Assembly: GCF_013364195.1 (NCBI RefSeq)
Contig: NZ_CP054918.1
Span: 3,027,001 to 3,091,000, forward strand
Direction: 5' to 3'
DNA length: 64,000 nt
Source: Streptomyces sp. NA04227
GTDB taxonomy: Bacteria; Actinomycetota; Actinomycetes; Streptomycetales; Streptomycetaceae
A program made the translations under genes and the position numbers. The notes beneath the pieces were generated by a model. It was not told where the DNA came from. It made no database searches and was given only the letters and a program-made list of their open reading frames with translations. This document shows positions 1 through 64,000 of the stretch, piece after piece (the stretch's first letter is position 1; each line of letters begins with the position of its first letter).

Positions 1-1916
1 TCCATCGGGGAGAAGGCGTGCACATGCATGTCCGGCACGCGCTCGCGGACCGCCCGTGCGATGTCGAAGTACGCCGTGCCGGGCAGGTCCGGGTGGATGC
101 CGCCCTGCATGCACACCTCCACCGCGCCCACGTCCCACGCCTGCTGGGCCCGGTCGGCGATCTGGTCCAGGGAGAGGGTGTAGGCGTCGGCGTCGGTGCG
201 CCGCTGCGCGAAGGCGCAGAAACGGCAGCCCGTGTAGCAGATGTTGGTGAAGTTGATGTTCCTGGTGACGATGTACGTGACGGTGTCGCCGACCACGTCG
301 CGGCGCAGGTCGTCGGCGATCCGGCACAGGGCGTCCAGGGCGGGGCCGTCGGCGTGCAGGAGCGTCAGGGCCTGGGCGTCGGTGAGGCGCTCGGGGTCGT
401 CGGCGGCCACCGCGAGCGCGGCGCGTACGTCCCCGTCGACCCGCTCGGGCACCATGCCGGGCGCCGCCTGTTCGCGCAGTGCGCCCCAGTCCCCGTACAC
501 CTCGTCGAAGTCCTCGCGCCGGTCGGCCGAACGGCCCTCGGTGTCGATGTCGCGGTGCAGTCCGGTACGGCCGAAGGCGGTGAAGGCCTCCTCCGGCTCC
601 TGCCAGGGCCTACCCTCGGGCCGTGCCTGTGCCAGGGCGAGACCGGTGTCCGGGTCGGCGAGGGCGCGTACGTGCGGCAGCAGTCGCGGGTCGAGCCAGG
701 GCTCGCCGCGGGTGAGGAACTCCGGGTAGATGGTGAGGCGTTCGCGGAGTTCGAAGCCCGACTCGGCGGTGCGGGCGGCGAGTTCGTCGATGTGCGGCCA
801 GGGGCGTTCGGGGTTCACATGGTCCGGGGTCAGCGGGGAGACTCCGCCCCAGTCGTCGATACCCGCGCCGATCAGCAGTGCGTACTGCGCGTCCACCAGG
901 TTCGGCGGCGCCTGCACACGCGCCGAGGGCCCGAGGACGTGCCGGGTGACCGCGATGCAGGCCGCGAGTTCCTCCAGTTCGGCGTCCGGCATCGCGCGCA
1001 TCGCCGTGTCCGGCTTGGCACGGAAGTTCTGCACGATCACCTCCTGCACGCCGTGATAGGCGCGCTGGATGCGGCGCAGCTCGAACAGCGCCTCGGCCCG
1101 TTCCTCGTAACTCTCCCCGATTCCGATGAGCACACCGGTCGTGAACGGCACATTGCTGCGCCCCGCGTCCTCCAGTACGCGCAGCCGTACGGCGGGTTCC
1201 TTGTCGGGCGAGCCGTGGTGCGGGCCGCCGGGCTCGGACCACAGCCGTCGCGCCGTGGTCTCCAGCATCATCCCCATCGAGGGCGCCACCGGCTTGAGCC
1301 GCTGGAAGTCGGTCCAGGTGAGCACTCCGGGGTTGAGGTGCGGCAGCAGTCCCGTCTCCTCCAGAACCCGGATCGCCATCGCCCGTACGTAGGCGAGGGT
1401 GTCGTCGTAACCGTGCGCGTCCAGCCACTCGCGTGCCTCGGGCCAACGGTCCTCGGGCCGGTCCCCGAGCGTGAACAGCGCCTCCTTGCAGCCCAGTTCG
1501 GCCCCCTGCCGGGCGATGTCGAGGACCTCGTCCGGCGACAGGTACATGCCGTGACCCGCACGCCGCAGCTTGCCCGGCACGGTCACGAAGGTGCAGTAGT
1601 GGCACTTGTCCCGGCACAGCCGCGTCAGCGGGATGAACACCTTCTTCGAGTACGTGAGGACGCCGGACCGCCCGGCCGCGTCCAAGCCCGCGTCACGCAC
1701 CCGGGCCGCCGAGGCGGACAGGTCCCGCAGGTCCTCGCCCCGCGCCCGGAGCAGCACCGCGGCCTCCGTCACGTCCAGGGCGACGCCCTCCCGCGCGCGT
1801 TTGAGGGCCCTGCGCATGGCGTTGGCGGTGGGGGGCGCACCGGCGGCCGCCTCCGTCGTGCCGGTCACAGCGGGGGCCGCGGCCCCGGAACGCGCGGCGG
1901 GCTGGTCGTCAGTCAT
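1..1916 (-). CDS. fbiC: FO synthase (CofG/CofH fusion), 3' end off the window
   Basis: Makes FO, the deazaflavin chromophore of coenzyme F420, from a 5-amino-6-ribitylaminouracil-type precursor and tyrosine. Translating leftward from the ATG at 1916 gives 638 codons with no stop before the edge; the family is about 860 aa, so roughly a quarter is missing. Two radical-SAM CxxxCxxC motifs are visible, one per fused half: CRDKCHYC at residues 101-108 (CofG half) and CYTGCRFC at 560-567 (CofH half). This start was chosen because a TATGCT -10 hexamer lies seven bases upstream and the N-terminus is a typical Ala-rich lead-in. The neighbouring gene is an F420-type oxidoreductase. Motifs are seen directly; the reaction is family knowledge. 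Confidence 0.95.
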
Positions 1917-1954
1917 GGCTTCGAGCATACGAGCGAGTCACGAACGGCTCGTGA
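1917..1954 (-). promoter_or_regulatory. Putative leaderless promoter and dyad of fbiC
   Basis: On the minus strand TATGCT (1929-1924) is followed by seven bases and then the fbiC ATG, the spacing expected if transcription starts at the A of the start codon. No Shine-Dalgarno sequence is present. A 6+5+6 inverted repeat (TCACGA ... TCGTGA, 1938-1954) overlaps where the -35 would lie, so it could be a repressor or activator site. Confidence 0.5.
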
Positions 1955-1970
1955 TCGCGCCGTAACGTCG

Positions 1971-2030
1971 TTGGCCGCCGTTGGTCGCCGTTCGCCGCCG
2001 TTGGTCGCCGCTGCCCGCCGCTGTCCGTCA
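1971..2030. repeat. Six tandem 10-bp units upstream of fbiC
   Basis: Six consecutive degenerate 10-mers of the form yTgGyCGCCG fill the space between the fbiC promoter and the 3' end of the next leftward gene. A 10-bp period matches the helical repeat, but simple GC-rich slippage explains it equally well. Confidence 0.6.
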
Positions 2031-2083
2031 CACAGGCCCGGCGCCCGGCGCCCACGTTCGGGTATCCGCCTCCCCGTGCACCG

Positions 2084-2998
2084 TTACGCCCCCGGTGGCT
2101 CCGACAGGTAACGGGCGCACTCGTCCAGCGAGTCGAGCACCTCGCGCTCGGGGGCGGAGGGCAGGCGCACGATGACCTCGCCGATGCCGAGGTCGGCGAA
2201 CCGGGCCAGGTTGCCCGGCGTGGGACGTACGGAGGTCGGCACCACGTGCAGCGCCGCGGGCTCGCGCCCCGCCTCGGCCCAGGCGGCACGCAGGGCGGGC
2301 AGCGCCTCCGGCAGTCCGCTGCCGCCGAACGGCGGCAGCCAGCCGTCCGCGTACTCGCAGATGTGCGAGAAGAGGCCGGGTCCCGCCGAGCCGCCGATGA
2401 GGGTGCGCGGTCCGGTCAGGGTGCTCCCGTGGCCGCCCGGCCGTGGCGCGGTGACCGGCTTGGGGTGCGCCTCGCTGGCCTCGACGGAGCCGAACCGGCC
2501 CTCGTAGCCGGTCGGTTCACGCGCCCACAGCGCCCGCATCAGCGCCATCCGGTCCCGTACCAGCGCTCGGCGGGTGCGCCACTGCACACCGTGCCCGGCC
2601 GCCTCCTCCCGGTTCCAGCCGAAGCCGATGCCGAGCGTGAGACGGTTTCCGCCGCTGAGGTGGTCCAAGGTGGCGATCTGCTTGGCGAGGTCGACCGGGT
2701 CGTGCTGTGCGACGAGGGCGACCGCCGTGCCGATTTCGAGCCGACGCCCGGCGCCCGGATCGCTCCTGGTCGCGGCGGCGGCCTGGGCCAGCGCGACGAA
2801 AGGGTTCAGCATCCGCCCCGCCCCGGCGGGCAGTTCACCGCCCGGGTACGGCGAACGGCGCTCCAGCGGGATGTGGGTGTGCTCGGGCAGATACAGGCCC
2901 GCGTAACCACGTTCCTCGAGCGCGGTGGCGAGCGGCGCGGGGCCGATGGTCCGGTCGGTCATGAGCATGGTCACGGCTATGCGCATGCAACTGTTCAT
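2084..2998 (-). CDS. LLM-class F420-dependent oxidoreductase
   Basis: About 304 aa with the luciferase-like monooxygenase barrel pattern of the TIGR03619-type subgroup. The N-terminal strand is MRIAVTMLMTD, followed by YLPEHTHIPLERRSPYPGG, an active-site region with VALVAQHDPVDLAKQIATLD, then LGIGFGWNREE and LSEPPGA at the C-terminus. These proteins use reduced F420 or FMN; proximity to fbiC favours F420. The substrate cannot be told. The start could be ATG 2998 (MNSCMRIAV, with a weak GGTGGGT upstream) or ATG 2986 (MRIAV). The gene is co-directional with fbiC, with a 167-bp gap that contains a separate promoter, so co-transcription is optional. Confidence 0.85.
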   Translation of the reverse strand: MNSCMRIAVTMLMTDRTIGPAPLATALEERGYAGLYLPEHTHIPLERRSPYPGGELPAGAGRMLNPFVALAQAAAATRSDPGAGRRLEIGTAVALVAQHDPVDLAKQIATLDHLSGGNRLTLGIGFGWNREEAAGHGVQWRTRRALVRDRMALMRALWAREPTGYEGRFGSVEASEAHPKPVTAPRPGGHGSTLTGPRTLIGGSAGPGLFSHICEYADGWLPPFGGSGLPEALPALRAAWAEAGREPAALHVVPTSVRPTPGNLARFADLGIGEVIVRLPSAPEREVLDSLDECARYLSEPPGA

Positions 2999-3210
2999 AC
3001 CCACCGACGCCGCCCGGCAGGCAGCCGTCCGGCGGTGTGCCGGCACCTCCGGCGGTGGGAAGGCTTCCCGACGGAAAGCTGCCGATTCCCTTCCCTTACG
3101 GGGAAGTTCATGGCGCGATACCACTCTGACGGGAACCACTGGGACCGCGCGACCGCCCGGACCCAGCCGCAGGGCCCCACCCTGACGGGACCACATCCAC
3201 GGGAGTCAGC

Positions 3211-4740
3211 ATGTGCGAGGAGCACGTCACCGACCGGCACTTCTCGAGGCGCGCGTTGTTCGCGTCCTCGGCCGCCGCCGCGCTTACCTTGGGCACCGTG
3301 AGCTTCGCCGACGCCGCCGAGGACGGCACCCCCGCCGCGGGGACCAAGCAGACCCGTACGGTCAAGGGCACCCTGCCGACCGGCGCGCCCGACTTCGTGT
3401 ACCTGCCCGTGGAAATCCCGCGCGGGGTACGTGAACTGCACGTCGCCTACACGTACCAGAAGCCCACCGTCCCGGCCGGTACCCAGGGCAACGCCCTGGA
3501 CATCGGCCTCTTCGACGAGCGCGGCACCGCCCTCGGCGGCGAGGGCTTCCGCGGCTGGTCCGGCGGCGCCCGCACCGAGTTCTTCGTACGCGCCGACGAC
3601 GCGACGCCCGGCTACATCCGCGGCCCCCTGCGCCCCGGCACCTGGCACATCGCCCTCGGCCCGTACACCGTCGCCCCCGAGGGACTCCCGTACGAGGTCA
3701 CCCTCACGCTGACCTACGGGACGCAGGACCCGACGCCCAGGGCGGTGTACCCGCCCGAGCACGCCAAGGGCCGCGGGCGCGCCTGGTACCGGGGCGATTG
3801 CCATCTGCACTCCTGGCACTCCGACGGCCGTCGCACCACGCAGGAGATCGCCGACCTCGCCCGTGCGGCGGGGCTGGACTTCATCAACTCCTCGGAGCAC
3901 AACACCCACTCGGCGCACCGTGACTGGGCCGCCGCGGCCGGGGACGACCTGCTGGTCCTGACCGGCGAGGAGATCACCACCCGCAACGGTCACGTCCTCG
4001 CCCTCGGCGTCGACCCCGGCACCTTCGTCGACTGGCGCTACCGGGCCCGCGACAACCGCTTCGGCAAGTACGCCAAGCAGATCCGGGAGGCGGGCGGCCT
4101 GGTCGTCCCGGCGCACCCGCACGCCACCTGTGTCGGCTGCAACTGGAAGTTCGGCTTCAACGACGTGGACGCCGTCGAGGTGTGGAACGGCGCCCACACC
4201 CCCGACGACGAGGTCTCCCTCGCCGAGTGGGACAACATGCTGGTGGCCGCCGCCCGTTCACGCAGCGGCTGGATTCCCGCCATGGGCAACAGCGACGCCC
4301 ACCGCGACCCCAACGTCGTCGGCATGCCGCAGACGGTCGTCCTCGCCGACGACCTCACCCGCGAGGCGATCCTCGCCGGTATCCGCGCGGGCCGCAGCTA
4401 CATCGCCGAGTCCTCGGACGTGGAACTGTCGTTCACCGTCTCCGGCGGCCGCGGCCGGCACGCGGGCATCGGCGAGCGACTCCGTGTGCCGCTGGACAGC
4501 CCGGTCACCGTGCGCCTCGAGGCGAAGGGCGCCCCCGGCGCCGTCCCGAGCATCGTCACCGACCAGGGCACCCTCTTCACCGGCCCCGCCCTCCCGCCGT
4601 CCGGCACCGGCACGGTCGAGTGGCGCACCACGCCGCAGTACGCCGCCTACGTACGCGCCGAGGTCCGCCGCCCGTCGGCGACTCCGGGGCTGCCGGGGGC
4701 GTTCGTGGGGTTCACGAATCCGGTGTTCTTGGGGGAGTGA
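3211..4740 (+). CDS. Exported CehA/McbA-family PHP metallohydrolase
   Basis: A 509-aa protein with a Tat-type signal: twin Arg at residues 13-14 (SRRALF), then a hydrophobic Ala/Leu stretch and an Ala-rich cleavage zone near residue 35. An N-terminal beta-sandwich region precedes a PHP metal-binding domain. That domain carries D196-C-H-L-H200, an SSEHNTHS segment, HPHATCVGCNW and GNSDAH (Asp362, His364), which are the ligands expected for a polynuclear metal centre. CehA/McbA enzymes hydrolyse esters or phosphoesters; the substrate here is unknown. The ATG follows CGGGAG at good spacing. It is divergent from the LLM oxidoreductase across 212 bp. A GTG at 3226 is an alternative but would leave no ribosome-binding site. 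Confidence 0.88.
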   Translation: MCEEHVTDRHFSRRALFASSAAAALTLGTVSFADAAEDGTPAAGTKQTRTVKGTLPTGAPDFVYLPVEIPRGVRELHVAYTYQKPTVPAGTQGNALDIGLFDERGTALGGEGFRGWSGGARTEFFVRADDATPGYIRGPLRPGTWHIALGPYTVAPEGLPYEVTLTLTYGTQDPTPRAVYPPEHAKGRGRAWYRGDCHLHSWHSDGRRTTQEIADLARAAGLDFINSSEHNTHSAHRDWAAAAGDDLLVLTGEEITTRNGHVLALGVDPGTFVDWRYRARDNRFGKYAKQIREAGGLVVPAHPHATCVGCNWKFGFNDVDAVEVWNGAHTPDDEVSLAEWDNMLVAAARSRSGWIPAMGNSDAHRDPNVVGMPQTVVLADDLTREAILAGIRAGRSYIAESSDVELSFTVSGGRGRHAGIGERLRVPLDSPVTVRLEAKGAPGAVPSIVTDQGTLFTGPALPPSGTGTVEWRTTPQYAAYVRAEVRRPSATPGLPGAFVGFTNPVFLGE

Positions 4741-4750
4741 ACCGAGCGGG

Positions 4751-4798
4751 TGAGGCGGTGAGTTGGTGCGCTGGCGAGGCGGTGCGTTGGTGAGGTGG
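4751..4798. repeat. Two 24-bp tandem units just after the PHP gene stop
   Basis: Units 4751-4774 and 4775-4798 differ at 4 of 24 positions (yGAGGCGGTGmGTTGGTGmGsTGG), with a partial third copy after them. The array begins 10 bases past the TGA at 4738-4740. Confidence 0.75.
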
Positions 4799-5574
4799 TG
4801 AGTTAGGGGCGGGTCGCGGGAGGGGCGAGAGGCTGCGGGCGGGGTGGTTCCGGGGCCGAGGCGGGGTCGTTCCGATGCGGGGCGGGGTCGTTCCTATACG
4901 GGCAGACGGCGGCCGTCAGCCGCACGCCGCGGATCCGCCGAACTCGCGGCCCCGCCCGGTCCCGTGGCCGCGCAGAGCCGGGTGGCTCCGCCCCTCCGAG
5001 CCCCAACGCCCCGCCTCGCTATCGATTTTCAGCCCCTTTTCCCGCACTGTCACAGTTCGTCGCCGCCGCATGTGCGCCCCGCAGCCAGGCGCTGCGAGGC
5101 GGCGCCCCTCTCTCCGGGACAGTTGGGCCCGCCTCCACCCCTTCTCCTCACCCGCTCTTGGCACCCGCTCCCCGCCGAGCGAACTTGCCCGCGCGAAAAA
5201 TGACTTCACGGACACTTCCTGACGTCGAGTCACGTCACCTCACCCACCCCGGGCCACCAGCCCGTGTCCTGCTGCTTCAGCAACCCCAATCTTGGCGAGT
5301 CCACGACAGGACACTCCCGCTCACGCCGCCCGACACCCAGGCCGCCGACCACGCCCCAACAACCCCGGACTCACGGCCACTTCACCGCGCCTAACCCCAC
5401 CAACCGCACTCCTCCCCCGACGCCCCGTCACCCCCTCGCGCGCCCCGCCTGCGCCCCGCGTGCTTCCGGCCACCTAGGGGGACCTTGTGAGAGCTCACAC
5501 CCGTGGCTGACGGACGCCCACAGGACAAGGCAAACTGACGGGAGCGAACTCACGGGCCCGGCAGGAGGGAAGCA
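4799..5574. other. Long non-coding leader region of afsR
   Basis: 776 bases with no credible gene; open frames here have non-coding codon usage. It holds a twofold GGCGGGGTCGTTCC repeat (about 4860-4893), a lower-GC patch around 5165-5240 and an 18-bp dyad TGACGT-N6-ACGTCA at 5220-5237. The dyad lies about 340 bases before the afsR start, so the afsR transcript probably starts in this region with a long leader. Confidence 0.6.
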
Positions 5575-8532
5575 ATGGACCGCGCAGAGCGGGTACCTCA
5601 GCAGCGGCACGCGGTCCCGGGGGCCGAGACCACAGGACCGGCTCCGCGCTTCAACGTGCTCGGCCCCGTACGCGCCTGGCGCGGCGACGAGCCCCTGCCC
5701 ACCGGCTCCCCCCAGCAACGCGCCCTGCTCGCCGCCCTCCTGCTGCGCGAGGGCCGCACCGCCACCGCCTCAGAACTCATCGACGCCCTCTGGGGCGACG
5801 ATCCCCCGTCCCAGGCCCTCGCGGCGGTACGTACGTACGCTTCCCGGCTGCGCAAGGTGCTCAGCTCGGACGTCCTGGTCAGCGAGGCGGGCGGCTACGC
5901 GATCCGGTTCGCCCTCGACCAGTTGGACCTGTCGGTCGCCGAAAGTCTGCGTACCGAAGCCGACAAGGCGCGTGCCGCCGGAGACCTCGGACACGCGCGG
6001 GCGCTGGTGGGCAAGGCTCTCGGCATGTGGGACGGCGAGCCGCTGGCCAACGTCCCGGGCCCCTTCGCCGAGACCCAGCGCACCCGGCTGGAGGAGTGGC
6101 GGCTCCAACTCCTCGAATCCCGGCTCGACATGGACCTCGAACACGGAGCCCACGCCGAGACCGTCGCCGAGCTGACCGCCCTGACGGCCGCGCATCCGCT
6201 GCGCGAGCGCCTGCGCGAGCTGCTGATGCTGGCCCTGTACCGCAGCGCCCGGCAGGCGGAGGCCCTCGCCGTGTACGCGGACACCCGGCGGATGCTCGCC
6301 GAGGAGCTCGGAGTCGACCCGAGCCAGGAACTCAAGGAACTCCAGCAGCGCATCCTGCAGGCCGACCCGTCGCTGGCCCAGATGTCGGCTCCGGTACCCG
6401 AACACGCCCCGACAGCGGTACGCCCCGCCCAACTCCCGGCCCGCGTCCCCGACTTCACGGGCCGCGACTCCCTGGTCCACGAACTGGGCGAGGTGCTCAC
6501 CACGGCCGACGGGCGTGTGATGGCCGTCTCCGCGGTCGCGGGCATCGGCGGCGTCGGCAAGACCACGCTCGCCGTGCACGTCGCCCACGCGGCGCGGGGC
6601 TCCTTCCCCGACGGCCAGTTGTACGTGGACCTTCAGGGCACCAGCGCCGTACCGGCCGACCCGGAGGCGGTACTCGGCTCCTTCCTGCGAGCCCTCGGCA
6701 CCGCCGAGTCCGCGATCCCCGAATCGCTGGACGAGCGGGCCGCCCTCTACCGCTCCACACTCGACAGCCGCCGGGTCCTCGTCCTCCTCGACAACGCCAA
6801 GGACGCCGCCCAGGTACGCCCGTTGCTGCCGGGCGCGGAGGGCTGCGCCGCGCTGGTCACCGGGCGGGTACGGATGGTCGACCTGGCGGGCGCACACCTG
6901 GTCGACCTCGACGTGATGTCACCCGAGGAGGCCCTGGAGCTGTTCACGCGGATCGTGGGCACCGAGCGCGTCTCCTCGGAACGCGAGGCCGCCCTGGACG
7001 TCGTCTCCGCCTGCGGTTTCCTCCCGCTCGCCATCCGTATCGCCGCCTCCCGGCTCGCCGCGCGCCGCACCTGGACCGTCTCGGTCCTCGCCGCGAAACT
7101 CGCCGACGAACGCCGCCGCCTCGACGAACTCCAGGCAGGCGACCTCGCCGTCAAAGCCACCTTCGAACTCGGCTACGGCCAGCTCGAACCCGCCCAGGCC
7201 CGCGCCTTCCGCCTGCTCGGCCTCGCCGACGGCCCCGACATCTCGCTGGCCGCGGCGGCAGCTCTGCTCGACCTGCCGATCGACGACGCCGAAGACCTCC
7301 TCGAAGCCCTCGTCGACACCTCACTGCTCGAATCCGCGGCCCCCGGCCGCTACCGCTTCCACGACCTCGTACGCCTCTACGCGCGTGCCTGCGCCGAACG
7401 CGACGAACACCCGCCGAGCGAACGCGACGCGGCCACCTCGCGCCTGCTCGACTTCTACCTGGCCACCGCCCGCAGGGTCTACGAGATCGACCGCCCCGGC
7501 GACCGCCTCGCCGACGGCCTCGAACCCACCGAGCAGGCCGGACTCACCTTCACCGAACGGCGCGCAGCCCAGGACTGGCTGTACGCGGAGGCCGTCCCGC
7601 TGCTGGCCTGCGTACGCCAGGGCGCCTCGCAGGTGATGACCCTCAGACGCGCCATCGACCTTTTGTGGGCCGCCGTCGACCTCGCCGAGTCCGGGGCCAA
7701 CGCCCGCGAGTACGAGGCGGCCGCCACGGGCCTGTTCGACGCCGCGTGCGCCTGCGAGGACACCCGGGCCGAGGGCCGCGCCTCCATCGTGCTCGGCAAC
7801 GCCCACCTGCTGACCGGCCGTTTCGACCAGGCCGACGAGGAGGGCCTGCGGGCCGTACGCCTGTCCCAGGCCGCCGGGGACCAGCTCACCGAGTGCTGGG
7901 CCTCCAACATGGTCGGCGCCATCGCCTTCTACCAGAACCGTTTCGACGTCGCCGAGGAGTACTTCCAGCGCGCCTACGAGGGCTTCGACGCCTACGGCGA
8001 CGGCCCCGGCGCGGCAAGCGCCCTGTGCAACGTCTCCCGGGCCCACCTCGGCACCGGGCGCGCGGAGAGCGCCGTACGACTGGCCCAGCAGGGCACGGAC
8101 ATGTACGAGGCCATGGGCCACGCCCTCAAGGGAGCCAACGGCCGCTACGCACTGGGCATGGCCCTCAGCGCCAGCGGTCGGCACGCCGAGGCGGCGGAGC
8201 GGTTCACGGAGGCGCTCGAGGTGTTCCGCAGCAGCCGTCAGCGCCTCTGGGAAGGCATGACCATGCTCCGCCTCGCCGAACTCGACCTCGCCGTCCAGCG
8301 CCCCGCCCCCGCGGCGGCTCACGCCGAGGCGGCGCTGACCGTGTTGCGCGGCATCGGCGGCGAGTGGCGGCGCGGCAATGTGCTCACCGTCCTCGGCCGC
8401 GCCCTCAACCTGATCGGGCAGACCGGACGCAGCCAGGTCTGCTGGCGCGAAGCCCTCGCCATCTACGAGGAGTTGGGTTCGGACGAGGCCGAAGAAGTAC
8501 GGGCCCTGCTCGCACCTGTTGCCGTCGCCTGA
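5575..8532 (+). CDS. afsR: AfsR global regulator (SARP with NB-ARC ATPase and TPRs)
   Basis: A 985-aa protein; S. coelicolor AfsR, as recalled, is about 993 aa. In order: an OmpR-like winged-helix DNA-binding domain (about residues 25-105), a bacterial transcriptional activator domain (about 110-265), an NB-ARC/AP-ATPase with P-loop GIGGVGKTT at 323-331 and VLVLLDNAKD as Walker B, then tetratricopeptide-type repeats to the C-terminus. AfsR is phosphorylated by AfsK and other kinases and switches on afsS to stimulate antibiotic production. GGAGGGAAGCA precedes the ATG. The downstream 64-aa gene and the AfsK-type kinase 4 kb away match the known locus, which is the main reason to call AfsR and not another SARP. 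Confidence 0.92.
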   Translation: MDRAERVPQQRHAVPGAETTGPAPRFNVLGPVRAWRGDEPLPTGSPQQRALLAALLLREGRTATASELIDALWGDDPPSQALAAVRTYASRLRKVLSSDVLVSEAGGYAIRFALDQLDLSVAESLRTEADKARAAGDLGHARALVGKALGMWDGEPLANVPGPFAETQRTRLEEWRLQLLESRLDMDLEHGAHAETVAELTALTAAHPLRERLRELLMLALYRSARQAEALAVYADTRRMLAEELGVDPSQELKELQQRILQADPSLAQMSAPVPEHAPTAVRPAQLPARVPDFTGRDSLVHELGEVLTTADGRVMAVSAVAGIGGVGKTTLAVHVAHAARGSFPDGQLYVDLQGTSAVPADPEAVLGSFLRALGTAESAIPESLDERAALYRSTLDSRRVLVLLDNAKDAAQVRPLLPGAEGCAALVTGRVRMVDLAGAHLVDLDVMSPEEALELFTRIVGTERVSSEREAALDVVSACGFLPLAIRIAASRLAARRTWTVSVLAAKLADERRRLDELQAGDLAVKATFELGYGQLEPAQARAFRLLGLADGPDISLAAAAALLDLPIDDAEDLLEALVDTSLLESAAPGRYRFHDLVRLYARACAERDEHPPSERDAATSRLLDFYLATARRVYEIDRPGDRLADGLEPTEQAGLTFTERRAAQDWLYAEAVPLLACVRQGASQVMTLRRAIDLLWAAVDLAESGANAREYEAAATGLFDAACACEDTRAEGRASIVLGNAHLLTGRFDQADEEGLRAVRLSQAAGDQLTECWASNMVGAIAFYQNRFDVAEEYFQRAYEGFDAYGDGPGAASALCNVSRAHLGTGRAESAVRLAQQGTDMYEAMGHALKGANGRYALGMALSASGRHAEAAERFTEALEVFRSSRQRLWEGMTMLRLAELDLAVQRPAPAAAHAEAALTVLRGIGGEWRRGNVLTVLGRALNLIGQTGRSQVCWREALAIYEELGSDEAEEVRALLAPVAVA

Positions 8533-8638
8533 GGTTCCGCGGCATCAGCAATCCCTGCACAGAGCGGGCTTGACGCCCCGACAGGGCCGAGGCGCCCGTT
8601 ACAGAGCCCGGGGCCTCTGCTGCGCAATGCGGGCAGAA

Positions 8639-8660
8639 CGTTAATCGTTCGTTTATCACT
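8639..8660 (+). promoter_or_regulatory. Candidate AfsR operator: 11-bp-period direct repeat
   Basis: CGTTAATC at 8639-8646 and CGTTTATC at 8650-8657 are direct repeats with an 11-bp period, the spacing typical of SARP-family sites. They lie in the afsR-afsS intergenic region. AfsR is known to bind the afsS promoter through direct repeats; that this is the site is inference. Confidence 0.5.
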
Positions 8661-8763
8661 GGACGGCAGTCTTGTTCCTGTCGATCCGTCGCAACGGGGG
8701 GCAGACGGACCGCTGATGAGGTTGTCCCACCTGTCATTTAGGGTGAGCGACCCATGGCGGCCC

Positions 8764-8794
8764 TGTCCGGACGTCCTCGGGGGAGTGTCCGGAC
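8764..8794 (+). repeat. TGTCCGGAC direct repeat, 22-bp period, before afsS
   Basis: A perfect 9-bp repeat at 8764-8772 and 8786-8794, exactly two helical turns apart, 46 bases upstream of the afsS start. Twenty-two bp is also an accepted SARP half-site spacing, so this is a second candidate activator site. No strong -10 hexamer follows it. Confidence 0.5.
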
Positions 8795-8839
8795 GGGGCC
8801 GTAGTCGACCCCAAGAATTGCCAGTCACAGGAGTGAGCC

Positions 8840-9034
8840 ATGTCCGCACAGAAGAACACCGAAGAGCAGACCATCAAGCCGCTCAACATACATGTCACGG
8901 ACAACACCGACGAGGACGGCGTCAGCCCCGAGGCGAAGGTGCGCCGCCGCAAGGACGGTGCGAAGGACGACCAGGGCGGCGAGACCGACTTCAGCGCGGA
9001 CAACATCCACGTCACCTCGGAGCCGGTCCGCTGA
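8840..9034 (+). CDS. afsS: AfsS-like small regulatory protein
   Basis: A 64-aa hydrophilic protein immediately downstream of afsR. The S. coelicolor AfsS, recalled as 63 aa, is a pleiotropic activator of secondary metabolism in the same position. It has two copies of an NIHVT motif (residues about 17 and 54), with DN beside each, resembling the DNH-type repeats described for AfsS; the middle is charged (VRRRKDGAKDD). GGAG lies seven bases before the ATG, and a strong terminator closes the unit. There is no recognisable enzymatic or DNA-binding domain. The call rests on context, size and the repeat, so orthology is likely but not proven. Confidence 0.75.
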   Translation: MSAQKNTEEQTIKPLNIHVTDNTDEDGVSPEAKVRRRKDGAKDDQGGETDFSADNIHVTSEPVR

Positions 9035-9069
9035 ACCACTTCGCCGAATGAACCACTCCTCCGAAGACC

Positions 9070-9105
9070 CGGCCGCGACAGCTTGGAGGGGAGCTGTCGC
9101 GGCCG
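9070..9105 (+). terminator. Perfect 14-bp stem-loop after afsS
   Basis: Arms 9070-9083 and 9092-9105 are perfectly complementary (CGGCCGCGACAGCT and its reverse complement) around an 8-base loop. It begins 35 bases after the afsS stop. No U-tract follows, which is usual in actinomycetes. Confidence 0.85.
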
Positions 9106-9348
9106 TGGTGTATTCGGGGTCGGGCTGGGTGCATTGGAGGCGGCCCCGCGAGGGCGCGGCGCGGCGCCATACGGCGCGGTCGGCCCGCCACAGCCTGGCG
9201 ATGCCGCTGAGTTCCCCAATAAGCCCTGAACCACTCCATTGCGTGAAACCTGCCCACGACCTGCCGTTATCACGCTCAGTAATGGATTATGGGTCCAGTG
9301 CGACCCGTACGGAGCGGGGAACAGGGAACACGGCAGGGGGCAGGTGTC

Positions 9349-11376
9349 ATGGGAACGGGGACAAGGGCGGCAGGCCGCGCGCCGGGGGAGGCGATTGCGC
9401 CGGGGGAGGCGATTGCGCCAGGGCAGAGGGGAACGGCGCAGACGGGAACGGCGCAGTCCTCGGCTGGGTCGGGTGAGCATGCCCGTAGGGAACGGGTACC
9501 GAAGTCGCGGGCGTCGAGGCCGAGTTCCGAGCTGACGAAGGCGAAGACCCACGGGGTGGGCGCAGCGCCTCGGGCATCGGACCCGCTGACCCTGGCAGCG
9601 GAGCAGCAGCCGTCAGCAGCGAAGGCGAAGTCCCGGAAGTCGAAGAAGACCAGCAAGGGGCCCGAAGGCCCGCCGAAGCCGAAGCTGGAGCCGTTGTCGG
9701 CGGATGAACTCCTCCCCTGCCTCCTGGGCCTCGAGACCCTGGACCACTGGGCCGAGGTGCTCCGCGAGCAGCCACCGTCGCCGCAATCCGCGGGACTTCT
9801 CGACGTACTGAGCCCCGAACTCCTCACTCCCCGCGGCCGTATCGACGCGCTCGCCGCACTGGAACGGCACATCTCCTGGCTCCAGGCCAAGCAGATGGAC
9901 ATGCTCGCCGCCATCGCCGCCCATACCGAGGAACACACTCCGCCGGCCAGCACAGCCACTCCCACCGATACGTGCGAAGACAGCGGTTCGCCGGGCGACG
10001 CCGCACCCGACGGTCAACCGGGCCCTGTCGCCACTCCGGTGCGGACCTTCGACGAAGAGCTGCTGGGCGACTGGCAGTTCGCTGCCGAAGAGGTGGCCTG
10101 CGCACTCCGGCTGGCCAACAACACGGCCAGCGACCGTCTGCAGACGGCACGGCAGTTGGACTCCAAGTTCCCGACCACCATGAACCTGCTCGGGCGGGGA
10201 GAGATCTCCTACCTGCAGGCGAAGGCGGTAGCCGACGTCTGCGAGACCCTGGACCCGCAGGTCGCCGAGCAGGTCGAGGCATCGGTCGCACCCAAGATGC
10301 CGTTCCAGCCCGCCGGGCGGACAAGGGCGGCACTGCGCCGCGCCATCCACCAAGTCGATCCGCGCGGCGCCGAGGAACGTCACCGCCGACGCAAACAGGA
10401 ACGGGAAACCGTCTGTTACCCGCGGGAGGACGGTATGGCACTGTTCGGCGCCGTCCTCCCCGCGGAGCAGACCGCCCGTATGGAAGCGGCAGTCGACGAG
10501 CACGCGGCCCAGCTCGCCGAGGATGGCCGCAGCCTGCCCCAACGTCGCGCCGACGCCTTGTACGACCTTGTCGTTCACCGAGGCACCACAGCGGCCCGCG
10601 CTCTGCAACCGATCCGCGCCCTGCTCAACCCGCAAGGCAGCACGCCTGGTTCTGACCCCACGTCGTCCGCAGCCACCCCGGCAAACTCGACCGCGATGGC
10701 ACTCCCAACGAAGCTCACAGCATCGGCAGCAACAACGGCGACCGGCGACAAGAGCCCCGCGCTGTGGACTCCCGATGCCGCGGTCGAGGCCGTGCTGAAC
10801 GGCCCGGTCCCCACCACGGATCCCGTACGACGCCGCTCCGGCCGGTCACGCGGTATGGCGGTCGTGCAGGTCACGGTTCCCCTGGACGTACTCATCGGGG
10901 CGGACGACGGCCCTGCCGATCTGACGGGCTACGGCCCCATCACGGCAGAGCAGGCGCGAGCGATCGCCTTCGCGCCGGGCACCGTGTGGCGGCGCCTGAT
11001 CACCCACCCCGAGACCGGCCTGCTGATCAAGAGCGACCCGACCACCTACCGCCCGACGGCGGAAACCGCGAGGCACGTGATCGCACGAGACGGCTGCTGT
11101 GCTTTCCCCAGCTGCCGTGTGCCCGCCTACCGTTGCGACCTCGACCACATCGAACCCTTCCATCACCGCTCCCCGGACCACGGTGGCAAAACGGTGCCCG
11201 ACAATCTTCAACCGCTCTGCCGACGTCACCACCGGCTGAAGACACATCACGGTTGGAAGGTCACCCGGGACTCCAGGACCGGCATCGCGACTTGGACGAG
11301 TCCCGTCGGTCACCGGTACACCAACAAGCCCGTCGCGTACGGGCGGAGTCACGGAGGCAACCGCCCCACATCGTGA
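9349..11376 (+). CDS. DUF222 (13E12-repeat family) HNH endonuclease
   Basis: A 675-aa protein: disordered N-terminus of about 110 residues (including APGEAIAPGEAIAPG from an 18-bp DNA repeat), a DUF222 helical domain (about 120-470) and a C-terminal HNH nuclease motif. The motif is seen as CDLDHIEPF ... DNLQPLCRRHHRLK near residues 595-625, preceded by RDGCCAFPSC. This family is multicopy in actinobacteria and is suspected of mobility, but its natural role is unclear. The ATG at 9349 follows GGGGGCAGGTGTC; an in-frame ATG at 9289 lacks a ribosome-binding site. It sits between afsS and afsK, unlike its regulatory neighbours. 9106-9348 upstream holds no other gene. Confidence 0.88.
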   Translation: MGTGTRAAGRAPGEAIAPGEAIAPGQRGTAQTGTAQSSAGSGEHARRERVPKSRASRPSSELTKAKTHGVGAAPRASDPLTLAAEQQPSAAKAKSRKSKKTSKGPEGPPKPKLEPLSADELLPCLLGLETLDHWAEVLREQPPSPQSAGLLDVLSPELLTPRGRIDALAALERHISWLQAKQMDMLAAIAAHTEEHTPPASTATPTDTCEDSGSPGDAAPDGQPGPVATPVRTFDEELLGDWQFAAEEVACALRLANNTASDRLQTARQLDSKFPTTMNLLGRGEISYLQAKAVADVCETLDPQVAEQVEASVAPKMPFQPAGRTRAALRRAIHQVDPRGAEERHRRRKQERETVCYPREDGMALFGAVLPAEQTARMEAAVDEHAAQLAEDGRSLPQRRADALYDLVVHRGTTAARALQPIRALLNPQGSTPGSDPTSSAATPANSTAMALPTKLTASAATTATGDKSPALWTPDAAVEAVLNGPVPTTDPVRRRSGRSRGMAVVQVTVPLDVLIGADDGPADLTGYGPITAEQARAIAFAPGTVWRRLITHPETGLLIKSDPTTYRPTAETARHVIARDGCCAFPSCRVPAYRCDLDHIEPFHHRSPDHGGKTVPDNLQPLCRRHHRLKTHHGWKVTRDSRTGIATWTSPVGHRYTNKPVAYGRSHGGNRPTS

Positions 11377-11525
11377 ACGCGGCCACCCGCTCCGGGTTCG
11401 TGATGCTGAACGAAACCACGTGCACCACGTGCAGAGAGCCGCGCTCGCCGCGGACCTGCGTGGCGGAGGTTCGTCACCGGGCGTAGCGTCGGAAGGGAGA
11501 GCAGCCCCGAAGGAGGATGCCTGCG

Positions 11526-12524
11526 ATGCGTTCCGCGAGTTTTCGCTATCTCCTCGGGTCGGTTCTTGCTCTCGTCGGAGCGGCGGCCGCCGTCTGGAGC
11601 CCCTTCCGTGCCTGGTACGACGGCCGTCACGGGCGTGACTTCCGCCTGGAGGACCTGTTCAGCAGCACCGGCGTCTCGAATACGAACGCCGAATTGCTCG
11701 GCTCGTTGTTCCTGCCGTTCGCAGTCGCCGCCGTGGTGACCGTCATCGCACTCGCCCTGAGATCACGCCTGCTGCTCGTGCTCGCCGGGTTGATCGTGCT
11801 CGGCTTCACCGCCCTGTGGATGACCCGTCAGGCACAGGAAGACGGCAGCCTGCGGGTGGCCGGAGACGGTACCGGCCTCGATCACGGAGCGGCCATGGCA
11901 CTGGGTGGGGCGCTCCTCCTCCTGCTCGCGGCAGCGGTCCTGCCCGGACGGAAGTCGAAGCGACGGTCCGACCGAGCGGTCTCGTCGGCCCCAACAGCGG
12001 CATACGAGACCGCGGCAGCTCCGCCCCCGGCACCCACAACAACGGCGGTGCCACCGTCTGCGGCGTACGACCGCGCGGGATACGAGTCGAGCCGTACCGG
12101 ATACGAAGCAGGCCGCACCGGACAGGAATCGGCATGGGTCGCCGGGCAGCAGACAGCCCAGCACAACATGCCGGGAGCCGGAGCTCGGGGGAACGAAGAG
12201 GAAGCCCCCACACGTGCGTGGCCGAGTCCCTACACGGCGGGGCGAGCCGCCGCTCAGCCCGCGGAAGCCGACCAGGAAACGGTCGCGGGAAGTTCCGCTG
12301 CCGCCTCGGATTCGCCGGGGTCGCCTGGTTCGCCTGGTTCGCCGACGACCGTCGACAGCTCAACGCCGACTCGCGAGATCGCCTACGGTGCCGATGACAA
12401 CGGCGGCGAGGGGCTGACCCGGATCACCTGGGGTTCGTCATCGGGTTCCTCGGCCGAGGCCCCGAGTAGGCCCTCGAAGGGGCACCGTCCTTGGCGCACC
12501 CACGCGACGCACAAGCGGTCGTAG
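11526..12524 (+). CDS. Membrane protein of unknown function with disordered C-terminus
   Basis: 332 aa. About four transmembrane segments occupy residues 5-145 (SVLALVGAAAAVW, LFLPFAVAAVVTVIALAL, LLLVLAGLIVLGFTALW, AMALGGALLLLLAAAVL). The rest is a Pro/Ala/Ser/Thr-rich cytoplasmic tail with a YE-containing repeat and a SPGSPGSPGSP tract encoded by 9-bp units. AAGGAGG ends nine bases before the ATG at 11526; the ATG at 11517 is too close to it. It lies between the HNH gene and afsK, convergent with afsK. No family is recognised. Membership of the Afs system cannot be inferred from sequence. Confidence 0.8.
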   Translation: MRSASFRYLLGSVLALVGAAAAVWSPFRAWYDGRHGRDFRLEDLFSSTGVSNTNAELLGSLFLPFAVAAVVTVIALALRSRLLLVLAGLIVLGFTALWMTRQAQEDGSLRVAGDGTGLDHGAAMALGGALLLLLAAAVLPGRKSKRRSDRAVSSAPTAAYETAAAPPPAPTTTAVPPSAAYDRAGYESSRTGYEAGRTGQESAWVAGQQTAQHNMPGAGARGNEEEAPTRAWPSPYTAGRAAAQPAEADQETVAGSSAAASDSPGSPGSPGSPTTVDSSTPTREIAYGADDNGGEGLTRITWGSSSGSSAEAPSRPSKGHRPWRTHATHKRS

Positions 12525-12529
12525 GGCTC

Positions 12530-12609
12530 GGTTGCTGCGCGTGCCCGTGGTGCTCGCAGCAACCAGTTGTTCCAGTAACCGCGTTGCTCCCGCGTACCGG
12601 CAACGCGGT
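12530..12609. terminator. Twin stem-loops between convergent genes
   Basis: Two perfect 10-bp hairpins in tandem: 12530-12539 with 12555-12564, and 12578-12587 with 12600-12609. The first starts six bases after the membrane-protein stop. Their position between two convergent genes suggests a bidirectional terminator. The rest of the gap, to 12767, shows nothing else. Confidence 0.8.
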
Positions 12610-12767
12610 GAGAGCAGTCGCGATCGGAGTACGCCGGTTGTGCAGTCAAGGCCGTGGTGGTGCGAGCGCACAAGCAACCCTGTGACGCCATGAGTCGCGG
12701 CAACTCGGGGCGGAGCGCAAGCCACCCAACCGACAGCCAGCCGACCCACAGTTGGCCGACCGCCTCC

Positions 12768-15263
12768 TCAACTCGCCCTGGTCCCGGTCCCCTTCCCCGC
12801 GTCGAGGGCGTAGACGCACCGGTCCTTGCTGCACGCGTAGACCACGCCTGCCTCCACCACGGGAGCGCCGGTGATCTCGCCTCCGGTGGCGAGTTTCCAG
12901 CGCAGGCGGCCGTCGTCGGCCTTCAGCGTGTAGAGCAGGTGGTCCGTGGAGCCGAAGTGGATCCGTCCCTCCGCGACCACGGGGGTGCCGACCACCTCGC
13001 CACCGGCCTGGAACCGCCACTTCGGGGTGCCGGTCACCGCGTCCAAGGTGTAGAGCCCCTTGCCGCTGCCCACATGCACATGACCACCCGCGACGAGTAC
13101 GGGCTCGGTCGAGGAGCGGGACTCGGTGGCGATGCGCCAGCGGTCGCGGCCGTCGGTGGCGTCCAGGGCGTAGACGGTGCCGAGGTAGTCCGCGAGGTAC
13201 ACGCCGCCTCCAGTGACCGCCGGGCCCGGAGCGAAGGCGGGTGGGCTCAGGAACACCGCGGGGGCTTCGAAGTGCCAGCGGACGTGACCGCTGGCCACGT
13301 CGAGGGCGAGGGCTCGGGTACCGGCGGCGACGTAGACGTAACCGTCGGATGCCTGCGTCAGTCGGACCGGTACGCCGCCGCAGGAGGCCGCGTCACCGAT
13401 GGGGTACGACCAGCGCTCGTCGCCGGTGCGGGCTTCGAGGGCGCGCAGTCGGGCGTCCTGCCAGACGTACACGGTGCCGTCGTGGAGCACGGGCCCCGCC
13501 TCGGCGTTCTCGAAGTCGGTCTGGGCCCCGGTGATCTCCCACAGCTTCTGCCCGCTGGACGCCTCCCATGCCTGGACGCCTCCGCCTCGGGTGCCGGTGA
13601 CCACGGTGCCTCGTTCGGCCTGGAGCGAGTAGACCCAGGCGTCCGTGGACAGCCGCCACAGGTCGGTGCCCTCACGGGCGTCGAGAGCGTAGAGGGTGGG
13701 GCCGTCGGAGGCGTGGATGCGTCCGCCTGCCACCGCCATGGACCAGGCGACGTCCCGGGTCTTGAAGCGGCGGCGGCCGGTGCCCACATCGAGTGCGTGC
13801 ACCTCGAAGGAGGTGACGTACACAAGGTCCCCGGCGACGGCGGGCGTGCCCCAGACGTCGTTGGACATCCGGAAGCGCCACGGACGCCAGGCACCGCCGG
13901 AGTCCGCCGCGGGCGCCGGGCTCGGCACGGCTGCTGGTTCGGCGTGAGGGGCGGGGCCCGCCTGGGACCGCGACCAGGAGCCGGCGAGACCCGTCTCGGC
14001 GGCGGGTGCCTGGACCGCAGCGGCACGTGCCTCGGCGACCCTCGGCCCGGGTCCGATCGGGACACGTGCACCGGCCAGGTGCACCGGCGCCGCGTCCGGG
14101 GCTTGGTGGGTGGCTCCGTTTCCGTTCACGTTGCCGGGGCCGCCGCCGTTGGCGTGACCGTTCGCGTTCCAGCCGTCGTCGCCGTTCCAGCCGCCCTCAC
14201 CGGTGGCCGCGGCCTGCGCGGGTGCCGGAGCGTGGGCGGGGGGAACAGGCGAGGAGGGGCCCGGAGCCGGGGCGTGGTGCGGGGGCGGGGCGTGCCGAGG
14301 AGGGGGCGGGGCCGTGGCCGCACTGCTCTTGGGGGCGGCGGGGCGCGGCTTCTCCTTCGAGGCTGGACGACCGTTTCGGCGCGCCTCGATCAGGGCCACG
14401 GCTTGTTCCGGCAACCACGCCGAGGCGGTGCCGCTGTCGTCGGAGCCGGAGGCGAACAGGTGCGGGGCGAGCTGGGCCTGCAGGTCGGCGGGGCTGGGTC
14501 GCTCGGCGGCCTCCATTCCCATGCAGGCGTCGATCAGCGGGCGCAGTTCGTCGGGCAGGCCCTTCAGGTCCGGACCCTCGCGCAGCAGCATGAAGACTGT
14601 CTCCACCGGGTTGGCACCGTGGTACGGCGCGTGCCCCGTGGCCGCGAAGACCAGGGTGGACCCGAGCGAGAACACGTCGCTGGCCCCGGTCACGCTGCGG
14701 GAGTCCTTGGCCTGCTCCGGCGACATGTAGGCAGGGGTGCCCACGGCGACGTTCGTCATGGTCAGCCGGGTGTTGGAGACGCCCGAGGCGATACCGAAGT
14801 CGATGACGCGGGGGCCGTCCTCCACGACCAGGACGTTCGAAGGCTTGAGGTCGCGGTGGACCAAGCCGGCCCCGTGGATGGACTGCAGCGCCTCGGCGAT
14901 TCCGGCGGCGAGCCACCGTACGGCCTGGACCGGCAGCGGTCCGCACTCGTTCACTATTTCTTCGAGGGAGGGCGCCGGTACGTACGCGGTGGCGAGCCAC
15001 GGGACGGCGGCGCGGGGGTCGGCGTCGACGACGGCGGCGGTGTAGAAACCGGAGACCGCGCGGGCGGCCTCCACCTCACGGGTGAAGCGGACGCGGAAGA
15101 GCTGGTCCTCGGCGAGCTCGGTCCTGACCGTCTTGATCGCCACGCGCCGCCCGGAAGCGGAGCGCGCGAGATAGACCAGTCCCATGCCGCCGGCTCCGAG
15201 CCGGCCAAGCACCTCGAACGGACCGATCCGTCTCGGATCATGCTGCGTCAGCTGATCGACCAC
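12768..15263 (-). CDS. afsK: AfsK Ser/Thr protein kinase with PQQ-type beta-propeller
   Basis: 831 aa from GTG 15263, which has GGGGAGG ten bases upstream. N-terminal kinase: glycine loop [17 protein letters not shown] lysine, catalytic HRDLKPSN (His136-Asp138), DFG in IDFGIA, and a Thr-rich activation loop ([11 protein letters not shown]). A Pro/Ala linker of about 150 residues follows, then seven or so PQQ/WD-like propeller repeats ([23 protein letters not shown]). AfsK is a membrane-associated kinase that phosphorylates AfsR and also affects polar growth. No transmembrane helix is evident. Kinase plus PQQ propeller near afsR-afsS is the diagnostic combination. The ORF is open further upstream, but those codons lack conservation-like features. 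Confidence 0.9.
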
Positions 15264-15345
15264 TTGCCTGCCACCTCCCCGTACGGGTCGCTTCTCGAGT
15301 TGCAACCCCGTGCAGCGTCTCACCACCGAAAGGCACGGCGGAACG

Positions 15346-15402
15346 CACCCCGATTCTTCCTGTCCGGGCTCCCGGTTGCGAACCCGGGGCAGGATCGGGG
15401 TG
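15346..15402 (-). other. Long imperfect stem-loop between VOC gene and afsK
   Basis: CACCCCGAT (15346-15354) pairs perfectly with ATCGGGGTG (15394-15402), and inside it CCTG and CCGGG pair with CAGG and CCCGG. It could terminate the VOC transcript or structure the afsK leader. It is the only notable element in the 374-bp gene-free stretch 15264-15637. Confidence 0.55.
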
Positions 15403-15637
15403 TCTCTGGACAAAACCCTCACGAATCCCGCGCCGATACGGCCTCGCAACCCCCATGACCAGGCTGCCGGTCCCCCGTTCAGCCTTCAAGGACTCCACGG
15501 TGCGACACAGGGTTGCCGCCCGCCGCGGGGCCGCGCGTGCAGATCTCATGAAGAACTGGGGACGGAACGCCCGAGTCCGGGCTGGAATGATCGATTCCGG
15601 GGCTTTTCAGCCTTGCGGGGCGGGATGGGGGCGCGCC

Positions 15638-16417
15638 TCACACGTCCTGCAGTACGGCGAACTCCGCTCCCTGGTTGTCGATGAGTACGGCCATACGTCC
15701 GTAGGGAGCCACGTCGAAGGGATCCGCGGTGACCCGGCCGCCGAGGCGGACGACGGAGGCGGCGGTGGCATCGCAGTCGGCGACGTTGAAGTAGACGAGG
15801 AAGTGGGGCGGCAGTTCGGCGGGGAAGGACGCGTCGACGACGCTCCGGCCGCCGACCGCGGTCTGCGGGCCGGGTTCCTCCCCGGCGGGTGACCACATGC
15901 GGAAGTCGAGGACCTCGTCGGGAGCGTCGGTGGTTCCGTAGCCGAAGACGTCCTCGTAGAAGGGGTCGACCTTGGTCTTGTCGCGGCAGTAGACCTCGGT
16001 CCAGCAGAAGGAGCCGGGGCTCTGTTGGAGCTCGAAACCGGTGTGGGTGCCGCCCTGCCACAAGCCGAACACGGCGCCCTCCGGATCGGCGGCCAGCGCC
16101 ATCGTCCCGAACGGCCCCACGGACAACGGCTCCCGTACGACGCCACCGCCCGCCCCGCGGATCCTGCGGCACAGGGCGACGGCGTCGGGGGTGGCGAAGT
16201 AGACCGTCCACACGGTGGGCATGCGGCCGTCCCGCTTCGGGGCGAGGGCGGCGACGTTGCGGCCGTCGCGGTAGGCCTGCGTGTAGAAGCCGTGCTCGCG
16301 CTCGGCGCCGCCGTCGAAGGTCCACTGGAAGAGTTCGCCGTAGAAGCGCTTGCCTGCCTCCAGGTCGGGCAGCATCGCGTCGACCCAACAGGGGACGCCT
16401 TCGGCGGCTTCGGCCAT
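15638..16417 (-). CDS. Two-domain VOC (glyoxalase-fold) protein
   Basis: 259 aa, two vicinal-oxygen-chelate modules. The first spans about residues 8-125 (PCWVDAMLPDL, FYGELFQWTF, DPEGAVFGLW) and the second about 138-257 (CWTEVYCRD, FYEDVFGYGT, LIDNQGAEFAV). Streptomyces homologues are annotated as putative hydroxylases or antibiotic-binding proteins; neither activity can be shown here. GAAGGA eight bases before the ATG at 16417 supports the start. It is divergent from the TetR gene across 386 bp, so the TetR protein may regulate it. Confidence 0.82.
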   Translation of the reverse strand: MAEAAEGVPCWVDAMLPDLEAGKRFYGELFQWTFDGGAEREHGFYTQAYRDGRNVAALAPKRDGRMPTVWTVYFATPDAVALCRRIRGAGGGVVREPLSVGPFGTMALAADPEGAVFGLWQGGTHTGFELQQSPGSFCWTEVYCRDKTKVDPFYEDVFGYGTTDAPDEVLDFRMWSPAGEEPGPQTAVGGRSVVDASFPAELPPHFLVYFNVADCDATAASVVRLGGRVTADPFDVAPYGRMAVLIDNQGAEFAVLQDV

Positions 16418-16751
16418 GGGCACGGTCCTTCCCGTACGTCTCCACAACGGCCCGGCAGGTCCGGTACGTCTCCGCCCCGGGCGGGCCGGCGTGGAGGAGG
16501 GCTGTGGCACCCGTCACAGGCCAAGCTAGCGCGCGCGATGCGTGCGCGCAGGGCGCAGTCGGGCGGCAGGGTGGGCCGGAGGCGCCGGGGTCCCGGGTGG
16601 GGGCGCAGGGCCGCGGGGTCGCGGCCTCGATGCTGCGGAGCCGGGGACCGCCGGGCCCACGGCGGCGGCACGGCGGCGGTACGCGGTCCGGAAACGGCGC
16701 GCGGCGAGCCGGCCACTGTCCGGGAACGGCGTCCAATGTCGCCTCAACCCC

Positions 16752-16769
16752 ATTTGCAGTCGGTCAAAT
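16752..16769 (+). promoter_or_regulatory. Candidate TetR operator
   Basis: ATTTG-N8-CAAAT, an 18-bp dyad in a locally AT-richer patch 34 bases upstream of the TetR start and inside the divergent promoter region. Both size and position fit an autoregulatory TetR site. The rest of 16418-16803 shows GC-rich imperfect palindromes around 16526-16548. Confidence 0.45.
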
Positions 16770-16803
16770 CGCGCTCCGATCACCCCTCGGTAAGCTGACG
16801 GGC

Positions 16804-17451
16804 ATGACAGGACAGGTAAGAACCGTCGACGGCCGTGTGGCCGGGCGGCGCGGTCAGGCGACGCGCCAGAAGCTGCTCGACTGCCTCGGCGAGATGCTCA
16901 GTTCCTCGCCCTACCGGGATGTCAAAGTCATCGATGTGGCGCGCAAGGCGGGTACCTCGCCGGCGACCTTCTACCAGTATTTCCCGGACGTCGAAGGCGC
17001 CGTACTGGAGATCGCGGAGCGCATCGCCGTGGAGGGAGCGGGGCTCAACTCGCTCGTGGAGGAACGTTCCTGGGCCGGTAAGGGCGGCTGGCAGACCTCG
17101 CAGGATCTGGTCGACGGCTTCCTCGACTTCTGGCGCAGAAACGATGCGATCCTGCGGGTGATCGACCTCGGCGCGGCCGAAGGGGACAAACGGTTCTACA
17201 AGATCCGTATGAAGGTCCTCAACTCCGTGACCCACGCGCTCACGGACGCCGTCTCCGAGCTCCAGTCCAAGGGCAAGGTCGACAAGGACCTCAACCCGGC
17301 GGCGATCGCCGGATCCCTCGTCGTGATGCTGGCGGCGGTTGCCTCGCACCAGAAGGGCTTCCAGACCTGGGGCGTCAAGCAGGCGGAGCTCAAGCCCAAC
17401 CTCGCCACGCTCGTGCACCTCGGCGTTACGGGCAGGAAGCCCACGAAGTAG
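16804..17451 (+). CDS. TetR-family transcriptional regulator
   Basis: 215 aa. The N-terminal TetR helix-turn-helix runs from about residue 15 (RGQATRQKLLDCLGEML) through VKVIDVARKAGTSPATFYQYFPD at 40-62. The rest is an all-helical ligand-binding domain ending in LVHLGVTGRKPTK. The ligand is unknown. The ATG at 16804 was chosen because conservation-like sequence starts there; the frame is open far upstream but non-coding. There is only a weak ribosome-binding site (GGTAAG). A dyad in its promoter suggests autoregulation, and the divergent VOC gene is a possible target. Confidence 0.85.
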   Translation: MTGQVRTVDGRVAGRRGQATRQKLLDCLGEMLSSSPYRDVKVIDVARKAGTSPATFYQYFPDVEGAVLEIAERIAVEGAGLNSLVEERSWAGKGGWQTSQDLVDGFLDFWRRNDAILRVIDLGAAEGDKRFYKIRMKVLNSVTHALTDAVSELQSKGKVDKDLNPAAIAGSLVVMLAAVASHQKGFQTWGVKQAELKPNLATLVHLGVTGRKPTK

Positions 17452-17487
17452 GGCCGCAGCAGCCCACCAAGTAGGGCCACGCAGCAG
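17441..17487. repeat. Duplicated TetR gene 3' end, stop codon included
   Basis: CCACGAAGTAGGGCCGCAG (from 17441) recurs as CCACCAAGTAGGGCCACGC (from 17464), so the last two codons and the TAG stop are present twice, 23 bp apart. The remaining gap, 17488-17800, shows no gene or clear motif. Confidence 0.7.
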
Positions 17488-17800
17488 GCGAGTAGCTCGG
17501 CGGGACGCGCCAACTCCCGGCTTGCCGCCCTCGGATGTACCAGCTCCGACAGCCCGTCTCGCCGCCTCGCTCGGGCACTCTTCGTCGTGCAATGGCGCAC
17601 AGCGTTCGTACGACAGCGCACCGCCTTTCCCCTCGGAGCCTCTCCCCCTCGGTGACTCCGCTCCACGGCCCGGCCTTTCTCCCGGTCACTCCGTGCGCCC
17701 CGGCCCGGTTCTGCCTCCGCGCTGCCTCCGCGCTGCCGCCAGTCACCCGTCCCGGCAGGCCGAGCGAACCCCCACATCACCTGCGCGCGACAATCGCCGT

Positions 17801-18661
17801 ATGACCGACTCGTCGGAACCGCGCCGCCCGGATCCCACACCCACACACGCCTCCGGCCGCGCCCAAACCCAAGCGCAGACCCAGGCCCAGGAGCAGGACC
17901 AGGCCCAAACCAAGGCCCAAGCCCGGGAGCAAGCCGAAGGCGAAGCCCAACCCCCCGTCCCCTCCCCTACCCCCGCCCCTTCCCCCACCCAAGCGACCTT
18001 CGACCACCTCCTCCACACCCTCCCCGTCTGGCACCCCTCCCGCACCCAACTGCCCTCCTTCGACACCGAGAGCGCGCCGGACACCCCGCTCCCCCTCTTC
18101 CACGACTGGTTCGCGCAGGCCGCGGCGGCCGGGCAGGCGGAGCCGCAGACGATGTCGCTGGCCACCTCGGACGAGGACGGGCGGGCGGACGTACGCATCG
18201 TGATGCTGCACGGGGCCGATGCCGAAGGCTGGTGGTTCGCGACGCATGCGGGGAGCCGTAAGGGCAGGCAGTTGCGGACGACGCCGTATGCCACGCTCGG
18301 CTTCTACTGGTCCGTGCAAGGGCGCCAAGTACGAGTGCGCGGTGCCGTACGGGCGCAGTCGGGGGAGGCGGGGCAGGCGGATCTGCGGGCGCGTTCGACG
18401 GGAGCGTTGGCTTCGGCGCTGGTCGGCAGGCAGAGCGAACTGCTCGATTCCTACGACCAGTTGGCACGGGCATCCGAGGCGGCCTGGAAGCGGGCGGGCC
18501 GTGAACCCGACGCCCAGGCACCGAGTTGGACCCTGTACCTGCTCGAACCGGACGAGGTCGAGTTCTTCCAGGGCGACATCCACCGACGGCACGTACGCCT
18601 CCGCTACCGCCGCTCCGCCCACCAACCCCCCATCTGGCAAAAGGAATTGCTCTGGCCCTGA
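17801..18661 (+). CDS. Pyridoxamine 5'-phosphate oxidase-family flavoprotein
   Basis: 286 aa. Residues 1-65 are a low-complexity Gln/Ala then Pro/Thr tail (QTQAQTQAQEQDQAQ). The split-barrel PNPOx domain follows: MSLATSDEDGRADVRIVMLHG, GWWFATHAGSRKGRQL, LGFYWSVQGRQVRVRG, and a C-terminal segment ending with LYLLEPDEVEFFQGD and RLRYRR, as in the PdxH dimerisation region. A second PdxH-like gene lies at 44941-45663 and looks like the true pdxH, so this one is probably a paralogue that oxidises or reduces another substrate. No ribosome-binding site is evident. The N-terminal tail is unusual for the family. Confidence 0.8.
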   Translation: MTDSSEPRRPDPTPTHASGRAQTQAQTQAQEQDQAQTKAQAREQAEGEAQPPVPSPTPAPSPTQATFDHLLHTLPVWHPSRTQLPSFDTESAPDTPLPLFHDWFAQAAAAGQAEPQTMSLATSDEDGRADVRIVMLHGADAEGWWFATHAGSRKGRQLRTTPYATLGFYWSVQGRQVRVRGAVRAQSGEAGQADLRARSTGALASALVGRQSELLDSYDQLARASEAAWKRAGREPDAQAPSWTLYLLEPDEVEFFQGDIHRRHVRLRYRRSAHQPPIWQKELLWP

Positions 18662-18663
18662 GC

Positions 18664-18697
18664 CGAGCCCCGCCGCACCACGAGCCCCGCCGCACCC
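18664..18697. repeat. 17-bp tandem duplication after a stop codon
   Basis: CGAGCCCCGCCGCACCm occurs at 18664-18680 and 18681-18697, starting two bases after the TGA. A CCAACCACCAACC tract follows at about 18709-18730. Confidence 0.7.
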
Positions 18698-18813
18698 CGC
18701 CCCACCAGCCACCAACCACCAACCACCAACACGGACCGAACCGTGACCCTTTCGCAATACATTTCACCTTTGACCGAGACCCATCAACTCAAGAGCTGAT
18801 TACTCTCGCGTAC

Positions 18814-20028
18814 ATGCCCCACTCGTCACACCACGGCCAACTCCCCCACAGCAGGCTCCCCCAGGACCAACCACCCCGCCGCACCGAGGACCACCCGGTC
18901 TACGTCATCGGCGGCGGGCCGGGCGGTCTGGCGGTGGCACGTGAGTTGCGGGGGCGGGGCGTACGGGCCGTGGTGCTCGAACGGGCGGAGAGTGTCGGCG
19001 GGTCCTGGCGGCGGCACTACGACCGGCTGCGGCTGCACACCTCCCGCCGCGCCTCCTCGCTGCCCGGCCTGCCCATCCCGCGCCGGTTCGGGCGCTGGGT
19101 GGGCCGCGACGACATGGTGCGCTACCTGGAGAAGTACGCGGAGCACCACGAGCTGGAGGTCGTCACCTCGGTGGAGGTCTCCCGCATCGAACGGACCGAG
19201 GACGGCGAGGGCTGGCTGCTGCACGCCTCCGGCGGCCGTCGGCTGACCGGCAGTGCCGTGGTGGTGGCGGCCGGGTACAGCCACACCCCGCACCTGCCCG
19301 ACTGGGCGGGCTCCGAGAGCTACACCGGCGAGCTGCTGCACGCCGCCCACTACCGCGACCCCCGCCCCTACCGCGACCGCGACGTCCTCGTGGTCGGCGC
19401 GGGCAACACCGGTGCGGACATCGCCGTGGACCTGGCCGAGGGCGGGGCCGCGCAGGTACGGCTCGCGGTGCGCGGAGCGCCGTATCTGGTGCGGCGTTCC
19501 GTGCTCGGCGTGCCCGTGCACCGGGCGGGGATCGTGCTGCGGCGGCTGCCGGCCCCACTCGTCCGGTGGCTGACCCGGGTCGGGGTACGGGTGGCGGTGC
19601 AGGACCTCACCGCGTACGGGCTGCCGCGCCCGGACGCCGGAATCTCGGCTCGGGCACCGCTGGGCACCCTCCCGGTGCTGGGCACGGGCCTGGTCCGCGC
19701 CGTGCGGAAGAGGAAGGTGGTACCGGTGGCCGCGGTCGAGGCCTTCGAGGGTGACAAGGTCCTCCTGGCCGACGGCAGTCGTCTGGCGCCCGAGGTGGTG
19801 ATCGCGGCGACCGGCTACCGGCCGGGCCTTCAGCCCCTGGTCGGCCACCTCGACGTCCTGGACGAGCGCGGGCTGCCGCGGGTCCGCGGCGCCCGCAGCC
19901 CGCGGCACGCCCCCGGCCTCTTCTTCACCGGCTACACCAACCCCATCAGCGGCATGCTCCGCGAACTGGCCCTGGACGCACGGAAGATCGCGAAGAAGAT
20001 CGCGAAGCAGGCCGCCCGCCACCGCTGA
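18814..20028 (+). CDS. Flavin-containing monooxygenase / CzcO-like oxidoreductase
   Basis: 404 aa with two Rossmann dinucleotide motifs: VIGGGPGGLAVA near residue 31 for FAD and VVGAGNTGADIA near residue 196 for NADPH. It also has an ATGYRP-type motif near the C-terminus (VVIAATGYRPG, FFTGYTNPISG). This is the group B flavoprotein monooxygenase pattern; the Baeyer-Villiger fingerprint is not obvious. The substrate is unknown. There is no ribosome-binding site before ATG 18814, and a TACTCT hexamer eight bases upstream makes a leaderless transcript possible. The basic Lys/Ala tail (KIAKKIAKQAARHR) is noteworthy. Confidence 0.85.
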   Translation: MPHSSHHGQLPHSRLPQDQPPRRTEDHPVYVIGGGPGGLAVARELRGRGVRAVVLERAESVGGSWRRHYDRLRLHTSRRASSLPGLPIPRRFGRWVGRDDMVRYLEKYAEHHELEVVTSVEVSRIERTEDGEGWLLHASGGRRLTGSAVVVAAGYSHTPHLPDWAGSESYTGELLHAAHYRDPRPYRDRDVLVVGAGNTGADIAVDLAEGGAAQVRLAVRGAPYLVRRSVLGVPVHRAGIVLRRLPAPLVRWLTRVGVRVAVQDLTAYGLPRPDAGISARAPLGTLPVLGTGLVRAVRKRKVVPVAAVEAFEGDKVLLADGSRLAPEVVIAATGYRPGLQPLVGHLDVLDERGLPRVRGARSPRHAPGLFFTGYTNPISGMLRELALDARKIAKKIAKQAARHR

Positions 20029-20094
20029 GCGGCGGCCCCGCCCCGCATCAAACTCGTTTGCCGCCCCGGCGGTCCCCCACCCACAATGCGCCCC

Positions 20095-21714
20095 ATGGGA
20101 CATCTCGAAGCGGCGCACGTGGAGTACTACCTGCCGGACGGACGTGCGCTGCTCGGCGACGTCTCGTTCCGGGTCGCGGAGGGCTCCGCGGTCTCCCTGG
20201 TCGGGCCGAACGGCGCGGGCAAGACCACCCTGCTGCGTCTGCTCGCCGGTGAGCTCCAGCCGCACGGCGGCACCGTGACGGTCAGCGGCGGGCTCGGGGT
20301 CATGCCGCAGTTCGTCGGCAGTGTGCGCGACGAGCGGACGGTGCGCGACCTGCTGGTCTCGGTCGCGCCGCCACGTATCAAGGCCGCCGCGGCGGCGGTG
20401 GACACCGCCGAGGAAGCGATCATGACGGTCGACGACGAGGCGGCCCAGATGCGCTACGCCCAGGCACTCTCCGACTGGGCCGAGGCCCAGGGCTACGAGG
20501 CCGAGACCCGCTGGGACATCTGCACCATGGCCGCGCTCGGCGTCCCGTACGAGAAGGCGCAGTGGCGGCGGGTGAACACGCTCTCCGGCGGTGAGCAGAA
20601 GCGGCTCGTACTGGAGGCGCTGCTGCGCGGCCCCGACGAGGTGCTGCTGCTCGACGAGCCGGACAACTATCTCGACGTGCCCGGCAAGCGCTGGCTCGAG
20701 GATCAGCTCCGGTCGACCCGTAAGACCGTGCTGTTCGTCTCCCACGACCGCGAACTGCTCGCCCGCGCGGCCGAGAAGATCGTGAGTGTGGAGCCGGGGC
20801 CGTCCGGGGCGGACGTGTGGGTGCACGGCGGCGGCTTCGGTACGTATCACGAGGCGCGCAAGGAACGCTTCGCGCGCTTCGAGGAGTTGCGGCGCCGCTG
20901 GGACGAGAAGCACGCCCAGCTGAAGAAGCTGGTGCTCAGCCTGCAGCAGGCGGCCGCGGTCAGCCACGAGATGGCCTCGCGGTACGCGGCCGCGCAGACC
21001 AGGCTGCGCAAGTTCGAGGAGGCGGGGCCGCCGCCGGAGCCGCCGAGGGAACAGGACATCACGATGCGGCTGCGCGGCGGCCGTACCGGGGTGCGGGCCG
21101 TCACCTGCGAGCAACTGGAACTGACCGGCCTCATGCAGCCGTTCGACCTGGAGGTCTTCTACGGGGAGCGGGTGGCCGTACTCGGTTCCAACGGCTCGGG
21201 CAAATCGCACTTCCTGCGGCTCCTCGCGGGTGAGGACGTGGCGCACACGGGCGCCTGGAAGCTCGGCGCCCGCGTGGTGCCCGGCCACTTCGCGCAGACC
21301 CACGCCCACCCCGAACTCCTCGGCCGCACCCTCCTGGACATCCTCTGGCTCGACCACGCCCGTGACCGCGGCGCCGCGATGTCCGCACTGCGCCGCTACG
21401 AGCTCACCGCCCAGGCGGAGCAGCCCTTCGACCGGCTCTCCGGCGGCCAGCAGGCCCGGTTCCAGATCTTGCTGCTCGAACTCGCCGGTACGACGGCCCT
21501 GTTGCTGGACGAGCCGACGGACAACCTCGACCTGGACAGCGCCGAGGCCCTTCAGGAGGCGCTGGAGGCGTACGAGGGGACGGTGCTCGCGGTGACCCAC
21601 GACCGGTGGTTCGCCCGTTCCTTCGACCGGTTCGTGGTGTTCGGCTCGGACGGGCGACTGCGGGAGACCACCGAGCCGGTCTGGGACGAGCGGCGGGTCG
21701 AACGCAAGCGCTGA
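20095..21714 (+). CDS. ABC-F family ATPase
   Basis: 539 aa with two ABC domains and no transmembrane segments. Domain 1 has Walker A GPNGAGKTT, signature LSGGEQKR and Walker B LLLLDEPDNYLD. The linker of about residues 250-340 is helical and charged (RFEELRRRWDEKHAQLKKL). Domain 2 has GSNGSGKSH, LSGGQQAR and LLLDEPTDNLD. ABC-F proteins act on the ribosome as translation factors or antibiotic-resistance protectors; the subtype cannot be assigned. Starts at 20086 or 20095 are both possible and neither has a good ribosome-binding site. It lies 66 bp after the FMO gene. Confidence 0.9.
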   Translation: MGHLEAAHVEYYLPDGRALLGDVSFRVAEGSAVSLVGPNGAGKTTLLRLLAGELQPHGGTVTVSGGLGVMPQFVGSVRDERTVRDLLVSVAPPRIKAAAAAVDTAEEAIMTVDDEAAQMRYAQALSDWAEAQGYEAETRWDICTMAALGVPYEKAQWRRVNTLSGGEQKRLVLEALLRGPDEVLLLDEPDNYLDVPGKRWLEDQLRSTRKTVLFVSHDRELLARAAEKIVSVEPGPSGADVWVHGGGFGTYHEARKERFARFEELRRRWDEKHAQLKKLVLSLQQAAAVSHEMASRYAAAQTRLRKFEEAGPPPEPPREQDITMRLRGGRTGVRAVTCEQLELTGLMQPFDLEVFYGERVAVLGSNGSGKSHFLRLLAGEDVAHTGAWKLGARVVPGHFAQTHAHPELLGRTLLDILWLDHARDRGAAMSALRRYELTAQAEQPFDRLSGGQQARFQILLLELAGTTALLLDEPTDNLDLDSAEALQEALEAYEGTVLAVTHDRWFARSFDRFVVFGSDGRLRETTEPVWDERRVERKR

Positions 21715-21848
21715 AACGGTTACTCCAAGTACCTCCGGGGTACCCAAGAGTCAGCGGTGGGCCACCGTGGCCTCTCGTTCCCCGGTCGTCCACCGTGCCA
21801 CACGGCCCTGTTCCCGACAGGCCGCCAGTTCAGTAACTGACCCTGCAT

Positions 21849-21890
21849 CAGATACATGTCTGCTTCAGATACACGTCTGCTTCAGATCAC
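21849..21890 (+). promoter_or_regulatory. Tandem dyad operator candidate
   Basis: CAGATACATGTCTG (21849-21862) and CAGATACACGTCTG (21866-21879) are near-palindromic 14-mers 17 bp apart, followed by half of a third copy (CAGATCAC, from 21883). They lie 37-78 bases before the next start codon and are notably AT-richer than their surroundings. Confidence 0.55.
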
Positions 21891-21926
21891 TCACTGCAAC
21901 TGCCGTCGACAGGAGCGGGGCGGGAC

Positions 21927-24416
21927 ATGCTCGGATCGACCCATGGCACCCTCACCACCCATGGCCGCCGCGGCCCGGCGGGCGAGGAGCCCCATCCGGC
22001 GCACACGGGCGAGCGGGGCGCGGACCCGGTACGGGACGACGTGGACGTCAGCGGCCGCCCGCTCCACCTCGGCATACCGGACCTCGACCGCCTGTTCCGC
22101 CCCGACACGGTGACCGTGATCGGCGCGAGCGACACCGACGGCGACCCCGCCACCCCGCTCACGGCCCAACTCTGCACCTGGGCCGAGCGGATCGGGGCAC
22201 GGCTCCATCTGGTGGGTACGCCTCAGGGAAGCCCGTACGGACTGCCTCGCGCCGCGCCGGTCACCGAAGCGGCGGACCTCGCCGTCCTGTTGCACACGGA
22301 TCCGGGACCGCTCTTTGGCCAACTCGCCGAGGCCAAGGTCAAGTTCATCGTCGTGGTGGGCGAAGCACATGCGGCACGGCACGATGCGGCACGCGGCACG
22401 GACACGGCGGCTCAATTCCCGCCCGGCGGCTTCCCGCCCGGCCCCCTGTCGGGTGCACACCGCCGAACGCCCACCACCCCCGGCTTCACCCCCCGCCTGC
22501 TCGGTCCCACTACAGGCCTCGGCACCTTCGAGCCCCTCCGCGACGACCTCACCGGCCCCGCGATCGCCCTGATCACCCGTACCGAGGACGAGGGCCGCCC
22601 ACTGCTCGGCCTACAGCAACTGGGCGTACGGCTCTCGCACTGGGCCGAGACGGGCAGCGGAGCCGGAACCCGTGCCCGGCCCGAGACCGGCGGCGGAGCC
22701 CAGATCGGTGACGGAGCCGGGATCGGCAGAGGGGCCCAATTCGACACAGGGGCTCGGATCGGCACAGGGGCCCAGATCGGTACAGGGGCCCAGATCGGTA
22801 CAGGGACCCAGATCGGTACAGGGACCCAGATCGGTACAGGGACCCAGATCGGTACCGGAGCCGAAACCGCCGCCACGGCAGGGGCCGCAGCGGCGGACCA
22901 CGCCCTGAAACACCCCCTCACCACAGCGGACTTCCTCGCCTACTTCGCCGAGCAGCCCGAAGTCGGCGCCATCGCCTGCTGCCTCGGCCCGCTGCACGAC
23001 GGCCGCGCCTTCCTGCTCGCCGCCGACCACGCGGCCCGCCGCCGTACCCCCGTCGTGGTCATGCGTACGACCACCGAACCGGACCGCGCGCCCACCACCC
23101 TCAACCCGAGCCCCGGCCCCGGCCCCGGCCCCGGCCCAATCTCCACCCCCACCCCCACCAGCACCCCCACCTCCGTACTGGACGCAGCCCTACGCCAATA
23201 CGGCGTAATCCGAGTGGACACCCCCGACCAACTGCAGGACACCGCAGCCCTGTTGGCCCGTGCGCGCCCGCCGCAGGCGGAGGGCGTCGCCGTCCACTCC
23301 CTCTCCCCCGCTGCCGCCGCCCACTTCCGCGCCCTCGCCGCGGAAGCGGGCCTGCGACTCGCCGCTCCACCCGCCCCACCCGCTCCACCCGCCGCCCTCA
23401 ACCCCACCACCCCCGAATCCCTCCTCTCCGACCCGGCGGTGGGCACCCTCGTCTGCCCCCTGCCCACCCCTTCCGCACCCGGAATCGAGGTGTACGTAAG
23501 GGAATTGGCGACCCTGGCGGAGCGGACCGACAAGCTGGTGTGTGTGGTGTGGGGTTCACCTCTCGGCACCGAACCCGCGTACCGCACCACGCTGCTCGGC
23601 TCCGCTCGCGTGGCGACCTTCCGCACGGTCGCCCACTGCCTCACCGCGCTCCGCGCCCACCTGGACCACCACCGCTTCGTCACCCGGTACCGCTCGCCCT
23701 TCGACGAGGCGCCCCGCACCCCCTCCCCCAGCCTGCGCAAGGCGGACGCGCTGATCCGGCCGGGCACCCGGCTGAGCGAGCACGCGGCCAAGCAACTGCT
23801 GCGCGCGTACGGGATCAGGGTGCCGCGCGAGCAGTTGGTGACCAGTGCGGCGGCGGCCGTACGGGCCGCCGCCCAGGTCGGCTACCCGGTGGCCCTGAAG
23901 GCGTCCGGCCCCCGGCTCGCGCACCGTTTCGAACGCGGACTGGTACGGCTCGGGCTGAGCGCGGCCAGCCAAGTACGCGACGCCTACCGGGAGTTGACGG
24001 AGATCGCCCGCTACGAGGGGGTGGCCCTCGACGGGGTGCTGGTCTGCCAGATGGTGGAGCGGGGTGTGGAAATGGCGGTACGGGTGTCCCGTGACGCCGT
24101 GTTCGGTCCGACGGTCTCGCTCCGGCTCGGTGGGGTACTGGCCGAGGCACTACGGGACGAGGCACTCGCGGTACCGCCCTTCGGCGAGGACCGCGCCCGC
24201 GCGATGCTCGGTGAACTGAGCGGCCGCGGCCTGCTCGACGGCGTGCGTAACCTCCCGCCCGCCGACGTCGACGCCCTGGTCGAAGTCGTCCTGCGGGTGC
24301 AGCGGCTCGCCCTCGAACTCGACGGCAGAATCGCCGAGTTGGACGTGGACCCGCTCATGGTGCTGCCCCAGGGCAGCGGCGCGGTCGCCCTCGGCGCGGT
24401 CGCGGTCTGCGATTAG
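21927..24416 (+). CDS. Acyl-CoA synthetase (NDP-forming)-like protein, probably degenerate
   Basis: 829 aa. Order: CoA-binding Rossmann domain (about 55-175, DTVTVIGASDTDGD), a succinyl-CoA-ligase-like region (about 205-590) and a C-terminal ATP-grasp domain (about 605-829, VGYPVALKASGP, AELDVDPLMVLP). Two features are abnormal. Residues 259-312 are nine copies of a hexapeptide (xIGTGx) filling a surface loop. The segment that normally carries the SHTG-type catalytic-His loop is replaced by a Pro/Gly/Thr-rich tract (NPSPGPGPGPGP). Ordinary ADP-forming ligase activity therefore looks doubtful; a regulatory or scaffold role is possible. GGAG lies about 14 bases before the ATG, a long spacing. 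Confidence 0.82.
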   Translation: MLGSTHGTLTTHGRRGPAGEEPHPAHTGERGADPVRDDVDVSGRPLHLGIPDLDRLFRPDTVTVIGASDTDGDPATPLTAQLCTWAERIGARLHLVGTPQGSPYGLPRAAPVTEAADLAVLLHTDPGPLFGQLAEAKVKFIVVVGEAHAARHDAARGTDTAAQFPPGGFPPGPLSGAHRRTPTTPGFTPRLLGPTTGLGTFEPLRDDLTGPAIALITRTEDEGRPLLGLQQLGVRLSHWAETGSGAGTRARPETGGGAQIGDGAGIGRGAQFDTGARIGTGAQIGTGAQIGTGTQIGTGTQIGTGTQIGTGAETAATAGAAAADHALKHPLTTADFLAYFAEQPEVGAIACCLGPLHDGRAFLLAADHAARRRTPVVVMRTTTEPDRAPTTLNPSPGPGPGPGPISTPTPTSTPTSVLDAALRQYGVIRVDTPDQLQDTAALLARARPPQAEGVAVHSLSPAAAAHFRALAAEAGLRLAAPPAPPAPPAALNPTTPESLLSDPAVGTLVCPLPTPSAPGIEVYVRELATLAERTDKLVCVVWGSPLGTEPAYRTTLLGSARVATFRTVAHCLTALRAHLDHHRFVTRYRSPFDEAPRTPSPSLRKADALIRPGTRLSEHAAKQLLRAYGIRVPREQLVTSAAAAVRAAAQVGYPVALKASGPRLAHRFERGLVRLGLSAASQVRDAYRELTEIARYEGVALDGVLVCQMVERGVEMAVRVSRDAVFGPTVSLRLGGVLAEALRDEALAVPPFGEDRARAMLGELSGRGLLDGVRNLPPADVDALVEVVLRVQRLALELDGRIAELDVDPLMVLPQGSGAVALGAVAVCD
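22701..22862 (+). repeat. Nine in-frame 18-bp units (coding minisatellite)
   Basis: Nine contiguous 18-mers of consensus CAGATCGGTACAGGGACC. Units 6-8 (22791-22844) are identical and those upstream are progressively more diverged, suggesting recent expansion toward the 3' side. They encode QIGDGA, GIGRGA, QFDTGA, RIGTGA, QIGTGA, QIGTGT three times and QIGTGA. Confidence 0.95.
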
Positions 24417-24486
24417 CACGCGGTCACGGTCCGCGAATTGCACGCGGTCGCGGTCCGCGAATTGCACGCAGTCGCAGTCCTGCGAA
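24395..24486. repeat. 24-bp tandem array containing a stop codon
   Basis: Almost four units of CGCGGTCGCGGTCCGCGAAT plus TGCA, from 24395. The first unit is coding and contains the TAG stop (GATTAGCA where the others read GAATTGCA). The array occupies most of the gap to the convergent MFS gene. Confidence 0.85.
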
Positions 24487-24567
24487 CGGCCTTTGCGCAG
24501 GCGGGCGCGCATTGCCGACAGCCGGGTGCACGATGGGGCCTGCGACTATCCCGCCGCACCCGGCCAT

Positions 24568-25854
24568 TCACAACGGTCGCACCCGCCGAATCACCAGCAC
24601 CATCAACGCGGCCGCCGCACACAGCGCCCCGGAGGCGTACCAGACGACGTTGTACGAGCCGAAGACGTCGCGGGCAAGGCCGCCGAGTCCGGCCACCAGG
24701 GCGGCGCCAAGCTGGTGCGAGGCGAGGACCCAGCCGAAGACGATGGCGCTGTCGTCCCCGTAGTGCTCGCGGCACAGGGCGAGGGTGGGCGGGACGGTGG
24801 CCACCCAGTCCAGGCCGTAGAAGACGATGAAGAAGATCATCGGCGGGTTGACGTCGGGGGCCAGCAGGATCGGCAGGAAGAGGAGGGAGATGCCGCGCAG
24901 CGCGTAGTAGACGGCGAGCAGGCGGCGGGCCTCGAAGCGGTCGGTGAACCAGCCGGAGGCGATGGTGCCGATGATGTCGAAGATGCCGATCACCGCGAGC
25001 AGGGAGGCGGCGGCGGGCACCGGCATGCCGTGGTCGTGGGCGGCGGGGATGAAGTGGGTCTGGATCAGCCCGTTGGTGGAGGCGCCGCAGATCGCGAAGG
25101 ATCCGGCGAGCAGCCAGAAGGTGCCGGTACGGGAGGCGGTAGCCAGTACCCGCAGGGCGCGGCGGGCGGCGCCGGTGACGGGTGCGGGCTTGGGTACGTG
25201 TGCGGTGGCGCCGTAGGGGCGCAGGCCCACGTCGTCCGGGTGGTCGTGCAGGAGCAGCCAGACGAACGGGACGACGGCGAGCGCGGCGAGGGAGACGGTG
25301 ACGGCCGCCGGGCGCCAGTCGTGTTCCTCGACGATCCAGGACAGCAGCGGCAGGAAGATGAGCTGGCCGGAGGCGGAGGCCGCGGTCAGGATGCCGGTCA
25401 CCAGGCCGCGCCGCTCGGTGAACCAGCGGTTGGTGACGGTCGCCGCGAAGGCCAGCGCCATCGAGCCACTGCCGAGGCCGACAAGCACGCCCCAGCAGAG
25501 CAGCAGCTGCCAGGGCTCGGTCATCCACACGGTGATTCCCGAGCCGACGGCGATCACGGTCAGGGCGACGGCGACCACCCGCCGCACACCGAACCGGTCC
25601 ATCAGCGCGGCGGCGAACGGCGCGGTGAGCCCGTAGAGCGCGAGGTTGACCGAGACGGCGGCTCCGATCGTGCCGCGCGACCAGCCGAACTCCTCGTGCA
25701 GCGGGTCGAAGAGGAGGCCGGGCAGGGAGCGGAAGGCCGCCGCGCCGATGATCGTCACGAAGGCGACGGCGGCGACGAACCAGGCACGGTGAACCCGTCG
25801 GGGAGGCCGGACGGGGCCACGCACGGCGGCGGCTTCGGAGGAGATCTGGGTCAC
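24568..25854 (-). CDS. MFS transporter
   Basis: 428 aa, twelve predicted membrane spans. An MFS motif-A-like loop is seen at MDRFGVRRVVAV after span 2 and again as WFTDRFEARRLLAV in the second half. Spans include AWFVAAVAFVTIIGAAAF and MIFFIVFYGLDWVATVPPT. The overall pattern resembles monocarboxylate or oxalate/formate-type carriers, but the substrate is unknown. It starts at GTG 25854, 71 bp from the divergent GlxA-type regulator, which may control it. Confidence 0.85.
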   Translation of the reverse strand: MTQISSEAAAVRGPVRPPRRVHRAWFVAAVAFVTIIGAAAFRSLPGLLFDPLHEEFGWSRGTIGAAVSVNLALYGLTAPFAAALMDRFGVRRVVAVALTVIAVGSGITVWMTEPWQLLLCWGVLVGLGSGSMALAFAATVTNRWFTERRGLVTGILTAASASGQLIFLPLLSWIVEEHDWRPAAVTVSLAALAVVPFVWLLLHDHPDDVGLRPYGATAHVPKPAPVTGAARRALRVLATASRTGTFWLLAGSFAICGASTNGLIQTHFIPAAHDHGMPVPAAASLLAVIGIFDIIGTIASGWFTDRFEARRLLAVYYALRGISLLFLPILLAPDVNPPMIFFIVFYGLDWVATVPPTLALCREHYGDDSAIVFGWVLASHQLGAALVAGLGGLARDVFGSYNVVWYASGALCAAAALMVLVIRRVRPL

Positions 25855-25913
25855 CGCCCCAGCATGCGTGTCCTGTCATGAACTCAGCGAGTGGCCCGAG
25901 GGACAGCATTCGC

Positions 25914-25926
25914 TAGGATCGGGCCA
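25914..25926 (+). promoter_or_regulatory. Leaderless -10 element of the GlxA-type gene
   Basis: TAGGAT at 25914-25919 is followed by six bases and the ATG at 25926, so transcription should start at the start codon. No Shine-Dalgarno sequence is present. A matching -35 hexamer is not obvious. Confidence 0.55.
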
Positions 25927-26939
25927 TGGCTCCGATCCGCCGCCCGGCGCGGCCACACAGCGCGGCGGCCTCCCGGCACCGGGTGGTCGTTCTGGCCATG
26001 GACGGCCTGCTGCCCTTCGAACTCGGCATCCCGCAGCGCATCTTCGGCCTGGCCAAGGACGCCCACGGACACCCGCTGTACGAGATCCTGACCTGTGCGC
26101 TGCGGGCGGGCCCGGTCCGGACCGACGGCGACTTCGCCGTCCTGGTGGACCACGGCCCCGAACTCCTCGCCACCGCCGACACGGTGGTCGTGCCGGCCTC
26201 CTACGAGCTCGGCCCGGTGCACGAAGAGGGCAGGCTCACCGGGGAACTCGCGGCGGCGCTCGGCCACATCAGACCCGGCACCCGGCTGGTGGCGATCTGT
26301 ACGGGCGGGTACGTACTGGCCGCCGCGGGCTACCTCAACGGCCGGCCCGCCACCACGCACTGGGCCTCGGCCGACCACTTCCAGGAGTTGTTCCCGAAGG
26401 TCGAGGTCGACGCGGACGTGCTGTTCGTGGACGACGGCGACGTCCTGACCTCGGCCGGGGTGGCCGCCGGGATCGACCTGTGCCTGCACATCGTGCGCCG
26501 CGACCACGGCACCGCGGTCGCCAACGAGGTGGCCCGCCGTACGGTGGTGCCGCCGCACCGGGACGGCGGACAGGCCCAGTACATCGAACGCCCGCTGCCG
26601 GAACCGCAGTTGGCGACCACCACGGCGGCCCGGGCCTGGGCCCTGGACCGGCTGCACGAGCCGATCCAGCTGCGCGACCTGGCCGAACGCGAGGCGATGT
26701 CGGTACGGACCTTCACCCGCCGCTTCCGCGAGGAGGTCGGCGTGAGCCCCGGCCAGTGGCTGACCCGTCAACGGGTGGAGCGGGCACGGCAGTTGCTGGA
26801 GTCCAGCGACCTGAGCATCGACCAGATCGCCCAGGACGCGGGGTTCGGCACGGCCCAGTCGATGCGCCAGCATCTGCAGTCCGCCCTGGGGGTGACCCCC
26901 ACCGCGTACCGCCGCACGTTCCGCACGGCCGGACGGTGA
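25926..26939 (+). CDS. GlxA-family (DJ-1/PfpI + AraC) transcriptional regulator
   Basis: 337 aa. The N-terminal DJ-1/PfpI-like amidotransferase fold (about 18-190) has the nucleophile-elbow-like segment AICTGGYVLAAAG and an ATTHW motif. The C-terminal AraC double helix-turn-helix (about 235-330) has LAEREAMSVRTFTRRFREEVG and IDQIAQDAGFGTAQSMRQHL. GlxA-type regulators control diverse catabolic genes and, in Streptomyces, development. The divergent MFS gene is the obvious candidate target. The start is supported by the leaderless promoter geometry. Confidence 0.88.
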   Translation: MAPIRRPARPHSAAASRHRVVVLAMDGLLPFELGIPQRIFGLAKDAHGHPLYEILTCALRAGPVRTDGDFAVLVDHGPELLATADTVVVPASYELGPVHEEGRLTGELAAALGHIRPGTRLVAICTGGYVLAAAGYLNGRPATTHWASADHFQELFPKVEVDADVLFVDDGDVLTSAGVAAGIDLCLHIVRRDHGTAVANEVARRTVVPPHRDGGQAQYIERPLPEPQLATTTAARAWALDRLHEPIQLRDLAEREAMSVRTFTRRFREEVGVSPGQWLTRQRVERARQLLESSDLSIDQIAQDAGFGTAQSMRQHLQSALGVTPTAYRRTFRTAGR

Positions 26940-27006
26940 GCCGAGCGCGAAGGAGGGCAGCACCCGGACCCTCGAAGTCCCCGCATCCTCAAGCCACCCC
27001 GAACTC

Positions 27007-27492
27007 TCAAGCCACCCCGAACGCGAACCCGCCGAACCCCGTACGCGTACCGGCCGCGGTGCGCTGCGGCGCGGCGCTCGGGCCGCCGCAGCGGTCGATC
27101 TCGCACCAGATCCGCTTACCGCTGCCCTCGCGCTGCCAGCCCCAGCGGTCGGCGAGGCCCTCGACTAGTTCCAGGCCGCGGCCGCCGGTCTCCTCGTCGT
27201 CCGCCCGGCGCGGACAGGGCGGCAGGGTGCTGCGGTCGTCGACCTCCACCCGGACCGTGCCGTCGGGGCCGAGGACGGCGGGGTGCGGGATGCGCAGGCG
27301 CAGTACGGCCGGACAGCCGGTGTGCACCACGGCGTTCGTGACGAGTTCGGAGACCAGCAGCACCAGGGTCTGGGCCACGTGCTCCTCGGCGTCCATCCCC
27401 GAGCCCGCCAGTCGCGCGCGTACCCATCTGCGCGCCCGCCCCACTTCCGCGGGATCGGCCCCGACCTCCAGCTGCACCTGAAGCTCCTGCAC
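27007..27492 (-). CDS. SpoIIAB/RsbW-like ATP-binding regulator
   Basis: 161 aa with a GHKL ATPase domain of the HATPase_c_2 type: N-box LLVSELVTNAVVH, G1-like VRVEVDDRS and the G2 region GRGLELVEGLADRWG. There is no histidine-kinase phospho-acceptor domain. Streptomyces has dozens of these; some act as anti-sigma factors or kinases of STAS proteins, and a STAS gene lies 1.3 kb away on the same strand. A direct link is inference. It starts at GTG 27492 with a weak ribosome-binding site. Confidence 0.8.
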   Translation of the reverse strand: MQELQVQLEVGADPAEVGRARRWVRARLAGSGMDAEEHVAQTLVLLVSELVTNAVVHTGCPAVLRLRIPHPAVLGPDGTVRVEVDDRSTLPPCPRRADDEETGGRGLELVEGLADRWGWQREGSGKRIWCEIDRCGGPSAAPQRTAAGTRTGFGGFAFGVA

Positions 27493-28013
27493 CGCTCACA
27501 CCATCCGAACCGGCGGACACGTCGCCTCGCGTCTCCATGGGGTCACGGAACGTGATCCCCTCCAGAGACAGCATGGTTGACGTACAGTCACCTCAACAAG
27601 CGCTTCGGGCATATTCCCGCGCGAAGGAGTAGGCGTACTGCATACTGTGCGACGCCCGCCGCGAAGAGTCGAACACGAGCCGCCTCGACCACCGGCGCAC
27701 GCCCCGGAGCCCGTCATCACCGGGCGCGCCAGGCACGAGCCGCTCCCCCGGGAAGCCGGATCGGCAACTCCCGGGCGGCTGGGGCCGGACACCACTCGCA
27801 TCTGAGACAAGGTACCCGAGCCGGGCGCCGACTCCATGCCGTAACGAGTCACGCATGGGACACAAACCCGCATCGCCACCCGCGAGGAGCGCACCGCTCA
27901 CCCTGAGTGACCTTCTGCGGTACGGGTGTTGGGGCAGGGGGTTGAGGCAGGGAGGGTGAGGCAGGGCCGAGACAGAAGTCGGGGCGGACGGAAGGCCCGC
28001 GCGCCCCAACTCC
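27493..28013. other. Gene-free 520-bp stretch
   Basis: No frame on either strand has coding-like composition. It contains a small dyad TCACG-GAA-CGTGA at 27543-27555, about 50 bases upstream of the ATP-binding gene, a comparatively AT-rich patch 27570-27650, and a GAGGCAGGG-type repeat at about 27940-27965. Confidence 0.5.
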
Positions 28014-28092
28014 GGTGATCCCCGACTGCGGTGATCCCCGACTCGGTTGATTCCCGACTCGGTTGATTCCCGACTCGGTTGATTCCCGCCCG
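28014..28092. repeat. Five 15-16-bp units abutting the EF-hand gene stop
   Basis: Units of GGTTGATTCCCGACTC: two early GGTGATCCCCGACT variants and three near-identical late copies. The array ends seven bases from the stop codon (28099-28101) of the leftward EF-hand gene, so it occupies the start of its 3' untranslated region. Confidence 0.9.
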
Positions 28093-28098
28093 GCGTAC

Positions 28099-28611
28099 TC
28101 AGACCTCCGGGGTCGTGTAGTACGCGGCGAAGGCGGCGAGGGTCTCGTCCTCCGAAATCCGCCCGTCGTGCTCGGAGTCGAGAGCGGCGGCGGCCTTCGC
28201 GGCGACGTCGGCGGGGACGTTGAGGGTGCGCAGGACGCGCTCGGCGGCCTGGAGCGTCACGCCGTTGCCGTCCTCGTCGGCGAGTGCGAGCACCGCCCGC
28301 AGGAACGGCCGGGCGATCTCGGCGAAGCGCACCGGGTTGTCGGCGAGACGCTTGACGGCTCCGGTGACGAACTCCTGGCGGCTGACGCGCTGGTCGCCGT
28401 CGACGTCGGCGATCCCGGCCATGCCCTGCCAGAAGGCCTCGGCACCGATGTACACCGCCTGCCCCTTGTCGGACCGGGCGGTGACGCCGAACTCGTCGAT
28501 CAGGGCCTTGGCGGCGCCGCTGAAGTCCTCGCGATCGATGAAGCCGTTGCCGTCCTGGTCGAATCCGGCGAACCGGGAGGCGATTTTGCGCTCGTACTCG
28601 CTGCTGCCCAT
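28099..28611 (-). CDS. Calerythrin-like EF-hand calcium-binding protein
   Basis: 170 aa with four EF-hand loops: DQDGNGFIDRED, DVDGDQRVSRQE, DEDGNGVTL and DSEHDGRISEDE. Loops 1-3 keep the Asp/Asn pattern for Ca2+, while loop 3 is shortened or atypical after Gly. This matches the calerythrin/sarcoplasmic-type proteins of actinomycetes, thought to buffer or sense cytosolic calcium. The ATG at 28611 is preceded by GAGGTGG at 13 bases; further upstream codons do not look coding. Confidence 0.88.
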   Translation of the reverse strand: MGSSEYERKIASRFAGFDQDGNGFIDREDFSGAAKALIDEFGVTARSDKGQAVYIGAEAFWQGMAGIADVDGDQRVSRQEFVTGAVKRLADNPVRFAEIARPFLRAVLALADEDGNGVTLQAAERVLRTLNVPADVAAKAAAALDSEHDGRISEDETLAAFAAYYTTPEV

Positions 28612-28817
28612 GGGTTGTCCGACCACCTCGATGTCGTTCCTGTACTGGGGGGAGCGTACGTCCTCGTGGGGCCGCCCGGTGCGTGAACGAGAAGTGGACA
28701 ACGGGTTGTTGCACAGTGGAGACCGGACCGGTTCGGCAATGTCGCCAACTGTCGAGACCGTCACCGTCGACGGCGCCTTCGACAACGCCGTACGCGAGGG
28801 GCGGGCCGAGTAACGGC

Positions 28818-29192
28818 TCAGGCGGACAGCGGTTCGCGCGCCTCGTCCACCGCGGCGGCGACGTCCGGGTACACGTCGAACAGGCGCCGTACGCCGAGCG
28901 CCGCGAGGACGCGGTTCACATGGGAGCCGTCCACCGCGCCGCGGGCCGGGAGGATGACGCGCAGCCTGCCCCGGCAGGAGCGGATCAGACGGCGGGTGGC
29001 GATCAGCACGCCGACGCCGCTGGAGTCGCAGAACATCACGTCGGACAGGTCCACGACTATGGAGCGCCGGCCCTCGGCGACCGCTTCGTGCACGCCCTGC
29101 CGCAGTACGGGAGACGTCACCAGGTCCATCTCTCCGGACACGTGCAGGACGACCCAGCCGCCCTGTCTGCCTTCGGTCACCTTGAGCGTCAC
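28818..29192 (-). CDS. STAS-domain anti-sigma factor antagonist
   Basis: 124 aa, single STAS domain of the SpoIIAA/BldG type. The phosphorylatable serine lies in the canonical DSSGVGVL motif (MFCDSSGVGVLIA). Such proteins release sigma factors by binding anti-sigma factors and are switched off by Ser phosphorylation. Start GTG 29192 has GAGAGG seven bases upstream. Neighbours include a divergent sigma factor with its own zinc-finger partner and, further left, a GHKL ATPase, so a partner-switching module is plausible but unproven. Confidence 0.88.
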   Translation of the reverse strand: MTLKVTEGRQGGWVVLHVSGEMDLVTSPVLRQGVHEAVAEGRRSIVVDLSDVMFCDSSGVGVLIATRRLIRSCRGRLRVILPARGAVDGSHVNRVLAALGVRRLFDVYPDVAAAVDEAREPLSA

Positions 29193-29796
29193 GCCATGCC
29201 TCTCGCTCTGCCGGTCCCTTGACCCTGCTCCGGCCCGCTGCCCGGTCCGCCGCTCGCGCGCGATCCGGAGCCCGGTCCTACGCTTACCCTGCGCGGCTGC
29301 CCCGCTCGTCACCTCATGAAACACCGGCGGGGCCCGGCCCGTGTCGTAAAGCAAAGGCTTGGTTCCCCGCTGGCCGGAATTCGACTGCCGGACAGCCATT
29401 TTCTGCCGGGTGCGGCAACCGCCCCACAGGCTCTTACACACGCCTTACGGGCGTGGGGCCAAAGCTCCGGCCGCACGCGGGCCTGCCGTCCACCCTCGCA
29501 CGGTCCGGCCGGAAGCCCCACCCGGAGTGGCATGACTCACCCCGAAATCAACGAAATTCGGCCACGTTGTGCGGTCATCTCGGCACTCTCCGCCACGAGT
29601 TGCGGCTGTCATCGTCGCAAAGGAGGAGTCTGCCCCCGGGCCCTCGCACTACATTCGGGGACGGGTGAGAATGGCGGGCACGGCACCCGGCAGAGGTTCA
29701 GACCGGTACCGGAGCGGAAGCGGTACGGGCCTGAAACGGCCGGGAGGGCCCGCAGCATTCCGTCCGCGTACCGCCGGCAGCAGTCAGGGGGACCGT
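29193..29796. other. Divergent gene-free region with alternative hairpins
   Basis: 604 bases between the STAS and sigma-factor genes without a credible gene. Two mutually exclusive stems occur: GCCCCAC (29421-29427) with GTGGGGC (29453-29459), and CACGCC (29439-29444) with GGCGTG (29450-29455). They overlap at 29453-29455, an attenuator-like arrangement in the possible leader of the sigma gene. Confidence 0.4.
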
Positions 29797-30378
29797 ATGG
29801 CGAGCGACGTATCGCCGCGCTGGGACCGCAGGATGCAGCAGAGGCTGGCCCGCGGCGAGTCGGCGGCGCTCGGCGAGGTCTACGACCGTTTCGCCTCCCT
29901 GGTGCACGCGCTCGCCCACCGGGTGCTCGGCGAGGAGGCGGCCGCCGACGCCGTGACCCTGGACGTGTTCACCCGGCTCTGGGAGCGGCCCGAGTCCTTC
30001 GACCCGGCGCGCTCGGGACTGCGCGCGTGGATCGCGGCGCTGGCGCACCGGCTCGCGGTGGAGCGGCTGCGGCGTACTGAGGCGGCCGCGCTGGTCGGCG
30101 GCGGCGAGGGCACCAGCGAGGACCTGGACCGCAAGGTGCGCGAGGCGTCGGTGGCGGCCCGCGCCGACTACATCGTGACCTCGATGCCCGCTCCGCTGCG
30201 CGCCGCCCTCGAACTCGCCTACTTCCAGCGGCGCGACTACCGGCAGACGGCCGCCGACCTCGGCATCGCCGAGGAGGAGTCCCGCCGCCGCCTGCGCCTC
30301 GGCCTGCAACTCCTCGCCACGGCCCACGACGTGAACGGCCCCGGCGGGCCGTCGCCCGGACCGGGGAGGTCCGCGTGA
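29797..30378 (+). CDS. ECF-type sigma factor
   Basis: 193 aa. Region 2 spans about residues 18-85 (FASLVHALAHRVLG, AADAVTLDVFTRLWERP, GLRAWIAALAHRLAVERLRR), and region 4 about 120-175 (MPAPLRAALELAYFQRRDYRQTAADLG, EESRRRLRLGLQLL). GGGGGACCGT precedes the ATG at 29797. The next gene, 76 bp downstream, has an anti-sigma zinc finger, so the two likely form a sigma/anti-sigma pair. The inducing signal is unknown. Confidence 0.9.
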   Translation: MASDVSPRWDRRMQQRLARGESAALGEVYDRFASLVHALAHRVLGEEAAADAVTLDVFTRLWERPESFDPARSGLRAWIAALAHRLAVERLRRTEAAALVGGGEGTSEDLDRKVREASVAARADYIVTSMPAPLRAALELAYFQRRDYRQTAADLGIAEEESRRRLRLGLQLLATAHDVNGPGGPSPGPGRSA

Positions 30379-30454
30379 GCGGCCGGGGCGAAACGGTACG
30401 GCTCGTCGCCGTACCGAGCGGTGGCGGGGTGCGCACGGCCCGGCGGAGGCCCGC

Positions 30455-31897
30455 ATGAGCGGCAGCCCGGACCGGTCGGGGCCGCGCCCCGGCGACGACG
30501 TACCGCCGGACCCGCCGCGCATACCGGAACAGCGGTTCCCGGCAGAGCACGGGGAGGGCGGGCTGCCGGATGGCGCGGTGCGCGATGGCGCGCAGCCCGA
30601 TGCCGCGCAGCCCGGCGCCGCGCAGCCCGGCGCCGCGCAGTCGGACTCCCCGCAGCCGGACTCCCCGCAGCCGGATTCGGTACGCCCCGAAGCGGCGGGC
30701 CCCGACGAAGCCCTGTCGCCAGCCGTGCCGCCTGCCGTGCCGTCGTCCGCGCCGTCGTCCGTGCCACCTGCCGCGTCATCTGCCGCCCTGCCCCACTCCG
30801 TACTGAAGTCGCTGCTCGGTGCCTGGGCGCTCGCCGCGTGTTCGCCGCAGGAGAGCGTGAGTGTGGAGGAGCACCTCGGGGTGTGCGGGGTGTGCGCGGA
30901 GGAGGCGCTCAGGCTGCGGGAGGCGGTGGGGCTGCTGCATCCCGCCGAGCCACTCGACCTCGATCCCGCGCTGCGGATGCGGCTGCTCGGGCGCGCCTTG
31001 GAACGCCGCCCGCCCCGGATCCCGCTGCCCCGCTGGGCCCAGCCCTACGACGCCGAGGCCGCCCGGCTCGACGCGCTGCTCCAGGACATCCGCCCCGCCG
31101 AGTGGCACGTACCGGTGGAACTGCGCTGGTACGAGGAGGAGTTGAGGACGACCACGAGCAGCACCACGGTCGCCGGGGTGCTGACCCGGCTGCTCTCGGC
31201 GGACAACCTGGTGGCGCGGGCGCTGGGGCTGCCGGAGGCCGGTACCGACCAGGCGGACGAGGACCAGGACTCCGGCGCGGGCCCGGGCGGCGGGAAGCAG
31301 CCCAGCGGCCGCGCCATCCGCCGGGTCTGGCGGGAGCAGAGCCACGAGGTGGTACGTACCGTCGCCTTCGCGGGTGGCGGGTCGGGGCGGCTGCCGGTGC
31401 CGTACGGACGGCCCGTGTTCGCGGGGCGCGAGGCGCTGCCGCTGTGCGACGCGATGGTGGAGCGGGCCTTCGCCTGCTGGGTGCACGCGGTCGACATCGC
31501 CGACGCGGTGGAGTATCCGTACGAGCCTCCGGCGCCGCGCCATCTGCACGCCATGATCGATCTCGCGGCGCGGCAGCTCCCGGCCGCGGTGGACGCGCGG
31601 CGGCGGGCCGGACGCGGCGGCCCGGCACGGCCCGTCGGCGTGGGCTCGCCCGGCCGCAGCCTGCGTCTGGAGGTGGAGGGCGCGGGCGGCGGCCAGTGGC
31701 TGATCCCGCTGGACTCCCCGCACGCCACCGGCTCCGCCGCGCACGAGGTGGCCCATCTCGCCCTGGACGGCGTGGAGTTCTGCCGACTGGCGGCGGGCCG
31801 GGTGGCGCCGCGCGAAGCGGTGGCCGGGGAGCACGGGGACCGCGACGCCGTCCACGAGGTGCTGTGCGCGGCGTCGCGGCTGGCTGCCGGCGGGTGA
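30455..31897 (+). CDS. Zinc-finger anti-sigma factor fused to an MDMPI-like domain
   Basis: 480 aa. Residues 1-110 are disordered, with AQPGAAQPGAA- and SPQPDSPQPDS-type repeats encoded by 15-18-bp DNA repeats. Residues about 110-165 form an anti-sigma zinc finger (HLGVCGVC, the HxxxCxxC signature). The remainder resembles mycothiol-dependent maleylpyruvate isomerase/DinB proteins (LDALLQDIRPAEWHVPV, FACWVHAVDIADAVEYPYEPP). It presumably binds the sigma factor encoded just upstream in the cytoplasm; there is no transmembrane helix. The thiol-linked domain suggests redox or mycothiol input, by inference. GGAGG lies seven bases before the ATG. Confidence 0.8.
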   Translation: MSGSPDRSGPRPGDDVPPDPPRIPEQRFPAEHGEGGLPDGAVRDGAQPDAAQPGAAQPGAAQSDSPQPDSPQPDSVRPEAAGPDEALSPAVPPAVPSSAPSSVPPAASSAALPHSVLKSLLGAWALAACSPQESVSVEEHLGVCGVCAEEALRLREAVGLLHPAEPLDLDPALRMRLLGRALERRPPRIPLPRWAQPYDAEAARLDALLQDIRPAEWHVPVELRWYEEELRTTTSSTTVAGVLTRLLSADNLVARALGLPEAGTDQADEDQDSGAGPGGGKQPSGRAIRRVWREQSHEVVRTVAFAGGGSGRLPVPYGRPVFAGREALPLCDAMVERAFACWVHAVDIADAVEYPYEPPAPRHLHAMIDLAARQLPAAVDARRRAGRGGPARPVGVGSPGRSLRLEVEGAGGGQWLIPLDSPHATGSAAHEVAHLALDGVEFCRLAAGRVAPREAVAGEHGDRDAVHEVLCAASRLAAGG

Positions 31898-31915
31898 CGG
31901 GTCGCCGGCGGCGAA

Positions 31916-31977
31916 CAGCTGGGACGAGCCACTAGGGAAGACCCCTAGCAGCTGGGACGAGCCGCTAGGGGAAGACC
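31916..31977. repeat. 33-bp direct repeat duplicating the purU 3' end, with hairpin
   Basis: CAGCTGGGACGAGCC plus rCTAGGG starts at 31916 and again at 31949. The second copy contains the purU stop (31965-31967). Between the copies CTAGGG (31932-31937) pairs with CCCTAG (31943-31948) around five bases, a likely terminator for the convergent genes. Confidence 0.85.
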
Positions 31978-32870
31978 ACCGTCCGCCGCCCGTTGAGCAG
32001 GATGCGGTGCTCGGCGTGCCACTTCACGGCGCGGGCGAGGGCCTGGCACTCGACGTCGCGGCCGATGGCGACGAGCTGTTCGGGGGTCACGCCGTGGCCG
32101 ACGCGTTCGACCTCCTGCTCGATGATCGGGCCCTCGTCGAGGTCGGCGGTGACGTAGTGGGCGGTCGCGCCGATGAGCTTCACGCCCCGGGTGTGCGCCT
32201 GGTGGTACGGCTTGGCGCCCTTGAAGCTCGGCAGGAAGGAGTGGTGGATGTTGATGACCCGGCCGCTGAGCTGCTTGCACAGGTCGTCGGAGAGGACCTG
32301 CATGTAGCGGGCGAGGACGACGAGTTCGACGTTCTGTTCCCGTACCAGTTCCAGGAGTTCGCGCTCGGCGTCGGCCTTGGTGTCCTTGGTGACCGGGATG
32401 TGGTGGAAGGGGACGCCGTAGGAGCCGACGAGTTCGGCGAAGTCCGTGTGGTTGGAGACGACGGCGGCGATGTCCACCGGCAGGGCGCCGCTGCGGGCGC
32501 GGAAGAGCAGGTCGTTCAGGCAGTGACCGAACCGCGAGACCATCAGGACCACGCGCATGCGGTCCTCGGCGCGGTGCAGCTGCCAGTCCATCTGGAAGGC
32601 CTCGCCGATGGCGGCGAAGCTGGCGCGCAGCTTGTCGAGGGTGACCGGGGACTCGGCGGAGAACAGCACCCGCATGAAGAACAGGCCGGTGTCGTGGTCG
32701 CCGAACTGCTGGCTGTCCTCGATGTTGCAGCCCGTCATGAACAGATAGCTGGACACGGCGTGCACGATGCCCTGCTTGTCGGGGCAGGAAAGGGTGAGCA
32801 CGTAACTTCCGGCTGCGGTGCCGTTGCTGGCTCCGGTGCCGGTGCTGGCTTCGGCTTGGCTCGGCGGCAT
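31965..32870 (-). CDS. purU: Formyltetrahydrofolate deformylase
   Basis: 301 aa. Hydrolyses 10-formyltetrahydrofolate to formate and tetrahydrofolate. An N-terminal ACT domain (about 20-100, LTLSCPDKQGIVHAVSSYL) is followed by the formyltransferase-fold catalytic domain. That domain has the Asn/His pair in RVINIHHSFLPSFKG and the Asp in TADLDEGPIIEQ. Length and both domains match PurU. A 20-residue low-complexity tail (GTGASNGTAAG) precedes the ACT domain. There is only a weak ribosome-binding site at ATG 32870. It is followed by the SCO4402-type gene on the same strand upstream. Confidence 0.95.
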   Translation of the reverse strand: MPPSQAEASTGTGASNGTAAGSYVLTLSCPDKQGIVHAVSSYLFMTGCNIEDSQQFGDHDTGLFFMRVLFSAESPVTLDKLRASFAAIGEAFQMDWQLHRAEDRMRVVLMVSRFGHCLNDLLFRARSGALPVDIAAVVSNHTDFAELVGSYGVPFHHIPVTKDTKADAERELLELVREQNVELVVLARYMQVLSDDLCKQLSGRVINIHHSFLPSFKGAKPYHQAHTRGVKLIGATAHYVTADLDEGPIIEQEVERVGHGVTPEQLVAIGRDVECQALARAVKWHAEHRILLNGRRTVVFP

Positions 32871-33008
32871 ACCGCAAGGATTCCACAGCCCCGAGGGGCC
32901 GCGGACGCGGATATCGGCTGGTGAGACGGCGCGCGCCGGTGCTCCACGCCGGTGTGCGCGCGGGGCGGAACGGGGTAAACGGCGTGCGGCGAGAGCCGGT
33001 TCGTGCCG

Positions 33009-33455
33009 TCAGGTGGTGCTTGTCACGATCCGCAGGGCTTGCAGGGTGCGCGGCGGCAGGTCGGGGTCCTCGCCGTCACTGGTGGCGAGCCTCACATGCG
33101 CGTCGCGGGCCGCGCGTACCGCCTCGGGCCAGGCGTGGTGCTCCAGATAGGCGGACACCTGGGCGTCCGGCCCGACCTGGTGCATGATCCGCAGCACCCG
33201 CAGGACGGCGACGTCGACGAGGGCGGCCTCCTGCGAGTCGCGGAAGATCGTCCCGACGTACTTCTCCGCCGACCAGTTGTCCAGCCAGGTGTCCTCCACC
33301 AGGCGGTACACGGCGTCGGTGACGTCCCCGTACTCGGTGTGCCCGGCGAGCCAGCACTCGTGCTGGAACCGCGGGTCGGAAAGCATGTGCAGCGCGGAGC
33401 GCACATTGCTGCGCCAGCGCCACCACGGCATGTCGTTCAGTGGCATGACGCCCAT
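33009..33455 (-). CDS. SCO4402-family protein of unknown function
   Basis: About 148 aa from ATG 33455 (MGVMPLNDMPWWRWRSNV). The sequence matches what I recall of the actinobacterial SCO4402 family (LNDMPWWRW, YRLVEDTWLDNWSAEKYVG, RVLRIMHQVGP). It is compact, soluble and tryptophan-rich at the N-terminus, with no assigned biochemical role. A GTG start at 33503 would add 16 residues; neither has a clear ribosome-binding site. It lies upstream of purU on the same strand and is divergent from a binding-protein gene. Confidence 0.8.
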   Translation of the reverse strand: MGVMPLNDMPWWRWRSNVRSALHMLSDPRFQHECWLAGHTEYGDVTDAVYRLVEDTWLDNWSAEKYVGTIFRDSQEAALVDVAVLRVLRIMHQVGPDAQVSAYLEHHAWPEAVRAARDAHVRLATSDGEDPDLPPRTLQALRIVTSTT

Positions 33456-33626
33456 GGTGGCGGAGCGACTGCCGCGGCGGGAAGGGTTCTCCGTTCGATG
33501 CACGAGAACCGATCGTACGTTCCGCCCCGGCCGTCGCGTACGGACCCCCGCAATTCACCTTTACGACACCACCCGTTACCCGAGGGTCACTCGAAGGTTC
33601 GTAGGCCGCCGGAATCGTACGTGGAC

Positions 33627-34934
33627 ATGACCGAAAGGCGCCGCACGCGTACCTTGCCCCTGCCTCCCCAGAGAACCCTCCGCCGTTCCGCGAACGGCAA
33701 ACGGGCCCGCAAAGCGGGGACGCTGGCGCTCTGTTCGGCGATGCTGCTCTCCGGCTGCTCCCTGCTCGGCGACTCCTCCGAGAAGGCCCCGATCACGGTG
33801 ATGACCTGGGCGCCCGACCATACCAAGGCGGCCAACAAGCCCGGCATGACGGCCATGGCGCAGGCGTACGCGCGCTGGGTCAACGCCGAGGGCGGCATCG
33901 ACGGCCGCAAACTCGAAGTCCTTGTCTGCAACGACCACGACGATCCGGTGGGTGCGGCGGCCTGCGCCCGGCGGGCGGTGAGCAACAACGTGACGGCGGT
34001 GGTCGGTTCGTACAGCCAGCACGGACGTTCCTTCCTCGCCCCGCTCGAATCGGGAGGAATCCCCTACATCGGCGGATACGGCATCACCGAGGCCGAGTTC
34101 ACCAGCCCGCTCTCGTATCCGGTGAACGGCGGCCAGCCCGCCGCGATGGCCGGGATCGGCAAGGAACTCTCCTCACGCTGCGACCGGGTTGCCCTCGTTC
34201 GCCCCGATACGGTCACCGGTGACGACCTTCCGGTCCTGTTCAACTCGGGCCTGGCGGGGGCGCGGATCCGAGCGGGCGACATCGCCGCCCCGGAGGACGC
34301 CACCGAATACACGAGCTCCGCGGACCGGGCGCTGGATCACGCCACCGCGGATCCCGCGGCACGCGGCTGTGTGACGGCCGCCCTCGGCGAGCGCACGGAC
34401 ACCTTCTTCGACTCCTTCCGGCGCACCGAGGAGGCCTACCCCGGGGTCAAGACAGCCTCCGTGCTCGGCAGCGTGGACCAGTCGCTCATCGACCGCACGG
34501 GCGGCGCCTCCGGCCCGTACGAGGGCGCCTACGTCGCCGGGTGGTACCCGGTGGCCTCCGACCCGCGCTGGAACGGTATGCGCGAGGTGATCAACGAGCA
34601 CGCCTTCGGCGACAACCGGATCGACCCCGCCGACGCGGGCGTACAGACCACCTGGATCGCCTTCACCGTGCTGCGCCGCGCGATCGAGGCCCTCGGCGAC
34701 GGCGACGTCAGCGCCCAGGCCGTACGCCGCACCCTGGACAGCGGCCTCAAGGTCGACACCGGCGGCCTCACCCCCAAACTGAGCTGGCGCTTCGAGGACA
34801 TGATCGCGGTCCGCGACTTCCCGCGCCTGGTCAACGCGAACGTCACCTTCCAGGTGGTACGCGACGGCCGCCTGGTCTCGGCTCGCCGCGGCTTCGTCAA
34901 CATGAGCAAGACGTTGGAGCGGAGTACGGACTGA
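33627..34934 (+). CDS. Lipoprotein, type 1 periplasmic-binding fold
   Basis: 435 aa. An unusually long basic n-region (RRRTRTLPLPPQRTLRR) precedes a hydrophobic segment and lipobox LLSGC with Cys44. The mature part is a Leu/Ile/Val-binding-protein fold (ITVMTWAPDHTKAANKPGM, VNAEGGIDGRKLEVLVCNDHDDP, ACARRAVSNNVTAVVGSYSQHG, VDQSLIDRTGG, YVAGWYPVA). No ABC permease or ATPase genes adjoin, so it may be an orphan receptor or sensor. The start is ATG 33627; GTG 33621 is possible. Confidence 0.85.
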   Translation: MTERRRTRTLPLPPQRTLRRSANGKRARKAGTLALCSAMLLSGCSLLGDSSEKAPITVMTWAPDHTKAANKPGMTAMAQAYARWVNAEGGIDGRKLEVLVCNDHDDPVGAAACARRAVSNNVTAVVGSYSQHGRSFLAPLESGGIPYIGGYGITEAEFTSPLSYPVNGGQPAAMAGIGKELSSRCDRVALVRPDTVTGDDLPVLFNSGLAGARIRAGDIAAPEDATEYTSSADRALDHATADPAARGCVTAALGERTDTFFDSFRRTEEAYPGVKTASVLGSVDQSLIDRTGGASGPYEGAYVAGWYPVASDPRWNGMREVINEHAFGDNRIDPADAGVQTTWIAFTVLRRAIEALGDGDVSAQAVRRTLDSGLKVDTGGLTPKLSWRFEDMIAVRDFPRLVNANVTFQVVRDGRLVSARRGFVNMSKTLERSTD

Positions 34935-34960
34935 GGGGGACGGGCTGAGGGGGACGGGCT
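34931..34960. repeat. 14-bp tandem units carrying repeated stop codons
   Basis: CTGAGGGGGACGGG at 34931-34944 and 34945-34958, then CTGAGAAG. The gene's own TGA (34932-34934) is in unit 1, and copies recur 14 and 28 bases later. Confidence 0.8.
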
Positions 34961-35010
34961 GAGAAGTACCCGGGGGGTACGGGCCGAGCGGCGGGGTGCA
35001 GGCTCGGGTC

Positions 35011-35718
35011 ATGGCGTCCGCGACAGAAAACTCCGTCCCGTCACACTCGGTCCCGTCACACCCGGTCCCGTCCAACTCGGTCCCGTCCGCGGCCGAACGC
35101 TTCGTCGTGATCACCGGCGGGCCCGGGGCCGGGAAGAGCACCTTGATCGACCGGCTGCAGGAGGCGGGCTTCGCGCGCTCCCAGGAGGCGGGCAGGGGCG
35201 TCATTCAGGACCAGACGGCCGTCGGGGGACGCGCGCTGCCGTGGACAGACCCCGATTTGTTCGCCGAGTTGATGCTCTGCTGGGAGCTGCGTTCCTACCG
35301 CGATCTGGCGGCCCACGCGGCGCGGTCCGTCTCGCCGGGCTCGGCTGCTTCGGCTGCTTCTGCGGGCCCGGATTCCCCTTCGCCAGGCCCGGTCTTCTTC
35401 GACCGCGGCATCCCCGACATCGTCGGCTACCTCCGCCTCGAAAACCGGCCGGTCCCCGCCCACATCGACACGGCGGCCCGTGAATTCCGGTACCACCGGC
35501 GGGTGTTCATCGCCCCGCCCTGGCCGGAGATCTACCGGCGGGACGCCGAGCGGCGGCAGTCCCTCGCGGATGCGGAGCGGACCTACGCGTCCATGGTCAC
35601 GACCTACACCGAGTACGGCTACGAACTGGTGCGGCTCCCCCGGGTCTCCGTGGCGGAGCGCGTCCGGTTCGTGACCGAGCACTTGAGCGGACCGCTACCG
35701 GTCGTCGCCAACCGGTAG
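35011..35718 (+). CDS. P-loop AAA-family ATPase/kinase-like protein
   Basis: 235 aa. An N-terminal repeat (VPSHSVPSHPVPSNSVPS, from 15-bp DNA repeats) precedes a P-loop GGPGAGKST. FFDRGIPDIVGYL acts as the Walker-B/LID-type region, and FIAPPWPEIYRRDAERRQS resembles the arginine-bearing segment of the AAA_28 group. These are predicted NTPases or small-molecule kinases of unknown substrate. A GSAASAASAGPDSPSPGP insert interrupts the middle. ATG 35011 has no clear ribosome-binding site; GTG 34996 is in frame upstream. It is convergent with the next gene, with only 27 bp between them. Confidence 0.8.
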   Translation: MASATENSVPSHSVPSHPVPSNSVPSAAERFVVITGGPGAGKSTLIDRLQEAGFARSQEAGRGVIQDQTAVGGRALPWTDPDLFAELMLCWELRSYRDLAAHAARSVSPGSAASAASAGPDSPSPGPVFFDRGIPDIVGYLRLENRPVPAHIDTAAREFRYHRRVFIAPPWPEIYRRDAERRQSLADAERTYASMVTTYTEYGYELVRLPRVSVAERVRFVTEHLSGPLPVVANR

Positions 35719-35745
35719 TCGCCGACCGGTGGTGGCCACCGCCAC
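35704..35745. repeat. Three 14-bp units spanning a stop codon
   Basis: GTCGCCAACCGGTA (35704-35717), GTCGCCGACCGGTG (35718-35731) and the degenerate GTGGCCACCGCCAC (35732-35745). The TAG stop at 35716-35718 straddles the first junction. The array fills the whole gap to the convergent gene. Confidence 0.8.
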
Positions 35746-37818
35746 TCAGAGCTGCGACTTGTCCCTGCTCGTCAGCCCGTACCGCTTGGCGATAGCGTTC
35801 CACAGGGTCGCGGCCTCGGCCTTGGCCTTGGTGGCCTCGCCGCTCTGCCGGTTGCCGGAGGCGGTGTGCGGGGTGTTGCGGGCCTTGCCCTTCGGGCAGG
35901 CCTTCTTGCCGCCCTTGGCGATCTGGTCGGCCCAGGCCGCGTAGTGGTTGTCGGCGGAGGCGGAGGCCTTCCAGGCGGCGGTGAGCGAGGCGGTCAGCCG
36001 GGCGTGCTCGGGGAGCTTGTCGACGGAGAGCTGGCCGAGCCGGGTGACCAGACCGTTGCGCTGCTGGGCCGCGGCGCGCAGGTCCCGGGAGGCCTCGCGG
36101 AGCTTGGTGCAGCTCTTCACGTTGCCGACCGAAGTGATCACCGAACTACGGCTGTTGTTGCTGTCGGCGAGCAGCTTGTCGAGTTCGACGGCCTGCGCCT
36201 TCGCCGGGTCGGGCGCGGGGGACGGCGAGCCGGAGGGCTTGCCGGTGGGCGCGGTCGCCGAGACCGGTTCCTTCTCGTCCTCGCCCTTGTCCGAGCCGGC
36301 GCTGAGCAGCGCTCCGGTGCCGACGCCGAGTACGGCGATACCGATGCCGACGGCGGCTATCAACGGCAGGCGCGAGCCGGTACGGCGTCGTTGACGCGGG
36401 GCCTGCGGGTCGCCCGCCGGAGCACCGTGCGCCGCCGCCCCGATACCGCCACCGCCGTGCCCGCCGTGACCACCAGGGCCCCCACCGTGCCCACCGGGAC
36501 CACCCGGCCCCCGAGGGCCTCCGCCGTGGCCCGGGCCGCCCGGGCCGTCCGCGCCGTTGCCGCCGACCTGCACGCCACGGGTGCGGCGCGACTGCTCGAA
36601 CCGGGGCATCTGCTGGGTGGCGGCGGGTCCTTCGCTCGGTTCGGTGCGGAAGAGGCTGTCGAACTCGGCGGGCGGCTGCCGGTTGTCCTCGCCGCCCTCC
36701 TGGTACGCGGCAGCGGCGGGCGCGTCCGCGGGAGTGCCGGGGCGGATGCCGTACGGCGCTCCGGACGGGGGCGTGGGAACCGGCGCGATGTACTGCGTGG
36801 CCTCGGCGTCGGTGTTGGCGGCCGGGGGCCGGTCCGGCATGCCCGGGAGACCTGCCTGGGGCGCGGAGGCGGCGGGCTGCTGCGGGATGCTGCCGAGGAA
36901 CTGCGTCGAGTCGACCGGGTTCTCGGGTGGGAGCGCGCCGGGCGCGACCGGCGGTATCAGCTGCGTGGGGTCCTCGTACGGCACGTACGGCTGCCCGCCG
37001 GGCGCCTCCTGCGCGTACGAGGGCTGCGGCTGTGCCTGGGGGTAGTGCTGGGGCTGCTGGGCCTGCGCCTGCGCATGTGCCTGCTGGAACTGCGGCTGGG
37101 GGAACTGCGGTGGCTGCGGCGGGAGTTGGGGCTGCTCCTGCGGGAGAGCACCGGCCTGGGGCAGCGCACCTGTCTGAGGCAATGCACCCGCCTGGGGCAG
37201 CTCACCGGCCTGAGGCAGCGCACCCGCCTGCGGGTACGGGGTGGCCTGCGGAGCGGGCTCGGCGGCGGGCGGCAGGTCACCGGCGAAGTGGGACGGGGCG
37301 GGCGGCAGGTCGCCCGCGTGGGGCCCGCCGGATATCTGTCCCGCCTGACCGGGGTGAACCGGACCGGGCTGCCCGTGCTGAGCCTCCTGGCCGTGCGAAA
37401 GCTGCTGCCCGTGCTGGACCTCTTGTCCCTGCGGAAGCTGCTGCCCGTACTGAACCTCTTGCCCGTGCTGCCCAGGCGGAAGCTGCTGCCCCTGCTGAAC
37501 CTCCTGGCCGTACGGAAGCTGCTGGCCCTGCGGGAACCGCTGGTCCTGCTGCGCCGCCTCGGACTCCGCGCCCCAGGCGTAGCCGGGGGCAGCGGGCGGG
37601 GGTGCGGCGTGGGACGAGGCGGAGTCCGGGCCCCAGGGCTGGCCCCAGGCCTGGCCGCCGACGGGGGCGCCGCGGCCCGGGTCGCCCGCCGGGGCGGCGG
37701 GCTCGGCGAAGGTACCGGGCAGGAGGGGTTCGCCGCCGTCCGAGGGCAGCACGATGCCTTCGTGCGTGTGCCGCACCGGGGGGAGGGACCGATCCTCGCC
37801 CTGACCGCTCTGCGTCAC
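35746..37818 (-). CDS. Pro/Gln-rich single-span membrane protein
   Basis: 690 aa from GTG 37818, which has AGGAG eight bases upstream. The first ~430 residues are disordered, with imperfect repeats (GQQLPxGQEVQxGQ around residues 100-150; LPQAGALPQAGE around 190-230). A Gly/His tract follows (GGPGGHGGGPGGHGG), then one transmembrane helix (LIAAVGIGIAVLGVGTGALL, about 488-510). The C-terminal extracytoplasmic domain of about 170 residues contains two Cys (VKSCTKLR, KACPKGK). Topology: long cytoplasmic tail, small folded outer domain. Function unknown. A DNA-binding kinase-like N-terminus is absent, so it is not a Pkn-type protein. Confidence 0.78.
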   Translation of the reverse strand: MTQSGQGEDRSLPPVRHTHEGIVLPSDGGEPLLPGTFAEPAAPAGDPGRGAPVGGQAWGQPWGPDSASSHAAPPPAAPGYAWGAESEAAQQDQRFPQGQQLPYGQEVQQGQQLPPGQHGQEVQYGQQLPQGQEVQHGQQLSHGQEAQHGQPGPVHPGQAGQISGGPHAGDLPPAPSHFAGDLPPAAEPAPQATPYPQAGALPQAGELPQAGALPQTGALPQAGALPQEQPQLPPQPPQFPQPQFQQAHAQAQAQQPQHYPQAQPQPSYAQEAPGGQPYVPYEDPTQLIPPVAPGALPPENPVDSTQFLGSIPQQPAASAPQAGLPGMPDRPPAANTDAEATQYIAPVPTPPSGAPYGIRPGTPADAPAAAAYQEGGEDNRQPPAEFDSLFRTEPSEGPAATQQMPRFEQSRRTRGVQVGGNGADGPGGPGHGGGPRGPGGPGGHGGGPGGHGGHGGGGIGAAAHGAPAGDPQAPRQRRRTGSRLPLIAAVGIGIAVLGVGTGALLSAGSDKGEDEKEPVSATAPTGKPSGSPSPAPDPAKAQAVELDKLLADSNNSRSSVITSVGNVKSCTKLREASRDLRAAAQQRNGLVTRLGQLSVDKLPEHARLTASLTAAWKASASADNHYAAWADQIAKGGKKACPKGKARNTPHTASGNRQSGEATKAKAEAATLWNAIAKRYGLTSRDKSQL

Positions 37819-37962
37819 CGGGACTCCTGACAGTGGGTGCCTTGCCAACGTCGGCTCACGCTACCGGGTGTCCCAACTGCCGTGCCATGCAGGCGGTCAC
37901 GGCTCCTCCCAAGCCCCCGCACGCCGCCCAACCACGCCGATTCACCCCCGAACCGGCACCGG

Positions 37963-39345
37963 TCAGGCGGCCCGTAGCTCGGCCCTCGCACCGAAGTCGC
38001 GTACCACCGGCTCGTCGCGGAAGGGCTCCAGGCCGCGGCGGAACTCCTCCAGATACTCGGCGCCCCGGTCCGAGCGCAGCCCGGAGAGGATCTCCACGGC
38101 GTGCAGCGCGGTGTCGCAGGCCTGTTCCAACTGGCGCTGCTGGAGCTGCGCCCCGGCCAGCAGGAGGTGACCGATCGCGCGGCGGCGGGCGCGCGACTCC
38201 GGGTGCCCGGCGAGGGACTCCTGGGCGGCGCGGGCGGCGGCGGGCCACTGGCCGAGGTCGCGGTGGCAGTGGGAGAGCTCGTCGGCGAGGTAGGCGTGGT
38301 CGAAGTGGGCGATCCAGACGGGGTCGTCGCCGCTCACGCCGTCCGCGCGTTCCATCGCGCCCAGCGCTCTGGACATGGCGGTCTCGGCGGCGCCTCGGTC
38401 GCCGAGCAGGGCGTGGCCGCGCGCCTCGGCCGCGTGGAACATGGCCTCCGCGCGCGGGGTGACGCGGCCCCGGGCGCCCTCCTGCGCGGCGCGGGCGAGC
38501 TGCGAGATCTCCCGCGGGTTGCCGAGCTGGGCGGCGAGGTGGCTCATGGAGGCGGCCAGTACGTAGCCGCCGTAGCCGCGGTCGCCCGCCGCGTGGGCGA
38601 GGCGCAGGGCCTGGATGTAGTAGCGCTGGGCGAGGCCGGGCTGGCCGGTGTCCACCGCCATGTACCCGGCGAGTTCGGTCAGCCGGGAGACCGAGGCGAA
38701 CAGGTCGCGGCCCACCGACTCCCGGTACGAGCCGGAGAGCAGGCCGGAGACGACGCTGTTGAGGTAGTGCACGAGGACGGGCCGCACGTGGCCGCTGCCG
38801 TACTGGTGGTCCAGTTCCACCAGGGCGCCGGTCATGGCGCGCACCGCGGCCACGTCGGAGGAGCCGACGCGGGGGCCGGTGTTGCGGGCGACCTGGCCGT
38901 CGGGCGCCGAGATCAGCCAGTCGCGGCTCGGTTCGACGAGTGCGGAGGCGGCGACGGTGGCCCCGGAGAGGAAGTCGCGCCGTCCGACGTCGCTCCGCCA
39001 CAGCTCGCTGACCTGCTCGATGGCGCCCGGCACGGTGGCCGAGAACTGCAGACCGACGCCGGAGGCGAGGTTCTTGCCGCCGGACATGCCGATCTCGTCG
39101 ACGGTGATGGCCCGGCCCAGCTTGCGGCCGATCGCCTCCGCGATGACGGCGGGGGCCCGGCCGCGCGGCTGCTGTCCACGCAGCCAGCGGGCCACCGAGG
39201 TCTTGTCGTAGCGCAGGTCGAGTCCCTGCTCGGCCCCGCACATGTTCACCCGGCGGGCCAGGCCCGCGTTCGAGCAGCCTGCCTCCTGGATGAGTGCCTG
39301 CAGCCGTTCATTGGGCTGGCGTGCGACGAGCGGCCTCGCGGCCAT
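37963..39345 (-). CDS. NsdA-like helix-turn-helix/TPR regulator
   Basis: 460 aa. The N-terminal 90 residues are helix-turn-helix-like (LQALIQEAGCSNAGLARRVN, YDKTSVARWLRGQQPRG). The rest is tetratricopeptide-type helices (LTELAGYMAVDTGQPGLAQRYY, AAEARGHALLGDRGAAETAM). The organisation matches the Streptomyces NsdA/NsdB family of negative regulators of differentiation and antibiotic production; which paralogue this is cannot be said. AAGGGGGG precedes ATG 39345. The upstream 815 bp lack a conventional gene but contain two small candidate ORFs on the same strand. Confidence 0.85.
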   Translation of the reverse strand: MAARPLVARQPNERLQALIQEAGCSNAGLARRVNMCGAEQGLDLRYDKTSVARWLRGQQPRGRAPAVIAEAIGRKLGRAITVDEIGMSGGKNLASGVGLQFSATVPGAIEQVSELWRSDVGRRDFLSGATVAASALVEPSRDWLISAPDGQVARNTGPRVGSSDVAAVRAMTGALVELDHQYGSGHVRPVLVHYLNSVVSGLLSGSYRESVGRDLFASVSRLTELAGYMAVDTGQPGLAQRYYIQALRLAHAAGDRGYGGYVLAASMSHLAAQLGNPREISQLARAAQEGARGRVTPRAEAMFHAAEARGHALLGDRGAAETAMSRALGAMERADGVSGDDPVWIAHFDHAYLADELSHCHRDLGQWPAAARAAQESLAGHPESRARRRAIGHLLLAGAQLQQRQLEQACDTALHAVEILSGLRSDRGAEYLEEFRRGLEPFRDEPVVRDFGARAELRAA

Positions 39346-39592
39346 TGGCGTACCCCCCTTGTCCCGGTGATGCGGTGTCCCGGTGGTCCGGTGGGCTGAT
39401 CAATGCCCACGGAAAAACCGGAAGATGCAGGACATTGCGAGCTTCGCGTGCGTTTCACCCGCGAAGGTTGGAGTCGGGCGAAGACGACGTGTCCCGCCGC
39501 CGCACCCCTCTCACGGCGACGACACCGGCCGCAGTCGCGACGACGGAATGACGCCGTCCGATTGCGGGCTACCCGCCCCGGAGGCCCTTGGT

Positions 39593-39739
39593 TCACACGC
39601 GCCCCGGAGGTGCATCCGTGCGCCCCGCCGGACCCCGCGCGTACGCCCCGCCGCGAAACGGCGCACACGCGCCCCCGGCGCACTCGCACCCCCGCCGCAA
39701 ACACACCCCCGCCGCAAACGCAGACGACCCGCGGGCCAT
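39593..39739 (-). CDS. Candidate 48-aa Cys-containing small protein
   Basis: ATG 39739 preceded by GGGAGGGG at ideal spacing. It encodes MARGSSAFAAGVCLRRG and continues CECAGGAC, then a Gly/Arg-rich tail, stop at 39593. There are four Cys within 13 residues, no known family and no independent evidence. It may be a chance frame in GC-rich DNA. The ribosome-binding site lies inside the adjacent hairpin. Confidence 0.3.
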   Translation of the reverse strand: MARGSSAFAAGVCLRRGCECAGGACAPFRGGAYARGPAGRTDAPPGRV

Positions 39740-39746
39740 GGTCCCC

Positions 39747-39766
39747 TCCCGGTCGGCGGACCGGGA
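39747..39766 (-). other. 8-bp stem-loop overlapping a ribosome-binding site
   Basis: TCCCGGTC (39747-39754) pairs with GACCGGGA (39759-39766) around GGCG, extendable with one bulge. On the minus strand it lies 8 bases upstream of the 48-aa ORF start and can sequester its GGGAGGGG. It could alternatively terminate transcription from further right. Confidence 0.5.
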
Positions 39767-39880
39767 AGGGAGCCGGCCGGACGTTACCGGCGGCCCGCGG
39801 GTCGGGTGACTGCTTGGAATGGGCCGGGTGTGTACGCGGGGCGCACACGGTCCGGCACCGAATCGCTGATGGTGACGGGC

Positions 39881-39919
39881 CTAGCCCGCAGCCACCTCAC
39901 GCGTCCGGATCTCATACAT
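39881..39919 (-). CDS. Candidate 12-aa leader-like ORF (MYEIRTREVAAG)
   Basis: GGGAGGTGG, with the GGAGGT core complementary to the 16S tail, lies eight bases before ATG 39919; the frame ends at TAG 39881. This is among the best ribosome-binding sites in the window, yet it serves only 12 codons. A leader peptide or a diverged remnant are both possible. Nothing else is recognised in 39346-40160 beyond this, the hairpin and the 48-aa frame. Confidence 0.35.
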   Translation of the reverse strand: MYEIRTREVAAG

Positions 39920-40160
39920 CTGCCGAACCACCTCCCTTCTCGTGTACCTCCACCGTAGGAAGCCGCCGCGAGCGGTTCAACGGAATTTCGTCCGCACAAC
40001 GATTTCCGGGAACCCGATGTGCGATGCGTCACGTTCGAGTTCAATGGGGCAGGGTTGGCAAGCGGCACTCGCGGTTGACGGCGGCAGGCCGCGATCGATC
40101 GGGTCCGACCGCGTTGCGACCACAGTTGACGGCGCAGGAGCACACGGCAGGGGGTGCCAG

Positions 40161-41615
40161 GTGACTGCTTCCCGGCGCAGTGGATCCACCGGCGAACTGG
40201 GCGAGTCCGGCGCGGAGCCCGGCCTGCCACCCGGCGGTACGGAGTCCGGGGCGGGAACCGGCTCGGGATCCGGACCGGTGTCCGGGGGCCCGGCCGCGGG
40301 CGCCGACCCCGAACCCGGTCCCGACAGCGCGCTGCTCACCTCCCTCCTCGACGGCATGGACGCCGCCCTGTGCGCGTTCGACGAGAACGGCACGGTCACC
40401 CACTGGAACCGGGAGGCCGAGCGGCTCCTCGGGTGGAGCGCCGAGGAGGCCGTGGGGCGCCAGGGCCTCGGCGGTTGGGCGGTGCGCGAGGCGGACGAGG
40501 CCGACGTCCGGGAGCAACTCCTCGCCACCATGCGCGCGGACGGCCGCCAGGTCCACGAGTTCGCGCTGCTCACCAAGGGCGGCTGCCGGGTGCTGGTACG
40601 TACCCAGGCCGCCGCCGTACGCGGACCCTCGGGCGACGAGGCCGGGGTGTACTGGGCCTTCAGCGAGGTGCACGCGCAGATCGATCTGGAGCGGTCCATA
40701 GCCCTCAGCGAGGCACTGTTCGAGGAGGCCTCCTGGGGTGTGGTCCTGGTCGACGCCGATCTGCGGCCCGCTGTGGTCAACACCTGCGCCGCCCGCGCCT
40801 TCGGCTGCGGCCGCGCCGGGCTGCTCGGCCGCCCGCTCGGCGATCTGCTCACCCAGGGCGTCGACGAACTGGAGAGCGCGCTGGTCCACGTCCTCGCCGA
40901 AGGCGCCCCGCCCGCGCCGACCGAGATGTGGGTGACCGTGCGCACCCCCGAGGGCGAGCGCCGCCGCTGCTGGCGCAGCGGATTCGTGCGGCTTTCCTCG
41001 CCGCTGTCCGAGGAACCCGTGCCGCTGGGCGTGGGCTGGCTGTTCCAGGACATCACCGAGTCCCGGCTCGCCGAGCAGGAGGCGGCCCGACTCCGGTTCC
41101 GTACCCACCAGTTGCACCGCGCGGCGCTCGCGGCGGCCGAGTGCGAGGACCCGCGGGAGGCCGCCGTGGTCCAACTCGACTTCGCCCTCGCCGGGTTCGC
41201 CGACCACGCCCTGCTCGACGTGGCCTCGGGCGAGGATCCGGTACGTCTGGTCCGGGCGGCGTCCACCCCGGCGGGCACCCACGGACCGGGCCTGGCGACC
41301 GGGCGGTCCGGCATCCCGGTGAGCTACCCGGAGGGCCACCCGGCCCTGCAGTGCGTACAGCGGGCGGGGTCGGTACGGGCGGACGCCACCGGCCGCGAGG
41401 ACGACACCCGGGGCTGGGCCGGGGCCCGGCAGTGGCCCGAGGACGCGGTGCACGCGCTGTGCGTGGTGCTGCGCAGCAGGGCCAGGACCCTCGGCGCGGT
41501 CACCTTCCTGCGCGGCGCGAACCGCCCCGCCTTCGGCCGCGACGACGCCCTGTACGCGGAGAGCGTGGCGGCCCGCGTCGCGACCTCGCTGGACCTCGCC
41601 GAGGGCGGGGCGTGA
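40161..41615 (+). CDS. PAS-PAS-GAF sensory protein without output domain
   Basis: 484 aa from GTG 40161 (GGGGGT eight bases upstream). A Gly/Pro-rich N-terminus of about 50 residues is followed by PAS 1 (about 55-170, LLDGMDAALCAFDENGTVTHWNREAERLLGW), PAS 2 (about 185-310, GVVLVDADLRPAVVN ... GWLFQDITESR) and a GAF-like C-terminus (about 330-480). Related Streptomyces proteins usually continue into a PP2C phosphatase; here the chain stops at DLAEGGA. It may signal to a separate partner. No partner is encoded adjacently. Confidence 0.82.
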   Translation: MTASRRSGSTGELGESGAEPGLPPGGTESGAGTGSGSGPVSGGPAAGADPEPGPDSALLTSLLDGMDAALCAFDENGTVTHWNREAERLLGWSAEEAVGRQGLGGWAVREADEADVREQLLATMRADGRQVHEFALLTKGGCRVLVRTQAAAVRGPSGDEAGVYWAFSEVHAQIDLERSIALSEALFEEASWGVVLVDADLRPAVVNTCAARAFGCGRAGLLGRPLGDLLTQGVDELESALVHVLAEGAPPAPTEMWVTVRTPEGERRRCWRSGFVRLSSPLSEEPVPLGVGWLFQDITESRLAEQEAARLRFRTHQLHRAALAAAECEDPREAAVVQLDFALAGFADHALLDVASGEDPVRLVRAASTPAGTHGPGLATGRSGIPVSYPEGHPALQCVQRAGSVRADATGREDDTRGWAGARQWPEDAVHALCVVLRSRARTLGAVTFLRGANRPAFGRDDALYAESVAARVATSLDLAEGGA

Positions 41616-41651
41616 CCCTCACCGGTCGCTGAGGCTCACCGACGGGTCAGG

Positions 41652-41731
41652 TGCAGTCACCGGTGGAAGACGCGGCTCGCCGACAGAAGATGCGGCTCAC
41701 CGATGGAGGAAGCGGCTCACCGATAGAAGAT
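41652..41731. repeat. Four 20-bp units made from the SIS gene 3' end
   Basis: Consensus GCGGCTCACCGATAGAAGAT. Units start at 41652 (degenerate), 41672, 41692 and 41712. The last unit carries the final codons and the stop (41717-41719) of the leftward SIS gene, so its 3' end is reiterated three times downstream. Confidence 0.88.
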
Positions 41732-42604
41732 CCGGTCCCCGTACTCCTCGAACACCCGCCGGTTCCACTCCGTACCGCCGTCGACGTTGCCGGACCTGAG
41801 CAGGGGCACGTCCGCGCCCCGGCGGGCGAGTTCCCCGGCGGTGGCGGCGAGGACGGCCTGCAGCAGTGCGCTGGTGACCGGTGTGGAGACCGGCGCGAAC
41901 GGCGCGTCGATGCCTTCGGCCGTCAACTGGGCGTCGCCCACCGGGACATGGGTGTCCAGGACCAGGTCGCAGTGGTCGGCGAGGCGGGTGCCCGAGGGGT
42001 GGCAGGGCTCGGTGGCCGCGACATAGGCGAGCGAGGTGACACCGATGGTGCGCAGGCCCTTCTCGCGCGCCCGGATCGCCATCTCCACCGGCAGCACATT
42101 GCGGCCCGACAGGGAGATCAGCAGGAGCAAGTCCCCTTCCGCGGCAGGGGAGTTGTCGAGTACGGCGGTGGCCAGGCCCGCCACGCGTTCCAGTGCCGAG
42201 CCGAGGGTGGCGGGCGCCTCGACCCCTGCGGCGCCCGGGACCTGGAGCAGGTTCACCAGCGCGAGCCCGCCCGCGCGGTAGACGAGGTCCTGGGCGAGGA
42301 GCGCGGAGTGCCCGGCGCCGAAGGCGAACAGCCGCCCGCCGCCGATGACCGTGTCGGCGAGCAGACCGGCCGCCGCGGCGGCGACCTCGGACTGCTCCTC
42401 GCGCACCCGGGCCAGCAGCGCGAGGGTGGCGTCGAGATACTCCCGCGCGAGACCGGTCCCGGGCGACGGCGCACGCCCCGCCCCCGCCCGCACTTCCGCC
42501 GCCCCTTCCCACGCCTCCCGCGAGCCGTCCGGGCCGTGCGCGCCCCGCTCCCCCGCCGCACCCTGCTCCCCCTGCGCCCCGCTCACCCGCGTACCGCCTT
42601 CCAT
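41717..42604 (-). CDS. SIS-domain sugar-phosphate-binding protein
   Basis: 295 aa. A disordered N-terminus of about 50 residues is followed by a SIS domain (about 55-290): ADTVIGGGRLFAFGAGHS, LLLISLSGRNVLPVEMA with the Ser-rich phosphosugar loop, and GLRTIGVTSLAYV. The family includes MurNAc-6-phosphate etherases, glucosamine-phosphate isomerases and regulators; this one resembles the stand-alone SIS proteins found beside dmdR1 in Streptomyces. Substrate unknown. The start is ATG 42604; internal GTG starts are possible. Confidence 0.82.
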   Translation of the reverse strand: MEGGTRVSGAQGEQGAAGERGAHGPDGSREAWEGAAEVRAGAGRAPSPGTGLAREYLDATLALLARVREEQSEVAAAAAGLLADTVIGGGRLFAFGAGHSALLAQDLVYRAGGLALVNLLQVPGAAGVEAPATLGSALERVAGLATAVLDNSPAAEGDLLLLISLSGRNVLPVEMAIRAREKGLRTIGVTSLAYVAATEPCHPSGTRLADHCDLVLDTHVPVGDAQLTAEGIDAPFAPVSTPVTSALLQAVLAATAGELARRGADVPLLRSGNVDGGTEWNRRVFEEYGDRIFYR

Positions 42605-42812
42605 CCGTCTTTAGTCGGCCCCGTGCCCGGTGACCGCCCGGTCACCGGGCCGGTCGCCACCCGGCTCCACCAAGCTCCCGCCCGGCTTCCCGCCCGGCCC
42701 GTCGCACCGGCGGAACCGCGCCCGCCGTACCGTCGTTCTTCACGTACCGGACACCCTGCGGTGTCACAGGCATCACACTGTGCCGTCGCTCACCGTCGGC
42801 GCTGGGCAGCTG

Positions 42813-42871
42813 CTGTGTCAACACAGGGGACTTGGGGTCGGGAATCCCGCGGATGCGTCAGAATTGACGCA
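42813..42871 (+). promoter_or_regulatory. Two dyads in the dmdR1 promoter region
   Basis: CTGTGT-CA-ACACAG at 42813-42826 and TGCGTCA-GAAT-TGACGCA at 42854-42871, the latter 59 bases before the dmdR1 start. Neither resembles the canonical iron box, so another regulator is implied. They lie in the 325-bp divergent SIS/dmdR1 gap. Confidence 0.5.
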
Positions 42872-43652
42872 GGGCGGCTGCAGCACGACGGCGAGCCACC
42901 GCACCGAACGGCGAATTCGAGGGGCACGTATGTCCGCACTGATCGACACCACGGAGATGTATCTGCGCACCATCCTCGAGCTCGAGGAGGAAGGTGTGGT
43001 CCCCATGCGCGCCCGTATCGCCGAGCGCCTCGACCAGAGCGGCCCAACCGTCAGCCAGACGGTGGCGCGGATGGAGCGCGACGGTCTGGTGTCCGTGGCC
43101 AGCGACCGGCACCTGCAGCTCACCGAGGAGGGCCGTCGGCTCGCGACCCGGGTGATGCGCAAGCACCGGCTCGCCGAGTGCCTGCTCGTCGACGTGATCG
43201 GCCTGGAGTGGGAGCAGGTGCACGCCGAGGCCTGCCGCTGGGAGCACGTGATGAGCGAGGCCGTGGAGCGCCGGGTGCTCGAACTGTTGCGGCACCCGAC
43301 CGAGTCCCCGTACGGCAACCCGATCCCCGGTCTGGAGGAGCTCGGCGAGAAGGACGGCGCCGATCCCTTCCTCGACGAGTCGCTGGTCGCGCTCTCGGAG
43401 CTGGACACCGGCGAGGACGGCAAGACGGTCGTGGTGCGCCGGATCGGCGAGCCGATCCAGACCGACGCGCAGCTGATGTACACGCTGCGGCGGGCCGGTC
43501 TGCAGCCGGGCGCGGTGGTCAGTGTCACGCAGTCGCCGGGCGGGGTGCTCGTCGGCAGCGGCGGCGAGGCCGCGGAGCTGGACACGGACATCGCCTCGCA
43601 CGTCTTCGTCGCCAAGCGCTGAGGCCCGCCGCGACACGGGCGGCACACGCAA
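42858..43652 (-). other. Long antisense frame opposite dmdR1 (possible adm counterpart)
   Basis: A 264-codon frame runs antiparallel to the whole of dmdR1; a second, 276-codon frame (42818-43648) overlaps it in another phase. In S. coelicolor an antiparallel gene, adm, has been described at this place. GC-rich genes often have spurious antisense frames, so coding status here is undecided. Confidence 0.25.
42930..43622 (+). CDS. dmdR1: Iron-dependent repressor DmdR1 (DtxR/IdeR family)
   Basis: 230 aa, the length I recall for S. coelicolor DmdR1. Residue numbering coincides with DtxR: metal site 1 His79, Glu83, His98 and site 2 Met10, Cys102, Glu105, His106 are all present. The N-terminal winged helix (RIAERLDQSGPTVSQTVARM) and a C-terminal SH3-like domain complete it. 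It represses siderophore and iron-uptake genes when bound to Fe2+. GAGGGG lies seven bases before ATG 42930. A terminator follows 33 bases after the stop. A long antisense frame covers the gene, as reported for S. coelicolor. Confidence 0.94.
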   Translation: MSALIDTTEMYLRTILELEEEGVVPMRARIAERLDQSGPTVSQTVARMERDGLVSVASDRHLQLTEEGRRLATRVMRKHRLAECLLVDVIGLEWEQVHAEACRWEHVMSEAVERRVLELLRHPTESPYGNPIPGLEELGEKDGADPFLDESLVALSELDTGEDGKTVVVRRIGEPIQTDAQLMYTLRRAGLQPGAVVSVTQSPGGVLVGSGGEAAELDTDIASHVFVAKR

Positions 43653-43655
43653 AGC

Positions 43656-43683
43656 GGCCCCGGCGCCTTACGACGCCGGGGCC
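43656..43683 (+). terminator. dmdR1 terminator
   Basis: GGCCCCGGCG (43656-43665) and CGCCGGGGCC (43674-43683) form a perfect 10-bp stem with an 8-base loop, followed by TTCCTCC. It starts 33 bases after the dmdR1 stop. Confidence 0.92.
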
Positions 43684-43849
43684 TTCCTCCCCTGTTCCGA
43701 CCCGGAGCCCCGAGCTCCCAGGGTCGGTCCCGTCGGACCGTCTTTCCCCGAGCGGCCCGCCTCCCGGTCCGAATCTCCCCGCGAGGCCGGGGAGCAATCC
43801 TGGAGCGGTGTCACTCGTCCGAGGGGTCCTGACGGCTCAGCACATGTTT

Positions 43850-43865
43850 TCGAATGGGGGTTCGA
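43850..43865 (+). promoter_or_regulatory. LexA/SOS-box-like site
   Basis: TCGAAT-GGGG-GTTCGA differs at one base from the actinobacterial LexA pattern TCGAAC-N4-GTTCGA. It lies 76 bases upstream of the hydrolase start in a locally AT-richer stretch. Confidence 0.45.
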
Positions 43866-43940
43866 TAACGTGGTGTACGTGGAGTACGTGGGGTCAGCAC
43901 ACCGGAGCAGAGTGGCGGACGGTGAGGGGGTGCCCGGCCG

Positions 43941-44903
43941 ATGGCACGGCACATGGAGGTGACCGGCAGCGGCGGTGTCCGGCTCGCCGCGCGGGAGTTC
44001 ACCGGCACCCGCGAGCCCGCCGGGACGGCCGAGGCGGCCGGTCCCCTGCCGGGAGTGTTATTGCTGCACGGCCTGATGGGCTGCGCCGCGCACTGGGAGT
44101 CCACGGCCGACTGGCTGGCGCCCCGGTTCCGTACGGTCGCCCTCGACCAGCGCGGTCACGGCCGCAGCGAGAAACCCGCCACCGGGCCCTGGACCCGGGA
44201 GGCCTACGTCGCCGACGCCGAGGCGGCCGTTGAACAACTGGGGCTCGGGCCCGCCGTACTGATCGGCCACTCGATGGGCGCGCTGACCGCCTGGCAGCTC
44301 GCGGCCCGGCGGCCCGATCTGGTGCGGGCCCTGGTCATCTGCGACATGCGCGCCTCCGCGCTCGGGGCGGCCAGCCAGCGGGCCTGGGAGGACTGGTTCG
44401 GGAGCTGGCCGCTGCCGTTCGCCTCGCTCGACGCGGTGCGCCGCTGGTTCGGCGCGGACGATCCGCGCCTGGAGCGGCCCGACCCGAGCCGCGGCGCGTT
44501 CTACGCGAGGGTGATGCGGCAGACCGGGGACGGCTGGCGCCCGGTCTTCGAGCCCCGGCAGATGCTCAGCTCGCGCGAACGGTGGGTCTACGACGCCCAC
44601 TGGGACGACCTCGCCGCGGTGCGCTGCCCGACGCTGGTGGTTCGCGGCCTGGACGGCGAACTCGGCCGCGCCGAGGCGCAGGAGATGGTGAGGGTACTGC
44701 CGCACGGCGCCTACGCCGAGGTCCCCGAGGCCGGACACCTCGTCCACCACGACCGGCCCGAGGACTGGCGGGCCGTGGTGGAACCCTTCCTCGAAGGGGC
44801 GCTCCGCCCCAAGGACGACCCCGCCCAGACGACGGCCCGGGCCACCCCCGTAGTACCGCCGCAGTCCCAACTCCCCTCGCGGATCGAGCCGTTCAGGGAC
44901 TGA
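43941..44903 (+). CDS. Alpha/beta-fold hydrolase
   Basis: 320 aa. It has an HGLMG oxyanion motif (LLLHGLMGCAAHW), nucleophile elbow GHSMG with Ser111, and the C-terminal His of EAGHLVHHDRPE. The acid is likely the Asp in RGLDGELG. This is the standard AB-hydrolase_1 pattern; substrate unknown. The start may be ATG 43941 or 43953, with GAGGGGGT upstream at long spacing. The last ~30 residues are a Pro/Ser-rich tail ending inside a tandem repeat shared with convergent pdxH. A LexA-like box upstream suggests DNA-damage control, by inference. Confidence 0.85.
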   Translation: MARHMEVTGSGGVRLAAREFTGTREPAGTAEAAGPLPGVLLLHGLMGCAAHWESTADWLAPRFRTVALDQRGHGRSEKPATGPWTREAYVADAEAAVEQLGLGPAVLIGHSMGALTAWQLAARRPDLVRALVICDMRASALGAASQRAWEDWFGSWPLPFASLDAVRRWFGADDPRLERPDPSRGAFYARVMRQTGDGWRPVFEPRQMLSSRERWVYDAHWDDLAAVRCPTLVVRGLDGELGRAEAQEMVRVLPHGAYAEVPEAGHLVHHDRPEDWRAVVEPFLEGALRPKDDPAQTTARATPVVPPQSQLPSRIEPFRD

Positions 44904-44961
44904 GCCCGTTCAGAGACCGAGCCATTCAGAGATCGAGCGTTCAGGGACTGAGCCGCTCCAC
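44885..44961. repeat. Five ~16-bp units holding the stop codons of both convergent genes
   Basis: Units of yGAGCCGTTCAGrGAC start at 44885, 44901, 44918, 44934 and 44949, with lengths of 15-17. The hydrolase TGA (44901-44903) opens unit 2 and the pdxH stop (44941-44943) is in unit 4. Confidence 0.88.
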
Positions 44962-45663
44962 CCGCCACGCCGCCGCCCCCGCCGCCGGGCCCTCGCCGAT
45001 ACGTACGTAACGCAGCCTGTCGTGCAGCCTGTTGCCGCGCCCCTGCCAGAACTCCACGGTGGACGGGGCGAGTCGGTAGCCGCCCCAGTCCGGCGGTACC
45101 GGGACCTCGCTGCCGACCGGATAGCGGGCGTTCAACTCGGCCCAGGCGCGGTCGAGTTCGTCCCGGGAGGCGATCACCTCGGACTGGGCGCTGGCCCAGG
45201 CGCCGAGCTGGGAGCCGTGCGGGCGGGCGTGGAAGTAGGCCGCCGTCTCCTCGGGGGCGATCCGGCCGACGGTGCCGGTGACGTGGACCTGGCGGGCCAT
45301 CGCGTGCCAGGGGAAGAGCAGCGCGGCGTGCGGGTTGGCGCTCAGCTCGCGGGCCTTGCGGGAGCGGTAGTTGGTGAAGAAGACGAAGCCGCTGGCGTCG
45401 TACTGCTTCATCAGGACGGTGCGGGCGCTCGGGCGGCCCTGCTCGTCGGCGGTGGACAGGACCATCGCGTTGGGCTCGTAGAGGCCGCCGAGCATCGCGG
45501 ATTCGGCGGCCTCGCGGAACCACCGGCCGAACTGGGTCATCGGGTCGGCGGCGAGCGCCTCGGCGTCGATGCCCTCGGCGCGGTACTGCTCGCGCATGGC
45601 CGCGGGGTCGAAGGCGGCTTCCGGGAGGCGTTCGACACTGTCAGGGTGCGCTGGGTCTCTCAC
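44941..45663 (-). CDS. pdxH: Pyridoxine/pyridoxamine 5'-phosphate oxidase
   Basis: About 240 aa. Oxidises PNP or PMP to pyridoxal 5'-phosphate using FMN. It has the complete family layout: [89 protein letters not shown], and the C-terminal block [15 protein letters not shown] with RxxR. Start GTG 45663 has AGGA nine bases upstream; ATG 45681 is an in-frame alternative. Divergent from citrate synthase across about 230 bp. Confidence 0.93.
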
Positions 45664-45731
45664 GCGGTCATCCTGCCGCATACGGACGGAGGTTCGCCTC
45701 CGCCGCCGGAACGGGACAAAAGCTGCCGCGT

Positions 45732-45779
45732 ACCCGTCGACGGGTGGCACCCGGCAGTGGCAGAGTGGCACTGAGTGCC
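45732..45779. promoter_or_regulatory. Two palindromes between pdxH and citrate synthase
   Basis: ACCCGTCGACGGGT (45732-45745) is a perfect 14-bp palindrome, and GGCACT-G-AGTGCC (45767-45779) a perfect 13-bp dyad. GTGGCA is also repeated three times between 45744 and 45770. Both lie between the divergent starts and could control either gene. Confidence 0.5.
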
Positions 45780-45892
45780 GCACAATCGCCATGGCGATGG
45801 CACAGAGGGGCACACATGCTGCCGTCGCCACCGCGGCGCGCAGCACCAGGAGCAGAGCCGCCGACCACCGTCGCACCCTGAGGAGCCGCCTG

Positions 45893-46993
45893 ATGTCCGA
45901 CTTCGTACCCGGACTCGAAGGAGTCGTCGCGTTCGAGACGGAGATCGCCGAACCCGACAAGGAAGGCGGCGCCCTTCGATACCGGGGCGTCGACATCGAG
46001 GACCTCGTCGGCAACGTCTCCTTCGGCAATGTGTGGGGGCTGCTGGTCGACGGCGCCTTCAACCCGGGCCTGCCGCCCGCCGAGCCGTTCCCGATCCCGG
46101 TGCACTCCGGCGACATCCGTGTCGACGTGCAGTCGGCGCTGGCCATGCTCGCGCCGGTCTGGGGCCTGCGGCCGCTGCTCGACATCGACGAGGCCCGGGC
46201 CCGCGACGACCTGGCCCGCGCTGCCGTGATGGCCTTGTCGTACGTGGCCCAGTCGGCGCGCGGGCAGGGGCGCCCGATGGTGCCGCAGCGCGAGATCGAC
46301 AAGGCGCAGTCGGTGGTGGAGCGGTTCATGATCCGCTGGCGCGGCGAGCCCGACCCGCGCCATGTCGCCGCCGTCGACGCCTACTGGACCTCGGCCGCCG
46401 AGCACGGCATGAACGCCTCCACGTTCACCGCCCGGGTCATCGCCTCCACCGGCGCCGACGTGGCCGCGGCCCTCTCCGGCGCGGTCGGCGCCATGTCCGG
46501 CCCGCTGCACGGCGGCGCCCCGTCCCGGGTGCTGCACATGATCGAGGAGATCGAGCGCACCGGCGACGCCACCGCGTACGTGAAGAGTGCCCTGGACAAG
46601 GGCGAGCGTCTGATGGGCTTCGGGCACCGCGTCTACCGGGCCGAGGACCCGCGCGCCCGGGTGCTCCGGCGTACCGCCCGCGAGCTGGGCGCGCCCCGTT
46701 TCGAGGTCGCCGAGGCGCTGGAGAAGGCGGCGCTCGCCGAGCTGCACGCCCGGCGCCCGGACCGGGTGCTGGCCACCAACGTCGAGTTCTGGGCGGCCAT
46801 CGTCCTGGACTTCGCGGAGGTCCCGGCGCACATGTTCACCTCGATGTTCACCTGTGCCCGTACCGCGGGCTGGTCGGCGCACATCCTGGAGCAGAAGCGC
46901 ACCGGCCGTCTGGTCCGCCCCTCCGCCCGCTACGTGGGGCCCGGCTCGCGCCCGCCGCAGTCCGTGTCGGGCTTCGAGGACATCAAGGGCTGA
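45893..46993 (+). CDS. Citrate synthase 2
   Basis: 366 aa. Condenses oxaloacetate and acetyl-CoA. The short bacterial type I form: [12 protein letters not shown], substrate His in [31 protein letters not shown] and the catalytic-Asp-bearing region near [16 protein letters not shown], then [14 protein letters not shown] at the C-terminus. GAGGAG is nine bases before ATG 45893. Actinomycetes have several citrate or methylcitrate synthase paralogues, so the exact physiological substrate is not certain. A strong terminator follows. Confidence 0.92.
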
Positions 46994-47005
46994 GCCCCGC
47001 CGCTC

Positions 47006-47030
47006 GGGGGCGCCGCAGTCCGGCGCCCCC
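47006..47030. terminator. Bidirectional terminator
   Basis: GGGGGCGCC (47006-47014) and GGCGCCCCC (47022-47030) form a perfect 9-bp stem with a 7-base loop between convergent citrate synthase and the TetR gene. Confidence 0.9.
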
Positions 47031-47046
47031 GTCGGCTCGGCCCGCG

Positions 47047-47634
47047 TCAGCCCAGCGCCCCGTCCAGGATCCGCCCCCACTCGGCGACGACCCGCTCCCG
47101 GCGGGCGGTGTCGTCGGTGAGGAGGTTGGCCAGGCCCAGGCCCCGGGCCATGTCGAGGAGACCCTGGACGCTCTCGCGGGCGCCGGGGCGGGACTCGTCC
47201 ACGCCGAGCAGTTCGACGGCGATCCGGTGCGTCTCGCGGCCGACCCTGGCCTCCAGCTCGGCGACGCGTGCGCCGAGCTGCTCCTCGTTGGCGGCGGCGA
47301 CCCACAGGTGCAGGGCAGCCACGAACAGCGGCCCGGTGTACAGGTCGACCAGGGCGGCGACGACGGCCCCGCGGTCGGCGCCGCCCTCGGGGAACAGGGC
47401 GCGCAGGGCGGTGGAGCGTTCCTCGGCGACGTACTCGACGGCCGCGGTGAACAGGTCCTCGCGGGTCGGGAAGTGGTGCTGGGCGGCGCCGCGGGAGACC
47501 CCCGCGCGTTCGGCGACGACGGAGACCGTCGAGCCCGTCCAGCCGCGTTCGGCCAGACAGGACACGGCGGCTTCGAGCAGCCGCTGCCGGGTGGCCCGGC
47601 TGCGGTCCTGCTTGGGCGGCGTCACCAGACCCAT
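47047..47634 (-). CDS. TetR-family repressor of the carboxylase operon
   Basis: 195 aa. Helix-turn-helix at about residues 12-58 (RATRQRLLEAAVSCLAERG, VSVVAERAGVSRGAAQHHFPTREDLF). The C-terminal ligand domain presumably senses an acyl-CoA or free acid pathway intermediate. It is the last gene of the eight-gene leftward operon and overlaps the enoyl-CoA hydratase gene by 13 bases, implying translational coupling. An 18-bp dyad upstream of the first operon gene (57891-57908) is the obvious candidate operator. In the Pseudomonas atu system a TetR-type AtuR plays this role. Confidence 0.88.
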   Translation of the reverse strand: MGLVTPPKQDRSRATRQRLLEAAVSCLAERGWTGSTVSVVAERAGVSRGAAQHHFPTREDLFTAAVEYVAEERSTALRALFPEGGADRGAVVAALVDLYTGPLFVAALHLWVAAANEEQLGARVAELEARVGRETHRIAVELLGVDESRPGARESVQGLLDMARGLGLANLLTDDTARRERVVAEWGRILDGALG

Positions 47635-48353
47635 GCGGCATCCCGTCGTTCGAGGAAAGCGGTCATCCCTTCACGTGCCGTGTCGGTGGTGAACAGCCGC
47701 GCCGACAGCGCGACCAGGTCCGCCGCCTGTGCGTCGAAGGTGTCCAGCACCCTAACCGTCAGGAGTTTCTTCGTCTCGGCCAGGCCCTCGGGTGCGGACC
47801 TGCGCAGCCCGTCGAGCATCGGCGCGAGCGCCTCGTCGACGTCGGCCCCGGCCGTGGTCACCAGGCCCATCGCGGCGGCCTCGGCCGGGCCGAACTTCTC
47901 CCCGGTCAGGTAGTAGCGGGCCACCGTACGCGGGTCCAGGCGAGGAAGCAGCGGCAGCGAGATCACCGCCGGGGCCACGCCGATACGGACCTCGGTGAAG
48001 GCGAAGGTGGCCGCATCGGAGGCCGCGCTCAGGTCGCAGGCGCCGAGCAGTCCGAGGCCCCCGGCCCGTACGTGGCCGTCGATCCGGGCCACCACCGGCT
48101 TGGGCAGTTCCACGATCTGCCGCAGCAGCGCCACGAAGGCCTTCGGGTCCGGCGGGTCGCGCAGGTCGGCTCCGGCGCAGAAGGTGGTGCCGGAGTGGGT
48201 GAGGATCACGGCGCGTACGCTCTCGTCCTCACCGCAGGCCCTCAGCTCCGCGGACAGGTCCTCGACCAGGGCCGCGGACAGGGCGTTGCGGCGCTCTGGG
48301 GCGTCCAGGCTGAGCGTGACGAATCCGTGCTGCCTGCTGCGGCCGACTGTCAT
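47622..48353 (-). CDS. Enoyl-CoA hydratase/isomerase-family protein
   Basis: 243 aa crotonase fold. The oxyanion-hole segments are HSGTTFCAGADLR and HVRAGGLGLLGACD. The residue equivalent to catalytic Glu144 of rat hydratase is Gly (GGLGLL instead of GGxxEL), whereas the Glu164 equivalent is kept (FTEVRIG). Hydration of an unusual substrate, or a lyase or isomerase role, is therefore likely; a glutaconyl-CoA-type hydratase would fit the operon. AAGGGAAG precedes ATG 48353. Overlaps the TetR gene downstream; a 62-bp gap separates it from the CoA-ligase gene. Confidence 0.88.
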   Translation of the reverse strand: MTVGRSRQHGFVTLSLDAPERRNALSAALVEDLSAELRACGEDESVRAVILTHSGTTFCAGADLRDPPDPKAFVALLRQIVELPKPVVARIDGHVRAGGLGLLGACDLSAASDAATFAFTEVRIGVAPAVISLPLLPRLDPRTVARYYLTGEKFGPAEAAAMGLVTTAGADVDEALAPMLDGLRRSAPEGLAETKKLLTVRVLDTFDAQAADLVALSARLFTTDTAREGMTAFLERRDAAWVW

Positions 48354-48415
48354 GTGGTCTTCCCTTCCGTGTGTGCGGCCCGCCCCGCGGGCACGGTCTG
48401 CTCGCCGGGTGTGGC

Positions 48416-50047
<1,632 letters not shown>

Positions 50048-50151
50048 GCTGACTCCGCTCCCAAGTCGTCACCCGGTGGCCCCGGGGCCTGTTCCGAAGT
50101 CCCGCGGAACAGGCCCTGGATCCCGCCCGCCTTTCCCCAAGTAGAGCCGGA

Positions 50152-51318
50152 TCAGTACGACTTGGGGAGACCCAGGCTCTGGTGGGAGACAAAGTTGAGG
50201 ATCATCTCGCGGCTGACCGGGGCGATCCGGGCGACCCGGGCGCCGGTGATCAGCGAGGCGAGGCCGAACTCGCGGGTCAGGCCGTTGCCCCCGAGGGTGT
50301 GCACGGCCTGGTCGACGGCCTTCACACAGGCCTCGGCGGCGGCGTACTTGGCCATGTTGGCGGCCTCGCCCGCACCCATGTCGTCACCCGCGTCGTAGAG
50401 CCGGGCGGCCTTCTGCATCATCAACTGGGCCAGTTCCAGCTCGATATGGGCGACCGCGAGCGGGTGCGCGATGGCCTGGTGGGCGCCGATGGGCTGCTTC
50501 CAGACGGTGCGCTCGCGGGCGTAGGACAGCGCCTTGTCCAGGGCGAAGCGGCCCATGCCGAGCGCGAACGCGGCGGTCATGATCCGCTCGGGGTTCAGAC
50601 CCGCGAAGAGCTGGAGCAGACCGGCGTCCTCGTCGCCGACCAGGGCCTCGGCGGGCAGCCGTACGTCGTCCAGGACCAGCTCGAACTGCCGCTCGGCGGC
50701 GTGCAGTTCCATGTCGATGGGGTTGCGGGTGAAGCCCTCGGCGTCGCGCGGCACGATGAACAGACAGGGCTTGAGCTTGCCGGTGCGGGCGTCCTCGGTG
50801 CGGCCGACGATCAGGGTGGCGTCCGCGATGTCCACCCCGGAGACGAAGACCTTGCGGCCGGTGAGCAGCCAGTCGCCGTTGTCGTCGCGGCGGGCGGTGG
50901 TGGTGATGCGGTGCGAGTTGGAGCCCGCGTCCGGCTCGGTGATGCCGAAGGCCATGATGCGGCTGCCGTCGGCCAGGCCCGGCAGCCACTCGCGCTTTTG
51001 CGCCTCGGTGCCGAAGCGGGCGATGACGGTGCCGGTGATCGCGGGCGAGACGATCATCATCAGGAGCGGCGAGCCGCCGGCCCCCAACTCCTCAAGGACC
51101 AGGGCCGACTCGTATATCCCGGCGCCACCGCCGCCGTACTCCTCGGGCAGGCTGACCCCCACATAGCCGAGCTTGGCGGCCTCGCGGTGCAGCTCGTGGG
51201 GGTACTCGCCCGCCTCGACGGTCTTCATCATGTAGTCGCGGCCGTACTTCTTGCTGAAGGCGGCCACGGCCTCGCGCAGGGCCTGCTGTTCCTCGGTCTC
51301 CAGGACGGGAGCGGTCAC
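50152..51318 (-). CDS. Acyl-CoA dehydrogenase
   Basis: 388 aa, FAD-dependent. N-terminal helical domain (LREAVAAFSKKYGRDYMM), FAD/substrate strands (MAFGITEPDAGSNSHRI, LTGRKVFVSGVDIAD) and C-terminal helical domain with a citronellyl/isovaleryl-type end (AVDQAVHTLGGNGLTREFGLASLITGARVARIAPVS). The catalytic base cannot be placed with certainty. It oxidises the activated acyl-CoA ahead of carboxylation. GTG 51318 has GGAGG seven bases upstream. It is preceded by a tandem repeat in the gap after the carboxylase alpha gene. Confidence 0.92.
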   Translation of the reverse strand: MTAPVLETEEQQALREAVAAFSKKYGRDYMMKTVEAGEYPHELHREAAKLGYVGVSLPEEYGGGGAGIYESALVLEELGAGGSPLLMMIVSPAITGTVIARFGTEAQKREWLPGLADGSRIMAFGITEPDAGSNSHRITTTARRDDNGDWLLTGRKVFVSGVDIADATLIVGRTEDARTGKLKPCLFIVPRDAEGFTRNPIDMELHAAERQFELVLDDVRLPAEALVGDEDAGLLQLFAGLNPERIMTAAFALGMGRFALDKALSYARERTVWKQPIGAHQAIAHPLAVAHIELELAQLMMQKAARLYDAGDDMGAGEAANMAKYAAAEACVKAVDQAVHTLGGNGLTREFGLASLITGARVARIAPVSREMILNFVSHQSLGLPKSY

Positions 51319-51341
51319 GGGGTGTCCTCCACGGTCTTGTT

Positions 51342-51452
51342 GTCGTGCGCGGTGGTGTCAGTCACGTGCGGTGTCGTCGTGCGCGGTGCTGTCGTCGTGC
51401 CCGGTGCTGTCGGTCACGCGTCCTGCGCGGTGTCGTCCTGCGCGGTGGCGTC
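51342..51452. repeat. ~18-bp array spanning the carboxylase-alpha stop codon
   Basis: Units of GTCGTGCGCGGTGCTGTC at 51342, 51376, 51394 and 51435 with diverged copies between them. The stop (51414-51416) lies inside, and the last coding units give the repetitive ATAQDDTAQDA tail. Confidence 0.8.
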
Positions 51453-53525
51453 GCTGCTGACCACCGCCAGTACGGCGCCGACCTCGACCTGGTGGCCGAC
51501 GGCGGCGGGCAGGGCGGTGAGCGTTCCGGAGGCGGGAGCGGCGATGCGGTGCTCCATCTTCATCGCCTCCAGCCAGACCAGCGGGTCCCCGGCTTCGACC
51601 CGGTCGCCCACCGCGAGCCCCTCGGCGAGGCGGATGACGGTGCCGGGCATCGGGGCGAGCAGGGAGCCGGGCGCGCGCTGCTCGCTCGGGTCGGGGAAGC
51701 GGGGCAGCGCGGTCAGGGTGTACGCGCCCTCCGCGGTGTCGACGTGGACCCGGCTCCCGTACCGGCCGACGGTGAACCGCCGCCGCACGCCGTCGACTTC
51801 GAGCACCACCGAGCCGGGCGCCGCCTCGCTCACCCGTACGCCGGGCAGGTCCACGGGTTCCAGGCCCTCGCGCAGCGCCCGGTAGCGGACCTCGATCTCG
51901 CCGCCGGGTCCGGCGTAGCGCCGGGACTGCGACTGTGAGGGCAGGTTGCGCCAGCCGCCGAAGGTGCGAGTGCCGGGCTGGACGCCGCCGGGGCGGCCCG
52001 CGTCGTTGGCGGCGGGAGCGCTCGCGGTGCGTTCGGCGCTGTCGGCGAGGGCGGCGGCGAGCGCGGCGACGGCCACCGCACGCTCCTCCAACTCCCCTGC
52101 CGAATCGGTGAGTTCGGTGGCGTGGCGCTCGTAGAAGCCGGTGTCGAGTCCGGTCAGGAGCAGGCCGCCGGGGGCGCCCGCGTCCGGGGTGCCGGTGAAC
52201 TCGGGGTGCCGCAGGGAGCGCACGAGCAGGTCGCGGTTGGTGACCGGGCCGTGCAGTACGGCGCGTCGCAGGGTGCCCGCGAGGGTGCGTACCGCTTCGG
52301 CGCGGGTCGGCGCCCAGGCGATGACCTTGGCGAGCATGGCGTCGTAGTGCACACCGACGGTGTCGCCGCTGGCGTAACCGGCGTCCAGACGTACCGAGTT
52401 GGGGGTCGTGCCGAGTTCGAAGCGGTGCAGGGTGCCGGTCTGCGGCAGCCAGCCCTGTGCGGGGTCCTCGGCGTACAGGCGGGCCTCCACGGCGTGGCCG
52501 CGCGGCGCGGGCGGCTCGGTGTCGAGCGCGCCGCCCTCGGCGATCCGCAGTTGCAGGGCGACCAGGTCGAGGCCGAACACGGCCTCGGTGACGGGGTGTT
52601 CGACCTGGAGGCGGGTGTTCATCTCCAGGAAGTACGCCTGCTCGCCGCGGACCAGGAACTCCACGGTCCCGGCGCCGGTGTAGCCGATGGCGCGGGCCGC
52701 CGCGACGGCCGCCGCGTGCAACTCCTCGCGCAGCGCCCGGCTCAGGCCGGGCGCCGGGGCCTCCTCGATGACCTTCTGGTGGCGGCGCTGGAGCGAGCAG
52801 TCGCGGGTGCCGAGCGCCCAGACGGTGCCGTGCGCATCGGCGAGCACCTGCACCTCGACGTGCCGCCCGCGCTCCAGGTACGGCTCGACGAACACCTCAC
52901 CGTCCCCGAAGGCGCTCGCGGCCTCCGCCCGCGCCGCCTCCAACTCCTGTGGCAGGTCGGCTAGTTGGCGTACGACGCGCATACCGCGTCCGCCGCCGCC
53001 CGCAGCCGCCTTCACCAGTACCGGCAGATCGGCCTCGGTGACGGCGGCCGGATCCAGCGGGGCGAGCAGCGGAACCCCGGCGGCGGCCATGAGCTCCTTG
53101 GCGCGGGTCTTGGACGCCATCGACTCGATCGCCTCGGGCGGCGGACCGATCCACAGCAGTCCGGCGCCCTGCACCGCGCGGGCGAACTCGGCGTTCTCGG
53201 ACAGGAATCCGTACCCCGGGTGGACCGCGTCCGCGCCCGCGGCCTGGGCCGCCTTCACCAGCAGCTCGCCGCGCAGATAGGTCTCGGCGGGCGTGTTGCC
53301 GGGCAGCCGTACCGCCGACTCGGCCTGCCGGGTGTGCAGGGCCCGCTCGTCCGCGTCCGAGTGCACGGCCACGGTGGCGATGCCGAGCTCGCGGCAGGTG
53401 CGGAAGATACGGCAGGCGATCTCGCCGCGGTTGGCGACCAGGACGGAGCCGATCTCGCGAACTTCCGCCGGACGCGCGGCAGTCGGCCGCATGGGCTGCG
53501 TCGTCTGCGTGATCTCGTTGCTCAT
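51414..53525 (-). CDS. Acyl-CoA carboxylase alpha subunit (biotin carboxylase + BCCP)
   Basis: 703 aa. Biotin carboxylase N-domain (SVLVANRGEIACRIFRTCRELG), ATP-grasp with the Gly-rich loop KAAAGGGGRGMRVV, HQKVIEEAPAPGL and EMNTRLQVEHPVTE, then a linker and C-terminal biotinyl domain with EAMKMEH (Lys656). This is the fused alpha architecture of methylcrotonyl-, geranyl- and propionyl-CoA carboxylases. GAGGCGG precedes ATG 53525. It lies eight bases downstream of the beta-subunit gene. Partner specificity: the beta subunit decides the substrate, and operon context favours a branched enoyl-CoA. Confidence 0.93.
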   Translation of the reverse strand: MSNEITQTTQPMRPTAARPAEVREIGSVLVANRGEIACRIFRTCRELGIATVAVHSDADERALHTRQAESAVRLPGNTPAETYLRGELLVKAAQAAGADAVHPGYGFLSENAEFARAVQGAGLLWIGPPPEAIESMASKTRAKELMAAAGVPLLAPLDPAAVTEADLPVLVKAAAGGGGRGMRVVRQLADLPQELEAARAEAASAFGDGEVFVEPYLERGRHVEVQVLADAHGTVWALGTRDCSLQRRHQKVIEEAPAPGLSRALREELHAAAVAAARAIGYTGAGTVEFLVRGEQAYFLEMNTRLQVEHPVTEAVFGLDLVALQLRIAEGGALDTEPPAPRGHAVEARLYAEDPAQGWLPQTGTLHRFELGTTPNSVRLDAGYASGDTVGVHYDAMLAKVIAWAPTRAEAVRTLAGTLRRAVLHGPVTNRDLLVRSLRHPEFTGTPDAGAPGGLLLTGLDTGFYERHATELTDSAGELEERAVAVAALAAALADSAERTASAPAANDAGRPGGVQPGTRTFGGWRNLPSQSQSRRYAGPGGEIEVRYRALREGLEPVDLPGVRVSEAAPGSVVLEVDGVRRRFTVGRYGSRVHVDTAEGAYTLTALPRFPDPSEQRAPGSLLAPMPGTVIRLAEGLAVGDRVEAGDPLVWLEAMKMEHRIAAPASGTLTALPAAVGHQVEVGAVLAVVSSDATAQDDTAQDA

Positions 53526-53533
53526 TTTCCGCC

Positions 53534-55128
<1,595 letters not shown>

Positions 55129-55132
<4 letters not shown>

Positions 55133-56985
55133 GAGTGGGTCCCCTCGCTGCTGGGCTGCTGCCGTACCTCGTCGGGCAGAAGCGCGGCGGGAATGTCGAG
55201 ATGGCGGGCGCGCAGCCATTCGCCGAGCCCTTTGGCCTGCGGGTCGAACCGGGCCTGGGAGGCCACGCCCTCACCGAGCAGGCCCTGGACGACGAAGTTC
55301 AGCGCCCGCAGGCCGGGCAGTACGTGCCGGGTCACCGGCAACTCGGCGCACTCCGGCAGGAGTTCGCGGAGCCTGTCGACGGTGAGCGTGTGCACCAGCC
55401 AGGGCCAGGCGGCGTCCTCGCGCACCCAGAGCCCGATGTTGGCGCTGCCGCCCTTGTCGCCACTGCGCGCACCTGCGATACGGCCGAGCGGGGCGCGCAG
55501 GGTCTTCGCGGGCGCCGGGGCCGGGGGCAGTGGGGGCTCGGGAAGTTCGGCCAGGGTGAGGGTGACGGCGGGCGCGGGCACCGGCTCGCGCAGTCCGTCG
55601 GGCAGGACCGCGGTGTGCGTGACGGAGTCCTGCGCGGCCCACGCGGCCTCGAAGACGCCGTACGGCGCGCCCTTGGACGGCGGCGCCGTCAGCGTGAATC
55701 CCGGATAGCTGGCAAGCGCCAGCTCCACGGCGGCCGCGCTCACCGGCCGCCCGACCACACTCTGGTCCGGGTCCCGCACCACCAGCCTGAGCAGCGCGCT
55801 GGCCGTCTCCTCGGTGGCGGCGTCGGCCCGGTCGGTGCGGGCCAGTTCCCAACGCACCTCGGCCGGGGGCGACTTGGCGAGTACCTCGTCGAGCTGGGCC
55901 TTGATCAGATCCGCCTTGGCCTCGATGTCGAGCCCGGTCAGGACGAAGACGACCTCGTTGCGGAAGCCGCCGAGCCGGTTCAGGCCCACCTTCAGCGCGG
56001 GCGGCGGCGCCTCGCCCCGTACGCCGTCGATACGGACCCGGTCGACTCCCTCGGCGGTCAGCCGTACGGTGTCGAGGCGGGCGGTGACGTCGGGTCCCGC
56101 GTACCGGGCGCCCTGGGTCTCGTAGAGCAGTTGGGCGGTGACGGTGCCGACGTCGACGCGGCCGCCGGTGCCGTCGTGCTTGGTGATGACGCTGGAGCCG
56201 TCCTCGTGGATCTCGGCGAGCGGGAAGCCGGGGCGCCGCAGCAACTCCCGTACGGCTTCCCGGTTTTCGCCGAGCGAGGTGAAGAAGGCGTAGTTGCCGC
56301 CGGTGGCCTGGGTGCCGCATTCGAGGACATGCCCGGCGATAACGGCACCGGCCAGCCGGTCGTAGTACGGATCGCCGGCGCGTGCCGCCTCCGGCGACGG
56401 CGGCCGCCAGCCGAAGTGCGCGGCGGCACTGCCGCTGACCAGCGCGGCGTCGGTGACCCGCCCGGTCACCACGACATCGGCGCCCGCCCGCAGACAGGCC
56501 GCGATGCCCTCGCCGCCGAGATAGGCGTTGGCGGTGAGCACGCCCTCGCCCCAGCCTCCGCGCGCCAGCAGGTCGTCGCCCTCGACATGGGCGACTCGTA
56601 CGTCCAGGCCGAGGCGTTCGGCGAGTGCGCGGACGCGGTTGGCCAGCGCGGCCGGGGCGAGCCCTCCGGCGTTGCTGACGAGCCGGACCCCGCGCTCGCG
56701 GGCGAGGCCGAGGCACTCCTCCAGCTGCCGCAGATAGGTCTTGGCGTAGCCGAGGTCGGAGTCGCGCAGCCGGTCGCGGCCGAGGATGAGCATGGTCAGC
56801 TCGGCCAGATAGTCGCCGGTCAGCACGTCGAGCGGGCCGCCGGTGAGCATCTCGCGCATGGCCTCGAACCGGTCCCCGTAGAAGCCGGAGGCGTTGCCGA
56901 TCCGCAGGGCGGGGACGGGGGCGGGGGCCGGGTTCGCGGGATCTGGGGCAGAGGCCGGGCTCGTGGGCTCGGGGGCGGGCGTCAT
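55129..56985 (-). CDS. AtuA-family (DUF1446) protein
   Basis: 618 aa. The long AtuA core spans about residues 27-480 (RIGNASGFYGDRFEAM, LDVLTGDYLAELTMLIL, VRLVSNAGGLAP, YLGGEGIAACLRAGADVVVTGRVTDAAL, GGNYAFFTS), followed by a C-terminal domain of about 100 residues that in other species is a separate small subunit (GRIAGARSGDKGGSANIGLWV). AtuA is required for growth on citronellol or geraniol in Pseudomonas, but its reaction is unknown. Start ATG 56985 overlaps the stop of the preceding gene by four bases. A Pro/Ala tail precedes the core. Confidence 0.9.
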
Positions 56986-57836
56986 CCGTCGGCTCCCGGT
57001 CGCTCGGCGGAGACCGCGGTGGCGCGGGCGGCTTCGGCGGCTCGGGGGGCTTCGGCGGCGGGCCGTCGTCCCTTGCCGGGTGGTCCGGCGAAGGCCTGGA
57101 CGATGTCGAGCCAGTGGTCGGCGTCGGGGCCCTCGGCGCGCAGGGCGACCTCGCCGCGGTGCACGCGCTGGGTGGCGAGCAGACAGAAGTCGTGGGCGGT
57201 TCCGGTGACCCGCTGGGGCGCGTCCTCGGGGCCGTAGGTCCACAACTGGCCGGAGGGGGCGGTGAGTTCGATGCGGAAGGGCTCGGTGGGCGGGGTCAGC
57301 CCGTTGGCCTGGAAGGCGAAGTCGCGGGCGCGGACGCCGATGTGCACCACGTTCTTCAGCCGGTCGGTGGGCGCGCGCCGTACGCCGAGCGCGTCGGCCA
57401 CGTCCTGGCCGTGCGCCCAGGTCTCCATCAGCCGCCCGGTCGCCACCGAGGCGGCGGACATCGGCGGGCCGAACCACGGGAACTTCACCCCGGGGGCGGC
57501 CTCGCCCAGTGCCCGCTGAAGCCGGACGCGTCCGGCCCGCCAGTCGGCGAGCAGCTCGGCGGGCGGCAGCGCGGCACCGCGGGCGGCACCCTCGTCGACG
57601 AAGGTGTCCGGCGCCTTGAACGCCTTCTCCAGCTCGGCGGCGAAGCCCTGGGCGTCGGTCAGGGCGAGCAGCGCGGCCCGGTCCGTCCAGGCCAGATGCG
57701 CGATCTGGTGGGCGACGCTCCAGCCCTCGGCGGGCGTCGGCAGCGCCCACTGCTCCGGCGCCAACTCCCTTACCAGCGCGTCGAGTTCCTCTCCCTCGGC
57801 ACGCAGATCCTCGAACACGGGCAACGGGTCGGACAC
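56982..57836 (-). CDS. TIGR03084-type metal-binding (MDMPI/DinB-like) protein
   Basis: 284 aa. DinB/maleylpyruvate-isomerase-like four-helix bundle with the metal ligand pattern GWSVAHQIAHLAWTDRAAL (His) and METWAHGQDVADALG (His, Asp), plus RVTGTAHDFCLLATQRVHR in the second half. Such proteins are presumed metal- and mycothiol-dependent, perhaps handling a reactive intermediate or thioester. It is the first gene of the operon, with GTG 57836 and GAGGGG ten bases upstream. The Ala/Arg/Pro-rich end (AAEAPRAAEAARA) looks disordered. Confidence 0.85.
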   Translation of the reverse strand: MSDPLPVFEDLRAEGEELDALVRELAPEQWALPTPAEGWSVAHQIAHLAWTDRAALLALTDAQGFAAELEKAFKAPDTFVDEGAARGAALPPAELLADWRAGRVRLQRALGEAAPGVKFPWFGPPMSAASVATGRLMETWAHGQDVADALGVRRAPTDRLKNVVHIGVRARDFAFQANGLTPPTEPFRIELTAPSGQLWTYGPEDAPQRVTGTAHDFCLLATQRVHRGEVALRAEGPDADHWLDIVQAFAGPPGKGRRPAAEAPRAAEAARATAVSAERPGADG

Positions 57837-57890
57837 GGAGCACTCCCCTCGGCACGGCGGCTTGCAGGGAGCATGGCACCGGAGGAGAAA

Positions 57891-57908
57891 ACAAGCAAGC
57901 GTGCTTGT
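57891..57908 (-). promoter_or_regulatory. Operator-like dyad of the carboxylase operon
   Basis: ACAAGCA-AGCG-TGCTTGT, perfect 7-bp arms with a 4-base spacer, 55-72 bases upstream of the first operon gene and embedded in an AT-rich patch (AAAACAAG ... TATTGTTTTT). Size and site fit the TetR repressor encoded at the operon's end. Confidence 0.7.
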
Positions 57909-57964
57909 ATTGTTTTTACCCGGGGTAACAGCGGGCGGGTGGAGAGCCGCTCAGGAGCTGGTGG

Positions 57965-57996
57965 CAGGGCTGCCGGCCGGACTGCCGGCAGCCCTG
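57965..57996 (-). terminator. EamA gene terminator
   Basis: CAGGGCTGCCGG (57965-57976) and CCGGCAGCCCTG (57985-57996) form a perfect 12-bp stem with an 8-base loop, starting 22 bases past the stop of the leftward EamA gene and isolating it from the carboxylase operon. Confidence 0.92.
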
Positions 57997-58018
57997 GCGA
58001 CAGGACCGGCGGCGGGAC

Positions 58019-58987
58019 TCAGCGGCCCGCGGCCTGCCGGGTGTGGGTACGTACCGCGCCCATGCTGGCGGCGACCACCAGGACGATCGCCATGGTCTCG
58101 GCCACCGAGAGCGCCTGGCTCAGGATGAGCAGCCCCGCGAGCGCCGCGACGGCCGGTTCGAGGCTCATCATGACCGCGAAGGAGGCGGCGGGCATACGGC
58201 GCAGGGCGAGGAGTTCGAGGGTGTAGGGCAGTACGGAGGACAGGACGGCGACGGCCGCGCCGAGGGCCACCGTGGTCGGCACCGCGAGCTTCGCCCCCGA
58301 CTCCGCGAGACCGACGGGGAGCATCAGCAGCGCGGCGACGAGCATGGCCAGCGCGAGCCCGTCGGCCTGCGGGAAGCGGCGGCCGGTACGGGCGCTGAAG
58401 AGGATGTACGCCGCCCACATCACGCCCGCCCCGAGGGCGAACGCGGCACCGGCCGGGTCCAGCCCGTCGAATCCGCCGCCGCCGAGCAGGAAGACACCGG
58501 CGAGCGCGAGCCCGGCCCACAGCACGTTGATCAGCCGCCGCGAGGTGAGCACCGACAGGGCCAGCGGCCCGAGCACCTCCAGGGTGACGGCGGGGCCGAT
58601 CGGCATCCGCGCGATCGACTGGTAGAACAGCGCGTTCATGGCGGCCATCACCGCGCCGAAGGCGAGCACGGTGCCCCAGTCGGCGCGCGAGTGCCCGCGC
58701 AGTGAGGGGCGGCAGATGACCATCAGGACCAGCGCGGCGACGGCCAGGCGCAGCGAGACCACACCGAGCGCACCGGCCCGGGGCATCAGCTTCACCGCGA
58801 GCGCGCCGCCGAACTGCACCGAGATGCCGCCCGCGAGCACCAGACCGACCGGGCCGAGGGTCGTCTTCCCGGAGGTCCGTGCGGAGGACGCCGCGGCGTC
58901 CGCGGGACCGGTGGCGGCGGCTCCCCCGGCGGCGAGGTCAGGGGTGCCCGCCCGGACGGCTTTCCGGGAGGAGTAGTTCAGGGGCAT
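58019..58987 (-). CDS. EamA (drug/metabolite) family transporter
   Basis: 322 aa, ten predicted helices in two EamA repeats. Helix examples: LGPVGLVLAGGISVQFGGAL, LAVAALVLMVICR, VLAFGAVMAAMNALFYQSIARM, VMWAAYILFSA and MAIVLVVAASMGAV. The IARMPIGPAVTLEVLGPL and ALRRMPAASFAVMMSLEPAVAALAG segments are typical of RhtA-like amino-acid/threonine exporters. The substrate is unproven. There is no ribosome-binding site at ATG 58987, so a leaderless start is possible. A dyad lies about 35 bases upstream. Confidence 0.88.
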   Translation of the reverse strand: MPLNYSSRKAVRAGTPDLAAGGAAATGPADAAASSARTSGKTTLGPVGLVLAGGISVQFGGALAVKLMPRAGALGVVSLRLAVAALVLMVICRPSLRGHSRADWGTVLAFGAVMAAMNALFYQSIARMPIGPAVTLEVLGPLALSVLTSRRLINVLWAGLALAGVFLLGGGGFDGLDPAGAAFALGAGVMWAAYILFSARTGRRFPQADGLALAMLVAALLMLPVGLAESGAKLAVPTTVALGAAVAVLSSVLPYTLELLALRRMPAASFAVMMSLEPAVAALAGLLILSQALSVAETMAIVLVVAASMGAVRTHTRQAAGR

Positions 58988-59020
58988 GGCAGCAGGTTAC
59001 ACATGACCGGTGCATCTTGG

Positions 59021-59036
59021 TGAACCGCATGGTTCA
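59021..59036 (-). promoter_or_regulatory. Dyad upstream of the EamA gene
   Basis: TGAACC-GCAT-GGTTCA, perfect 6-bp arms, 34-49 bases before the EamA start; a likely regulator site for the transporter gene. Confidence 0.45.
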
Positions 59037-59068
59037 GAGTAATGAACGATCTTGAGGGGTTCGGGGTT

Positions 59069-59186
59069 GGCGTCCGCCGGTGTCCGCTGCCCGCCCGGCG
59101 CGCTCGCCCGGTGGGCGCAGACCGAGGACGAGTTCGGCGTCCGCCGGTGTCCGCTGCTCACCCGGCGAGCTCGTCCCGTGGGCGCA
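59069..59186. repeat. Two 51-bp imperfect direct repeats
   Basis: 59069-59119 and 59136-59186 match at 46 of 51 positions with a 67-bp offset. They fill the region between the divergent EamA and amidohydrolase promoters. Possible origins are a recent duplication or paired regulator sites. Confidence 0.9.
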
Positions 59187-59213
59187 CGCCGGGTGGGAAC
59201 GCCGCCGCCGGAC

Positions 59214-59226
59214 TAAAATCGAGCTG
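59214..59226 (+). promoter_or_regulatory. Leaderless promoter of the amidohydrolase gene
   Basis: TAAAAT at 59214-59219, then six bases, then the GTG start at 59226. This is an almost ideal -10 hexamer at leaderless spacing, with no ribosome-binding site. No -35 consensus is apparent. Confidence 0.6.
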
Positions 59227-60917
59227 TGAATCCGCGCCGCCTGGCGCCCGCGCTGGTCGCCTGCCTGCTCGCGACGGCCCTCTCGTCCTGTGGCGAAGGG
59301 GGGTCGGGGGCGACGGTCGTGGTCAACGCCGAGGTCTACACGCTCGACCGCGACCAACCGTGGGCGGAGGCGTTCGCCTACGACGCCGACGGGAAGATCA
59401 CGGCGGTCGGCTCCGAGTCGGACGTGCGCGCGAAGGCCGGCAGCGGTGCGAAGGAGATCGACGCCCGCGGCAACATGGTGCTCCCCGGCTTCCAGGACAC
59501 CCATCTGCACGTCCCCGAGGCGGGCATCAACCGCGACCTGTGCCCCATGGAGAGCGGGAGCACGCTCGCCGAGTACGAGGACATGGCCGCCGACTGCGCC
59601 GCCGAACAGCCCGACTCCGAATGGGTACGCGCGGCCGGGCCGTCGATCTTCGATCTGCTCGACTCCGACGAACCCCCCATCGACGTACTCGACCGGGCGA
59701 TCCCCGACCGTCCGGCGCTGATCCTCGACGACCTCGGCCATGCGGTGTGGACCAACAGCGCGGGCCTGAAGGCCGCGGGGATCGAAGCCGACGATCGCGA
59801 CCCGCAGGGCGGCATCTACGGGCGTGACCCCGAGACCGGCCGGCTCAACGGCCTCCTGCTCGAGAACGCGCAGCAGCGCATCCGCAACGCCGCCGCCCCC
59901 GACGGCGAGACCGTCTACAAGGGGCTGCTCGTCGCGCTCGACGAGCTGGCGAAGAACGGGGTCACCAGCGTCAGCGACGCGGGCGGATTCTGGGGCCAGG
60001 ACCACCCGGCCGCCTGGCAGCGGGCCCTGAAGGAGGACAAGCTGTCCGTCCGGGCGGTCAACAGCCTGTACCTCTACCCCGACGTCGGCATGGAGAAGCA
60101 ACTCGCCGAGTTCGAGCGGCGGTTCAGCGACGACCCCGACAGCCTGCTGCAGTTCGACACGGCGAAGATCTACGTCGACGGGATCCTCGACCTCGGCACC
60201 GCGTGGATGCTCAAGCCCTACGACGAGCCGGTCAACCCCGAACACCCGTCAGGATTCCCGTACTTCAAGCGCGACCAGCTCCGCACCTATGTGTCCGAGC
60301 TCCACCGGATCGGCTACCGGATGCACTTCCACGTCATCGGAGACGCCGCGACCCGCGCGGCGCTCGACGCGGTCGAGGCCATCGAGGCCGACAGCGGCGA
60401 GGTCGCCGACCGACGCCACCGCACCACGCACACCTACCTCGTCCAGCCCGACGACATCGAACGCTTCGCCGAGCTCGGCGTCATCGCCGACTTCCAGGTG
60501 GGCCCGGAGGCGGTCGACCCCGCCTACCACGAGCAGCTCTCGGCCTCCATCGGCGATCGGGCGTTCGACCTGATCCCCGTCGAGAAACTGCTCGACGCCG
60601 ACGCGCAGGTCTCCCTGTCGAGCGACTGGGACGCCGACCCACTGTCACCGTTCGGCATCATCGAGCGGGCGGTCACCCGCGAGACCAACGCCGTGAACGA
60701 CGTCGGGACCGCCATCCGGCTCGTCACGGCCGACGCCGCCCACGCACTCGGACAGGACGACATCACCGGCTCGATCAAGGTCGGCAAGCAGGCCGACTAC
60801 GTCGTCGTCGACCAGAACCTGCTGGAGGTCCCCGTCGACAGGGTCGATGAGACGAAGGTGCTCCTCACCGTGCTGGCCGGGCACAGTACGTATCAGGCGG
60901 CGGGTTTCGACAGGTGA
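59226..60917 (+). CDS. Lipoprotein amidohydrolase (YtcJ/NfdA-like)
   Basis: 563 aa. Lipoprotein signal with lipobox ALSSC (Cys22), so probably extracytoplasmic and membrane-anchored, unusual for this mostly cytosolic family. Amidohydrolase_3 features are HLHVPEAG (the HxH pair), LNGLLLENAQ, IYVDGILDLGTAWM, HFHVIGDAATRAAL and SSDWDADPLSPF, ending with GSIKVGKQADYVVVDQNLLE. Hydrolyses an amide or formamide; substrate unknown. GTG start supported by leaderless promoter geometry. Confidence 0.88.
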   Translation: MNPRRLAPALVACLLATALSSCGEGGSGATVVVNAEVYTLDRDQPWAEAFAYDADGKITAVGSESDVRAKAGSGAKEIDARGNMVLPGFQDTHLHVPEAGINRDLCPMESGSTLAEYEDMAADCAAEQPDSEWVRAAGPSIFDLLDSDEPPIDVLDRAIPDRPALILDDLGHAVWTNSAGLKAAGIEADDRDPQGGIYGRDPETGRLNGLLLENAQQRIRNAAAPDGETVYKGLLVALDELAKNGVTSVSDAGGFWGQDHPAAWQRALKEDKLSVRAVNSLYLYPDVGMEKQLAEFERRFSDDPDSLLQFDTAKIYVDGILDLGTAWMLKPYDEPVNPEHPSGFPYFKRDQLRTYVSELHRIGYRMHFHVIGDAATRAALDAVEAIEADSGEVADRRHRTTHTYLVQPDDIERFAELGVIADFQVGPEAVDPAYHEQLSASIGDRAFDLIPVEKLLDADAQVSLSSDWDADPLSPFGIIERAVTRETNAVNDVGTAIRLVTADAAHALGQDDITGSIKVGKQADYVVVDQNLLEVPVDRVDETKVLLTVLAGHSTYQAAGFDR

Positions 60918-61125
60918 CACCCGGTCAGGGGCTGGTCGCGTGCGACCGTCAGGCCGCCCGGCCGAGCCGGGTCGAGCCCGTCCGAGACCGTCCGAGACCA
61001 GCGATCCGAGCCGCCCGGCGATACGGCCCAGCGGCTGCGCGCTGCGCTTGGTGACCGGGAGCGGACCCACGCCCACGGCCGAATTCAATGGACAGCTCGT
61101 GTCCGGCCCACCGATAGTGCGGCGC

Positions 61126-61503
61126 ATGACCTCACTTGTGCGACACCTCACCTTCGACTGCTCCGACGCCTACGAGCAGGCCCGTTTCTGGGCCGGCGTC
61201 CTCGGCGGCACCATCGCCGAGGACGACTTCCCCGGCGACCCCGAGGCCCTGGTCACGGCGCCCGGTACGACGCTGCTCTTCGTGACGGTGCCGGACGCCA
61301 AGACCGTGAAGAACCGGGTCCATGTCGACCTTCAGCCGCAGGACCGCGGTCGCGACGAGGAGGTCGACCGCCTCCTCGCGCTGGGCGCCACACTCGTCGG
61401 CGACCACCGCGTGCCCGACGGGAGGGGCTGGGTGACGCTCGCCGACCCGGAGGGCAACGAGTTCTGCGTGGAGCGGAGTGCGGCGGAGCGGGCCGGAAGT
61501 TAG
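61126..61503 (+). CDS. Single-domain VOC family protein
   Basis: 125 aa glyoxalase-like fold: VRHLTFDCSDAYEQARFWAGVLG, FVTVPDAKTVKNRVHVDLQP, WVTLADPEGNEFCVE. This resembles the common glyoxalase_6 subgroup; role unknown. ATG 61126 has no ribosome-binding site, and GATAGTGC about ten bases upstream could be a -10 of a leaderless transcript. It follows the amidohydrolase after 208 bp that hold no other gene. Confidence 0.82.
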   Translation: MTSLVRHLTFDCSDAYEQARFWAGVLGGTIAEDDFPGDPEALVTAPGTTLLFVTVPDAKTVKNRVHVDLQPQDRGRDEEVDRLLALGATLVGDHRVPDGRGWVTLADPEGNEFCVERSAAERAGS

Positions 61504-61656
61504 GCCTTGTCCGCATAGTCCGGCCTGCCCCGCGACGCCTGGGCGGCGGGGCGGGCGGAAACTGTGCTTTCCCTGTGATGTCCAACTGGAAACCGCCCAG
61601 GGGCCCCGGAGCGTCGGTATCGTCGCGACCATGATGACGGCCAAGTCAGGGGTGAG

Positions 61657-62466
61657 GTGGGCTGGTTGAGCGGGGTGGTCGTCCACCTGCCGGGTGCCGG
61701 AGCCGGGCAGGCCGGAGACACCGGACAGACCGGGCAGGCCGGACAGACGCTGCGGCTGGGGCCGGGCGAGGCGGTCCGTTTCGGCCGGGGTTCGGCGACG
61801 GTGCCGGTCGAGCTGCGACTCGACGACGAGGCGGTGTCCCGGCTGGCCGGGGAGATCCGCGCCACCGACGACCACTGGCAGCTGAGCAACTACAGCGCCA
61901 CGCACAGCTATCTGGTCGAGAACCCGGAGGGCGCCGGGGAGTACCTGCGCGTGCCGCCGCGGCGCACCGGTGCCCCCATCCCCTTCGAGTTCTCCCGCGT
62001 GGTGCTGCCCGCGCGCGGCGGCACCGTCTCCTTCCAGGTGTTCGCGCCCGATCACGTCTACCTCGACGCGGACGCCGTCGCCGGACCCTTCGGCGGGCGC
62101 ACCGTCGCCGCGTACTCGCTCGACGAGACCGCCACGTACTTCCTGGTACTGCTCGCCCTGTGCGAACCCCGGCTGCGGGACGTCTCGCCGATGGCCGTAC
62201 CGACCACCCCGCAGGTCGTCGAGCGGTTGCGCGGGCACCCGGCCTGCGCCCGGCTCACCGCCCGCGCGGTCAGCTCCCACATCGACTACCTCGCCGACGA
62301 GAAGATGCGCCTGAGCCCGCCCGCCGGGGACGCCGAGAGCCGCGCGGGCCGCCGCACCGGCAAGCGGGAATCTCTCGTCGGCGTCGCCCTGCGGTTCGGT
62401 CTGGTCCGCGAGGAACACCTGGCGCTGCTCCCGCCGCGGCCCCGCGGCGCGGAGGGCGGCCGGTGA
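61657..62466 (+). CDS. FHA-like domain protein with C-terminal helix-turn-helix-like region
   Basis: 269 aa from GTG 61657 (AGGGG upstream). The N-terminal ~120 residues look like a divergent forkhead-associated domain (VRFGRGSATVPVELRL, VSRLAGEIRATDDHWQLSNYS, SYLVEN). The second half is alpha-helical (YFLVLLALCEPRLRD, VVERLRG, AVSSHIDYLADEKMRL), resembling a winged helix. FHA domains bind phosphothreonine, and the next gene is a Ser/Thr kinase, so it is probably that kinase's partner. The GQAGDTGQTGQAGQT stretch is a coding repeat. Confidence 0.7.
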   Translation: MGWLSGVVVHLPGAGAGQAGDTGQTGQAGQTLRLGPGEAVRFGRGSATVPVELRLDDEAVSRLAGEIRATDDHWQLSNYSATHSYLVENPEGAGEYLRVPPRRTGAPIPFEFSRVVLPARGGTVSFQVFAPDHVYLDADAVAGPFGGRTVAAYSLDETATYFLVLLALCEPRLRDVSPMAVPTTPQVVERLRGHPACARLTARAVSSHIDYLADEKMRLSPPAGDAESRAGRRTGKRESLVGVALRFGLVREEHLALLPPRPRGAEGGR

Positions 62467-62512
62467 GACGCGGAGGGTGGCCGGTGAGACGGGGAGGCGC
62501 CGGTGGGCGCGG
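62450..62512. repeat. 21-bp tandem units spanning a stop and forming the next gene's start
   Basis: CGGAGGGyGGCCGGTGAGAC plus G at 62450-62470 and 62471-62491. Unit 1 contains the FHA gene stop (62464-62466). A degenerate third copy supplies the GGGAGG ribosome-binding site and GTG start of the kinase gene. Confidence 0.8.
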
Positions 62513-64000
62513 CTGACGGCGACACGACCCTGCTCCTGCCCGGCGAACGCATCGGTGACTGGGAGATCGCCGGGACCCTCGGCACCGGCGGCTGGGCACG
62601 GGTGTACGCGGCCCGGCCGGTCGGGCCCGCCCCCGCGTACGCGAGGGCGGAGGACCTTCTCGCGCTGAAGGTGCTGCCCACCGGCGGCCTCTCCCCGCAC
62701 CAGGCCCGCAACGTCACCGAACTCGCCCGCCACGAGGTCGAGTTCGGGCAGCGTGCGGCCCACCCCCGGCTGATCCGGCTGCTCGACTTCTTCCGTGTGG
62801 AGGACACCGTCCGGCCCGCGCTCGCCGGGGCGACCGTGCTGGTGATGGAACGCGCCGAACGCAGCCTGCGCGACTTCATCGGCGAAGGGCCGAGCCACGC
62901 CCAGGCCGCCCGCGTCGTCACCGAGATCCTCGAAGGCCTCGCGCACCTGCACGGCCAGGGCTGGGTGCACGGCGACCTCAAGCCCGACAACGTCCTGCTC
63001 ATGGCGGACGGTTCGATACGCCTCTCCGACTTCGGCCTGGCCACCGAGCTCACCGGCACCAGCGGCACCCACGGCTGGGCCCTGCCCCTTGGCACCTTCG
63101 ACTACCAGCCGCCCGAACGCCGCCGGGCACCGCTCGGCGAACGCGGCGTACAGGTCCGTACCAGCGCCGACATCTGGGCGCTCGGCGTCCTGATCCACGA
63201 GGTCTTCACCGGCGGCGCGCTGCCGTTCGCCGGTTCCACCCCGCCCGCCCGTTTCGCCCAGGCGCAGGTGTACGCGGAGGGGCGCGCCCCGCTGCGGCTG
63301 GACGAGGAACTCCCCCCGTTCTGGCGCGAGTTGGCCGCCGACTGCCTGGCGCCGACACACGAGGAACGCGCTCGGCACACCGCCGCCGGGCTGCTGGCAC
63401 GTATCGGGGCGGCGGGGTCCGGGGCGGTTCACTTGGCGGGGCCCGGCGCGGCGCGCTCCGGCACGACGCAGCCCGGCTCGCCCGGCTCGCCCGGCTCGCC
63501 CGGCTCCGGCACGGTGCACGAGGCGGCGGGGCGGCCGCCGCTCTCCCGGTCGGTGCTGCTCGCGGCCGCGGGGGGTGCCGTAGCCCTCGCGGTGGCGGCG
63601 TCGGCGGCCCTCGCCTGGTCCTGGGACAGGGAAGGGCGGGGCGGCCACGCCGCCGACGGGGGCACCACACAGCCCGGCATCTCCCCGGCCGCCCCGCCGG
63701 TGGGCAAGGGGCAACTCCGGGTCCACAACGGTGAGACGCGCTGCCAGTACCCGGCCGGGCCCACCCGGGACCCCTCCTGCAGCCTGGGTCTCGCACGGGA
63801 CCCGCGGCTGCCGTACACCGCGGAGAACGTGGTGCGCACCCGGGTCTGGCACGGCGACGTCCTGCGCGCGGTCTGCGTGGAGCGCGAGGGGCTGCAGATC
63901 ATCGACGAGACGGACGCGAAGTCGGACGACTGGTACCGGGTAAGGACACCGGGCGGGGACACGGAAACGGCCTGGCTGCCCGCCGTACGTACCAAGGACC
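62503..64000 (+). CDS. Ser/Thr protein kinase, single-pass membrane, cut by right edge
   Basis: 499 codons visible, frame open at the edge. Start GTG 62503 with GGGAGG upstream. Kinase domain about 20-305: glycine loop GTLGTGGWARVY, ALKVLP lysine, catalytic HGDLKPDN (Gly replaces the Arg of HRD, so a non-RD kinase), SDFGLATE, GTFDYQPPE. Then a GSPGSPGSPGSPG linker (9-bp DNA repeat), one transmembrane helix (VLLAAAGGAVALAVAASAALAW, about 345-368), and an extracytoplasmic region with two Cys (ETRCQYPAG, DPSCSLG) that resembles an SH3-like sensor. Likely partner: the FHA-like protein encoded just upstream. Confidence 0.9.
   Translation, partial: MGAADGDTTLLLPGERIGDWEIAGTLGTGGWARVYAARPVGPAPAYARAEDLLALKVLPTGGLSPHQARNVTELARHEVEFGQRAAHPRLIRLLDFFRVEDTVRPALAGATVLVMERAERSLRDFIGEGPSHAQAARVVTEILEGLAHLHGQGWVHGDLKPDNVLLMADGSIRLSDFGLATELTGTSGTHGWALPLGTFDYQPPERRRAPLGERGVQVRTSADIWALGVLIHEVFTGGALPFAGSTPPARFAQAQVYAEGRAPLRLDEELPPFWRELAADCLAPTHEERARHTAAGLLARIGAAGSGAVHLAGPGAARSGTTQPGSPGSPGSPGSGTVHEAAGRPPLSRSVLLAAAGGAVALAVAASAALAWSWDREGRGGHAADGGTTQPGISPAAPPVGKGQLRVHNGETRCQYPAGPTRDPSCSLGLARDPRLPYTAENVVRTRVWHGDVLRAVCVEREGLQIIDETDAKSDDWYRVRTPGGDTETAWLPAVRTKD

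What the first reader, a model, noticed from the sequence alone, without database searches (positions are those of the whole stretch)
4751..62512. Short tandem duplications recur at or across stop codons of unrelated genes
At least thirteen gene ends lie in or directly beside a 14-33-bp tandem duplication: 4751, 17441, 18664, 24395, 28014, 31916, 34931, 35704, 41652, 44885, 48398, 51342 and 62450. Both strands and unrelated families are involved. In ten of them the stop codon itself is inside a unit. Periods vary (14, 16, 17, 18, 20, 21, 23, 24, 33) and unit sequences are unrelated, so this is not one dispersed repeat family. It suggests a mechanism that duplicates DNA near gene 3' ends (slippage at terminator structures, end-joining, or transcription-replication collision), or relaxed selection that lets such duplications persist there.
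Basis: partly seen in the sequence, partly recalled or inferred. Interest (0 to 1): 0.72.

Follow-up and report, generated by a model that had tools for sequence, protein, structure and literature searches.

The report
Tandem repeats at bacterial gene ends
Short stretches of DNA have been copied head-to-tail at the ends of many genes in this soil bacterium and several relatives, most likely because copying slips in many places but slips just past a stop signal are harmless enough to survive.

Summary
Tandem Repeats Finder finds arrays at 12 of the 13 places; the 13th (31916) is readable by eye. The window lies in a 7.9-Mb Streptomyces-like chromosome. Arrays touch -3..+30 of 103 of 671 stops but 33 of 676 starts there, 61/338 v 14/342 in Streptomyces sp. 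SCUT-3, and 39/314 v 5/308 in 20 loci of other named Streptomyces. They are not chance (72 perfect duplications in 137 kb of intergenic DNA, 0 in a Markov resample).

Best reading: microhomology-mediated slippage makes 10-40-bp duplications along the chromosome, and selection removes most of those inside genes or near starts. Arrays begin abruptly within about 20 bp of the stop, the stop lies in the first unit in 33 of 39 (16.9 expected), and coding duplications keep frame (44 of 45). Species carry unrelated arrays at the same gene end. Terminator hairpins and head-on collisions are not supported. A moderate extra peak 20-60 bp after stops and unequal species rates remain unexplained. The kind is known (stop-overlapping VNTRs in Yersinia pestis); its extent in Streptomyces did not appear in my literature listings.

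The parts
4749..4802 (+). degenerate array, period 8, starting 9 bp after the stop (4738-4740) of gene 3211-4740; a second array (period 21) follows at 4837-4902
9032..9065 (+).
17438..17487 (+). 23-bp x 2.1 array containing the TAG stop (17449-17451) of gene 16837-17451 (TetR_C_38 match on the longer frame 15889-17451)
18664..18696 (+). 17-bp x 1.9 array, 3 bp after the stop of gene 17801-18661 (PNPOx matches on the longer frame 17339-18661)
24395..24486 (+). 24-bp x 3.8 array, stop (24414-24416) of gene 21927-24416 (ATP-grasp) in the first unit
26988..27022 (-).
28004..28088 (-). 16-bp x 5.3 array, ending 11 bp from the stop (28099-28101) of the EF-hand gene 28099-28611 (-)
31916..31977 (-). 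33-bp duplication between the convergent genes 30455-31897 (+) and 31965-32870 (-); the minus-strand stop (31965-31967) lies in the gene-side unit
   Evidence: read directly; not listed by TRF
34926..34963 (+). 14-bp x 2.7 array containing the stop (34932-34934) of gene 33741-34934 (Peripla_BP_6)
35697..35738 (+). 14-bp x 3.0 array containing the stop (35716-35718) of gene 35011-35718 (AAA_28); also within 30 bp of the stop of 35746-37818 (-)
41657..41735 (-). 20-bp x 4.0 (or 40-bp x 2.0) array carrying the last codons and stop of the SIS-domain gene 41717-42586 (-); orthologous gaps in other species carry unrelated arrays
44885..44955 (.). 16/33-bp array spanning both stops of the convergent alpha/beta-hydrolase gene (43941-44903 +) and pdxH-like PNPOx gene (44941-45681 -); the unit resembles the last codons plus stop of the latter
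48388..48474 (-). 18/36-bp array crossing the stop (48416-48418) of the AMP-binding gene 48416-50047 (-), and reaching 50 bp or more into its end
51338..51453 (-). two overlapping arrays (51338-51412 period 18; 51368-51453 period 15, 65% matches) at the end of gene 51414-53525 (-), stop 51414-51416
62448..62512 (+). 21-bp x 3.2 array with the stop (62464-62466) of gene 61657-62466 in the first unit; it also reaches the called start of the kinase gene 62503-63999

Best explanation
The arrays are unrelated small minisatellites that arise in place. Shown: they are real, far beyond chance, commoner at stops than at starts in several genomes, different from species to species at the same gene end, and their junctions carry short direct repeats. 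Inferred: replication slippage (or another microhomology-mediated step) between short direct repeats of a few bases, plentiful in 72% GC DNA, duplicates 10-40-bp segments along the chromosome; existing arrays then grow and shrink by further slippage. Selection sorts the products. Inside a gene only in-frame, tolerable duplications remain; just upstream of a gene a duplication would disturb promoter or ribosome-binding spacing. A tandem duplication that contains or follows a stop codon leaves the original last codons and the first stop intact, so the protein is unchanged and the array can persist and decay. This makes gene 3' ends, above all gaps between convergent genes, the main reservoir. 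No function for the arrays is proposed.
For: Stops against starts: 103/671 v 33/676 home genome, 61/338 v 14/342 SCUT-3, 22/141 v 6/138 in G013, 39/314 v 5/308 in 20 named Streptomyces loci without SCUT-3 (p 6e-8). Array fraction of convergent, same-strand and divergent gaps: 0.135/0.083/0.056 home, 0.186/0.077/0.035 SCUT-3, 0.238/0.062/0.015 in the 20 named loci. In same-strand gaps of 100 bp or more density falls from 0.156 next to the stop to 0.015 next to the start (home) and 0.123 to 0.005 (SCUT-3). In home convergent gaps density stays at 0.11-0.26 out to 200 bp from the nearest stop. Inner edges of home arrays rise from 0.2-1.2 per kb at 20-120 bp inside the gene to 3.3-3.6 per kb within 20 bp of the stop. 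Of arrays crossing a stop, the stop is in the first unit in 33 of 39 (16.9 expected, home) and 10 of 12 (5.0 expected, SCUT-3). Period divisible by 3: 44 of 45 perfect coding duplications against 27 of 72 intergenic (home); stop-overlapping arrays 14 of 44 (home). Two-copy perfect intergenic duplications with 3 or more extra matching bases at the junction: 28 of 38 home, 14 of 22 SCUT-3, against about 8% expected for blunt random duplication. Beyond the last 15 bp, N-terminal and C-terminal ends inside genes carry similar array densities, as tolerance predicts. One orthologous convergent gap has an array at the SIS-gene stop in 10 of 20 species with an orthologue, with best-scoring periods in the gap from 10 to 61; pdxH-like ends have one in 11 of 46 loci. 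Loci L095/L111 (94% identical) differ by a 55-bp insertion of 18-bp period 3 bp from a stop.
Against: At 150 bp or more from any start, density still peaks 20-60 bp after stops and is lower beyond 200 bp (0.168 v 0.066 home without window, bootstrap intervals just overlapping; 0.217 v 0.026 SCUT-3; 0.257 v 0.058 named loci; 0.121 v 0.029 nine other genomes), more than flat tolerance predicts unless long gaps hold hidden constraint. SCUT-3 has an inner-edge excess at 0-20 bp (8.7 and 7.0 per kb) and a peak inside convergent gaps. TRF arrays called intergenic have periods divisible by 3 in 93 of 196 (home) and 46 of 104 (SCUT-3), more than a third, and perfect ones in 15 of 21 of the G009/12/5/15 pool, so some may be uncalled or former coding DNA. 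The stop/start contrast is not significant alone in G004, G005, G007, G009, G012, G019, G023, G026 or G033, and convergent gaps are not the richest class in G005, G007, G012 or G019. Species rates differ without a cause found. 7 of 38 home intergenic two-copy duplications show no junction microhomology. Of 33 listed length differences between L095 and L111 only 3 look like tandem duplications, one each at a stop, 33 bp from a start, and in frame in a gene. No strain-level or mutation-accumulation data were available.
Confidence: 0.7

Rival explanations
1. Mutational hot spot: the first 20-60 bp after genes duplicate more often (paused or terminating RNA polymerase, R-loops, exposed single strands), and selection only adds to it.
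For: The density peak 20-60 bp after stops remains at 150 bp or more from any start, and a 1.5- to 2.4-fold excess within 80 bp of stops remains after GC matching, in four data sets; inner-edge peak at 0-20 bp in SCUT-3.
Against: Home convergent gaps show no comparable decline with distance out to 200 bp; beyond the last 15 bp C-terminal ends inside genes have no more arrays than N-terminal ends; head-on and co-directional genes do not differ.
Confidence: 0.16
2. Slippage at, or repeated growth of, intrinsic terminator hairpins.
For: The peak distance (20-60 bp) is where terminators usually lie (general knowledge). In SCUT-3 flanks with arrays have a lower median z (-0.73 v -0.37) and energy per base (-0.535 v -0.479) than flanks without.
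Against: In the home genome the order is the reverse (median z -0.48 with v -0.52 without; energy per base -0.362 v -0.414); mean z and the fraction with z below -2 are weaker with arrays in both genomes (0.16 v 0.20 and 0.15 v 0.23) (83 and 61 flanks with arrays, 90 sampled without in each).
Confidence: 0.05
3. Selected function: arrays at stops act in termination, mRNA 3' stability, insulation of convergent transcription or as back-up stops.
For: Arrays recur at the same orthologous gene ends; many units carry a stop codon.
Against: Units, periods and presence are not conserved between species; most stops have none; stop-overlapping home periods show no frame preference (14/16/14 mod 3); base composition of home arrays is close to that of other 3' flanks (SCUT-3 arrays are richer in G+C).
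Confidence: 0.06
4. Chance or gene-calling artefact in low-complexity GC-rich DNA.
For: Genes were called with my own codon-score caller, so starts are approximate and some small genes are missed; GC-rich DNA has many short repeats.
Against: A Markov resample gives 0 perfect duplications against 72, and a TRF array fraction of 0.0005 against 0.085; the stop/start contrast recurs in independent genomes; stops are fixed once the frame is known.
Confidence: 0.03

Closest known systems
Stop-overlapping VNTRs of Yersinia pestis (PMC3689786; passages read)
   Same: Short tandem repeats with unrelated units; ten overlap stop codons and six overlap starts; the authors note that copy-number change at stops might affect the ORF less and that VNTRs near 5' ends may be under stronger purifying selection; in-ORF units divisible by three.
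   Different: A set of 88 typing loci in one species; here about 10-18% of gene ends in the array-rich Streptomyces sampled, with unrelated arrays at orthologous ends and a measured stop/start profile.
Tandem repeat regions of archaeal Borg elements (PMC9879509; passages read)
   Same: Unrelated units, independent recent origin, intergenic or beginning in the end of an ORF, in-frame inside ORFs, partial repeats at the flanks.
   Different: Borg repeats are perfect, A-enriched, analysed at three or more units and about half within ORFs; these are GC-rich, often degenerate and biased to gene 3' ends.
Mycobacterial MIRU-VNTR and the rnc-fpg1 repeats (PMC2734929; abstract and passages read)
   Same: Actinobacterial intergenic tandem repeats present in one species group and absent from the same gap in others.
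   Different: MIRUs are 40-100-bp units dispersed at 41 places (that they form one sequence family is recalled); the fpg1 repeats lie upstream of a gene and are linked to its expression; here units are unrelated and 3'-biased.
Surveys of prokaryotic satellites and STRs (PMC6749651, PMC12699852; passages read)
   Same: Many satellites are unique and vary by species (S. coelicolor is listed with 38); weak STR enrichment upstream and downstream of bacterial genes is reported.
   Different: The passages I saw do not examine stop codons in Streptomyces or minisatellite-sized units relative to stops; I did not read these papers whole.

Membership tests
Minisatellite / VNTR locus | head-to-tail copies of a 10-60-bp unit beyond chance | tested here: met
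Minisatellite / VNTR locus | copy number varies between strains of one species | not testable with these tools
   one genome per species held; between L095 and L111, 94% identical, one stop-side array differs
MIRU-type dispersed repeat family | one unit sequence family at many loci | tested here: not met
   consensus units at the listed loci are unrelated (by inspection)
Intrinsic terminator | hairpin more stable than in other 3' flanks and shuffles | tested here: not met
   SCUT-3 medians lean the other way, fractions below z -2 do not
Replication-slippage product | short direct repeats (microhomology) at duplication junctions | tested here: met
   28 of 38 (home) and 14 of 22 (SCUT-3) intergenic two-copy duplications with 3 bp or more
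Replication-slippage product | rate depends on replication or repair factors | not testable with these tools
   NucS in 11 of 11 and Ku in 18 of 18 genomes searched; presence alone does not separate rich from poor genomes

The most novel reading that the evidence does not exclude
Some Streptomyces lineages have a raised rate of short tandem duplication focused on the first tens of bases after genes, so that 3' flanks are continually remodelled by lineage-specific minisatellites; transcription termination or the DNA state left behind it would be the trigger.
Probability: 0.15. Interest if true: 0.62.

Novelty: new member of a known kind. Interest (0 to 1): 0.4.

Why it matters
It gives a quantitative picture of where short duplications survive in a GC-rich bacterial genome: 3' ends and convergent gaps act as a nearly free reservoir, while starts are kept clean. 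The same orthologous gap can be compared over many Streptomyces species as a natural duplication assay, and the difference between species makes it possible to look for the factor that sets the rate. Practically, such arrays might serve as strain-typing markers for Streptomyces, and they caution against reading repeats after stops as regulatory elements.

Tried and rejected
Terminator slippage: flanks with arrays are not clearly more structured. Replication-transcription collision: no head-on excess (home: convergent 24/124 co-directional v 18/124 head-on, other 36/234 v 25/189; SCUT-3: 13/50 v 9/50 and 29/169 v 10/69). NHEJ or NucS loss: neither separates array-rich from array-poor genomes by presence. 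Back-up-stop selection: no frame preference. One dispersed repeat family: units unrelated. Length differences in the pairs L101/L102 and L099/L102 were scattered by the alignment and the output was cut; I use only the L095/L111 pair. Ten literature searches were answered, one with no papers; for several only the top rows were listed.

Rows dropped and limits: L012 was left out of pooled home counts from then on because it overlaps L056 and L057 (include it). Gaps under 15-30 bp were left out of gap tables. L110 is SCUT-3 itself, so one search gives the named loci without it (39/314 v 5/308) and also without L104 and L111, which are near twins of other rows (37/293 v 5/286). L099 and L196 match at 100% and L174/L180 at 95%, so the 46 pdxH and 47 citrate-synthase rows are not all independent; the array threshold there was score 45, elsewhere 50.

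Full report
What was checked. The window is G000:C1:3027001-3091000 of a single 7,894,562-base contig, 72.3% GC. I take it for a Streptomyces: all 21 genome-contig loci that encode a relative of window protein 43941-44903 come from records titled Streptomyces, at 62-76% identity. With genes called by codon score, 16 of 43 stops and 5 of 45 starts in the window have an array (TRF score 50 or more, period 10 or more) touching -3..+30.

Beyond the window. I used 39 non-overlapping 20-kb stretches of the home genome besides the window (a 40th dropped for overlap) and 20 of Streptomyces sp. SCUT-3. Stops against starts: 103/671 v 33/676 with the window, 87/628 v 28/631 without, 61/338 v 14/342 in SCUT-3. 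Other genomes: G013 22/141 v 6/138, G015 11/132 v 3/134, G010 9/67 v 1/66 (each p below 0.05); G009 6/157 v 1/164, G005 8/120 v 2/124 (p 0.06); G012 6/151 v 4/150, G007 2/73 v 1/76, G004 10/68 v 6/69, G019 6/51 v 3/49, G023 4/15 v 2/14 (p 0.3 or more); two genomes of another family 3/25 v 0/25 and 0/28 v 0/29. Twenty-one named Streptomyces loci gave 50/332 v 5/325; without the SCUT-3 locus 39/314 v 5/308, and without two near-twin rows as well 37/293 v 5/286. E. coli K-12, 150 kb with deposited annotation, gave 0/131 v 0/131. Stop rates differ between 11 Streptomyces genomes (chi-square 46.6, 10 d.f., p 1e-6). By perfect duplications per 10 kb of intergenic DNA the spread is smaller: 5.3 home, 4.9 SCUT-3, 7.1 G013, 3.4 for G009/12/5/15 pooled.

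Chance. Perfect duplications of two or more full copies (period 10-100) in intergenic DNA against one Markov-1 resample each: home 72 v 0, SCUT-3 32 v 1, G009/12/5/15 21 v 1, G013 8 v 0.

Shape of the signal. Density climbs from about 0.01-0.04 inside the gene to 0.15 (home) and 0.21 (SCUT-3) at 30-60 bp after the stop, and is 0.013 and 0.006 in the 15 bp before starts. In same-strand gaps of 100 bp or more it falls from stop to start. Inner edges of arrays jump at about -20 bp. Where an array crosses a stop, that stop is usually in the first unit (33/39 and 10/12): the duplicated tail lies beyond the original stop. Inside genes perfect duplications keep the frame (44/45 home, 36/38 SCUT-3); outside they do so in 27/72 and 11/32. 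Against this, TRF arrays called intergenic have periods divisible by 3 more often than a third (93/196 and 46/104) and perfect ones in the G009/12/5/15 pool in 15 of 21, so some of that DNA may be uncalled or former coding sequence. On the whole this is the pattern of a general duplication process filtered by selection.

What tolerance alone does not cover. At least 150 bp from any start, density still peaks 20-60 bp after a stop and is lower beyond 200 bp in four data sets, and GC matching leaves a 1.5- to 2.4-fold excess within 80 bp of a stop. In home convergent gaps the distance profile is nearly flat to 200 bp; in SCUT-3 it peaks at 20-80 bp. In four smaller samples (G005, G007, G012, G019) convergent gaps are not the richest class. 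Hidden constraint in long gaps or a mild hot spot would both fit. Array frequency at stops falls away from the origin in the home genome (69/346, 23/177, 9/101, 2/47 per Mb step) but not in SCUT-3 (21/116, 20/95, 20/127) (origin placed by dnaA).

How they arise. Two-copy perfect intergenic duplications of period 12 or more carry 3 or more further matching bases in 28 of 38 (home) and 14 of 22 (SCUT-3), where about 8% would be expected for blunt random duplication. That points to slippage or another microhomology-mediated step. Orthologous gaps show arrays that differ between species: the SIS-domain gene stop has one in 10 of 20 species with an orthologue, and the best-scoring arrays of those ten gaps have periods 18, 20, 42, 20, 12, 10, 23, 36, 19 and 61. 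The pdxH-like end has one in 11 of 46 loci including the window, and by eye in at least four (window, L095, L110, L199) the unit resembles the gene's own last codons and stop; the citrate-synthase end has one in 8 of 47. Other gene ends in the same region have few or none. L095 and L111, 94% identical over 18.6 kb, differ by a 55-bp insertion of 18-bp period 3 bp from a stop; it is one of 33 listed length differences, of which 3 look like tandem duplications.

What was not found. Arrays are not consistently hairpin-rich, not biased to head-on genes, and NucS (11 of 11) and Ku (18 of 18, G041 counted once) are present whether a genome is array-rich or array-poor.

Known ground. Passages of a Y. 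pestis VNTR study report ten stop-overlapping and six start-overlapping VNTRs and give much the same tolerance argument (PMC3689786). Borg tandem repeats (PMC9879509), mycobacterial rnc-fpg1 repeats (PMC2734929), a prokaryotic satellite survey (PMC6749651) and an STR survey (PMC12699852) are related; all were seen as abstract or passages, not whole. Ten searches of an open-licence library listed no paper on stop-codon arrays in Streptomyces among the rows shown; most subscription journals are not in it.

Verdict. A true, widespread and mostly explained pattern: slippage in many places, survival after stops. Its extent in Streptomyces, its recurrence at the same gene ends and its species differences are the useful part.

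Noticed in passing
window 22698-22855: 18-bp x 8.8 array inside the ATP-grasp gene 21927-24416; a coding repeat with a period divisible by three, not a gene-end one.
   Followed up: no
window 37137-37552: Large 18/36/81-bp arrays inside gene 35746-37818 (-), for which Pfam gave no family at E 1e-5.
   Followed up: no
L110 (Streptomyces sp. SCUT-3): 12 of 19 stops in one 20.9-kb stretch have arrays and 0 of 18 starts (11 of 18 and 0 of 17 with retrained scores), above the rest of that genome (61/338).
   Followed up: partly
home genome, by distance from dnaA: Stop arrays thin out from the origin to the arms (69/346 to 2/47); SCUT-3 shows no such gradient.
   Followed up: partly
L097, gap next to the SIS-domain gene: A long run of a CAGCAC-like 6-bp repeat fills much of the convergent gap.
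   Followed up: no
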